Shown here one piece after another: positions 1 through 64,000 of a DNA stretch of 64,000 nucleotides. The notes beneath the pieces were generated by a model that was not told where the DNA came from, made no database searches, and saw nothing but the letters and a program-made list of their open reading frames with translations. A program made the translations under genes and the position numbers. Source of the stretch: Tetradesmus obliquus (Eukaryota; Chlorophyta; Chlorophyceae; Sphaeropleales; Scenedesmaceae); the NCBI GenBank assembly GCA_030272155.1, contig CP126206.1, forward strand, positions 2,294,001 through 2,358,000. The letters are read 5' to 3'. Position 1 is the stretch's first letter. Each line of letters begins with the position of its first letter.

Positions 1-8393
<8,393 letters not shown>

Positions 8394-9904
8394 TGCTTCA
8401 GCTATGATTATGCAGTGTCGAGGAATTGTACAGTTGCTGTCAAACTACGCTCCAGGCCACACGACTATCTGCGTGACAGAGTCTGCACCTAGCTCAATGT
8501 TTGCGGCCGAAAGCACCCAGTAGACCGAACAGCAACCATAACGTGTAATGTGTGGTTATGAAGTAGCCGTAGGGCTGCGGATAATCGGCTAGTTTTGGTG
8601 ACGGCAGTGGGGCTGCCCTCGTGGTAGGAAATTCACAGAGAAAGGAAAAGAGGGAGACACGCGTGGAAAAGGAGTGCGGTGCAGCTGTTCTGCTGGCATT
8701 TCTGAAGGGATGCTGCAGGTGCAGGGACAACATGCCCCCCCACGGAGCAGCTTGCCCCGGGTATCATTGTCCCTTTTTGCTCGCTGCAGCTGTCTTGGAT
8801 TGCTGCGGTGATTAAAGTTGCAAATTACACGAAAATTTATTTGATTAAAGCTGTTACCATCGTCACCCTGCGTAAACACAGTCACGAGTGACTGCAGTAC
8901 CAGCTGGCAGCTCGTAGCATGCAGGCGGACTTTGGTGGCACTTGCCAACCTATGTGTACCATTATCCTTAGCGCACAGCTATGTAAAGAATAGCAGGGAG
9001 TTTAGGCGGGTCAGGGTGTCGAAGTGAATTGCAGCTGGCGCTGTGATTTGTTGGTGCACTGCTGTGCAAGCAAGGGCAGTGCACGATACATGGCGTAAGT
9101 ACTACTTGTCGAATACACTCGCAGCACAGCTGCAGCTCCAGGGCAGGGACAAGTTGTCCTGATGGGTCGAGTCACCTCCGTCTGATTGTCCCTTTTTGCT
9201 TACAGCAGCCGCATATGATATCAGGCTATTCCCCCGCATCATATCAGGTTTCAATCATGATCCGTGGCTCAAATAGGTTGTATGGTGTCTGCCAGGGAAC
9301 GCAGTTCATGTAGCACCAAGGATACACGCAGCAGAAATGCTCGCAAACCTGCTCCCACAACAACTTGCACGTCTAGCACAATCACACACACAATGCCTGG
9401 GGCCTCTGAACAAGCATGCTGGCTCTGAGCAGCAGGTGCTGCTGCAGCACCCCTGAGGCAAGGGAGCACCAGTCCAAGGGCAAGCAAGTATTATGAGTCA
9501 ACTCGCAACGTTGCAGGAAAGACATTACATTTTGCGACAGCATCAATGCTAGCAAGGTCCACGACCATTTTTGAAGAGATTCAGCTCGTCCAAGGGGCGA
9601 TGCACACTTGCAAAGAACAACCAGCAGCGGTGCACTTGCCTGCAATAAAGTGCACCACAACATGATGTGCTGTTGCATTAAAGTGAGCACATCCCGTCCA
9701 GGATGCTGCACCAAGGCCTTGCAGAACAAAAAGACGACAAGACACACCACGATGCCAATCACCACAGAAGAAACAAGAATAGGGCACCAAACAATGCCTG
9801 CTGGACTGCTGCTGCTGCTGCTGCTGCTGCTGCAGGGTTTGGCTGCCTTCGCCTTTGACTCAGATCACAACCCGAGCTCTACTGTTGCTGCTTCCCAAGC
9901 TGCT
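8394..9904. other. Intergenic region, 3' of the R3H gene and 5' of the secreted protein gene
   Basis: No supported gene. This interval should hold the promoter and 5' UTR of the secreted protein gene (start 8393, minus) and the 3' UTR of the R3H gene. A minus-strand TGTAA at 9525-9529 is a possible algal polyadenylation signal, though distant from the stop at 10200. An open frame at 9382-9765 on the minus strand contains a hydrophobic segment but lacks an ATG and is not called. Confidence 0.5.
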
Positions 9905-10096
9905 CTAATGCTGCTGGGTCCCATTTGCAGCACCCCCCTGCTGCTGCTGCTGCTGCTGCCGGCCCTGGCTTCTCCCAGCACCCTGCTGGTACCCTCCCTG
10001 CTGCTAATTACTGCTGGCTCCCATTCGCAGCACCTCCATGCTGCTGCTGCTGCTGGCCCTGGGATTTGCCAGCACCCGGCAGGTACCCTCCCTCCC

Positions 10097-10130
<34 letters not shown>

Positions 10131-10335
10131 GCTGCTACACAACTGGACAACCCAGATCACATCCCGTGCTCTACTGCTGCTGTGTCACTGGCTGCTCTAT
10201 TACTGCTGGCTCCCAATCGCAGCACCCCCCTGCTGCTGCTGCTGCTGCCGGCCCTGGGGTTTGCCAGCACCCTGCTGGTACCCTCCCTGCTGCTGCTGCT
10301 GCTGCTGGGGTTGCTGCTGTCCATAGCCGCCCCAT
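9905..10335 (-). repeat. Three tandem copies of the last coding segment of the R3H gene
   Basis: The end of the R3H reading frame (10200-10335) encodes GGYQQGAGKPQGR, poly-Q, GGAAIGSQQ and a stop. Two diverged copies lie downstream: about 10015-10095 (GAGKSQGQ, poly-Q, GGAANGSQQ) and 9905-9990 (GAGRSQGR, poly-Q, GGAANGTQQH and a stop). They could serve as alternative terminal segments or be decayed 3'-edge duplicates. Confidence 0.7.
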
Positions 10336-13300
10336 TGCTGGTAGCCATACCCCGGGTACATGTAGCCACCATATGCAGCTGCTGCACCATACTGCTGATA
10401 CGCCATGGCAGCAGCAGCAGCAGGGTCCCAGCCTGCTTGCTGACCAGCTCCATAGCCATACCCTTGAGCAGCATACATGGCAGCGGCATTCGGATCACCA
10501 TAGCCGCCATACTGCTGCTGCTGCTGCATCATGCCAGGCTGGCCTGCTGCCGGGTACTGCTGCTGCTGCTGCGGGTAGCCGCCGCTGCTGCTGCTGCTAT
10601 TGCCGAAATTGCCGCTGCCTGCCCTGCCCATTCCTGCAGGGGGAGGGGGAGGAGGTTTCCCTGCAGACTTGCCAGAGCCACTACGGGCAAAGTTGCCGCC
10701 ATTAGCTGCATTGCCGCTATCCTGCTGCTGCTGGTAGCGTCCCTGCTGCTGCTGCTGCTGGCGGAAGTTGCTGCTGCTGGGGCTCTGCCTGCTGCTGTTG
10801 CCGGCTGCCTGCGGCTGACCATACTGCTGCTGCTGCTGCTGCTGCTGCATGCCTGCGTTGCCTTGTAGTGAGGGAAACTGATCACAAAAGATAGGGCAGG
10901 GGCAGCAACAGCAGCAAGGTCATCAGCGAGAGGCAGCAACAGCAGCAAGGTCATCAGCGAGAGGCAGTTGCATCTCTCACCTACACGACGAGGGCAGTCA
11001 GGGCACTCACCATGTGCTACCTATGCATGGCTCTGCAGCTGCTGCTACCGCACAAAGCACACCATTTGCACACCATTGCAAGCAGGAGGGGCGCCTCAAA
11101 CAACTGGTGCTGCCATTGGCAGAATATGTACTGATAGCTGCAGCATGCTGCAGCTATAAAACCAGCACATGCAGGCATCTGCAGCAGAACGCGCTGCAGC
11201 CTGCCAAGTGCACAGGACAGCATGTGCATTGAGCCAGCCGCAAGTCTGCATATGAGAACGGCCTAGCGTCTTCATTACTGCTGCCTCTGCGCTGTATTTG
11301 CACCGTTGTGCTGCTGCTGCCACTGCAGCTGCTCACCTCAGATCCATATGTGGGCACGACGTACATGCCGCCCGGCTGCTGCTGCTGCTGGCCAGCTCCA
11401 TAGCCCGGGTCAAAGCGCTGCTGGTACCTGCAGCAGCAGCAGCAGCAGCAGGGGCAGAATGCAAAATGCAACTGTCAGCAGGGCGCGGTGGCACTAGCGC
11501 GACTGCAGCAGCTGTGTCTTAAGCCACACTACTCAGCTACTAACACGGCGCTGCTGCTGCTGCTGTCCATGGGCCCACTTAGCTGCTGATCAGTTGGTTT
11601 GCCCCAGCAACACATCTGTTGCAGGCAAGCTAAGCGCGATACTTGTGAAGTTGCAATATCGGCACCAGCACCAACCCACCTGCCCAGCCCCCGCCAGTGA
11701 TCAAGGCACGTGCAGACCAAACATCCATCGAGAATCATCATTGCACATCACTGCAAAACATTGCAAGTCGACAGCAGTGCCAACCCACCTGTCCACACCC
11801 CGCCTGTAATCAGGGTCCTGCACATCCCGCTGCTTATCCTGGTACACTGAAACCATTGCAAACCATTGCATATAATTGCAAACCAAACGAGCAGCAGCCC
11901 ACCTGTCCACGCCCCGCCTGTACACTAAAACCATTGCAAGTTGCAGCAAATTATTGCAAAATCATATCAAACCAGCAGCAGCCCACCTGTCCACGCCCCG
12001 CCTGTAATCAGGGTCCTGCACATCACGCTGCTTGTCCTTGTACACTGCCTTGGGACCACCAGCCCCCTGCCCCCCACGCTGCTGCTGCTGCTGCTGCTGG
12101 CCCCTGCCACTACCGCTGCCAGCCGCCGGCACAACAGCAGCAGCAGCAGCAGCAGCAGCAGGTTCCGGCCCGACTGTGCCAGCGCCGCTGCTGCCGCCCC
12201 CGCCCCTGCCCATGCCCCGGCCAGGGTTTACGAGGTTAAAACCCCGGTCCCCCACTGACGGCGGTACTGCAGCCATGTACCCTGACCCTGCACTGGCGCC
12301 AGCGCCTGCGCTGCCTGGGCGGGCTGCGAGGTTGCTGCTGCTGCCGTTTGCAGCTGACTTATGCAGGCTGCCGCTGCTGCCGTGTGCGTGGGAGAGGTTG
12401 GGCTGCTTGCCGAACAGCTTCTCACGTGCTTCATGGTAATCTGCCTCGCGTTCCTGCAGGTCAACAGGGCATGCACGGCACTGGTGTTTACAAACATGTT
12501 GTTGGAGATGTTGGGCTACTTGCCGCACAGCTTTTCAAGTGTCTCGTGGTAGTCTGCCTCGCGCTCCTGCAGGTGTACAGAACACATATGGCAGCGGTTT
12601 TAGGGTTTGGGGTTGGGTGGTTTACAGTGTATATGGAGCGAGGTTGGGCTGCTTGCCGAACAGCTTCTCACGTGCTTCATGGTAGTCTGCCTCACGCTCC
12701 TGCAGGTACAGGACGGCAGTGGTTTTAGGGTATGAGGTTCGAGGGCTTACAGTGTCCGTGAGAGAGGTTGGCCTGCTTGCCAAACATCTACAACACACCA
12801 CCGCATCCGACCACAGGAGTGTGTGTGTGTGCCTGCGGCTCCTGCAAGCAAAGACGCAGAAGCAAGTTTAGGCTAGGCACCCAGGAAACCATGCTTCGCC
12901 ACACCACCAGAAAGCAAGGATACGCGCACATTGTGCCGACGTGGCGTGCGTCCCACGCTATTAGCTGCGCTGCGTCCACCAGAGCCTGCTGCGCTTCAAT
13001 CTATACATGACATGGGCTGTTTGGCAGCACTATCTTTGAATGCGATCGATTTCTAAATGACACAGCGCAGCGCAGTAGTTGCAAGAATGATTTGCTAACG
13101 CCACGATCATCAGCGAGCAGTCCTGCAAGCTGACGCCCACACAGTGCAGCAAGGCCAACCAGAAAGTGCAGCCAAGAAAACTGAAAACAAACACATGCGT
13201 GCCGCACCTTGTGGCTCTTGTGCCGGCGCTGCTGCTGCTGCCCGTCGCCCCCCTGCTGCTGCTGCTGTGCTGCTGCTGCAGGCGGCCGCTTGATCAGCGC

Positions 13301-14416
13301 TTTGGGCTCGATCTTGATGGTGGAGATGTCCACATCTGCCAGGCTCTGGATACACAGCAAGCAACCACAACAAGTTACAAACTGCCAAGACAGACAGCCT
13401 GTTCCGGTCAGAAAATGAAAGACTAACTTTTAAGGTCAGCATTTATAACTTTGATCAAAGAACGGTAGCTATGACAGTGCATGCATGCATCAGAGGTGGC
13501 TTGCTGTGCAGAGAGTCGTGGGATGCTGCTGCACAGCGCATGAGCTGCCGATCACTGCCTGCAAGCAAAGTAAGGCGCTGCTGCTGCTCACCTGCACTGT
13601 TGAGTCGCTGTCTGCTGCTGCAGCCGGCCGCTTGGCCACCACGCGGGGCTGCCCGTTCTCAAAAGCAGTAGAAGTGCTCAGGTGGTGGTGCTGAGACACC
13701 TTGTGCTCCAGTAGCCGCTGCACGGTAAGCGCAGCAAAGAGACACAACAATGAGTTGAATGATAGTACGTTGCGACATTCAAGCAGGCGCAGCGCGGCGT
13801 AAGGCAAGCATACACAGCCCCAACCCCCTCAGCACGCCACCTCCCGCGCATGGCGCTGAACTGCATCATACGCAAATGCTTAAATGTCCCAAAGATATCG
13901 TGCTAAAATCACCTGATAGTTGGAGGTGCTGGGAGGGAACTCTAGCGTAGTCTGGCTGGCGTCCTTCAAGAACTGCTTCACGGTCTCCTCCAGCTTGAGC
14001 ACTGCACGCAGCAGCAAGCACGCTGTTGAAACGCAATCATGCATATGATTCCAGAGAATTGATGAATGCGTAACTGCGATCACCTGTCTCTCGGTTGCTG
14101 TCGAGCAGTGCTGCCTTCAGTGCTGGGTCCAGAGGCGCAGCTGCTGCAGCGGGCTCAGCCTGCGGTTGCGTCTGCTCGCTGGTGTTGTCTCCAGATGCAG
14201 CATCTGCAGGTTCTTCAATCGGCTTCCTGCAAGTGAGCAATTCCAATGAGCTTAACTGCAGTGCCAACAGACTGGCGCAGCACACCCGCGCAAGTATGCT
14301 TACTCCTGCTCTGGCTCCGCAGCAGGAGGTGTTTCCTCTGCTTGTTCATCTTTTTGTACAGAGAGCTGCGCCAGCTCATCCGCCAGCTGCTGCTCCTGCT
14401 GCCCGCTCTCTGCCAT
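10200..14416 (-). CDS. R3H and SUZ domain RNA-binding protein
   Basis: Eight exons sum to exactly 614 codons plus stop: 14304-14416, 14084-14226, 13913-14001, 13592-13717, 13208-13345, 11987-12453, 11337-11427 and 10200-10877. The ATG at 14416 starts MAESGQQEQQLADELAQLS. The R3H domain spans about residues 86-147, with FPPSTSNYQRLLEHKVSQHH carrying the RxxxH signature and then ENGQPRVVAKRP. A SUZ-type region follows (IKIEPKALIKRP to EREADYHEAREKLFG, about 165-218). After a Gly/Ala/Gln linker come DKQRDVQDPDYRRGVDRYQQ and the short motif EFPSL, also seen in plant R3H proteins. The tail (about 390-614) is rich in Gln, Gly and Tyr and could phase separate. R3H binds single-stranded nucleic acid and SUZ binds RNA, so a cytoplasmic mRNA-regulation role is likely. 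Confidence 0.9.
11680..11935 (-). repeat. Donor-side copies of R3H exon 11987-12453
   Basis: At 11790-11855 a copy encodes VYQDKQRDVQDPDYRRGVDR and ends in the same GTGGACAG donor. Shorter copies of the donor edge lie near 11900 and 11690. All are downstream, in the direction of transcription, of the genuine exon end at 11987. Skipping them keeps the frame with exon 11337-11427. Confidence 0.8.
12510..12795 (-). repeat. Acceptor-side copies of the SUZ exon
   Basis: Copies of the 5' edge of exon 11987-12453, each preceded by CTGCAG, occur at about 12515-12575 (EREADYHETLEKLCGK then a stop), 12640-12706 (EREADYHEAREKLFGKQPN) and partially near 12760-12790. They lie upstream of the true acceptor at 12453. 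The in-frame stop in one copy marks it as a decoy or decayed exon. Confidence 0.8.
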
Positions 14417-15156
14417 GCTGTCGTCCGTGGTGTTGCTCGCTCACAAAGCAATCTATGGCAATACTAAAAGTTGAATAGCAATGAGTACTTCAAGTGAGAG
14501 TCTTGAACACTGATGATATGGTGGGCTGGTAATCGAGCAGGGCGATGCCTCTGCTGTCACATGGTGTTACATTTCAACCCTCAACCACTTCAACGCAAGG
14601 CTGCAGGCTTGGTTGCTGTCCGTGCCACCCAACGCATACGCAGGTGTTAGCCTGCATGGATATTTTGAGCCACTGGCAGGCTCACGGGCTCATTGGGCAA
14701 CCACTGAATGTGACAACACCAAGCATCGGCGCACCCCCACCCTGCTTCAGCCCAGCAGCACCGAGTAGTGCAGCATGTAGGAGTCAAAGTCAAAAGCTGG
14801 CCGCCGCCAAAAAAAAGGGCGGTGGCCAAATGAGGGAGAAGCACCACATCCCACGCGCCGCAGCACCATGCTTCAGGCTGTACACCGAAAGGCTTTCGGC
14901 TGCAGCTTCAGCGCTGCAGCACCCAGTACTGGTTCCCGGCTGAGTGTCTGCTGGCTACACATCATCACCCCAGCAGCACCGAGTGGTGCAGCATGTAGGA
15001 GTCAACGTCAAACCTGGCTGCCGCCAAAAAGAGGGCGGTGGCCAAATGAGGAGAAGCACCACATCCCAAGCGCCGCAGCACTGTACACTTCCGGCTGCAG
15101 CTGCAGCAGCACCCAGTGCAGGATTGCTGCTGCGTGTGTCTGCTGGCTACACATCA
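14417..15156. other. Intergenic region between the UBR ligase stop and the R3H start
   Basis: Both flanking genes read leftwards, so this holds the 3' UTR of the ubiquitin ligase gene and the promoter of the R3H gene. At 14755-14955 and 14960-15150 two copies of a roughly 200-bp unit repeat the 3' end of the ligase's last exon, encoding forms of FDFDSYMLHHSVLLG. No independent gene is seen. Confidence 0.6.
14567..14571 (-). promoter_or_regulatory. Candidate polyadenylation signal (TGTAA) for the UBR ligase gene
   Basis: TGTAA on the minus strand is the usual chlorophycean poly(A) signal. This one lies about 590 bp past the ligase stop and 150 bp before the R3H start codon. A five-base match has low specificity. 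Confidence 0.3.
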
Positions 15157-16293
15157 TCAGCCCAGCAGCACCGAGTGGTGCAGCATGTAGGAGTCGAAAT
15201 CAAAGCCAGCCGCCGCCCACAGCCCGCTCAGTGTGCCGATCACCTCGCGCCGCAGCCGCAGCGGGCGGCCCCAGTTGTGTGTCGTCCAGTCCTCGCCGTG
15301 CTGGTCCCTGCAGCACAACGACAGCATCAGTAGAAGCAGCAGCATTAGCTGGTGCAAAGAACGAGTGAGCTTGGGTCGCAGGGGTGCAGCGGGCGGCCCC
15401 AGTTGTGTGTGGTCCAGTCTCTACCGCGTGATCCCTGCAGGGGCAAGAGACAAATTTGCACACTTGATTGCTGAGTATTAAAGAGGTAGGGAACACAGCG
15501 GACAGCCCCAGTTGTGGTGCACAGAGTGCGGCGGAAATGTCACAAGCAAACAGGCTACATCTGCAAGCAAGCGTCGTGACCAGCCACACACCAACACACC
15601 TGTAAGGGCTCTGGCACTGCGTGCTCCTGCTAGGCCGCTCAGCCATGCAGCGGCTGCCACAGCTTACCATCAGCCGAATGCAACAACCAACACCCAAAAC
15701 TGCACAATACACAATATGTCCAGCATACTGCACAACACCCGCTCACCTGTAGGGGCTCTGGCATTGTGTGCTCCTGCTGAGCCGCTCAGCCATATGGCAT
15801 GAAGCGGCTGCCACATCGCACTGTCAGGCCAGTGCAGCAACCAAAACTCATTGCATCACGCCACGCCGGAGATTTTAAAACCTGGTGTTTGTCCCAAGCC
15901 TGATAGAATACATTACTGTAATGCCCACTTCAGTCAAATGCGTACATGAACAATATTAACCGTTTGTAAACAACACAAACCCACCTGTAGGGGCTCTGGC
16001 ATTGTGTGCTCCTGCTAGGCCGCTCAGCCATGCAGCGGCTGCTGATACAACCCATCAGCCCCAAGCTACACTCCTCACACAACAGCGGCACACGTTACCT
16101 GCATCTCAACAAAATGCACTCAAACACACACCTGTAGGGGCTCTGGCATTGTGTGCTGCGGCTCGGCCGCTCAGCCATGAAGCGGCTGCTGCGCAGCAGC
16201 AGCAGCCCCGCCGCGCCGCCGCCCTGCGCCACCAGCAGCGCCGCTGCGCCTGACGAAATGGAAGCAGGGCACCCTGGCGTTGCACACAGCAAC
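15157..16293 (-). other. C-terminal UBR domain exons of the ligase
   Basis: Exon 16132-16293 continues CLVTGR from the previous exon into LLCATPGC, then SGAAALLVAQGGGAAGLLLL and a CQSPYR end. Exon 15157-15307 gives DQHGEDWTTHNWGRPLRLRR, then GTLSGLW and a stop at 15157. The family counterpart is a CLLCG box, a G-x-G-x-F-L strand and a P-Y-L-D-x-H-G-E motif with a following R-G-x-P-L-x-L, which these match in order. Confidence 0.85.
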
Positions 16294-18659
16294 CTGCAGC
16301 AGCAAAGATCCAGGAAACGTCTCAGTACCAACAGGCAGTACATAGGATAGTCTTCGTGCAGTGCACTGCGCCACCAGCAGCGCTTGACAAATAGAAGCCG
16401 GGCAGCGTTGGGTGGCGCACAGCAGCCTGCAGCAGAACAGAAACAAGGGGCGCCTCAGTGCCAACAGGTTGTACTTGCATCAGTCTTGGTGTAGAAGACT
16501 TTGTGCAGCTGCTCTGCGCCACCAGCAGCGCCGCTGCACCTGACGAAATCGAAGCAGGGCAGCCTGTGCAGCAGCCTGCGCACCGAATGAAACAGCGTGC
16601 GGGCCAGCATGTTGCCGTGCCTGTAGCCGAGGGCTTGGTACAGCTCTTGATACTGCTGCACAAATATGGGCTGGGGTAGCACACAACACCCAATAACAAA
16701 AGAACCCAGGCTCTTTTTTAATAATAAAAACAGTGCAATGACACTGAACAGGGCTCACCTGCCAGTCACCAAGCACAGTGCTCGCTGCTGCTGTTGCTGA
16801 AAGTGGTGCTCTGAAGCTTGATCAGACACCTGCCCACATACGCCACACACACACACAAACTGGGGCAGCAAAAATGCACCACATCAAAAACTAAGGCTTT
16901 CTGACACAACAAGGCACAATTCAAAACAAAGCAATCGCACCTGCCAGTGAGTAAGCATAGTGCGCGCTGCTGCTGCTGCTGAAAGTGGTGCTGCAAACCT
17001 TGATCAGGCACCTGCCCACACACGTCAGTGGCATGGGCCGGGGCAGCACTGAGATGCAACAACATACCATGAAACCAAGACTTGCCAAATGAACCTTCAA
17101 GAAGCCTCACCCGCCAGTCACCAGGCGAAGTGCTCGTTGCTGCTGCTGCTGAAAGTGGTGCTCCGAACCTTGGTCAGGCACCTGCCCACACCCCGCAGGG
17201 CATCTCACTCAGGGCCAGCGGGCGGGCCAGGTACAGCTCCTGATACTGCTGCACACACATATGGGCTGGGGTAGCAGCAAACACCCAGCAACAAAACAAC
17301 CCAGCTCCTTCTTGTTGATGATAAAGAAAGTGTATTGACACTGAACAGGGCTCACCTTCCAGTCACCAGGCAAAGTGCTCGCTGCTGCTGCTGCTGCTGA
17401 AAGTGGTGCTCTGAGCCTTGATCAGGCACCTGCCCACACACCTCGCAGGGCATCTCACTCAGGGCCAGGTACAGCTCCTGGTACTGCTGCACACACATAT
17501 GGGCTGGGGTAGCACAAAACACCCAATTACAAAACAAACTAGGCTTTTTCTTCTTGGTGAAAACAAGTGCAGTGGCACTGACTGGGACTCACCTTCCAGT
17601 CACCAGGCAAAGTGCTCGCTGCTGCTGCTGCTGAAAGTGGTGCTCTGAGCCTTGGTCAGGCACCTGCCCACACACCACACACGGCATCTCACTCAAGGCC
17701 AGGTACAGCTCCTGGTACTGCTCTGGCAGAGGCATGAAGCAGGGCCGGCGCGGCAGCAGCAGCAGAGGCTTGATCAACTGCTGCTGCTGCTGCTGCTGCT
17801 GGGGTGTGAAGCTGGCTGCTGGAGTGGCAGAGAGGGCTGCTGCGAGGTTTGTTGCTGCCTGCTGCAGCATGCTGCTGCTGAGCCAACTCAGCGCAGCGGC
17901 AGCTGCCGTAGCAGCAGGCGGCACCGTTGCTGCTGAGACAACAGCAGCAGCAGCAGCAGCAGCAATGGCGCGCTGCACGGCTGGTGCTGCCACAGCCGCC
18001 TGCAGCAGATGTGGCAGGTCTGGCAGCTGCAGCTGAGCCAGCAGCAGCGCAGCCTGCTGACTGGGCAGCAGACTGCTGCCAACTGCTGCTGCTGCTGCTG
18101 CAGCTGCTGCTGCTGCTGCTTGTGAGCCATCCGATGTCTTTAGTACGCCCCCTTCAATGCTGCTGCTGAAGGTGTGTCGGTAGCAGATGTTACTGTAGCT
18201 TCCCAGCAGGTCAGCTGACGGCGGCTGCTGCTGCAGCAGGCAGTGCAGCAGGTAGGCCCTGTGCAGGTATGGCAGCAGCTGAGCAGCTACAGCCTCCACA
18301 AGCTCCAGTGTCTGCTGCTGCTGCTGCTGCTGCTGCTGCTCGAGGTCTGGCAATGCAGGCAGCTGGTCTGTGAATGCTTGCAGTGCTGTCAGCACCAACA
18401 GCAGCTGATGCTTCTGTGTAGCAGCAGCAGCAGCAGCAATAGCAGTAGGTGCCACTGCTGTTGCCAGCCAGGCTGGAAGTGTGGTTAGCTGACCCAGCGC
18501 CCACACTGCAGCTTGAGCAGCAGCAGCAGGAGCCAGCAGCATCAGCAGCTGCTGCAGAAGCTCCGCAGGCTGCTGGAACCACACTGCTGTCTCTGCTTCA
18601 GTCACAACAGCTGCAACAGCACTGCTGCCACGACCTGCATCAGCTGCCACACTACCGCC

Positions 18660-18697
<38 letters not shown>

Positions 18698-18880
18698 GCA
18701 TGTGTGACACAACACCCGTGCTTTCAGCCATCTCTAGCATCTCCTGCTGCTGCTGCCGCTGCTGCAGCTGCTGCTGCTGCCACTGCTGCGTGATGGCCAC
18801 AGCCCGCAGTCCTGCTGCAAACGCCTCCAGCAGCAGCAGCCAGGGATCACCTAAAGCAGCCAAAGCCAGCCAGTGACTCA

Positions 18881-18912
<32 letters not shown>

Positions 18913-19028
18913 GGTTCTGGCAAGGCACCAGGACTAAACCCTGGAGCTTTGACCAGCACCGGCCACATGCTCACACCCTGGACAGTAGCACGCACATGCG
19001 CAGCAGCAGTTTCCTCGCTGCTGTGACG

Positions 19029-19059
<31 letters not shown>

Positions 19060-19294
19060 AGTCTGCGGTGGGTTGCTGGCCCCACTGTAACATCAACCCC
19101 GTGCAAAGCCCCAGCTAGCTGCACAGGGCTTAGGGTTTTGATCTGCTGACCAGCCAGTTTGGCAGCCACTGCAGCGGTGTCAGCAGCAGCAGCTGCTGCA
19201 GCAGCGGGCCAGTTCACTGCAGGGGCGAGCGATGAGGCGCTGTCAATGCACGGTGGCAGCACTGCTGCTGCTGCTGCTGCTGCTGCCGAGGACA

Positions 19295-19339
<45 letters not shown>

Positions 19340-22300
19340 ACAGCAGCTCCAACAGAAGCCTGAAGCTCTGCTGATGTGCTGCTGCTGCCTGCGCTGCTAC
19401 TGCTGCAGCTGCTGCTGTAGATTCACCTGCAGCTGCTTGTCCTGTAGCTGCTGCTGCAGGTGCTGCTGCTCTGCAGCCAAGCTCCACTACTGCCAGTGCT
19501 GCTACTGCCTGCAGTGACCTCCACTGAGCTGCCTCAAGTACAGCACTAGACCCAGCTAAGCCACTGCTGCTGCTGCTGCTGCTGCCGCCGGCACCAGAAG
19601 CTGACGTTAAGCCTCCTGCTGCTGCTGCTGCTGCTGCATTTCCTGGGAGGATCGCTGTGTTGCCCTGAAGCTGCTGGATACCTGCTACGGCTGCTGCATC
19701 ACCTCCATTACCACCAGAAGCAGCAGAAGTAGTAGGAGCAGCAACAAAGCCCTCACGCGGTAGTGGCCGCTTCATGCACTCAAAGTGTGCAATGCCATGA
19801 CCCAGCAGACTCAGCAGCAGCGACGGCAGCAGCGCAGCAGCAGCAGCAGTGCCGGCACTGCTGGTGCCAGCAGCAGCACCTGCAGCCGCCGCCAGCTGCT
19901 GCTGCTGAGCCAGTAGCACCTGCTGCAGGGACTGCACCTGCCAGCCTGAACCCTGCTGCTGCTGCTGCTGCTGCTGCTGAGGCAATGCTGCTGCTGCTGT
20001 GTTTTGATTGCTGGCCTGGGCCTGGCGGCTGCCGTCGCTGCTGCTGTGCCGGCCAGTGATTGCTGCTGCCACTGCTGATGCTGCTGCAGCTTCAGATGTG
20101 TCAGCTGGCTGCTGCTGCTGCTGCTGCTGCTGGAGGTATGGCAGAGCTGCAAGTGCACAGTCGCCCTGCACACAACAGGGTGTGAACAACACATCAACAT
20201 AACAATGGCTGCAAGTTGTTACAGCGAACAAGACAGTAATAAGTGATTCAAGCAGCAAATCACACCATAGACAGCGTGGTGCTTGCAGCCTAGCTTCAAA
20301 ACACTATAAAACTCTGTGCATCTGTCGTATCACTGGCACAGTCCCACTGCTTGACAAACGTTTCAGCGCTGCTGCCAGCAAACTTGTGCACTCCAGCATC
20401 TGTGTACCTAGCAAGCAGTCGAGCTTGGTAAGTGGTTTTGTTGTCAAATAAATAGGTTAAGACATAACTACTCACCGTGTTCTTGAGTGCCGCTGCCATC
20501 ATGTTTTGCCAGTCCAGCTTCTGCCGCTGCGCCTGCCCCAGCAGCCCCCGCACCAGCAGCCCAACCCGCAGAGCCAAAAGCACAAAGCCAAATAGAAACT
20601 TCCCGAGATTATGTCACTGCAAATTCAAACTGGTATACTTTTGTCGTCACTTGTAGAATGGTGAAGCAGCACATGTGCTCACCGTGTTTTTCAGTGCAGC
20701 AGCCAACAAATTCTTCCAGTCCAGCTTCTGTCGCTGCGCCTGCCCCAGCAACCCCCGCACCAGCAGCCCAAACCGCGGCGAGGCCACAAGCCCTAAACCC
20801 CCAAAACCACCAGGAGCTGAACCCTGCTGCTGCTGCTGCAGCTGGCCCCACAAACCAACAGTGCCAGCAGATTCCTGCTGCTCATGCTGCTGATTGTAAT
20901 AAAGCTGCTGACTGTGATCGTGATTATGGTGGTGGGGGCCGTGCCTCGTCAGCATGTGCTGCACAAGGCCCAGCATGTAACCCCCGAGGGCGATTACTCT
21001 ACTGGGACTTGACGCAGCACCCTGCTGCTGCTGCTGTTGCTGCTGCTGGTTGTGATCAGGCAGGGCTATGTAGACAGGCGGGGAGGCTAGCCATGCTGCT
21101 GCTGCTGCTGCAGGCTCAGAGGGAGACATTGGGCCTACTACTGCTGCTGCAGCAGCTTCTGCATCTGCTGCTTCCTCCCGCTCATGCTGCTGCTGCTGCT
21201 GTTGGCTGGTAAGGTCTATATCCATGGCATCGCCTGCAGGCTGCTGCTGCTGCTGGATTGGGGTGTCATCTTGCTGCTGTTGCTGCTGCTGCTGCAGCAG
21301 GGTGCTCTTGCCATCGGTGCTGAGCGATACAGCTGGCAGTTGGCAGTTGCTGATGCGCCTGCGTTTGATGCACATGGAAGCACAGGTTGCAATGTAAGAT
21401 TGCTGCTGTGAACACACAGGTCAACTTCATGCACCCATTTGCCCCTGACTACATGCACAGCATACCTGCGCAGACCTGGACCTTGCCTCTGCACCCAAAA
21501 CCTGATCTCAACCGAACCTGCAGAGGGGTCACAGCATCTCTGTGCTGCCAGGGGCCAGCAGCTCAGCCCTCACCTGCCTTAGAGCCGTGCACGGCCCCAG
21601 GGACGTGCACAGCTTGGTTGAGTTGTGTGTATGTGTGTATGTGTGCGTGCCTCTGCTCAACCTTTGAGCACACCGCATCAAATATGCACAATGAGACCGA
21701 CGCATGCTCGTGAACACTGCAGTAATGGACGGCGCTGAGCCCTGAAACAACAGTTTCACTTCCCACCTGCACAGCGGGCACAGCATCTCCGTGCTGCCAG
21801 GGGCCAGCAGCTCAGCCCTCACCTGCTTTAGAGCCGTGCAGATCCCCAGGAATGTGCACAGCTCTGCTGATGTGTATGTGAACAAGTGAACAACCCCTGG
21901 CCACTCCACTTCAACATGCATGAAACATGGACGCCGCTGAGCCCTGATACAGTATTTCCTCCCCACCTGCACAGCGGGCAGAGCATCTCCGTGCTGCCAG
22001 GGGCAAGCAGCTCAGCCCCAGCGTAGGGACGGCGGGCGCGCGCCAGCGACACCAGCTGCTGCCTGTGATTGAACACACATAGTAGCAACCAGTGAGCTCA
22101 ATCTCATGTTGTGCAAGCTATACGGGATGTGGGTTGGAGATCAGGGGTACCAGTGACACCTGCTTATTCGTACACGTAGACAAAGCAGAGAAGGAGGTGT
22201 TTGCTGTGGTGATACAAGGCAGTCACAGGCATTTGCTGGATGATAACATACTGATCCCTCAACATCCAAGCCTCACATGTGTGCAGCGCAGAAGCTGGTG

Positions 22301-22919
22301 TGCATCATGTGCCACCACAGCCGCTTACAAGCCAGTACCATGATATGCATATTTCAGCGATAACCCAACAGTTCATGGCATGTGTACACATGCTATAGCA
22401 TCATAGTCCACAACCAGAAGCCTCACCTATGTGCAGCGTAGCAGCTGGTGTGCATCATGTGCCCGCAGCACAGCATCATGCAACAGCAGCAGGGTTTGCA
22501 ATGCATGCTCATGCTGGCACGCATGATCACTGTGGTTCAAAGCCTGAGGCACTGGCTGTTCAGGTCAGCCAACATACAACACAACTTCTGGTTTGTTTTC
22601 TCTCAATGCTGTGTGCATTTCCTGCATCGGCCATTCAAAGCGTGCAAAACAACGGAAAACATGGACGGTCACCTGTGTGCAGCATAGCAGCTGGTGTGCA
22701 TCATGTGCCCGCAGCACGTCATGTGCAGCCCCGGCAGCGCGTCATAAATCCCATACTGAACCCCAACCTCGGACCAGCTAAACCCTGCCAGCACTGAACC
22801 CTGGCTGCTGCTGCTGCTGCTGCTGCTGAGGGGGTTGATCAGCTGCTCAGGAGAGGGACTGACAGGTGCTGACCAGGGGGCCGGCTGCTGCATTGCGCGC
22901 GCCATGGTGCCGCACACCT

Positions 22920-22952
<33 letters not shown>

Positions 22953-23585
22953 AGGGAGGGAACAGTCAGCGACAGCACAGAGAGCGGGAAGCTGAAGTCA
23001 GCCAAACACATCAAACTGCTGCTGGGGCTGCTGCTAGACGGCAAATCGGCAAGACGCGAATGAAGGTTCAGTTGTGCTGCAGGCGCTGCATTACACACGA
23101 CACGCCCGGTTCGGAAGGTTGCAGAAGACCCTTGGTATACAATGATGTGTGTCGCAAGGAAACATCAGAAAAACCCTTACCACCCCTCACCTGCAGTGCG
23201 CCAGCCAGGCCGGCGGGCCCCTCGCCTACTGACAAGCAGGGCATGTGATTCTACCAAGAAGTACAAGCCATATTGTGACAGCAGGTGTTTGGACGGTACA
23301 AGATGCTTCATTGTACACCCGATGCTACTGCTGTTTGGACGGTACAAGATGCTTCATTGTACACCCAACGCTACTATGCAGGTGTTCACCTGCACGTGCG
23401 CAAGCCAGGCCAGCGGGCCCCTCCCCTCATCTGCCTCCCTGCACACCACACACTCCCCCGGCAGCTGCTGCAGCCGGCCAAGCACCACAGATTGCTCAAT
23501 CACGCTTCCTGCTGCTGCTGCTGCTGCTGCTGCTGAGCCGTGATGCCCCAGGTGCTGCTGCCACTTCCAGCCCCGGCAATAACTG

Positions 23586-23627
<42 letters not shown>

Positions 23628-23699
23628 AATGATGCACCTGCAGCATCAGCGCACACTGCAGCTGCACACTGCTGCTGTTGCACGGGTATGGTAGCATCA

Positions 23700-23734
<35 letters not shown>

Positions 23735-26700
23735 TTGTGCAGCTGCATCAGGTATCTCCAGATCCAGATAACCTATCTCCTGTCTGCTGCTATTGCTGGG
23801 TCCTGCATTGCGTGCAGCACCTGCCCCTGCTGTTGCTGCTGCCGGCTCGTCCTCGCTGCTGCTGCTGCCGCCGTCATCGTCTGTCAACATTATGTCGGCG
23901 GCTTGCAGGAATGCTGTCTGTTGTGCGCGCAGCTTTGCAAGCGCAGCTGCCTGCGGCACACAAATCAGACAACATGGATGTGACGCTAGATGGACGATGC
24001 ATAGAAGTGATGATTTCTGGGCCACGAATGGCACTTGGGCTGCATGGAAGTATTTTCCGCCTGATGCTGCCAACTGCTTGGCACGCCTGCTGCAGCATGA
24101 CTAAAAGAGCATCGGGTTGACCACGCATGTGTGTGAGGTGCGGGTTGGGCACATACAACCAGGATAGTGTGCCAACGGGCATTGCATTCACAGAGACACC
24201 ACCATACATCCATGCACCTGTCTGGCCCTTGCTTGCTCTTTCCTGTCATCCTGAACCTCAACATGTACAGAAAGTTGCAGCAGGGAAGGGCTTGCTGTAG
24301 GCCCAGTCAATCAGGCATTGCAAGCGACTCTTTCCCTGCCGCTCGCACACACAACAATTTCATAAAAATGGCTGTTTAGCGCACATGTCGCGCTCTGGCT
24401 TGCTCTCTCCTGTCATCCCGAACCTCAACATGCACACCCTGGCCAGCAGCAGCAGCCTCCTCAGGTCTCAACACCCCCTGAACCCTGCCCAACAAAACAA
24501 TAACAAACCCCCACAAGCGCACCTGTCTGGCGCTGCCTTGCTCCTTCCTGTCGTCCTGAACCTCAGATCGAGGTCTTAGCATGGTCTGCAGATCCCACAA
24601 TACATTTGTTAAAACACCCAGCCACGCACCTGTCGCGCTCTGGCTTGCTCTCTCCTGTCATCCCGAACCTCAACATGCACACCCTGGCCAGCAGCAGCAG
24701 CCTGCTCAGGTCTCAGCAGCCCCTGAACCCTGCCCAAAAGCCATGATTCGATACTCCAAAACGCACATATCGTGCTCTGGCCTGCTCCTTGCTGTCACCC
24801 AGAATACTACATAACTGCACTCTTTCAATTTGAAAGCATTGTACGCCCCAGAGTGCAGTCCCACAAAACCTCGCCTGCCTACCTGTCTAGCCCTCGCTTG
24901 TTCCTTCCTGTCGTCCTGAACCTCAACGTGCACACCCTGGCCAGCAGCAGCAGCCTGCTCAGGTCTCAGCAGACCCTGAACCCTGCCCAAAACCTCCTGA
25001 GCCAGCGGCAGCAGCGCTTTTGCACACTGCACCACATCGTCACTAAGGACAGCGCTGTTACCAGCAGCAGCAGCAGCAGCAGCAGGGGGTGGCGGCAGGT
25101 CTGCTGCGCCTCGCCTGCTGGCAGGGGCACTGCTGTAAGGTGAGGGTGCTGCTGTGCTGCCACGTGACAGCAGCAGCAGCGTAGGAACTAGTCCTGGCAG
25201 CTGCCCCTGCCCACTGCGGCTGCTGCTGCTGTTGCTGGCCGCTCTCACTGCTGCTGCTGATGATGTGTGGGTGTCACCCGAGGCTTGGCTGGTGCCGGCA
25301 GGTGTCACTAGTGACGCTCCTGCTGGTGTCACTAGTGACGCCAGCCCTGGCCCCTGGTACTCCCAACTTCTCACTCCACTGGCACTGAGAACTTCCTCCA
25401 GAACTTCACACTCCTCTCTGCTGAGAATTCCTGCAGCCTCTCCCTTGCTACCAAACGCAAATGCACCCGCACTGCTGCTGCTGCTGCCACTGCCCGCTGC
25501 TGTGTCACTCGTCCTGCCGAGTGACGCCACACGCCCCTGATCTAACCGCCGCCTCACACTATGTAATCCGAGGCTCAGTAAGTTCAGGGATGACAGCACC
25601 ATATCTTCAGTGACAGGACTTCCTGAAGTTGGCAGTGAACTTCTCCTTCGCCTCCTGCCACTGGACAGCCGCCGCAGCAGCTGCTGCGCTGCTGCTGCTG
25701 CTGCTGCTGCCGTACCACCTGCTGCTGCTGGATCCATACCATCTGCTGCTGCTGCCGGCTGATCCTGCTGCTGCTGCTGCTGTTGTGACCAGCCAAGTGC
25801 AGCACCAGTCATCGCCTCCGCCTGCCAGGTCGCTGCAGCCGCTAAACCCCACGGCTCACCATCTGCTGCACTTGCCAGCACATACCGCACCAGTTTCAGC
25901 ACCCAGGGATTAGCCGGCAGCGCTTCTAGCGGTGCAAGTAGCGGTGGCAGAGCAGCTGCCGGCGGCTGCAGCTGCCAGGCTGGCTGATAGTCTGCCAGGT
26001 CAGATGCACGTGCTAGGGCGCGCTGCAGGGCTGGTCGGCTGTAGTGCAGGAAGTGGGGGTCCCATGTCTTCCAGTGCTCGCGTCTGCACAGCAGGAATTA
26101 AGATATGTTTGTTCTTAGTGTTGTGAATATCTTTCACACTAAGCAGCGCGGGCCAGGGCTCGCTGCAGCGCTGGCCGGCTGTAGTGAAGAAAGTGAGGGT
26201 CCCATGTCTTCGAGTGCTCCCGCCTGCATGGCAGTGATGAGTGCAGCAATCGAGCGCCATCCAGATAGGCGCTCAGTGATCAAATCCTAGGATGCACACG
26301 CCACATGACAACAACACAATTACGCTGCAGATTAAACCACCTCGAGTTGATCAAGCAGATGCAGCAAGCCGCTCACTTGAGGCAGTAGTAGCCAGCAGCT
26401 CCCAGCTTGGGCTGCCTGAACACTGCCAGCTGCAACATACCCATTCAACAGAGCATGCACTAAAGTCAAGTTGGAACCACTCAAACAATGAGACTCGATT
26501 ACTGGGGCCGCTCACTTGAGGCAGTAGTAGCCAGCAGCTCCCAGCTTGGGCTGCCTGAACACTGCCAGCTGCAACATACCCATTCAACAGAGCTACCACA
26601 AAAGTCAAGTTGAAACCACTCAAACAATGAGACTCGATTACTGGGGCCGCTCACTTGAGGCAGTAGTATCCTGCTGCCCCCAGCTTGGGCTGCCTGAACA

Positions 26701-26745
26701 CTGCCAGCTCAGCAAGCGCCTCCTCCACCAGTGACGGCTGCTCCT

Positions 26746-26799
<54 letters not shown>

Positions 26800-27453
26800 G
26801 CAGCAGACAACCGTTCAAACTTGAAATCCACCAAAATTAGGGCGCAGCACAGCTGCACAACATCTACAAGGCAGCTGCCTACAGGCGCAAACTAGTGCTT
26901 GAGCTCCCTGTGTCTGTAAGTTTGCAGGCAGCTTCCGAAAGCGCAACAATAAGCAGAAGGCTCTTGGCTCTTGCCAGGACCACAGTGTAACTATCGTCTC
27001 TCAAGAAGACGTGCCAACCCACACACCTGCAGGTCAGCGGGCAGCTGCTCCACCAGCTGCGTGTAGCTTTACAAGCAGCACACACAAGAACAAATGAAGC
27101 AACAGCAGCAGCAAAAAAGAACAACACGCAGCGCACCTGCAGGTCAGCGGGCAGTTGCTCCACCAGCTGCGTGTAGCTCCAGTCACCTACCGCCAGCCAG
27201 TAAAACATGCAAACGGCAACTGCTGAATGGCTTACCAGTACAGCGGATGCACTGTGCGCAGACAAACAGCATCAACACATGCTGTCTGGTGGAAGCAACA
27301 GCAGCAGAAAAACTGGCAGCAGCAGCAGCAGCAGCAATGCCAACCCACCCACCTGCAGGTCTGCAGGCAGCTGCTCCACCAGCTGTGTGTAGCTCCAGTC
27401 GCCAACCGCCAGCCAGTGCAACAGCAGCAACCTGCAGCAGCAGCAGCAGCGGC

Positions 27454-27486
<33 letters not shown>

Positions 27487-29402
27487 GGCGGATGCGTCAC
27501 AGCTGCAACAGCACGCAACCGTAACTTACAAAGCACTTCATCAGTTTTTAAAGCTCATCTGTAACCATGGACACAGCGCCAAGTCATGTCTACCCACAAA
27601 CTAATCGCAGCAAGCCGCATGACGCACCCGCAGCGCGTGCGCGCATCCTGGCTGCCTGTTGTTCTGTCTCGCAGCAGCACCACCAGCAGCCGCAGCCCAG
27701 CTTCCAGCGCCAAGCGCATGGCAGCCCACCAAGAGCTACCATGGATTCGCGCAGTGTTGAACATTGAACATTGAAGCCCCTCACTAATTTAGATCCCAGA
27801 TCTTCTTTTGTGAGAACGAAGCTACTGAGTCCTTTTTTTGTGGCATACACACACAAAGCACAACACAAGCCACACACAAAGCACGCCGCACCTGCAGCGC
27901 GTGCGTGCATCCTGGCCGCCTGTTGTTCTGTCGCGTAGTAGCACCACCAGCAGCCGCAGCCCAGCTTCCAGCCCCAGGCGCGTGGCAGCCTCAGACAGCT
28001 GGGACAGGAACGCTGCTGCTGGCGGTGTGGGAATGGTCTCATTTTGCAGCAGGCCTGTTTGGGGGAGCAGGAAAGCATGACACGGCAGCAGGAAGCACTA
28101 GTGTTTAGGTGCGTGGCAGCCTCAGACAGCTGGGACAGGAACGCTGCTGCTGGCGGTGTGGGAATGGTCTCATCTTGCAGCAGTCCTGTTTGGGGGAGCA
28201 GGAAAGCATGACACGGCAGCAGGAAGCACTAGTGTTTAGGTGCGTGGCAGCCTCAGACAGCTGGGACAGCAACGCTGCTGCTGGCGGCGTTGGGGCAATG
28301 TCAGCTGGCACAAGTCCTGGTTGTGCGCAGGTCAGCAGGACAAGTGGCAACAGCAGGAAACTGGGATGTTCACGAGGGGTGGGAGAGCAGCACAGGGCAG
28401 ACGGCAACTCAACATGATAATATGGCAGGCGCCGGCTGACACGATCCCTGCTGCTAAAGCAGGGTAGGTGCAATGCAGCTTGAATTCGAACTCCATATAT
28501 GTATATACTCCATATATGTATGTACATAACAACAGCAAAGTGTGCAGACATATCACCAACCTGCGGCTTGCAGCAGCGGCAGGCCTCCCAGGCCAGCCAG
28601 CAGCACCGGGCAGCTGCTGCTGCCAGCCAGCACTATAACACATCAGCCAGATGAAACACTGCACAGCTAAAGTTGAAAGTTCAGCAGCGTGATGAACACA
28701 ACAACAGCCGCAACACCATGCAATTCAAGACCACTAGATATATAACCGCGTAACAGCATGAGGAACAGCACCAAACGATCACCTGCAGCTTGCAGCAGCG
28801 GCAGGCCACCCAGGCCAGCCAGCAGCACCGGGCAGCTGCTGCTGCCAGCCAGCACTATAGTACATCAGCCAGATGAAACACTGCACAGCTCAAGTTGAAA
28901 GCTCGGCAGCGCAATGAACACAAAAGCCGCAACAACATGCAATTCAACATCACTGGATGTATAACAAAGCAATAGCATGAGGACCAGCACCATAAAAGCA
29001 TACCTGCAGCTTGCAGCAGCGGCAGGCCCCCTGGTGACGCCAGCAGCACCGGGCAGCTGCTGCTGGGTGCTGCCGCAGCCAGCCAGCCCCGCAGCCCACC
29101 AGCCAGATGCCACACTGCACAGCTGCATTGCTGTTCAACGCTTTTACGCCTGCAAGCTCTGCAGTGTGCTGACCAGCAGAGCTGCAACAGCATGAATTGA
29201 AGTGACACCAATGACTGTGCAAGGGAACGACACCATGAAGACCAGCACCATAAAAGCATACCTGCGGCTTGCAGCAGCGGCAGGCCCCCCAGGCCAGCCA
29301 GCAGCACCGGGCAGCTGCTGCTGGGTGCTGCAGCAGCCAGCCAGCATTGCAACAGCAGCATGTCTGGCAGCAGCAGGAACTCCTTGCTCTGTGGGGGGCA
29401 GG

Positions 29403-29437
<35 letters not shown>

Positions 29438-30572
29438 TTTGATCAGTCGTGTCAGGTAGATAGGAGTGTATTGCTTGCAGGGCCAGAGGCAAATCACACT
29501 AGCTTTAACGACAATGTCATCTGCCACGTTACATTACATTACATTACATTACATTACATGCTCCACAATACATTTTATAGCAGCGCCAAATACAAACACC
29601 ATGCCAGGGCGGTGGTAACTGAGCAGTAGACATGCAATACATGCGTGTAGCTGCTTTGAACACCACAAGTAACGTTATAACATGTCACTCACCGAGTAGT
29701 AGATCTTCAGTGCACTGACAGCATCCTCGCCGTTGCGCACCCACAGGTGGCCCTGTACCTGCGGCCACATAAATATAAAGAATACCTAAACAGCATATTT
29801 GGTTTGAATGTGCACTGACAGCATCCTCGCCATTGCGCACCCACAGGTGGCCCTGCACCTGCAGACCACATGGATTCACGAATCAGGTTTAGTTTGACTG
29901 CATTCATGTGAAGGGGTGACTGCATGAAAGTGACAGCATCCTCGCCATTGCGCACCCACAGGTGGCCCTGCACCTGCGGCCCACATAAATACACAGAATA
30001 CCTAAACAGTACGTTTGGGTTGAATGTGCAAACAGTAGCAAGACGTTTGTTGCGCACCCACAGGTGGCCCTGCACCTGCGGCCCAAATGAATGCATGAAA
30101 AGATGTATAGGTTTGGCTGCATTCATGTAAAGGGCTGCCTGCATGAAAATGACAGCATCCTCGCCATTGCCCACCCACAGGTCGCCCTGAACCTGCGGCC
30201 CATGCGAGTAAAACATAGTAGGCAGTTTTGATCCAAGGAACAGGTCGATTAGGCTACAAAACGTGTCAACACTTTCCCAGAGACAAGCAGCTGTCATGGC
30301 CATCTAGAATTCAGCAGCATCTAGATTTCAGCACTTGGCGGCTAAAGCAGCGCTGCATCAAGCCAAGCAACCCCACAATCATGTTGTAGCAGGTAAGAAG
30401 ACGCTGCACCACGCCAACAGCATGCTCTGAAAACAACAATTCCAAGTGTTGCTTTGTTACATAACATCACCAACTACCTGCACCCACCTGCACCAGCCAC
30501 GCGTGTGCCAGCAGCACGTGCCGCGCAAGGCCCTGCCAGTCCAGCGCCCATAGCTGCTCACACAGCTGCTGC

Positions 30573-30605
<33 letters not shown>

Positions 30606-30914
30606 TGCTGCTGCTGTGGCGCAGCCTGAGCTGCAAGCGAGTAATCCATGGCCGCCCTTACGCACAGCGCTACCATGCGGTGCAGTGGCAGGTGCACTGA
30701 CACAGGCAGCTGACCATCTACCAGCTGCTGCCAGGAGCCCTGAACCTCAGACAGGCTTGCAGCCTTGAACCCTAACGGCTGCAGCTGCTGCTGCTGCTGC
30801 TGCTGGGCCTCATCCGCTGCTGCTGCTGCTGCTGCTGCCACATTGGCAGCAGCAGCCGGAGGGGCTGCAAGTCCCGGCACTGGCAGCACTATAGGCAGCT
30901 GTGGCGCACCCGCG

Positions 30915-30946
<32 letters not shown>

Positions 30947-31719
30947 GTTCACGGCCTCAGATGCCGGCATGACAGCAGCAGCGACAAAGGCATCCACAAC
31001 AGCTGTGTTGCCTGCCAGATATGCAGGTAGAGCAGGCAGCAGAGCTAGCAGGTCCCCAGGAATCATGCCAAAATGCACCAGCCAGCTTGACAGGAAATCA
31101 GATGCGAGCTGCGGTTGCAGCTGCTGCTCTGACAGCAGTTCATTGACTTGCTCTGCATACAGCTGCTGGAAAAAGAAACTGACAACCGACAGCTGATTCT
31201 GCAGTGCTGCTGCTGCTGCTGCCGCATCCTGCTGCTGCTGCTGCTGCTGCTGTGCGTTTTGAACCACGTTTGAAAGCACATGAGCATCACAGGCCAGCAC
31301 ACCTAGCTGCAGCAGGCGCAGCCAGCGCTGGCAGAACCCATCAACCTCGGCAGATCTGCCCTGCTGCTGCCCTAGGGTTTGGATCCACCCTGAACTTTGC
31401 ACTGACATGGGAACCAGGTTGAGGACGTTCTGCAGCAGCTGCTGCAGCAGCTGCGCCAGCAGCGGATCAGCTGCCAGGTACTGCTGCATCAGTGCTTCTA
31501 GCCGGAGGTTTTGCTGCTGGGTGATCTGACTAAAACCCAAACCCGGATCCTGCTGAGGATCCAGCCGCTGAAACAGCACCGCAGCCTGCTGCTGCTGCTG
31601 CTGCTGCGGCGGCTGCTGCTGCTGCTGCTGCTGGTGAGCAGCAGTGACAAGGCTGTGCAGGTGTTGCAGCAGAAAGGCGGCACCAGGCCACAACAGCTGC
31701 AAATTGACTCCAGCCACAG

Positions 31720-31753
<34 letters not shown>

Positions 31754-32034
31754 AAGCGGAGCAGCAGACAGCTGACCAGAATCTGCAAAAGATGCCATCA
31801 TTGAAGTAAGCCCCGGCAACCTCTCACCCAGCCTGGATATGCTGCCATATGCAGCAGCAATGGAGTTGCTGCTGCTGCTGCCGGCGCTGCTGTCGCTCAG
31901 GCGCTGCTGCTGCTGTCGCTGGTTGCGGCGCTGCTGCTCTTCTGCTGCCCAGTCAGTTGCAGCTGCAGCTGCTGTTGCTGCTGCACCTGCCAGCAGCTGC
32001 AGCACCTTCTTATCATCATTGCCTGAGCCTTTGT

Positions 32035-32065
<31 letters not shown>

Positions 32066-33767
32066 CCTGTGAACCAATGCGTCCAGCGTCTGCGAGCAGT
32101 GGGGCGCCAGCAGCAGCACCACAGGCGATAGGCAACAGGACGCAGCAGCAGCAGCAGCAGCAGCGGTTTCGCAAGCAGGCGCAGCAGCATTGACGGACAT
32201 GCTCACACCCAAACCTCACTCATTGGTGAGCTCAAGAGGAATGGAGGACTTATCAATGTTAACGCATTCTTGCAGCCTGTACACGCTGTGCACCTCGCTC
32301 ATGGTCAGTGTCAGCACCACTTCCAATTCGCCTCCTGCCTTGACTTAGTCAGCGTCACCAACTTTGCGCAAACTGAGGTACATAGACCATGACTTGCACA
32401 GCCCAAAGTTTCACGCTGCAATGGCAAACCCACCTCGCTCATGGTGGTGAATGTCAGCACCACCTCCAGGTTGCCTGAAGCCTTGACTTGGTCAGTAGGC
32501 TGCGCCATGTCATCCACCAACCATTACCCACTGCCCACCAGCCAAACAACACAAACACAACTACGAATCCCACAACGGGCAGACCTAGGCTGCACGGCTG
32601 TACCTACAACAGGCACTTTGCAGAACAAACAGCAGTTGTTCCCAAGCCCACCTCGCTCATGGTAAGTGTCAGCACAACCTCCAGGTTGCCTGAAGCCTTG
32701 ACTTGGTCAGTGGGCTGCGCCATGTCATCCACCAACCATTACCCACTGCCCACCAGCCAAACAACACAAACACAACTACGAATCCCACAACGGGCAGACC
32801 TAGGCTGCACCTACAACAGGCACTTTGCAGAACAAACAGCAGTTGTTCCCAAGCCCACCTCGCTCATGGTAAGTGTCAGCACAACCTCCAGGTTGCCTGA
32901 AGCCTTGACTTGGTCAGTAGGCTGCGCCATGTCACCCACCAACCATAATCCACTGCCCACCAGCCAAACAACACAAACACAACTACGAATCCCACAACGG
33001 GCAGACCTAGGCTGCACGGCTGTACCTACAACAGGCACTTTGCAGAACAAACAGCAGTTGTTCCCAAGCCCACCTCGCTCATGGTAAGTGTCAGCACAAC
33101 CTCCAGGTTGCCTGAAGCCTTGACTTGGTCAGTGGGCTGCGCCATGTCATCCACCAACCATTACCCACTGCCCACCAGCCAAACAACACAAACACAACTA
33201 CGAATCCCACAACGGGCAGACCTAGGCTGCACGGCTGTACCTACAACAGGCACTTTGCAGAACAAACAGCAGTTGTTCCCAAGCCCACCTCGCTCATGGT
33301 AAGTGTCAGCACAACCTCCAGGTTGCCTGAAGCCTTGACTTGGTCAGTGGGCTGCGCCATGTCACCAGTGATGTCAGCACGAATGACACACACAAAGGCA
33401 CGGGTTGCACAGCCAGAGGCCCATGGCTGCTGGACTGTGCTTGAATACACACTTTGCTTGATCACATGCATGGTGTACCATGGGCGCCCACCTCGCTCAT
33501 GGTCAGTGTCAGCACAACCTCCAGGTTGCCTGAAGCCTTGACTTGGTCAGTGGGCTGCTCAAAGAGCAATCTGTGCATGAAATGACAGAACCAAAACCTT
33601 GAAACTCACGGCCGTAACAACCCAAACACTACACAGTCATAGACCCACCTCGCTCATGGTCAGTGTCAGCACAACTTCCAGGTTGCCTGAGGCCTTCACT
33701 TGGTCAGTGGGCTGCGCCATGTCACCCAGCACCAGCCGGCACTGAGGCAGCAGGCCCTGCAGCAGCA

Positions 33768-33799
<32 letters not shown>

Positions 33800-33941
33800 G
33801 GCAGCAGCAGCAGCGGCAGCAGCAGCAGCAGCAGCAGCAGCGGCAGCGGATTCAGTATAAAGACGACTGGAACTGGACCGGTACTAAGCTGCGCCATGTC
33901 ACCCACCACCAGCCGGCACTGAGGCAGCAGGCCCTGCAGCG

Positions 33942-33975
<34 letters not shown>

Positions 33976-34673
33976 CAGCAGCAGCAGCAGCAAGCATGAA
34001 ACGGAATGAGTACAAAAACCACTAGTACTGGACCGGTGCTAAGCTGCGCCATGTCAATAACCACCACCAGCCGGCTATGAGGCAGCAGGCCCTGCAGCGG
34101 CAGCAGCAGCAGCAGCATCAAGCATGAAGGCGCTTGAGTACGACAGCAACAGACAGTACAGGAACAACAATGGGCTGCGCCATGTCACCCACCACCAGAC
34201 GACTCGGCGGCAGCAGGCCCTGCAGCAGCAAAGTGTGAGCGGAGCGTGCCGAATGAGTGCCAGCGCAGTCAACAGCTTCAGCAGGTGCTGCTGGTACAGC
34301 TGCGGCTGCGGCTGCGCTTACAAAGAGGCTGGCAGCAGCATTCCAGCCAGATTTGGCCACCAAGCAGAGCTGCGCGACTGCATCTCGTTCGTGAGCGGCA
34401 GCAGCTGCTGCTGAGACAGCTGAGGCTGCGACAGCAGCTGCAGCATATTTCAACATGCTTCAAACCATCGCCATAACCATATGTTACTGACACGGATGCA
34501 CCTTCTGACTTCAAACTGACTTCAAACTGCGCAGCAAAAAAACAGCTTCGCACCCACCTGGATCTCACGCATCAGCGGCAGCAGCTGCTGTTGGAACAAC
34601 TGCGGCTGCGACAGCAGCTGCAGTGCTGCGGGCCCGTGGTGCAGCACCGTGGAGGTGTCACACATCACACGCC

Positions 34674-34704
<31 letters not shown>

Positions 34705-36339
34705 ACACCAGCAGCAGCAGCAGCGGGGGGCGGGGGTCAATTAGGGATAAGCACATCATCTCCGGTCAGCTGCCACGCACCTGTACGCATTGATCCTGTT
34801 CAGGAACCGGTGCCTGTAGCCAGCCGCTAAACCCATCAGGCCCGCCACAGCAGCACACCGTGATAAGCAGTCAGTCACACCAAGATCCACCATGACACAA
34901 CCAGCACGCGACACTATGTGGAAAACAGGTTTTAACACGCACCTGTACGCGTTGATCCTGTTGAGAATCCTGTGCCGGTAGCCAGCCGCTAAGCCCATCA
35001 GCCCCGCAGCAGCAGCAGAAGCAGCAAACTCTGACCAGCCCAGAACCCAACAGTAACATAGAGAGCACCATCACCACCAACAGCATGTAACGCTGTCTGA
35101 GATGCAATAGACCGTGTACAATCTGCCACGCACCTGTAGGCGTTGATCCTGTTCAGAAACCGGTGCCTGTAGCCAGCCGCTAAGCCCATCAGCCCCGCAG
35201 CAGCAGCAGCAGCGCTGGGCGACAGCCCGTGGTGGTGCGGCGTCATGTGCCTGGACACATCTGTTGTGAGGCTGGCAGCAGTGCTGAGGAGGGTTTGCAG
35301 CAGGTCCTGCCGCACCATCAGCCGCATCGTGGTCTGCATAGGCAGCAGCAGCAGCAGCAGCACCAGAAGAGGAATAGCTTGCCATCAAAAGAAGTTAGAA
35401 CGCTGTAAGCTTATGAACGCCTTTTGCAAGCAAGTTTGCAACTAGGGAGGCATGTGCCGCCTGACATCAGCAGCCAGGCTGGCCGCAGTGCTGAGGAGGG
35501 TCTGCGGCAGGCCCTGGCGCACCATCAGGCGCATCGTTGTCTGCAGAGCAAATGAAGGCGGTGGCAGTAGCGCCATCATTGAAATGCAAGATCAACAGGG
35601 TGTGGCACACATCAGCAGCATCGTGGTCTGCAGCGGTTGCGGTGGTGCAGACAGCGCGTTAGCAACAGCATGCTCCAGCATGACTTTTGAAACACACCAT
35701 CACAGCCTCAAAGGACCCTAGTATTGCTCAGGTCACCCCTTAAGAGTTGAACAGCTGCACAGTCAGCCTATCCAGAACAACAACCAGCGCGTCAGCAACA
35801 CCAGGAACATGCGGAATCAGTTGCAGTTGAAAAAAATGTTGTCATACGCACCTCTTTTTGAGTTGAACAGCTGTACAGTCAGCCTGTCCAGTGCAGCAGA
35901 CAGCTCAACAGCCACATGCCTACACCGACAAACCACTCAACAAACCAAACATGCAGTACTGCTTGGCCCACCTCTTCTGAGTTGAACAGCTGCACAGTCA
36001 GCCTGTCCAGTGCAGCAGACAGCGCATCAGCAACAGCATCCTCCCTGGCTGATCCCACCAGCTGCAGCAGCCAGCTGTAGCAGTCCAGCAGGTGCGTCGT
36101 CGTGTCATATTTGAACTGACTGTCATATAACATTAAAAGTAACAATGTAACAGCCTCTGTCAGCAGCTGCCCCTTGGGGTCATGGCTGCAGGGGGCCATG
36201 CTCGGCAGCAGCAGCAGTAGCCGCCGTAGCAGGCAGCCCTGCTGCTGCTGCACCCTACAAGGGAATGAGGGGTTAGCTGGTGCCAGCTGCCTAGCTAGAG
36301 CCTGTGCTACTGACCACAGCTGAGCCTGCACCATCACAA

Positions 36340-36371
<32 letters not shown>

Positions 36372-36441
36372 TGCCAGTGTGGGTCTTGCTGCTGCTGCTG
36401 TGGCTGCTGCAGGCCTGGTGGTGCAGGCTGGCCAAACACCC

Positions 36442-36482
<41 letters not shown>

Positions 36483-36999
36483 AGCTGCTGCTGCTGCTGC
36501 TGCTGCTGCTGCAGCTGCTCCGGCGACAGCAGCACAATATCACAGGCCATGCTGCGAATGCGTGCCACCTTTAGCAGCGGCTGCAGCCAGGTCAGCAGCT
36601 GCACTGCCTGCTGCTGCAGCACGGCTGCTGCTGCTGCAGCTGATGTGGCGCGGGCAGCAGGTGGAATGTCGCCACCTGACAGCTTGGCTAGAGCTGCATA
36701 CAGGTTTGCAAAGCGACGCAAAAGAAAGCAAGGGCAGGGTGTGTTGCGCAGCAAAAGCAGTGATCAGGTTTGGGCTGACTGCTGGTGCTCCGCAACAAAC
36801 TGGCATGCAGACCGTGCCTGATCATGTGACATCATATAAACACACATGCCACACCCCTGTATCCACTCACTCTCTATGCACAGCACTGCCTGCAGCAGCA
36901 CGACTCGCAGCAGCGGCTGCAGCAGGCTGCTCAGGCCGGCCGGCAGCGGCGGCAGCAGCGCCTGAGGCACCAGCGGGCTGTGTGCGGGGCAGCAGCCTG

Positions 37000-37031
<32 letters not shown>

Positions 37032-39259
37032 TGAATTTCAAATCAAACATCTGTATAGAGCATGTCCACAGGCATGGGTTTCAACAGATGAAGCAAGACC
37101 TGGAGAAGTGTGTTCTTATCAGCCACTTTGCACGCCGCAGCGCCTAGCTGGTCAGCAGCTCTGTGTAAGTGCAGCACACACTTCACATGCTCGCGCCAGG
37201 CCAATGCTGTCAATGAGTCTCATGTACATCAGAATATATGAAGTTGAAGACAGCAGCCATGGTGGCAGGGGGCGCCTCCTACATGCGTGAGTGAGCAGCA
37301 TGTTGCATTCAGCTATTGCAAACTGTGTTTACATGCCAATGCAAGCTTTTTACTGTATTAGCTTTGCTACGTCGCCTTTGCCATGTTTGAGCTGCAAACC
37401 CACCTTCGGCTTTCCAGGACGACACGTCACCGCAGTCGCAGCAGCCGCCAGCGCCAGACCTGCAGGCAGCAGACACGTGAACAGCAAGGCGCCAGGTGAT
37501 ACCTTGCTGTGTTGAATAGTTTGGTAGCCTCTGATGCATGCAGTTGTTACACAAGCAGTGGACACTGTCATGACATAAGACATTGCCGACACGCACTTGT
37601 ACAGGATGAAGTCGTGCTGTTTGTGTGCCACACCCACCAGCCAGCCAGCCCACCAGCCAGCCAGCCAGCCCACCATCCCACATGCACACCATCCCACCAG
37701 CCCGCCAGCACACCAGCGCACAAGCACACCAGCCCACCAGCCCACATGCACACCATCTCACCAGCCCGCCAGCACACCAGCGCACAAGCACGCCAGCCCG
37801 CCAGCCCGCCAGCCCGCCAGCGCACACCATCCCACCAGCACACATGCACACCAGCCCACCAGCCCACCAGCCCACCAGCCCACAGCCCACCATGCCTTCA
37901 GCCCACCTGTACTTGATGTGGGCGCGCTGCTCGTGCCCCACTGCCTTGAAGCAGCTGAGAGATGAAGTTGATATAGATATGACAGCGCGCCAGCCGACCA
38001 GCCCACCATTTCAGCAGCCCACCTGTACATGATGTAGTCGTGCTGCTCATGCCCGCCCGCCTTGAAGCAGCTGACACACACAGCCGATGACGTGGTCACG
38101 GCACACGTCTTGCACCTGCGTGCACGGCACATTAGCTGTGCTTACGTCCAGTGGACAGAGGATAGAGCTGCGCAAATTGTGACCCCACTCAGCTGCCACC
38201 CGGTCTATACGGATGTGCATGACCCATCACGGAACGCCAGCTGCAGCATGCACATCACAATGACTCGGCTGCTTGTGCTGTCTATACACGGAACATGCTG
38301 CACACACGTGTCCTTTGTGTCATGCAACCGCCTGCTGTACAGCTGGGCCTGTCTGACAATGAATAAAAGCAGCTTAAAAGCTAGACGGCGCCAGAACAGC
38401 ACTTCAAGTGTGTGCTGACCTGTAGGCAATAGCTCCCGCTGTCCACACTGCCGTGCATGGCCCGTTGCCGGATGCCGGCTGCAGCAGAGCCAGCAGCTGT
38501 TGCAGCGGTGGCTGGCTGCCGGCAGCAGCGCACAGCAGGCCCTCACACACCTGCATGACAACCCAATCAACAACGTGGTCGCAGACAGCAGCTGCTGCAG
38601 CGGCGGTGGCTACAAAAATGTAGTTTGCTTGCAGGAAACACAGACAACAGGCAAAGAGCACTTAACCAGCAACATTGTTGCAGGAGATGTGTCTGCCGAT
38701 GCTGCCTTGCTGTGCATTGCTGCAGCCTGCATGCAGGACGTTCCTGCAAGTTCAAGTGCAGTTGCAGAGGCAGCCTGCTCTGCGTGCGGCTGCTTGCAGC
38801 AGCTGTATAGTGCGTATCCACATGCATTGATTGCTTCAAGAGCTGCAGCGTTTTTACTAACTCAGATACTGTGGCCTGCAGTACCTCTACAAGCTGCTGT
38901 GCATTCTGTACTGCTTGCTGAACTCCTGTGCTGTGCTGCTGCACCCGCTCTTGTACAGCTGCTGCATATAGCAGCCTCATCTGTCTCATGTCTGCTTATG
39001 ACCGTCCCCAGCTAGAAGTTGCTTTGATTCGACCCAGCAGCAACATGCAACATACTGCAGGACAACGACAGCAGCAGCTGCACCAAGTTCACCCTGACCA
39101 AACGTGTACCGCTTGAGCCAGTACGTACTCATTACGTAGCTTCGATCGACCCATAATCCCTTGAAGCAGTCGTTATTAGGAGAATGCAGCCGCTGCTCGC
39201 ACCTTGAGGCACTGCACCGGTTCAACCAGCCACTTCCGAACGTCTCCGAGCCCCTCCAT
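15157..39259 (-). CDS. UBR1/PRT6-type N-recognin E3 ubiquitin ligase
   Basis: The 23 exons sum to 3132 codons plus stop: 39203-39259, 38420-38550, 38023-38115, 37404-37459, 36871-36996, 35972-36693, 35134-35333, 34558-34672, 33649-33756, 30488-32089, 29693-29758, 29262-29388, 27892-28054, 27353-27431, 26655-26743, 24883-26083, 23390-23950, 22673-22917, 21967-22062, 20683-21358, 17593-20165, 16132-16293 and 15157-15307. The order is UBR box (about residues 48-118), a long helical middle with family motifs (VSVHLPLHRMVAL, LWVRNGEDAV, HWKTWDPHFLHYSRP), split RING-H2 (about 1809-1950) and the C-terminal UBR domain (2985-3115). Such ligases bind destabilising N-terminal residues and ubiquitinate the substrate for proteasomal decay. 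At 3132 residues it is much longer than the roughly 1,800-2,000 typical of the family, because of Ala, Gln and Ser runs. PRT6 is the closest plant comparison. Confidence 0.9.
15385..16660 (-). repeat. Edge copies in the last two introns of the ligase gene
   Basis: Copies of the acceptor edge of the last exon (GGCCGCCC, CAACTGGGGC) lie at about 15385-15445 and 15490-15525. Copies of the donor edge of exon 16132-16293 (FMAERPSRSTQCQSPYR) lie at about 15600-15655, 15750-15800 and 15985-16035. Copies of its 5' half (CPASI, ALLVAQ) recur at 16370-16440 and 16500-16570. The true exons are those whose phases join. Confidence 0.75.
16765..17480 (-). repeat. Four donor-side copies of the CLVTGR exon end
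   Basis: Downstream of exon end 17593, copies ending near 17355, 17112, 16942 and 16762 repeat variants of QYQELYLALSEMPCEVCGQV, PDQGSEHHF, poly-Q and RALCLVTGR with a GTGAG or GTGCG donor. Spacing is about 170-240 bp. Several are nearly open in the coding frame, so alternative donor use is possible. Confidence 0.8.
17593..20165 (-). other. Very large low-complexity exon of the ligase
   Basis: This 2573-bp exon encodes about 857 residues, mostly Ala, Gln, Ser and Leu, broken by short conserved-looking patches such as CIDSASSLAPAVNWP and WLALAALGDPWLLLLEAFAAG. It replaces the few hundred residues normally found between RING-H2 and the C-terminal UBR domain. Homopolymers are coded by CAG read as Gln, Ser or Ala and by GCT read as Ala. 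No stop codon interrupts the frame. Confidence 0.8.
21520..21840 (-). repeat. Two donor-side copies of the RING-closing exon
   Basis: Segments ending near 21768 and 21522 repeat KQVRAELLAPGSTEMLCPLC with a following donor, spaced about 200-245 bp. The genuine exon is 21967-22062, whose phase joins RRISNCQLP in exon 20683-21358. Confidence 0.8.
21967..23950 (-). other. Split RING-H2 domain of the ligase
   Basis: Three exons assemble the catalytic RING. Exon 23390-23950 ends in GECVVCREADEGRGPLAWLA; exon 22673-22917 ends in LHMTCCGHMMHTSCYAAHR; exon 21967-22062 ends in STEMLCPLCR. The C-x-x-C, C-G-H-x-x-H-x-x-C and C-P-x-C ligand sets are all present, so E2 binding is expected to be intact. 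A long Ala/Gln/Ser insert separates the first and second zinc pairs, as in other UBR ligases but longer. Confidence 0.85.
24215..24740 (-). repeat. Tandem copies of the donor edge of ligase exon 24883-26083
   Basis: Four degenerate units downstream of the true donor at 24883 repeat VQGLLRPEQAAAAGQGVHVE and DDRxEQARARxV with donors near 24630, 24523, 24382 and 24220. Sequence is retained at the donor edge and lost away from it. Confidence 0.8.
26744..26806 (+). repeat. (CAG)n tract abutting a splice acceptor of the ligase gene
   Basis: About 63 bp of CAG triplets, read as (CTG)n on the transcribed strand and ending in CTGCAG at the acceptor of exon 26655-26743. It leaves no ordinary pyrimidine tract at this 3' splice site. 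Confidence 0.95.
28085..29110 (-). repeat. Edge copies around ligase exons 27892-28054 and 29262-29388
   Basis: Acceptor-side copies of exon 27892-28054 (TIPTPPAAAFLSQLSEAAT) occur at 28091-28190 and 28214-28320. Donor-side copies of exon 29262-29388 (CPVLLAGLGGLPLLQAAG) occur at about 28560-28640, 28790-28855 and 29005-29105. The intron is therefore built from copies of the two exons it separates. Confidence 0.8.
29528..29562 (+). repeat. (TTACA)n pentanucleotide repeat
   Basis: About six units of TTACA in an intron of the ligase gene. It is a simple microsatellite, distinct from the triplet tracts elsewhere. Confidence 0.9.
29815..30205 (-). repeat. Acceptor-side copies of the LWVRNGEDAV exon
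   Basis: Four copies upstream of exon 29693-29758 repeat VQG[HD]LWV[RG]NGEDAV, each preceded by a CGCAG or CTGCAG acceptor, with spacing near 105-115 bp. Only the copy at 29693-29758 continues into SALKIYYS and a good donor. Confidence 0.85.
32291..33545 (-). repeat. Sevenfold donor-edge array after ligase exon 33649-33756
   Basis: The string for LTMSE plus its donor recurs with left ends at 32291, 32431, 32649, 32856, 33071, 33286, 33489 and in the genuine exon at 33646. Spacing is mostly 203-218 bp, with 140 and 157 bp at the two ends. Most copies extend through DMAQPTDQVKASGNLEVVLT. Units at 32649-33286 are nearly identical, which points to recent unequal exchange. Confidence 0.9.
33885..34240 (-). 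repeat. Acceptor-edge copies of ligase exon 33649-33756
   Basis: Copies of GLLPQCRLVVGDMAQ with a preceding CTGCAG lie at about 33885-33945, 34040-34105 and 34165-34235, upstream of the true acceptor at 33756. Triplet tracts separate them. Confidence 0.8.
34775..35560 (-). repeat. Edge copies around ligase exon 35134-35333
   Basis: Donor-side copies encoding GLMGLAAGYRHRFLNRINAY lie at about 34785-34850 and 34945-35010. One acceptor-side copy at 35450-35555 encodes TTMRLMVRQGLPQTLLSTAA and ends in a stop. The true exon lies between them, the same order seen for other exons. Confidence 0.8.
35740..35910 (-). repeat. Two donor-side copies of the LTVQLFNSEE exon end
   Basis: Segments at about 35845-35905 and 35740-35795 repeat the 3' end of exon 35972-36693. 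The first keeps a donor-like GTGCG after an altered end; the second is degraded. Confidence 0.7.
36871..38550 (-). other. UBR box exons of the ligase
   Basis: Four exons assemble the substrate-binding UBR box. Exon 38420-38550 gives GPCTAVWTAGAIAYR. Exon 38023-38115 gives CKTC, AVCVSCFKAGGHEQHDYIMY. Exon 37404-37459 gives SGAGGCCDCGDVSSWKAE. Exon 36871-36996 opens with GCCPAHSP. The spacing of cysteines and histidines and the CDCGD motif match UBR boxes, so type-1 (basic) N-degron binding is likely retained. Confidence 0.9.
37604..37965 (+). repeat. Minisatellite and partial exon copies inside the UBR box region
   Basis: Positions 37627-37895 are a degenerate array of CCAGC and CCAC pieces, about 5-9 bp per unit. 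It is bordered by partial copies of exon 38023-38115 on the minus strand: CFKAVGHEQRAHIKYR at 37906-37960 and VGHKQHDFILYK near 37604-37636. The true exon is the one that joins in phase. Confidence 0.85.
38551..39202 (-). other. First intron of the ligase gene
   Basis: This 652-bp intron follows the 19-codon first exon (MEGLGDVRKWLVEPVQCLK). It carries open frames on both strands, including a minus-strand Gln/Val/Leu-rich frame at 38567-38989, but none joins the flanking exons in phase. No repeat array is seen here. Confidence 0.6.
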
Positions 39260-40823
39260 GCCTGCCAGTTGAACTTAAAAGTAACGATTAACTTAATGAT
39301 AACATTTCAATCAAACTGACCTTGACCCTTATACGAGCCAGGCACGGCTGTGATGGCAAGCAGCAGGGCCAAGGGCAGGCAGCACTGCTCTGAGATGCTG
39401 CAGTGTAAGGGCAGTTTGCAGGATTGCTAAGCAGCTGAAGCCATCAATACTCGCAGCAACAACCAAGTGTTTAGGAGCGTTGCTTACAGGCAATCCTACT
39501 TCATGCACGTAGGTAGCATACAGGAAGGTAGCACAGGACCACGCCTGTCGTCTAAAACCTTGTCATCAAGGTGCGCCACTTTCAAACTGGGCTGTGTTGT
39601 CAACGCAAGCACCAAACGTAATTTCAGGAAATGCAGAGCACTTGACATCAATCAGATGTACTCTGATAGCTGGGTGCAAAAGGTTGCGGGGAATCGGCCA
39701 GGTGTCAGCTGCAGTGCCGCAGCAGTGCACTAGTGCAGGTGTGAACAACGCATCTGAAGTTTTTCATGAGTATGTGTACATCAGCAAGCTACTCAGATGC
39801 TGCAACAGCAGCAGCGACACCTGTCTATACACAAATGAATACACAAGCCCTTGTCAGAGGTGTTCCTTCGTTGCTGGTAACCCCCTTTGCCGCAAAAGAT
39901 TGTGACCGTTCCTAAGCACCCACACTAGTACGTTGTGTGCAAGCAATCTGACTGCTGGTTGTGCACATCACAGAGCTGGATTGCAGCCTACTGACACAGA
40001 TTCATTACAGCCTGAATGGAACATTTGGTGGACAGAGTGCTGGACATGTGTTGCGTCGTGAGCTTGCAAGCTGCATTATGCCGAGGCAGCGGGGACTGAA
40101 GGAATCCAAACAGAAGGACACCGACATGTCTAGCACATGGCAGATCCCGCGCACACTGCAGGTAGCATCCTCGGTAACACCTTTGAACTACGGCAAAGAA
40201 GCAAAAACAAAAAAAGCAGCGGGTGCAGTCTGTCAGGCCAGGAGTCCTGGCCTTGGCATGCCAACACTGCGCAGTGACGACACGGCTGCCGCAGCCGCTG
40301 CAGTTATTGTGGCACAACGGTACATTAGCGCAAGCCGAACGCCGTGTTCGCTGCTGCGGCGGCAGTGCGAGCTGAGAACTGCCGCAGCTGTCGTGATGGA
40401 GAGAAAGAGGGTGAACAATCCAGCCATACTACTGGCTGTTAGTGGTTACTAGCAATGTTACATGGTGGCCACCAAGAATCATGTGACTCATATGGGCTGA
40501 GCCCAATGCAGCGGCCAGTCAGCCAGCATTGCCAATATCGGCCGCCATTCACTTACAATGAGATTGCCAAAAACCAACAGCAGTCGCGTCATCCAGCCAC
40601 ACGTGTACAGTAACTGCTGCTGGCACTGCTGTCCCTAGTCATGACCATGACACCGATCAGTGTCAGTCTTCATATTTCAGCCACCAACAAATCTTCCTTA
40701 GGGGCAACGAACCCTATCTAGATCATCAATTTACACGTCTAAACTTCACAAATTTGCGGTCTGCTGGATGCACGCACATATTGTTTCGCTGGTTCGGAGC
40801 TGTGACGGGCAGGGCCTTGGGCC
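39260..40823. other. Divergent promoter region between the ligase and kinase genes
   Basis: The two start codons face away from each other across 1564 bp, so both promoters and 5' UTRs should lie here. No TATA box or named element stands out. A plus-strand open frame at 39961-40452 (163 codons) lacks recognisable domains and is not called. Triplet tracts and exon copies are almost absent, in contrast to the genes on both sides. Confidence 0.6.
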
Positions 40824-42531
40824 ATGCAGTCATGCGGGCTGGCTGCTGTCCTAGCGTGTCTAATATGCATTGGAATTGCTTCAATTGCTGATGCACAGGC
40901 AGCACCTTTGCCTGCATGCCTCGCACGTGGTGCGACCTTGGAGGCTAGTCGCATCGATGTGCAGGACGGCGATGGTGGTTGCTTGCTGCTGTTCGTTCCA
41001 CATAATGCTTCTATGGTTACCGGGTCAAACCAGAGCAGCAGCGGCAGCAGCCGCAGGGGCTTGCCTGGGGTGCTGCTGCTCAACAGCAGCGCCTTGATTG
41101 CAGGTGCGTGCATTTCGGCCCTATTTGTCGTGTTGTTTGAAAACTCTGCTGGGCAATTGAAGTGGATATGGTTTTATATACGTAGCTATGCTTACATGCT
41201 GGAAGTGCCATTGGTGGTAGCTCAGCAGTGCAAAGAACAGCCATTTGCAACGCAGCTGCTGCAGCAGCACGTGGATTGCTAGCAGGGTAGCTGAAGGCTT
41301 GGCACCCTTAGGCTTTGCCGGTTGCTTCAGGCTGCTTCGTGGTCAACCCACAAATGACTCTGTGCGGCGTTTCAGGCTGGCCTTTCAGGCTGCTTCATTG
41401 CGACCCAAACACCCCTGTGCGCTGTCTGCTGCTTCCCTTTATTCAATGCACCGCCGTGTTGCTGCACTTGTGTTTGCAGGGATATCCAATGGCAGTGTTG
41501 GCAGGCCAGCAGCAGTACAACTGCAGGCAGTAGCGTCTGGCAGCGCAGCAGCATCAATAGTCTCTGGGAGGGCGCAAGTCTTCTCAGTGCCGCCAGGTGG
41601 GCACTTCTGTTTTCGAGTGGCATGTGTCCGCACTTGCTGCACAGCAATTGTCTTTCAGCTGCTGCGGCTACTGCCCAGCTCATGTGTTTGGCCTGTCACA
41701 CACAACATTTTATAAGCCGCTGTTGTAACTAAGGGGTTGAGTGGTTCTGCTGCTGCTGCTGCTGCTGCTGCTGCAGGTGGCAGCCTGCTGCTGCAGGACC
41801 TGCTGCTGGCCAATGCCACCCTGGCCAGCCCCATCGGCAACCCCAACACGGTGCTGCTGCCTGCAGGTGAGCTGGCTGAGCAAGTGCGGCTGATCAAATG
41901 AAACAATAGTAGTAGTAATGGTACAAAGCAACCCTGGCCAGCCCCATCAGGAACCCCAACACCGTGCTGCTGACTGCAGTTGAGCTTGCCGAGCAAGATT
42001 CTGTAAGCTGCGTAGCAAATCAATGATGCTTACGTCAGGTATGAAGTAAGAAATAGACGAGGCAGTAGTATGTATGTGTGCATGCACCATCATAGTATGT
42101 GTGTGTGCATGCACCATCATAGTATGTATGTGTGCACCATCAGTAGTATGTATGTGTGCATGCACCATCATAGTATGTATGTGTGCATGCACCATCATAG
42201 TATGTGTGTGTGCATGCACCATCATAGTATGTGTGTGTGCATGCACCATCAGCTGCTGCTTGTCGAGCAGCCCCATCGGCAACCCCAACACGGTGCTGCT
42301 GCCCACAGGTGAGCTTGCTCACATGTGTGGGTGAGCTGGCAGAGTGTGTCAGCGTATTCGAGAGCCCACATGTGCCACATGACGGTTATGACGTGTGATA
42401 GCCTGTTGGTAATTGCTGCATCCAATGTGAGGCCTGGACTTGCCCCCCGGAGTGCTGCTCAAGCTTTGTGATGTGGTGCTGTTGGTGGCACAGCGCACAC
42501 CTGTTGAGGCATTATTGTGATTCACTTAGCA

Positions 42532-42571
<40 letters not shown>

Positions 42572-44921
42572 TCAGGCCTGGAGCTGCCTCCCGGTGCACT
42601 GCTCAAGCTGCGTGACGTGGTGATGGTGGTGGCGCAGCAGCAGCTGCAGGAGTACATCGGCTTCATGCTCAGCGTACCCCAGGTGAGGAAATTGTATGGT
42701 ATGGTGTGGTGTGGCATGGTGTGGGGTGTTTTGTTATAGTACGCATCACTGACGTACTTGAAGTACGCAGCAGCTGCAGCAAGCTCAGCGCTTGCTCAGT
42801 GTGCCTCATGTATGGTAAATATGTGTGGCGTGCTGGCTGCGTGATGTGGTGCGGTGGTTTCGCAGCAGCAGCTGCGGCAATTCGTTGGAATCATGCTCAG
42901 CATGCCATAGGTTTGCTGTTGTCAAAGTTTGATACCGTTGGCTTACTGCATCCTTGCAACTTTGCCGCCCCATATCTTGCTCACTGTAGTCACTGAAAGC
43001 ACACATCTGTTTTGTTGTGCTTGCTTGACAACCTGGTAACTTCTGCAGGCTGTGCTGTTCACCGACCACGTCAGTTTCCTGCACATCCGCAACTACACCA
43101 ACCCGCCATTCGGCCAAGTCGAGGCCCGCTCAGTAACCCTCATCGCACCAGAAGGGGCACGAATCAACAACGTCCCTCTGGGTGTACTGCGCGCAATGCA
43201 GCCAAAAGCCAACAGCAGCAGCAGCAGCAGCAATGATGCAGCAGCAGCGCAAGGCGACGGCGCCGGCATTGTGACTGTTACTGACAGTTACGTGCTGGGC
43301 GCAAATAACGCCACGCTGCTGCCGCTGCTGCGGCGGCTGGGCGGCCAGGAGACGCAGCAGCCGCTGTTAGTTTTGATTGAAAGTAACGTTACTTTGGCGC
43401 CGGCGGCTTGGGGTAACGCCTGGCCCCAGGGGGGCTTGAAGGTGCAGCGGCCCACAGTGTGGGCTGGCAGCAGCTGGCGGGCAACCTCAATCGACTTTGG
43501 CATGGAAGTGGGGCAGGTGAGTAGAGTTTGACAAGCACAGTTTGACCGGTCATGTTTGACCCACCATGGTTGGCCTACAGTGTGGGCTGGCAGTAGCTGG
43601 CGGGCCACCTCAATTGACTTTGGCATGGAAGTGGGGCAGGTGAGCAGAGCAGCAGTGGTCTTTGACCAGCAGTGTTGACCAGCCGTGTTGATGTTTGACC
43701 AGCCACGTTTGACCAGCCATGGTTGGCCCACAGTGTGGGCTGGCAGCAGCTGGCGGCCGACCTCGACTGATTTTGGCATGGAGGTTGGGCAGGTGAGCAG
43801 AGCAGCAGTGGTCTTTGACCCGCAGGGTTTGACCAGCTGTGTTTGACCAGCGCCTGGTCAGTCGTACACAACCTGAGAAATCGTCATTTGTCTGCTTTAA
43901 ATCCTGCAGATTGCTCAGCGGGCGGCAATCCAACGTGATGCTGGTAAGTGTTGAGGCAGAGAACCTCGCCTTAAACGAATGTGCCTGTTCATTCCCACCA
44001 ACCATCCATGTTTCCTGTCTTGTTTCCAACTGCAGATTGTGCTCAGTGGGCGGTTCTCGAATGTTACGCTGGTCAATGTTGCGGCTGAGAACCTGGCCTA
44101 TGGCAACGCTGCATCGTCCCAAGAGGCCGAAGGGAACAGCATCCTGCTGAGCAACCAGCTGTGGGCCTTCAGCTACAGGCGGTGAGGCTAACAGCTGTTT
44201 TACTGTCTGTTGTCAACTACTAAATTCCATTCAGCAGCATGCTGTTGCCGCAGGATGTGGTGTTTGTTTGGTTGAGCAGTATATCACGCGCATCTGTTGT
44301 GTGTGGTGCGGTGTGGCAAGGCAGGAAACCTGGCCTATGGCAGCACTGCATCTTCCAGGAGGCTGAAGGCAACAGCATGCTGTCCAACCAGCTATGGGCC
44401 TTCAGCTACAGGCGGTGAGCAGCAGTAAATAGTATCGCACCATTGTTTGTGTCATTTAGCTGCTAAGAGTAGGGTCCGTCGTCCCTAAAACCTAGTGCGA
44501 TGTTTACTTGCATGTCATACATCCATGGACATTCGTCCATGTCCACGGTCAGTGTGGATACATGAAAATATATCGGACATCAGATGTCGCGATGTCCCAT
44601 GGGTGTCGAATATTGGATGTCAATGACATTGTTTTACATCTACTATACATTGAGAGTACATCGCGAGCATCAGGGTCACTTTCCGCCTGAAACACAACAG
44701 TATCCGGCTTGTTGATTGTGCCAGTACAGTTGCAGGCACTATAGGCCATGTCGGCTCTCATCTTGCACTGTAGTTGCAACTACATACAATGGTATGCTAG
44801 GTTGCAGTGTTACCGTTGTTTGGTTCCAGTTCTCTATGACCACAAGTCTGACCCGCGTGTGGTGCTGTGAATATGGTGCGGCCGTGCCCTCCACATACAA
44901 GTGTCCACAACCGTATACATG

Positions 44922-44974
<53 letters not shown>

Positions 44975-46716
44975 AGGTCAGTGCCCCGTGTGGTGCTGTG
45001 GGACACGGTGCTGGTGCTGCCGCAGCAGCAGCAGATTGAGTCCATCATCTACTGGTGAGGCCAGGGCCCAATGCTAAGGGTCAACAGTTCTGATGCGCTG
45101 TTTTTAATACAGCAGATGGTGTGATGCTGCTGTGTTCCTGATTTTCTTCTGCCATCATTTACTGGTGAGGCCAGGGCCACATGCTACACGTTTCAATGCG
45201 CTGTTCCAATACAGCAGATGGTGTGGTGTTACGGTGTTCCTGTTTGCTATCTGCCATCATCTAGTGGTCAGGCCCATCTGTGCACAGTTTTGAGCCGCAT
45301 GGTAGAAACAGCTGGCTGGTAGCTGAGCCTGCCGCCACGGATCGTATCAGCGCCATTTCATGTTTACCTTGGTGTCGTTTTGTCTCTTCCTTGCAGGGTG
45401 AACGCGTTCAACAGCGACCTGGACTTCTGGCGCAACCAGACAAGGTTCCTCCGCGAGACGCTGCAGTACACTATCATACAGGTGGGGCTTTCGAACCTGG
45501 TGTGGTGTGTTTGGGTTTGTTGGAGTGGTTGTTCTACCTTGGAACCAACATGCTTTCGGTGGGAGACGCTGCAGTACACCGTCATACAGGTGGGGCTGTC
45601 GAATTCGGTGTTGCATGTTGTTTTGGAGTGATGTTTCCACCTTGGAACCAACATTCTTCCTGCGGAAGACGCTGCAGTACACCATCATACAGGTGGGGCT
45701 TTCAAACCTGGTGGCGTACGTTGTTGTTTGGAGTGATTTCAGAACTTTGGAACCAACATGCTTTCCGCGGGAGACGCTGCAGTACACTGTCATACAGGTT
45801 GGTTTGTCAAATTCGGTGTTGTATGGTGTTGTTTTAGAGTGATTCTTCCACCTTGCTGCATTATGCTGTGGTTTGTGTTCTTGCATCTGCACGTTGTGCA
45901 AACCGCGCTGCATCCTGTCATGACTCTTGAGTTCTTGGTGTGCCCTGCTGCTGAACGTGACAACCCTCCTGCAGTACACGCGCAGCAAGATGCCTGGTGA
46001 TTACATACGTCACCACGGCCTGCAAAAAGGACCCTCAGTGCACCCTGGCACGACCTTCTAAACCCTGCTTCTGCACTGCTGCTCCTAAACCCCTCACTCC
46101 CTTCCTGATACAGTACACGCGCGGCAAGCTGCCTGGTGATTACATCATCATCACCGCCTTCAAAAAGGACCAGCGCATAAACAATGTCACCTACACCAGC
46201 ATTCCCTCCACAGCATTCCCACTCCCACTGCCAGTCGACCCTGCAATCCACCAGCCTCTTCTCTCCAGTCAACAGGAGACTGTGGTTGGCACTGTGAGGA
46301 GGCGCGAGGGTTTAGCGGTGACGCTGTGGAACCAGCGCAGGGGCTCCTGCAGCAGGCCACATGTACTGCTGCTGACGCCACCAGCAAGCGGTACAATAGC
46401 AGGCAGTATGAACAGCAGTACGGCTGCTGGTGTCCTCAGCTTTGGTCCTGCGGAGCTTGATTTAGCCACTGGGGCCTCACACACAGCAGCAGCAGCAGCA
46501 GCAGATACACCAGCACCAGACACGCAGGCAGCACCTGGATCAGCAGCAGCAGCGAGCACACAGTCAGACTGGGGGGTGCGGCCCAACACAACGCTGCTGG
46601 ACCCGCTGCCAGCTGCAGATGCCATTTCTACCACTTGGCCGCCGCCGGGAGGCCAAATCATTGAGTGTCCGGTTGAGATGAGGGGCGCTGCTGCTGCGGG
46701 GGTTTCATTGCCTGGC

Positions 46717-46751
<35 letters not shown>

Positions 46752-49700
46752 GACAGTGGCGGTGGATGTTGGCTATGCTGTGAATCTTTTCAGGGTGCAG
46801 CCAAACAGTGAAGCACACGGTGCTCCCAGCAGCAGCCAGATTGCCCCTAGCCCAGGCAACAATGCAGCAGCAGCAGCAGCAGGCAGCCAGCCGCCGCTGC
46901 TGCAGCTTAACCAACTGACCTTCAAGTCGCTGCCACAGGGCCCGGCAGCAGCACTGAACCGCAGCAGTGGCACCAATAGTGTAGCAGCAGCAGCAGTGCA
47001 GGCGTATGACAAGGCTGGGGATGGCACGTATCTTGCATCAGCAGTGCCAGGTGGCGGCAGTGCATCATGGCAGTCGCTGCTGCCTGCTGAAGCCTACACA
47101 CACCTGCTGTGGTTTGTAAGCAGGTGAGACACATGTGCTGCTGTTAAACAGCAAGTGTTGTGGGCTGTAAGCAGGTGAAATGCACGTCGATCAAGGCTTG
47201 GATGTGCTTCTGTGTGGTTTGTAGCAGGCGAGAAGACTATATGCTAAGGGTTGAGGGCATTTGCTGTGGCTCTGCTGCTGCTGCTGCTGCTGCTGCTTCA
47301 GACACTGCTTCTTCTGTTGCTGAACACGCTGCTGCTGTTTCTGTTTTGTTGCAGGAACCTCACTTCCAATGGCAGCATCTTGCTTGCCAATGTCACCCTG
47401 CTGCTTCAGACACTGCTTTCACTGCTGCTGATTCTTCTTCTTGTGCTGCTGCTGCTTCTGCTGCTGCTGCTGCGCTGTTGCAGGAACCTCACCTCCAATG
47501 GCAGCATCCTGCTTGCCAATGTCACCCTGCTGCTGCCACCAGCAGAGGCCGCGCAGCTGGCAGCAGCAGCAGCCTCTGCAGTTGCAGCCAACCCCAGCGG
47601 CAATGCAGATCAAGCTCTGCTGACTATGGTGTATCCCACCCCAGCTGGACCCCTGGCAGTGCTGTACCGCGCAATACGCATTGGCAACAACTCTTCATTA
47701 GCAGAGAGTGGCAAAAGGCGTCTGCTGCAAGCTGTGGCAGCTGAAGCAGCAGCAGCAGCAGCAGCAGCAGTGCCGACGGTGTGTGTGGGCAGTATGCAGG
47801 GGGTAGGGCTGTCTGGCAGGGACGTCTGCTTTGTGGCTCAGCAGGCGGGAGAGCCTATGCCGCCAGGTAGGTTTATATGGATTCATTTAGGCGTGCTAGA
47901 TACTCAAAAGCCTGTATCATACTAGATTGTGCTTATATCTGCTGTGGCACAGCAGACGAGAGATCCGCTGCCCCCAAATAGGCGCGGTTGTATGCAGCAC
48001 GTTCATTGATAAGAACACCATGATCTATCACCAGGCAATGCCTGGTGCCGCTTTCCTAGAAGCAGATTTCTCTTACATGAGTTGTTCTGCCTGTAGCAAG
48101 ATGACGAGACTGTATTGCACCAGGTTGCTATCGCGATCCAAGCAATGTACTTGCTGCTGTTGCGCCCTACTGCTGTTTGCAGGGTACTTTTGGACCTCTG
48201 GTTCCAGCGCAAGCAGCAGCAGCAGCCGTTGGACACCAGGCCTCACCGCTGGTGTTATCCTGGCAGTGCTGCTGCCGCTGCTTGCTGCTGCCGCAGCTTT
48301 GCTTTTTGTATGGCGGCGCAGGCACCAGCTCAGCCGGCAACAGCAGCACATGGCAGCAGCCATGCGGAAGAAAAATAGCGATCAGCTGCCGTCATCAATC
48401 GCAGCAGGGAAGTCTGTTGATGCTGAGTCTGCTTGGGGGCATGATAAGCAGCAGCAGCGTCAACTCAAGAGGCCTGGAAAGCTCTCTGACAGTGCACGCG
48501 ATGTGGTGCATGGTGACAGCAGCAACAGCAGAAGCAGCAGAGCCGCCAGAGCAGCAGGAGCGCCTGACGCTGCTGGGGGCAGCAGCAGTAGTGAGGGAGT
48601 GAAGGCTTCTGGTAGCAGCATTGCATCTCGGCTGCGTGACTGCTGCCCAGGCAGCAGTGCCGACATCATAGAAAATGACAAGCAGCACCACATGCTGCTG
48701 CCGCAAGCAGCAGCAGCAACACCATCGGCAGCAGCAAACCCAGCAGCAGCACCACCACCAGCAGCAGCAGCAGCAGCAGCCGGTGCTGCCAGTGGCTCAG
48801 TTGTGGTCGAGCTCGGGGAGCAGCTTGGCAGGCTTGCTGAACTTCACAGGCGGCAGATGAGCATTTCAGACTGTGAAGTTCCTGATGAGGCTGACAACTT
48901 CAGTGTGAACTCACTCCTGAGTTTGCAGTTTGGCCGCCAGCAGCAGCAGCAGGGGTCGACAGTTGCCCGGCTGTCACATGCGATCACATCTGTTGCAGCA
49001 GATATGCAGATGCGGCGCCTAGCTGGTGGCACTGCTGCTGCTTCTGCTGCTGGTATCATGGTGTCTGGATCACCTGCTAGCCAGTGGGGTTTAGGGCTTG
49101 GGCGGAGCAGCAACAGCGCAGGGCCACTTGCAGGCAGTGCAGCAGCAGCAGCAACGGAGGGCCCGCTGGTGCAGGCTGCTGCTGCAGTTCCTCCTGCCTG
49201 GCCACTGCCAGAGTCACAGCCAGGTGAGCTTGGTGGTGTTGGTTTTGGTGGTGTTGGTATTGTTGTTGGTGCCTGCTGTTGGTAGTGGTGCTTAGTGTGA
49301 ATTAAGGTGTCTGGCTCACCTGTCATGCGGAAATGGGGTACACTGCCGAGAAAGGGACACAGCAGGTGACGCACTGGACTCACCTGCCATTCAGAGGGGT
49401 TTAGGGCTTGGGCGCAGCAGCAACAGCTCAGGGATTGCAGGCAGTGCAACAGCAGCAGCAGCTGCAGCAGCAGCAGAGGGCTCGCTGGTGCAGGCTGCTG
49501 CTGCAGTACCACCTGCCTGGCCTCTGCCAGCGTCACAGCCAGGTGAGCTTGGTGGTGTTGGTGTTGGTTTTGTTGCGTGGTGCTGGTGGTTTTGCTTGGT
49601 GGTGGTGTTGTTGCAACATGGGTGTGGACTTGTAAGTGCTGAGAATGGCTGCTGCTGTTCTCTGAGGGGTCGTGCAGCTGGTGCAGCAGCTCTGCTGAAG

Positions 49701-52700
49701 GATGCCAGACATTCACACGACTTGCTATGCAGTGCATTGTCGCAGTCTGACAGCACACCTTGCCCTCTCAAACCGCTGCTGCTGCTGCCGCTGCTGCCAT
49801 CTGCTCTTGCAGATGCCCCTGCAACCGTCTCGCTATGCGGCTGTCATTTTCCAGGACCAACATGAGATGCTTTGCCGCCGTCATCAGCACACATGTGACT
49901 CAAACGCTGCTGCTGCTGCTGCTGCTGCCGCTGCCGCTGCTGCTGCTGCTGCCGTCTGCTGTTGCAGATGCCCCTGCCACAGTCTCTCTCTGCAGCAGGG
50001 CTGCACGGCTGTCACTTTCCAGCACCAACCTCTCAGCCAAACCACCAGCAGCAGCAGCAGGGAGGCTAAACCGAAGCAGCCTCACTCAGCAGCAGCAGCA
50101 GCAGCAGCTGCAGCTGCATGAGGTCGTTGGCAGCGGCACATTCGGTGTTGTGTATCGGGCAACATGGCGGGGCATCCCAGCAGCTGTGAAAGTGCTGCAG
50201 CTGCCAGCTGGCGGCATCGACGCTTTTGAGGCTCTGCAGCAGCAGCAGCAGAACAGCAAGCTGTCAAACAGCCGTGCAGGCCCCAATGCAGCAGCAGCAG
50301 CAGCAGCAGCAGGGTGTAGGGGTTATGAGGGTTTAGGGGGTGCCAGGGAGCGGTTAGCTGCTGACCGGCTCAGCAGCAGGCGGGAGCAGATGGCGGTGAT
50401 GGAGACTGCTTTAGGATCAAGCCTGAGCCATCCGAACATTGTGCAGGTGATTTGGCGGCTGTGTTTGGTGTGTTGGTTTGGGATTGCGTGTGTGATGTGC
50501 TAAATGTCACCATGTTGTCGTACATATGTATCTGGCGGTTTGGGAAATGCCCCAAGCCAATCATGTGCAGCCGGAGCAGAAGGCTGTGATAAGGGTAGAG
50601 GGTGTGGAGCCCAGGGGCGGCGCCCCTGGCCACACACACCCTTTTAGCCTTCACTTACCCAGGAGCTGCAGAGCTGCCTGGGTAGTCAGTCACTCACTCA
50701 CTCACTCAGGCTGTGATGGAGACTGCTGTGGGGTCCAGCCTGAGCCACCCCAACATAGTGCAGGTGAGTAAGCTACTGTGTTTGGTGCTGTCGTCGGCAG
50801 GTTTGGCATGGCCTGGCGGAAATCCAACATTATGCGGCCTGCGTTTGCATTTTTTAAATTGCTGTGTGCTATACCTGTAGGTTACCCCTGTGTTCAAACT
50901 AATCGCAATCTCTGTGCTTTCTCAATGATCCACTGCAGGTCTACACCTATGTCCTGCGCCCCCTGTCAGCAGCTGGCGCTGCTGCCAGCTTCAACACGCG
51001 CTCAAACACAGAAGGCGGACGCCCCAACAACAGCAGCAGCAGCGGCACACCCCCAGCAGCAGCAGCAGCAGCAGCAGCAGCGTCAGGGAGCTGCAAGGGG
51101 CCTCGCAGTGGCGGCTCTGCTGCTGCTGCTGCTGCTGCTGCTCAGCAGCAGGTGGTGGGCTATGAGCTGCAGCTTGTCATGGAGTACTGTCCCCTGGTGA
51201 GCCGGGGCGATTGTTACATGATCTGTTATTTTATGCGTCACTAACTGCCGTGGTGTGACAAGGGTTCTGCATGCATGCTGAGCTCGTAAGATCGTACCCT
51301 GCAACAAATCTGGCAGAGTATGTCATGTTCATATCACCACTTTGTTTGAGTTTCATGCTTTTCTACCTTGCTGTGCCGATTGCTCTGCTGCTGCTGTTGC
51401 TTTTGCCGCCGCAGGGCTCGCTCCGCTCCGCAATTGACAGCTGCCTGCTTGATGACCGGCTCACCAGCCGCCCTAACTACAGCACCGTGCTAAGCCTGGG
51501 GCTGGGCGTGGCGCAAGCGATGGCCCACCTGCATGCTGAGGGTGTCATCCACGGGGGTGAGCGGTGAATAGTTTGTTTACTTTTTGACGGCTTTTGCATG
51601 ACAAAGGGCTCACCAACCGCCCCAACTACAGCACGGTGCTGAGTCTTGGGCTGGGCGTGGCGCGGGCGATGGCACACCTGCATGCTGAAGGCGTCATCCA
51701 CGGAGGTGATTACCTGCAAAGTGTCTGCTTTAGTCATGTTTGTTGTGTTGCCTCTGTCCTGAACTGTCCTGGACTTGCCGAGTCTTGGGCTGGGCGTGGC
51801 ACGGGCAATGGCACACCTGCATGCTGAGGGCGTCATCCACGGAGGTGTGTGTCTTCAACAGGGTTGCATGCATGCTCCTTTAAAGGAAAGCAGCACCACG
51901 TAGTGTATTCAATTGCAGCAGTAAGCACTGTTGCATGGCTGCGTCTGCCACGGGCAGGTCATCAACCACATAAGCATTGCTGCTCCTACGTGTGGATCTG
52001 CTAGCAGACAACATGATCAAACTTCACCAATTGCCTCATACTTGGCTGCTGTCAATGCTGCTGCTGCTGCTGCTGCAGATCTCAAGGCCGCCAATGTGCT
52101 GCTGAAGATGGAGCTGGCAGGCAGCCCTGGCGCCGGCACTGCTGCTGCTGGCACTGTCGCTGCTGCTGCCCCCAATGCTGGTGGTGCAGCAACTTGCAGC
52201 CTTTCGGGTGGCAGCGACAAGCAGCCGCAGCAGCAGCAGCAGCAGCAGGCGGCGCTGGTTGCCAAGGTGGCAGACTTTGGGCTGGCCACGCGGCTGGATG
52301 ACACAGAGACACACGTGTCAGGGGTGCACCGGGTGAGTTTGGTGCCATCAGTTTGGGACCGAGGTGTGTTCAGGGCAGGCCTGCGGGAGGGTGTTGAACA
52401 CTTTCCATGTGACTTGGGGCTGGCCGCACGGCTGGATGACACCGAGACGCACGTGTCAGGAGTTCATCGAGTGAGAGGGTCGGCTTGTTTACTTGGTACA
52501 TCTTACGTGTTGGTTCCCTTGGGTTTGTCGTCCAGCTGAATCAGCCAGCCAGATCAAGTGCACTGAGTTTGTTGGTATGCGTGCTAGTGCTGCTTGCGGC
52601 CGCTGCTGCTGCTGCTGCTGCTGCTGCAATGACAGCCTCAACAAGAGCAAATGCGAATGCAATAGGGCATGTCGCGAGGATTTGCGTGCTACACTGTTGC

Positions 52701-54867
52701 TCTTATCTTTGATTATCAGCACCTCACACTGCTGCTGCAACCACCCTACTGCAGGGCACGCTGACGCACATGGCACCCGAGCTGCTGCTGCAGGGGTGGG
52801 CCAGCAAGCACATTGCTGATCATCTCTTCTGTGTTGTCGTCCGCCTCTCACATTGCTGCTGCTGCTGCTTGCTGTTGTTTGCAGGGCACGCTCACACACA
52901 TGGCTCCCGAGCTGCTGCTGCAGGGGTGGGCCAGCAAGCACATTGCTGATCATCTCTTCTGTGTTGTCGTCCGCCTCTCACATTGCTGCTGCTGCTGCTT
53001 GCTGTTGTTTGCAGGGCACGCTCACACACATGGCTCCCGAGCTGCTGCTACAAGGGCGGGCCAGCAAGGCGAGCGACGTGTATGCATTCGGCATCCTGCT
53101 GTGGGAGCTGGCTACGGGGCGGCGGGCATTTTCGGGTGAGATTTTGTTGATGATGAAACATGATGAAACCGGCGTTCAATTAGCATCAAACATGATACAA
53201 CATGTGGAAACCGGCACGCATTCAGCATCAAAGCGGTGACGTGTACGCATTCGGCATCTTGCTGTGAGAGCTGGCTACTGGGCGGCAGGCTTTTTCAGGT
53301 GACTCCCCATCCTCAGACTGCAAGGCTTTGTGGTTTTTTGCTGATTTCAACGTGTGTTTGAATTACGCGCATGACCGCATGTGTGGGTTCAAGCAAAATG
53401 TACACATTACGTACGCATTCGGCATCCTGCTGTGGGAGCTGGCTGGGTTCAAGTAAAATGTATACATTACGTACGCATTTGGCATCCTGCTGTGGGAGCT
53501 GGCTACGATCTCAGGTGAGTTTGCAAGGGTGTCAGGTTTTTTGCTGCGTGTACGGTTGTTATAGTGGTGGTGTGCATGTTGTTGCTGCATGTTTGCTTGT
53601 GACGTGCATGTCTATACCGAACGCGTGTGTTACTGTTGGCATCTGGTTTTCAGCAACGCGTATGCTGCATCCATTCGTCCAAGTTGGCCCATGCATATCT
53701 GAGGGGGTATGTGAGGGTGTCCAGCACGACTCCAAAGTGTCCAATTCGGCAGCAGCAGCATTAGGAGCTTGCATGCTCGCTACTTGCGGTAAAAATATGC
53801 ATTTCTTTTCATGCTGTTCATGTTATGTTTCATGCCAATGTCTTTGAGCATCGTTGTCTTTGACCGCCGCTGCTGCCATGACGCTGACTACGCTGCTGCA
53901 GATGTCCCAAAAGCGATGCTCGGAGCAGCAGTGGTGCGCGATGCGGCACGGCCGGACTGGCCGGAAGGCAGCAGCTGCATGCAGGCAGCAGCGTTTGCAG
54001 CGGCAGCAGCGGCGGCTGCAGGCCTGCCTGGTGGTGCTGACTTGGAGCATCCACCAATGCACTATAGGCAGCTCACAGAGGCTTGTTGGGCGCAGAACCC
54101 TGCTGACAGGTGCGTGTATCCTGCGTTTAGGGTTTGTTTCTTACGCTCTCTATGTTTAGTTGCCAGGTGGTGCTGACTTGGTGCACCCCCCAATGCACTA
54201 TAGGCAGCTGACAGAGGCTTGTTGGGCGCAGAACCCTGCTGACAGGTGAGGCTTTGATACAGTCAGCACTACAGGTGAGGGTTTGAGACTGTCAGCACTA
54301 CACGCAGCTGACAGAGGCTTGCTGGGAAACCCTGCTGGCAGGTGCGTAGAAGTGTGTGCGGCACTACATCTGCCCCTTGCACAGCCTGGGACTCAGAGAA
54401 ACTACTGAAATGTGTGTATGTATGTTTCTAACCCGAAGGCCCGCTTTTGGTGAGGTGTGTGAGGCATTGGAGCTGCTGCTGGCTCAGAGACACAGTCTGC
54501 AGCGATGCCTGAAAACCCAACACCTGAAACCCATGCATGTCATATTTGCAGGCCCGCCTTTGGTGAGGTGTGTGAGGCGCTGGAGCTGCTGCTGGCTCAG
54601 GAACCCATTCTGCATGGATGTCTACAGATGTCTGAAAACCCGTCCTCTGAAACACGTGCTTGTGATTCTTGAAATCGCAGGCCCGGCTTTGGTGAGGTGT
54701 GTGGGGCGCTGGAGTTGCTGCTTGCACAAGAGCAGGAGCGCTCAGAGCTGCTGGCGAAACTGCTGACTCAGCAGCAGCAGCAGCAGCTGCAGCAGCAGCA
54801 GCAGCAGCAGTTGCCGGAGGCACCACCAGCATCAGCAGCAGCAGCAGCAGATCCAAAGGAGCCTGTC

Positions 54868-54905
<38 letters not shown>

Positions 54906-55341
54906 AGCAGCTTGCAGCAGCAGCAACCCCACTGAGGCTGCTTCAGCTGCAGCTCCAGCAACAACAGCGCCCGGCACAGCTGCTGCATCTCCGTTTCTTG
55001 CCGCATCTCAACAAACTGCAACAGCACCTGCATCCGTGCTTCCACCTGCGACAGCACCCCCAGCAGCAGCAGCAGCGTCACCACCAGTACCACCACCAGC
55101 AGCAGCAGCTGCTGCAGTTCCTGAGCCCATGCAAGCTGCCCCTCTCAGCCTGTTTCACAGTGTGGGAAGTGTGGTGGGTGATGGGCAGCTGCCTCCGCTG
55201 CGAAGGGCATCCTATGGCAGCAGCAGCAGCAGCAGCAGCAGTAGCAATCTGCCTGCTGCTGCTGCTGCTGTGCTGTCTTGGAGTGCTGGGGGTGTGAGTC
55301 TCTCAGCAGGGAGTAATGCAAGCCAACCAGCTTCTACTGTT

Positions 55342-55377
<36 letters not shown>

Positions 55378-55863
55378 GTAGGAGATGCAACAGCAGCTGA
55401 CAGGCGCTGGGCTGGCATCAGTTCTGTTTCTGCTGGCGAGATTGAGCCAATCCAGGCGGCAGCAGCAGCAGCGGCAGCAGCAAGGCCTGCTTTTGACAGT
55501 GCGGGCAGCAATACCCAGCAAGGCACACCAAGGCAGCAGCAGCAGCCGCTGCTGGAGCGGCAGCTGGATCTGAGAAAGAAAAGTGCTGCAGCGGTTGCTG
55601 CTGTGCTGCACGGCAATCTGGGTGTCAGCGCAACTGCTGCTGCTGGCTGTGCAAACGCTTCAACTTTTGCAACACAGCAGCAACAGCAGCAGGCCGTGGG
55701 CGCTGGCAGCAGCAGCGCAGCAGCGGCAGCAGCGGCAGCGGCAGCAGCAGCAGCAGCAGCAGCAGCAAATGCTGTGCCAAGTCGCACAGCCCCTCCCGCA
55801 CTGGCAAGCCCCTTTGACATGCTGAAAGATGCTTCCTGGGTGGGCTCCAGCTCACGTGTGTGA
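40824..55863 (+). CDS. Receptor-like TKL/Raf-type protein kinase
   Basis: Eighteen exons sum to 2149 codons plus stop: 40824-41103, 41480-41596, 41777-41866, 42576-42682, 43049-43516, 44036-44181, 44977-45054, 45397-45481, 46114-47123, 47484-47866, 48183-49223, 49968-50446, 50939-51196, 51415-51556, 52079-52332, 53015-53135, 53902-54109 and 54681-55863. The ATG at 40824 starts a signal peptide (MQSCGLAAVLACLICIGIAS). The ectodomain to about residue 940 has repeating Leu/Val strands and sequons (LLLANATL, NVTLAP, ILLANVTLLL), suggesting a beta-helix-like fold. A membrane helix (about 942-964) and a Ser/Ala/Gln-rich juxtamembrane region precede the kinase (about 1312-1780). A low-complexity tail follows. 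It is probably a plasma membrane receptor with cytosolic Ser/Thr kinase activity; the ligand is unknown. Confidence 0.9.
42064..42252 (+). repeat. 27-bp minisatellite
   Basis: About seven units of TAGTATGT, GTGTGTGC, ATGCACCATCA in an intron of the kinase gene, one unit shortened. It lies between two partial copies (41935-41990 and 42265-42310) of the donor edge of exon 41777-41866. Frames through it on both strands are repeat translations, not genes. Confidence 0.95.
43575..43800 (+). repeat. Two donor-side copies of kinase exon 43049-43516
   Basis: Segments at 43577-43639 and 43728-43794 repeat the exon end encoding TVWAGSSWRATSIDFGMEVG plus the GTGAG donor. The second has a TGA in the coding frame. 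Both follow the genuine donor at 43516, so they are intronic. Confidence 0.85.
44925..44976 (+). repeat. (CTG)n tract fused to a splice acceptor
   Basis: A pure run of 17 CTG triplets ending CTGCAG, directly followed by exon 44977-45054 of the kinase gene. It serves as the whole 3' intron end. Confidence 0.95.
45545..46065 (+). repeat. Edge copies in the kinase intron 45482-46113
   Basis: Copies of the donor edge of exon 45397-45481 (ETLQYT[IV]IQ plus GTGGGG or GTTGG) occur near 45560-45591, 45665-45692 and 45770-45798, about 105 bp apart. An acceptor-side copy of the next exon (TACACGCGC, CCTGGTGATTACAT) lies at 45973-46035. Confidence 0.8.
48183..49223 (+). other. Transmembrane and juxtamembrane exon of the kinase
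   Basis: The exon opens with a Ser-rich stalk. Then comes the helix LTAGVILAVLLPLLAAAAAL and the stop-transfer FVWRRRHQL. The remaining 300 or so residues are Ser, Ala and Gln rich and could be a phosphorylation-rich linker. A partial copy of its 3' end lies at 49388-49542 with its own donor. Confidence 0.85.
50593..50708 (-). mobile_element. Dispersed element, copy B
   Basis: This is the reverse-oriented homologue of the element at 5207-5341. It shares GGGTAGAGGGTGTGG, a GGCGGCGCCCC core, CCCAGGAGCTGCAGAGCTGC and a (CACT)n end. It sits in the kinase intron after exon 49968-50446 and directly precedes a copy of that exon's end (50712-50764). Confidence 0.6.
51605..51846 (+). repeat. Two donor-side copies of the kinase catalytic-loop exon
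   Basis: Copies at 51608-51706 and 51780-51845 repeat the end of exon 51415-51556 (LGVARAMAHLHAEGVIHG). The true exon is the only one whose acceptor and phase fit both neighbours, though the donors after HGG are nearly equivalent. Confidence 0.85.
52756..53060 (+). repeat. 130-bp perfect tandem repeat at the activation segment
   Basis: The unit carrying the acceptor and GTLTHMAPELLLQG is repeated from 52798 and 52928, with a diverged copy upstream at 52756. Identity over the two full units looks complete, including the intronic CTG-rich part. Only the last copy continues into RASKASDVYAFGILLWEL, so earlier copies act as alternative 3' splice sites. Confidence 0.9.
53235..53520 (+). repeat. 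Donor-side copies of kinase exon 53015-53135
   Basis: Three copies near 53235-53300, 53412-53445 and 53472-53515 repeat the YAFGILLWELAT segment. One has TGA replacing the Trp codon of LLWEL, so it is non-functional in frame. Confidence 0.8.
54155..54605 (+). repeat. Edge copies in the last kinase intron
   Basis: Donor-side copies of exon 53902-54109 (MHYRQLTEACWAQNPADR) lie at 54163-54246 and partly near 54298-54342. Acceptor-side copies of the last exon (RPAFGEVCEALELLLAQ) lie at 54439-54490 and 54550-54600. The intron thus holds copies of both flanking exons in the expected order. Confidence 0.85.
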
Positions 55864-56060
55864 CATGCTATGTGTGACGTGTTACATGTTGCGTGTGACA
55901 TGTGACGTGTGACATGTGACAGCTTCTGGGTGGGCTGGAGCCCAGTTGTGTGATATGCGGCATGTGACATGTAACATGTCACATGGTCAAGGATGCTTCC
56001 TGGGTGGGCTCCAGCTCACGTGTTTGCAATATGGATGGGCTGGAGCCCGCATGTGTGACA
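55864..56060 (+). repeat. Copies of the terminal kinase coding segment in the 3' flank
   Basis: Variants of DASWVGSSSRV with its stop are repeated near 55917-55945, 55988-56030 and 56031-56060, mixed with TGTGACATG strings. A TGTAA at 55970-55974 is a possible poly(A) signal. Confidence 0.7.
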
Positions 56061-59000
56061 TGGGGCATGTAGTGTATGACGTGTTACTTCTTGTTGTTAC
56101 ATGTTCAAGGGTGCCTCTTGAGAGGGCTGCACCATGTCATGACCCTTTACAGCCACGTGAAACCTGTCATTGTGTTTTATCTGTGTCTCAGTTGTTGTAG
56201 GGGGGGTTCAGATAGTTGGTGTACTGTTTTGAGGCTGTGTTTTGACCGGTTCAGCCATAGTAAGGCACCGCTCACAGCCGCACTACAGCTGTTTAAATAG
56301 CATACTGGTTGGCAGGTGCCATACAGCACATGGCAGTTCACTTGGCAGTACATGGCAGAACGCAGATCAGATGGCGATGAACGTATGGCTCTGGATCTGC
56401 CTACCTATTGTCATTGCTGGAGGTTCACTGACTGCAATTGGGGTCTGTGCTCCTTTGTTGGGCGGTGCTTTCAGAGAGAAGAGAAAGCAGCTTTGGACTT
56501 TGGTGGTGTCGTTTGTGCCTGCTTGGTGGGCAGGGGTGGGGTGTACAGGTGAGTGGTGGCCAGGGTTGGCTGTGTGTATGAATGCCTGCTGCAGCACCCC
56601 TGCTTGAGGGCTGAGCAGTAGATGTGTGAATGCAGCAGCGTCATTGTGGTGTCTGCAACCAGCACGTGCCAAAACAGGGCGCCTAGTACGATTGGTGGAT
56701 GAAGCAGCAGGGTGGGCTGGCTGGCTGTGTTGAACTCATGGATGTTGTGGTTGTGGTGTGGTGTTTTGTATCTATGAATGCCTGCCGCTGTGCCCCACTT
56801 GAGAGCTGAGCAGTAGCATTGTGGTGGTGAATGCAGCTGACCTGGCTATGGAGAAACGGTGATTGCGTTGTGGATGACGCATGTGGGTGTTCCGGCTGTC
56901 TGTGAAAAAATGACAGATGCTGTGGCTGCAGTAGGGTGTTGTGTATCTCAGATTCTGATGAATGCCTGCTGCTGCACCTCAAGTGAGAGCTGAGCAGTAG
57001 CATTGTGGTTGTGGTGAAAGCAGCAGACCTGATGATGGAGAAAGTTTGCGTATGCTGGCTCTGTGGACAAATGACGGATGCTGTGGCTGCGGTCGGGTGT
57101 TTTGTATGTATGCATGGCTGCTACTGCACTGCGTCGTGAATGACGCATGTGGCTGGGCTGACTCTGTGTGGGGAAAGGCTGTGTATGCTGTGGTTGTGGT
57201 AGGGTTTTGAGGGTTCAGTTGAGGCCTGAACCCTAGGTGCTTTGTATTTATGCATGTCTGCTGCAGCACCCTACTTGGGGGCTGGGCAGTGGCTGGCCCA
57301 ACAGCAGCAGCTGCCAGCAGCTGGTGATTTGCTCATGGTGTTGCTCAAATATGGGGAAAAAGGGGGAAAACGCATGCAAATGGGTGCACAGTGGCACTTC
57401 ATGCCACGCATGGGGTTTAATGGGGCACTGTGCATGGGGTGTAATGGGGCACTGTGCATGGGGTGTAATGGGGCACTGTGCATGTGAAGCCTGTGATGCG
57501 TTGAGTCCAGCAGCAATGGCAGTGCAAGCACAGTGGCAGCAATGGCAGTGGAAGCACAGTGGCACTTCATGCCACGCATGGACTTCTGTTGGGCACTGTA
57601 CGTGTGAGCCTGTGATGTGTGAGTTGCCAGCAGTGCAGCCAATTTCAAAGCAACAACGTAGCAGCTTGGCTCTGCCTGGGGCAGCCACATGAAGCTGTTA
57701 TCTGCAACGCCAGATTTCTGCAACCCCAGAGTTGCATGTGTGTTTGGAAGCCCTGCCAAATCATTGTGCCCAGCAAGTCTGGCGACATCTGTGAACTGCA
57801 GTGAGGTGCAGCAGGCTGCTGTGTCCTTGCGGGTCTTGGTTTTAGGCGGCGATGCAGCGGAAATGATGATGGTTGATTCTCAGCATCCATGGAGATTGAA
57901 GCACTGGTACTGGCTGCTGCGCCTTGATGCAACAGCAGCATGTGACTCACAGGGCCTGCAGTCTACAGCTAGCAGCAGCACTCTTACTTGGAGTGCATGC
58001 TGCAGCTGTAGGAATAAGCAGGCCATTCCGGTCTGTCGGCTTCAGCAAATATTAAGAACTGGTGAGGACTGACAGCACTTGTGGAGCCTTGTGCAGTTGT
58101 GTGGAGGTGTGCACTGGCAAACTTGGGGAACTTCCAGCGACTGGCGAGGACTGATTAGACAACACTTGTGGAGTCATGTGCAGTCATGTGGAGGTGTGCA
58201 GGGGCCAACCTGTTGAAGTGGTGAGGATGAAGAAGGCAACAATTGTGGACTCATGTGGAGATGTGCAGGGGTGCTTTGTTACTTCTGTAGGCTTGCGAGT
58301 CTTGCATGGACTTTCTTTTGTTACCGGGCGGAGCGAAACCCTAGGGTACTTGCATGGACCTGCCAGGCTTTGCAGCTGCTTGCGGTACCTGTGAAGTGCT
58401 GCGAATTGCATGGAAGCAATCTGCAGTGCTGGCGTACAGCTGTATGCGTCGTGGCTGCTACTACTACTCGCTGATTCGCTGGTGGTAGTTCTTGTGTGCC
58501 AGCTTTTGCCGCATGGCCTGATGATTGCCCTGACCTGCCTTGACCGCTGGTCCCTGCACATATGCATATGTGGTGGCAGCAGGGCTTTGCACTTGTGAAC
58601 ATGATGTTACTTTGTTACATTGTGTTTCATTTTGTTTCATTGTGTTACGGCTGTAGGACTTCCCAGCGTTGGAGGTGCGTGGTTGCCTGCTGCTGCTAAG
58701 ATGTGTGCAGCATGCTGCAGGGGCAAGCTTGTACGGCAAGGCTGTACGTAGGCAGCATGCTGCGCAGGGGCAAGCTCGTACAGTGCATTGCCAATGACAG
58801 TGTCAGCTGCAGCGCCTGCAAAGAGCCTTGCAGGCTATTAATAGTAATCTTCTTGTAAGCCATACCTTATCATCGGCATCGGCAATCGCGCCCCGTACGG
58901 AGCGGAAACCACGACTATCAAGGCCTCTGTGTTGGAGGTGGTGGACCACCCATGGGTTGAGCTCTGGCCAGAGCCTTGCATTGCAGGTTGTGCAGCTGGC

Positions 59001-59843
59001 TGGCTGCAGCTCTGCAACACAACACATTGGACTCACAATGTGCCGTACAGCAGCAGCAGCATAATCAGCAGCAGCAGCAGCAGCAGTTGGGGCCATTAGT
59101 TGGTGCAGCAGTTGGTGCCACTAGCCTGGCCTGAGTGCCAGCAGTGCCACTGGCACTGAGCTGCCAGTGCAGCACCCGCAAGTAACCACCCTCTTATCAA
59201 ACGTTATCCTTCAGCCTGCATATCGTAAAATAGCTACTAATTAGTTCTGCTAGAGCTGCTTAACGGCTTCAGATCGGCTTGCAGGCTTGCTGAGGGCCCT
59301 GTCACGGTCCGACCACAGCCTGGCAGGCGGCCATACCGTTTTGAACAGATCCTGAACAGCTGTCGCTAGAGAAAAAAGGCAATGTGAGAAAGGGTACTGG
59401 CAGATTGAGCGTGAAACAGCAAGAGTACTGGACAACAGCCTGTTGCACTTGCAGCAGTGCAACAGCCCTTGCCCTCCACTGCTGTATTCAAAGGTCCTCT
59501 TGCAGAACGAACGAAAACATGTTCACGAATTTCACACCTGGTTTTCTTGCGTGTGCGGTCCATGCACCAGTGAGCGGCCAGTTTGAATTTCAAACCGAGT
59601 GACACCGTCAGGTGCGATTCGGTGGCTAGTTGAAGCCCAATTCGTGGTGCAACACACCAATGTAAACGATTCAGCGGCATTATTTCAGGTAATAACGGCA
59701 CAACAAATCGAGACGCGCGAGAGTGTGCTATGCGGATACACAAGGCTACTTTCTGAACTTCGAAGCCAAGCCAACGCTCCTTGCTAGCCCAGATCACTTA
59801 CTTACATACATATTTGCTTGAGGCTGCTTGCTTGTCGCCAGTT
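56061..59843. other. Gene-free region between the kinase and the F-box gene
   Basis: No gene is supported. At about 56575-57290, four to five diverged units of 170-195 bp repeat ATGAATGCCTGCTGCAGCAC and GAGCTGAGCAGTAG. At 57420-57485 there are three units of a 24-bp GGGGCACTGTGCATG repeat. At 58060-58260, GTGAGGACTGA and GTGGAGGTGTGCA strings recur. The open frames here are short, unrelated to known families and cross the repeats. The promoter of the F-box gene should lie near 59800. Confidence 0.55.
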
Positions 59844-62076
59844 ATGGTCGATCAGGCCAGCCAGGCTGCTCCAGCAGCAAAAGCAGAAGCAGCTGCTGCC
59901 GACTCGCTCAGCGAGTCCGTATGGCCCATCATTCTGCGGCATATAACATTCCACATCAACCAACGCACGGCGTGCTCGCTCTTGGCTTCCTGCAAGGCAC
60001 TGCGCAGCGCTTTCCAGAGCTACTGTGCTGGCACAGTACCCATCAGCGTTGAACTCACCCCAGATGCTGTGAGCAGCTCCTTTGCTCCCTGGCTTTCAAT
60101 CCATGGCACCTTAGTCAAAGAGCTAAACTTCACGCTGCATCACTGGACGCACAATCCACAAGCAGAGGAGCAAAGCTGGGCGCCGCAGTCACCCAAAATA
60201 AGGCCAGAAGTGGCAGCAGCACGCGCAGCAGCAGCAGCAGCAGCACATATGGCAGCAGCAGCAGCAGCAGCAGCAAGTGGTACCCCTGGGAACCTACCCC
60301 CAATGCCCTGGGTCGCTGCTGCGGCAGGTGGTGTGCCTGGGGCAGCAGCAGCAGCCCCTGGACCGCAGCTGACCTTGTTCTCACAGGGTGGGGCTGTGGT
60401 GGCAGATCTGCCGCTGCTGCTGCAGTCCTTGAGCGCTGCCACACCAGCAGCGCTGCCGGCACTGCTGCAAGGTGAGATGAGCGAGAGTAGGTTGCGGCAG
60501 CAGCATCAGCTGCAGTCGCTGGTTGCTGCCACACCTGCAGCGCTGCCGGCGCTTCTACAAGGTGAGGTGAACCAGAGTAGGTTGCAGCAGCAGCAGCTGC
60601 AGCTGCAGTTACTGGGTGCTGCCACACCAGCAGCGCTGCCAGCAGTGCAACAAGGTTGGGTGAGCGAGTCGTGCTGTCCTTACCATGTTACAAGCATGTT
60701 ACAAGCAAACAACACCTCAGCAGCTGTTGATGGTAGAGGAGGGTCCAGCTTTTCCGCTCTGCTTGGCGGTTCCTGCGCAACTGTCTGTAGATCATAACAT
60801 TGCTGTCAAGCGAAGGTGCACAGACATGTTTGCAAACAAACTACAGGGCAGCACTGATGCTTGCGGCTGCTGCTGCTGTTGTTGTTGCTGCTGTCATAGT
60901 TATCTGCCCTGCACTGTCTTTCACTCTTTCTGCATCATACCGACCTGCTGCTGCCTGCTGCGGGTGATGCAGGCACTGTTGAAAAGATGCACCGACTGGT
61001 TGACAACAATTCACATGGCAAACATTGTGTTTGCTGCTGCTGCTGCTCCTGCTGACTCATACATGCTGCTGCCTGCTGCCGGTGATGCAGGCGCAAACGC
61101 TGCCACAGTCAATGCAGCAGCAGCAGCAGCAGCGGCAGCAGCAGCAGCAGGACCGGCAGCAGCAGCAGCAGCGGCAGCTGCAGGTGTGTTTGTGGATGCA
61201 AATGCTGCTGCTGCTGCTGGTGGCGGTGATGCAGATGCAGATGCCAATATTGATGCAAACGCAGCTGTTGAATTAGAAGCAGATGCAGATGCCTTTGAAA
61301 ATGACGAAGCAGCAGCAGCAGAAGAAGATGAGTTTGAAGATGGCTGGTCAGAAGATGAAGGCGATGGCAGCGGCAGCATCAGTGGCAGTGAAAGTGAGGA
61401 CGATGATCACCTGCGCCCGCCCTACTGCCCGCGGGAGTCGGCAGCAGAAGCAGCCATTGCAGCAGCGCTGCAGCAAGCTTCCTTATCTGCAGCAGCAGCA
61501 GCAGCAGCCAACCCCAACAGTAGCAGCAGCAGCAGCAGCGGCCTGATGCTCTCTTCCTTCAGCAGCACTGTCTGCTACAGCTCGATCGGCGCTGTGCTGC
61601 AGCAGCTGCCAGTGGCTCAGCTCACCTCTCTGAGCCTCAAATGGGACAATGAGAAGTCAGCAGACACACCAGGGGGCCCTGCTGCTCTGGCACAGCTGAC
61701 AAATCTGAGAAAGCTCACGCTGTACAGCTACAAGCAGAAGCGGTACCTGGCGGCGGTGACGCAGCTGCGGCAGCTGAGCTTCCTGAGCTTCATGCCGCAC
61801 AGTTCGAAGAACATCCAGGTGGGGGTGAAGTTCACAAAGAATACACATGGCGCCTGATGTGCTGCAGCAGCTGAGCGTCCTGAGCTTCATGCCGTGCAGT
61901 CAAGGTGGTGCAGTGCAGTGTAAAGAATTACCAGGTGGGGGTGAAGTGCACGGTGAAGAGAGTGGGTGTGCCAACCATGTGAAAGTTCACACTGAATTGT
62001 ATGTGATGCAGCACCTGCATCTCCGGAAGGTCTTACAGCAGCAGGAGCATCCAGGTGATTGACACCTTAAATGATG

Positions 62077-62127
<51 letters not shown>

Positions 62128-62384
62128 GCTGCTATTGTCTTCGCAGGTGCTGAGCGAGCTGCGCTCGCTGCAGCGGCTGCACCTGTGCCTGAGCCACTAC
62201 GACAGCTCGCACTGCTTCGACATGAGTGGGCTGACTAGTGTTACAGAGCTGGAGGCAAGCGTGAACATGGAGCTGGAAGAAGGTGAGGGGCCGCTACTGA
62301 TGCTGCTGCTGCTGCTGCTGCTGCTGCTAACCAGCCCCACTGAGATTGAGGGCAGCTGGGATCTGGACATGGCTGCAGCTGATG

Positions 62385-62416
<32 letters not shown>

Positions 62417-63246
62417 ACTCCGCCGTTTTGCTGTTGCTGGTGCTGGTGCCGCCTACTTGCAGGGGACGTGCTGCCGCCGAACTTGCGGCGCCTGACTGTG
62501 TTCAACATCCTCAGCGTGGAGCCGCTGAGGGCGCTGACGCAGCTGCAGGTGTGTTGCTGGGGCTGTTACAAACATATCCAGATATAAGTGAACCCTGATT
62601 GTGGGGTGTTGATGAACTGTGTCGTGTTCAACATCATCAGCGTGGAGCCGCTGCGGGCGCTGACGCAGCTGCAGGTAACTTGGGTCCCAACAAGGACTGC
62701 TTCACAACACTTACAACACAATGTAATCCTGCTTGTGGGCGTGTGGTTAACTGTGTTGTGTGCAACGTCCTCAGTGGCAGGTGGGTTGCCAGGGGATTCG
62801 AAACATCACATGCGCAACCCTGTTTGAGGGCTTGTGGTTGGTTGTGCTGTGTACACCATCCTGAACGGGGAGCCGCTGAGGGCACTAATGCAGCTGCAGG
62901 TGAGTTGCCGGGTGCCTTCAAATATGTCAAAACACAACCTCAGCCCTGCTTGTGAGCCTCGAAATGACGCGGTGTTACGAACGGCCTGCTCAGTTTGAGC
63001 TGCTGATGGCACTGCTGCAGCTGCATGTGCAATGGCGGCGGGGGTGATGATGGTATTGGTGATGGTGGTGATGGTGGTGTTTGTACAACCCAAGCCATGC
63101 GTGTCAGCTTTCTATCGACTGTGTTGGCTATACTGACTGGATTGGCTGTCTGCACCACACCAGCAGCTCACGTTATCACTCACAGTGGCCTGGAGCAAGT
63201 TTGCCTGAGAATGCAGTCCTGACTATGCCCTACCTATTGCTCCGCC

Positions 63247-63280
<34 letters not shown>

Positions 63281-63358
63281 CCAACTCTGCCGCGTCGCTG
63301 GTTGTGGACGACTGCCGCCTTGACTAGAAGGGGGCTGCCAGGGCACGTGTGATCAGTA

Positions 63359-63392
<34 letters not shown>

Positions 63393-63470
63393 CCAACTCT
63401 GCCGCGTCGCTGGTTGTGGACGACTGCCGCCTTGACTAGAAGGGGGCTGCCAGGGCACGTGTGATCAGTA

Positions 63471-63504
<34 letters not shown>

Positions 63505-64000
63505 CCAACTCTGCCGCGTCGCTGGTTGTGGACGACTGCCGCCTTGACTAGAAGGGGGCTGCCAGGGCACGTGTGATCAGTACCTGCTGCTGCTGCTGCT
63601 GCTGCTGTGCTGCTGCATTCGCTGTTTGTGGACGACTGCCGCTTTGGCTGGGAGACGGCTGACAGCACGCGCGTCAACAGGGACCTGGCACAGCTGGCCG
63701 CGACACATCTGTGACTAACCAAATAGCTTTTCAGCAATTAACTGCAGGTTCTGCTGTAAAACCTGATTTGATTCGTATTCAACTGACAGCTTGTGCTGCT
63801 GCCCCTGCTGCTGTGCCAAACAATGTTGCAGTCGCTGTTTGTGGACGACTGCCGCTTTGGCTGGGAGATGGCTGACAGGGCGCGCGTGAACAGGGACCTG
63901 GCACAGCTGGCCACGACACACAAGCAGCTTTCACATACGCTGTTGGTGCAGGTTCGACTGGGCAACCAGTTCTTACAACACCCTGCTGATGGTGCTGCCA
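59844..64000 (+). CDS. F-box-like protein with leucine-rich repeats (3' end off the window)
   Basis: Five exons fit in phase: 59844-60471, 61091-61818, 62147-62282, 62463-62548 and 63832 to the edge. The ATG at 59844 gives MVDQASQAAPAAKAEAAAAD and then SLSESVWPIILRHITFHINQ, RTACSLLASCKALRSAF, which resembles an F-box. Poly-Ala runs and an acidic, Asp/Glu/Ala-rich stretch (about residues 255-310) follow. Leucine-rich repeats follow: VAQLTSLSLKW, LAQLTNLRKLTLYSY, VTQLRQLSFLSF, LRSLQRLHLCL and LRRLTVFNIL. F-box proteins recruit substrates to SCF ubiquitin ligases through such repeats. The F-box call is weaker than the repeats. The last exon may end at a GT near 63950 or continue past the edge. 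Confidence 0.75.
60472..61090 (+). repeat. Edge copies in the first F-box gene intron
   Basis: Donor-side copies of the first exon (ATPAALPALLQG plus GTGAG or GTTGG) occur at about 60515-60565 and 60615-60660. An acceptor-side copy of the next exon edge (CTGCTGCGGGTGATGCAG) lies near 60953-60972, ahead of the true acceptor at 61090. Confidence 0.75.
62081..62133 (+). repeat. (CTG)n tract before a splice acceptor of the F-box gene
   Basis: A nearly pure CTG run followed within 15 bp by TTGTCTTCGCAG and exon 62147-62282. Confidence 0.95.
62590..63025 (+). repeat. Donor-side copies of the last LRR exon in the window
   Basis: Copies of exon 62463-62548's end (VFNI[LI]SVEPLRALTQLQ plus donor) occur near 62620-62674, 62755-62782, 62848-62900 and 62985-63028, about 110-135 bp apart. 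Decay increases with distance from the true exon. Confidence 0.8.
63245..63700 (+). repeat. 112-bp tandem array before the last exon
   Basis: Three near-identical units start their non-triplet part at 63278, 63390 and 63502. Each has (CTG)n followed by a copy of the next exon's 5' edge (LVVDDCRLD then a stop). A fourth, less altered copy at 63605-63715 reads SLFVDDCRFGWETADSTRVN to a stop and lacks an AG acceptor. The true acceptor is at 63831. Confidence 0.85.

What the first reader, a model, noticed from the sequence alone, without database searches (positions are those of the whole stretch)
10200..64000. Introns built from tandem copies of their flanking exon edges
In four independent genes on both strands, an exon's upstream side carries copies of its 5' edge with acceptor, and its downstream side carries copies of its 3' edge with donor. 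I saw this around more than 20 exons. The intact protein requires skipping every copy: phases then join in all four genes, and the three complete models sum to whole codons. The process looks like recurrent, local amplification of splice junctions that lengthens introns and creates ladders of decoy sites. Unequal exchange or template switching at the junction is an inferred mechanism. I know of no standard name for it.
Basis: partly seen in the sequence, partly recalled or inferred. Interest (0 to 1): 0.85.

Follow-up and report, generated by a model that had tools for sequence, protein, structure and literature searches.

The report
Exon edges copied into neighbouring introns
In this genome the ends of many exons, with their splice signal, are repeated inside the adjoining intron, so that splicing has to ignore a ladder of half-exons to make the normal protein.

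Summary
The window lies in a 104.7-Mb, 17-contig genome. It carries 149 local direct-repeat pairs; over the window plus 20 other regions the reversed-sequence control gives 1 hit and near inverted pairs number 1. Repeats tend to end at donor motifs on the expected side. A kinase gene at 50-56 kb gives an intact domain when every copy is skipped. Of 24 hand-placed junctions in five kinase genes, 14 have copies; all 19 copies carry GT or AG at the matching base, on the predicted side. So this is a patchy feature of the genome, not of this window alone.

The order rule is no evidence for a special process: any duplication across a junction gives it. Copies have one splice site and no peak of signal at the outer end, so exon definition would ignore them.

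Two facts resist the simple story. Similarity often stops at the junction even in copies 94-100% identical. In kinase pairs 54 of 72 differences fall at third codon positions, 43% expected for dead copies; elsewhere the excess is weaker. Best reading: recurrent local duplication tolerated by splicing, birth mechanism unresolved.

The parts
49968..50446 (+). Kinase gene exon B (N-lobe, VVGSGTFGVVYRA ... HPNIVQ), donor GTGATT
   Evidence: joined frame
49813..49841 (+). Copy of exon B 5' edge with AG, 155 nt upstream
50709..50763 (+). Copy of exon B 3' edge with GT, 317 nt downstream
50939..51196 (+). Kinase exon C (no copies found at either edge)
51415..51556 (+). Kinase exon D (GSLRSAI ... GVIHG)
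51607..51705 (+). Copy 1 of exon D 3' edge with GT; 88% identical, mismatches by codon position 0,2,10
51776..51844 (+). Copy 2 of exon D 3' edge with GT
52079..52332 (+). Kinase exon E (DLKAANVLL ... THVSGVHR)
52411..52470 (+). Copy of exon E 3' edge with GT
52755..52808 (+). Copy 1 of exon F 5' edge (GTLTHMAPELLLQG) with AG
52885..52938 (+). Copy 2 of exon F 5' edge: left half matches the real edge, right half matches copy 1 (recombinant, read by eye)
   Evidence: sequence
53015..53135 (+). Kinase exon F
53238..53298 (+). Copy of exon F 3' edge with GT; carries a TGA
53411..53516 (+). Further, rearranged copies of exon F 3' part; the second ends in CAG/GTGAGT
53902..54109 (+). Kinase exon G
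54161..54245 (+). Copy 1 of exon G 3' edge with GT
54295..54341 (+). Copy 2 of exon G 3' edge with GT
54439..54486 (+). Copy 1 of exon H 5' edge with AG
54552..54602 (+). Copy 2 of exon H 5' edge with AG
54681..55860 (+). Kinase exon H (end of domain, repeat-rich tail; 3' end not verified)
32291..33728 (-). Minus-strand gene: real exon edge ending ...NLEVVLTLTMSE with donor at 33648 and at least six downstream copies (33491, 33288, 33073, 32858, 32651, 32293), four of them in a tandem array of about 215-nt units
33708..34230 (-). Upstream copies of the same exon's 5' edge (GLLPQCRLVVGDMAQ) with AG
24210..24992 (-). Minus-strand 3'-edge family VHVEVQDDRKEQARARQ, junctions 24882, 24629, 24522, 24384, 24217
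27012..27417 (-). Minus-strand 3'-edge family TQLVEQLPADLQ, junctions 27352, 27136, 27026
15588..16191 (-). Minus-strand 3'-edge family, junctions 16131, 15984, 15746, 15599
34770..36035 (-). Minus-strand edge families at 34776/34938/35129, 35269/35476 and 35736/35849/35971
43449..43843 (+). Plus-strand 3'-edge family SIDFGMEVGQ, junctions 43516, 43639, 43792

Best explanation
Shown: segments of 26-99 nt that run from inside an exon to its splice junction have been copied, in direct orientation, into the adjoining intron 113-390 nt away, at 14 of 24 kinase junctions examined, and similar repeats occur in patches elsewhere in the genome; some arrays were then enlarged by unequal exchange between copies. 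Inferred: the copies arise by an error of local DNA repair or replication (duplication with unrelated sequence between the two copies, or tandem duplication followed by rapid intron turnover). They survive because each is a half-exon with one splice site and no partner at its outer end, so exon definition picks the real exon that has both. Duplications inside exons are removed by selection, which together with geometry gives the order rule. The introns therefore grow as ladders of half-exons. The third-position bias is best explained, tentatively, by copies having been exchanged with functional edges of other alleles during part of their history.
For: Direct only: near inverted pairs 1. 24 kinase junctions scanned, 14 with copies, 19 of 19 copies with GT/AG at the matching base although the scan did not ask for it, 12 of 12 donor copies downstream, 7 of 7 acceptor copies upstream. 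Outer ends lack a splice-signal peak: over 48 donor-type copies AG ends at each of offsets -4 to +1 in at most 4; the highest count, 7 at +9, is the same in the real edges. Spacing peaks at 100-140 nt in the window and the other regions; remainder by 3 is 45/44/49 in the window, 35/24/22 elsewhere. Unequal exchange: copy 52885; arrays whose intron and exon parts are about equally alike. Elsewhere: 87 near pairs in 20 regions of 10 kb on contigs 1-4, 8 regions none; 21 of 54 short pairs there end at a donor motif on the right side, 6 of 54 on the wrong side, 6 of 54 mid-repeat, 12 of the 21 from L032. Other kinase loci show copies of their own exons.
Against: Intron-side similarity stops within 10 nt of the junction in 15 of 19 kinase copies, including one 100% identical (L044, 36 exon nt plus 10 intron nt, then unrelated) and one 97% identical (L046); a plain tandem duplication would share the whole unit. 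Mismatches are more third-position biased than dead copies allow: 9 kinase pairs 54 of 72 (expected 43%, z 5.5); other genes by a fixed frame rule 71 of 116 in 18 rows (z 4.0, not independent) or 39 of 73 with one row per real edge (z 1.9). Neither fact is explained by duplication plus neutral decay. No transcript evidence was available.
Confidence: 0.55

Rival explanations
1. Recombination between diverged alleles (hybrid or very diverse population): the left part of each array comes from one allele, the copy and following intron from another, so exon parts differ mainly at silent sites and introns do not align.
For: Third-position bias; intron parts unrelated while exon parts align, in most families without gaps. 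Amino-acid differences that paralogues let me polarise by eye lie on the real edge about as often as on the copy.
Against: Needs silent divergence of roughly 0.2 between mates (my estimate), or unrelated introns between alleles with identical exons (L044). No near-identical second kinase locus among the matches listed: outside this locus identity is at most 67% (127 of 270 candidates scored), though an alternate haplotype could have been removed. No population data. In other genes the bias is weak with one row per edge.
Confidence: 0.15
2. The copies are used: alternative exon edges or cassette exons in some transcripts, hence the coding constraint and intact splice sites.
For: Third-position bias, intact GT/AG. 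Two kinase copies (50709, 51607) could be in-phase cassettes with a nearby AG (read).
Against: Outer ends show no AG or GT peak at the boundary over 48 and 15 copies; spacing has no frame preference in the window; other kinase copies that I read are out of phase, and some copies carry stops (53238, 32293, 35736); duplicated segments would break a kinase domain.
Confidence: 0.1
3. Splicing-coupled copying: exon edges held by the splicing machinery on the nascent RNA are templates that are copied into the intron being transcribed.
For: Copied segment ends at the splice junction, or within 10 nt of it, even in the most similar copies; same gene, strand and adjacent intron in the kinase hits.
Against: No RNA intermediate with these ends on the acceptor side is known to me; acceptor-edge copies lie behind the polymerase; some arrays include whole introns. 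Entirely inferred.
Confidence: 0.08
4. Dispersed introner-like element or ordinary minisatellite.
For: Many short repeats in introns; minisatellites do occur.
Against: No pair longer than 60 nt at 3 kb or more apart in the window after filtering; a kinase unit found only at itself and in its paralogue (2 candidates scored); in the kinase genes the repeated sequence is the gene's own exon.
Confidence: 0.03
5. Assembly artefact.
For: Repeats are dense and short.
Against: Kinase copies differ from the real edge by 0-21% and have their own flanks, occur on several contigs, and respect splice sites; an assembler has no reason to do so. Raw reads were not available.
Confidence: 0.02

Closest known systems
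Internal gene duplication / tandem genomic duplication as a source of introns (Gao and Lynch 2009, Hellsten et al. 2011, both seen only as references in PMC3443670, of which passages were read)
   Same: Short local duplications in genes, made harmless by splicing; splice sites duplicated with exon sequence.
   Different: There a new intron is made from a duplicated exon piece using AGGT; here existing introns are lengthened by repeated copies of their edges, and copied segments often stop at the junction.
Human polyubiquitin UBC with dual-specific splice sites (PMC10809524, abstract read)
   Same: Tandem exonic units with splice sites at unit ends.
   Different: UBC units are whole coding units delimited by AGGT and spliced in variable number; these copies are half-exons without a splice-signal peak at the outer end.
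Introners (PMC9860276, search listing and start of abstract)
   Same: Many intron-associated repeats in one genome.
   Different: No shared mobile sequence found; in the kinase genes each copy matches its own exon.
Tandemly duplicated, mutually exclusive exons (recalled)
   Same: Exon sequence repeated beside the exon.
   Different: Whole exons with both splice sites there; one edge only here.
Filler-DNA and templated-insertion repair of breaks (recalled; listing only)
   Same: Would give two copies of a short segment separated by unrelated sequence.
   Different: I recall no case tied to splice junctions.

Membership tests
Intron gain by tandem genomic duplication | Direct local duplication of exonic DNA | tested here: met
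Intron gain by tandem genomic duplication | New intron lies between two copies of an exonic AGGT, intron ends resemble the flanking exons | tested here: not met
   Copies are edges with their own donor or acceptor inside existing introns; no AG or GT peak at outer ends
Junction-spanning tandem duplication (parent category) | Whole unit, exon plus intron part, repeated head to tail | tested here: inconclusive
   True for the 215-nt, 128-nt and 130-nt arrays; intron part aligned at z above 3 in 35 of 66 pairs against 13 of 66 in the control; intron similarity over 10 nt in only 4 of 19 kinase copies
Introners | Many near-identical insertions in unrelated genes | tested here: not met
   (one unit searched genome-wide)
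Mutually exclusive exons | Complete exon copies with acceptor and donor in matching phase | tested here: not met
   for outer ends; phases read by eye for kinase copies only. Some families outside the kinase gene (for example 16630-17722) may hold whole-exon units and were not resolved
Dual-specific splice-site arrays | Each site used both as donor and acceptor in mRNA | not testable with these tools
   no transcript data
Functional decoy exons | Copies bind or delay the splicing machinery | not testable with these tools
   no RNA or binding data

The most novel reading that the evidence does not exclude
Exon edges are copied into the adjoining intron by a process that recognises splice junctions themselves, for example copying from nascent RNA held by the splicing machinery, so that splicing feeds back on gene structure and builds introns out of half-exons.
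Probability: 0.1. Interest if true: 0.95.

Novelty: new variant of a known kind. Interest (0 to 1): 0.7.

Why it matters
It shows introns growing by a countable process that leaves ladders of half-exons, in a genome where the process looks recent (one copy still 100% identical). Each ladder is a natural experiment on how splicing tells the real junction from near-perfect copies, and on exon definition. If the junction-exact ends hold genome-wide, the mutational process itself would be tied to splicing, which would bear on how introns change.

Tried and rejected
Dead-decoy reading: a simulation in which the copy drifts freely and the real edge changes only silently predicts 43% of mismatches at third positions; nine kinase pairs, one per real edge, show 54 of 72; all eleven window copies show 60 of 78. 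For other genes one search used 14 pairs that I picked by hand (57 of 103, z 2.6) and left out others with equally clear frames, for instance 62548/62674 (2,0,0). One search repeats it with a fixed rule: 18 of 84 rows qualify, 71 of 116 (z 4.0, many rows share an edge); one row per real edge, 9 edges, 39 of 73 (z 1.9). So 'dead from birth' fails in the kinases and is doubtful elsewhere. Region L032 shows no periodicity (z -0.3, 17 short pairs). Mutation bias as the cause: rejected, A and T sites are the more mutable in long repeats. Cassette-exon use: rejected as general. Gene conversion from the real edge: explains similar exon parts but not the silent-site bias (reasoning only). Frozen copies: L042 and L043 copies differ by about 12 in 57 (counted by eye), like their intron units (77-79% identity). 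Frames picked by longest ORF are wrong for some families (27352, 53135), so its totals are not used. The lists were assigned automatically, conditioned on GT/AG and on short intron similarity, and contain some misassigned families. In one search some z values come from exon homology beyond the set boundary (15984/15746), and the control itself passes z 3 in 13 of 66. Junction targeting: with a remaining intron of about 232 nt and units of about 138 nt, some three quarters of tolerated tandem duplications would span a junction by geometry alone (my arithmetic), so junction enrichment by itself is no evidence of targeting; the abrupt end of similarity is the better clue. L041 was at first taken to hold a copy of the GTLTHM edge; that match may be the real exon, so it is not counted. 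Organism: not identified; green alga is a guess from composition and genome size, from no call. Paper searches (open-access library only) listed no title or abstract start that describes this; I read one abstract and passages of one review.
Full report
WHERE. The window is G000:C16:2294001-2358000, in a genome of 104,662,953 bases in 17 contigs. The window is 56% G+C and full of CTG/CAG runs, which the repeat counts filter out.

IS IT REAL. Self-comparison gives 149 direct pairs 40-2000 nt apart, covering 26% of the window; over the window and 20 other regions the same search against the reversed sequence gives 1 hit, and near inverted pairs number 1. The pairs form 53 families. Without any gene model, repeats end where a donor should be. 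At 10-37 kb 47 of 71 short pairs have a minus-strand donor motif at their left end in both copies; the same motif sits at the right end in 10 of 71, a plus-strand motif at the left in 1 and at the right in 1, and mid-repeat in 8 (minus) and 12 (plus). At 41-63 kb 11 of 32 have a plus-strand motif at the right end; left minus 2, left plus 1, right minus 0, mid-repeat 3 and 3. Pairs in one family are not independent.

THE KINASE GENE. Exons B to H (49968-55860, plus strand) join in one frame into a full kinase domain, from VVGSGTFGVVYRA to the end of the C-lobe, when every copy is skipped. BLAST of the seven exons against the locus gives 15 hits outside the query exon, all direct; 11 reach an exon edge within 2 nt against 0.8 expected; 5' edges lie upstream in 4 of 4 and 3' edges downstream in 7 of 7; one of the 11 concerns the unverified end of exon H. 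The four others are a piece of the exon B copy, the exon E copy (which reaches the junction in the anchored scan), and two rearranged exon F copies that stop short. A junction-anchored scan that does not require GT or AG finds 11 copies at 8 of 13 junctions.

HOW WIDE. In 20 evenly placed regions of 10 kb on contigs 1-4 the same search gives 87 near pairs; 8 regions have none and L032 alone has 35, so the window is a dense patch. Some of the 87 are other kinds of repeat (L025, L035). In these regions 21 of 54 short pairs end at a donor motif on the right side, against 6 of 54 on the wrong sides and 6 of 54 in mid-repeat; 12 of the 21 are in L032. Kinase loci on other contigs show copies of their own edges, sometimes at the same junctions: the HPNIVQ donor edge in L042, L043 and L046, the GTLTHMAPE acceptor edge in L042 and L045. 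Over the 24 junctions that I could place by motif in five genes (window 13, L044 4, L043 3, L042 3, L046 1), 14 have copies, 19 in all; 19 of 19 have GT or AG at the matching base, 12 of 12 donor copies lie downstream and 7 of 7 acceptor copies upstream. I chose these 24; other junctions of L042, L045 and L046 with visible copies, and all of L041, were not in the scan.

GEOMETRY. A duplication that spans a donor must leave the extra edge downstream in the intron, and one that spans an acceptor must leave it upstream. The order rule is therefore expected from any junction-spanning duplication and from selection against duplications inside exons. It is not evidence for a special process.

HOW COPIES ARE TOLERATED (inferred). 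Over 48 donor-type and 15 acceptor-type copies the outer end shows no AG or GT peak at the boundary; the highest counts are AG 7 of 48 at +9, the same in the real edges, and GT 4 of 15 at +8. Each copy is then a half-exon with one splice site, and recognition of exons as units with both sites would pass over it. Spacing has no frame preference in the window (45/44/49 by remainder; 35/24/22 in the other regions), so extended exons do not seem to be selected for.

SECONDARY GROWTH (shown). Copy 52885 matches the real edge in its left half and copy 52755 in its right half (by eye); the 189-nt match of the array to itself has 6 mismatches, all in the exon-edge parts. This is a product of unequal exchange. 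The 215-nt array at 32651-33288 and the 128-nt array of L042 have exon and intron parts of similar identity (mismatch 1.5% and 0.8%; 4.7% and 7.0%).

WHAT DOES NOT FIT, 1. In twelve other families compared the exon part differs by 6-15%, without gaps in ten of them. In seven (24, 16, 27, 22 and 35 kb, kinase D and G) the intron part shows 52-62% mismatch, which is no similarity; the 17-kb, 62-kb, kinase H and L043 families show partial similarity (40-48% pooled, single pairs down to 19%), and the 43-kb family aligns well (16%). Copies that differ by only 1 in 42 (27136/27026) or 3 in 64 (51705/51844) have unrelated introns. Over 66 pairs the intron part aligns at z above 3 in 35, against 13 for random segments. 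In 15 of 19 kinase copies intron similarity ends within 10 nt of the junction. The L044 copy is identical over 36 exon and 10 intron bases and then unrelated. A tandem duplication of the whole unit does not look like that; two copies of a short segment with unrelated sequence between them does.

WHAT DOES NOT FIT, 2. For nine kinase pairs 54 of 72 mismatches are at third codon positions; a model of a freely drifting copy beside a real edge that changes only silently gives 43% (z 5.5). For other genes, with frames set by a fixed ORF rule, it is 71 of 116 in 18 rows (z 4.0, many sharing an edge) and 39 of 73 with one row per edge (z 1.9). In region L032 there is no such bias. Some copies have stops (53238, 32293, 35736). 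So in the kinase genes copies were under coding constraint for part of their history; elsewhere this is uncertain. Exchange with functional edges of other alleles would do this; use in transcripts would too, but lacks splice signals at the outer ends.

PARALOGUES. The HPNIVQ arrays of L042 (C4) and L043 (C14) are homologous, intron units included (77-79% identity), while the other introns of the pair gave no match at E 0.001 beyond repeat-rich stretches. The array is older than that gene duplication or was exchanged between the two genes.

VERDICT. Its parent category is known (internal gene duplication); the scale, the half-exon ladders and the junction-limited similarity are not described in the titles and abstracts that my searches listed. 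The birth mechanism is open.

Noticed in passing
L035:7850-8399 (C3:2.5 Mb): A 114-nt tandem repeat in which 25 of 30 mismatches fall at one codon position: probably an in-frame coding repeat under constraint.
   Followed up: no
window 42063-42251 and 5342-5570: Minisatellites (27-nt and 19-nt units).
   Followed up: no
L025:4889-8305 (C1:5.0 Mb): Perfect or near-perfect 1.4-kb and 0.6-kb direct duplications, a different scale of repeat.
   Followed up: no
G000, many contigs: A large protein-kinase family: 149 Pkinase matches among the candidates scored.
   Followed up: partly
window 51607-51844: Copies 1 and 2 of exon D differ by 3 in 64 yet their following introns are unrelated.
   Followed up: partly
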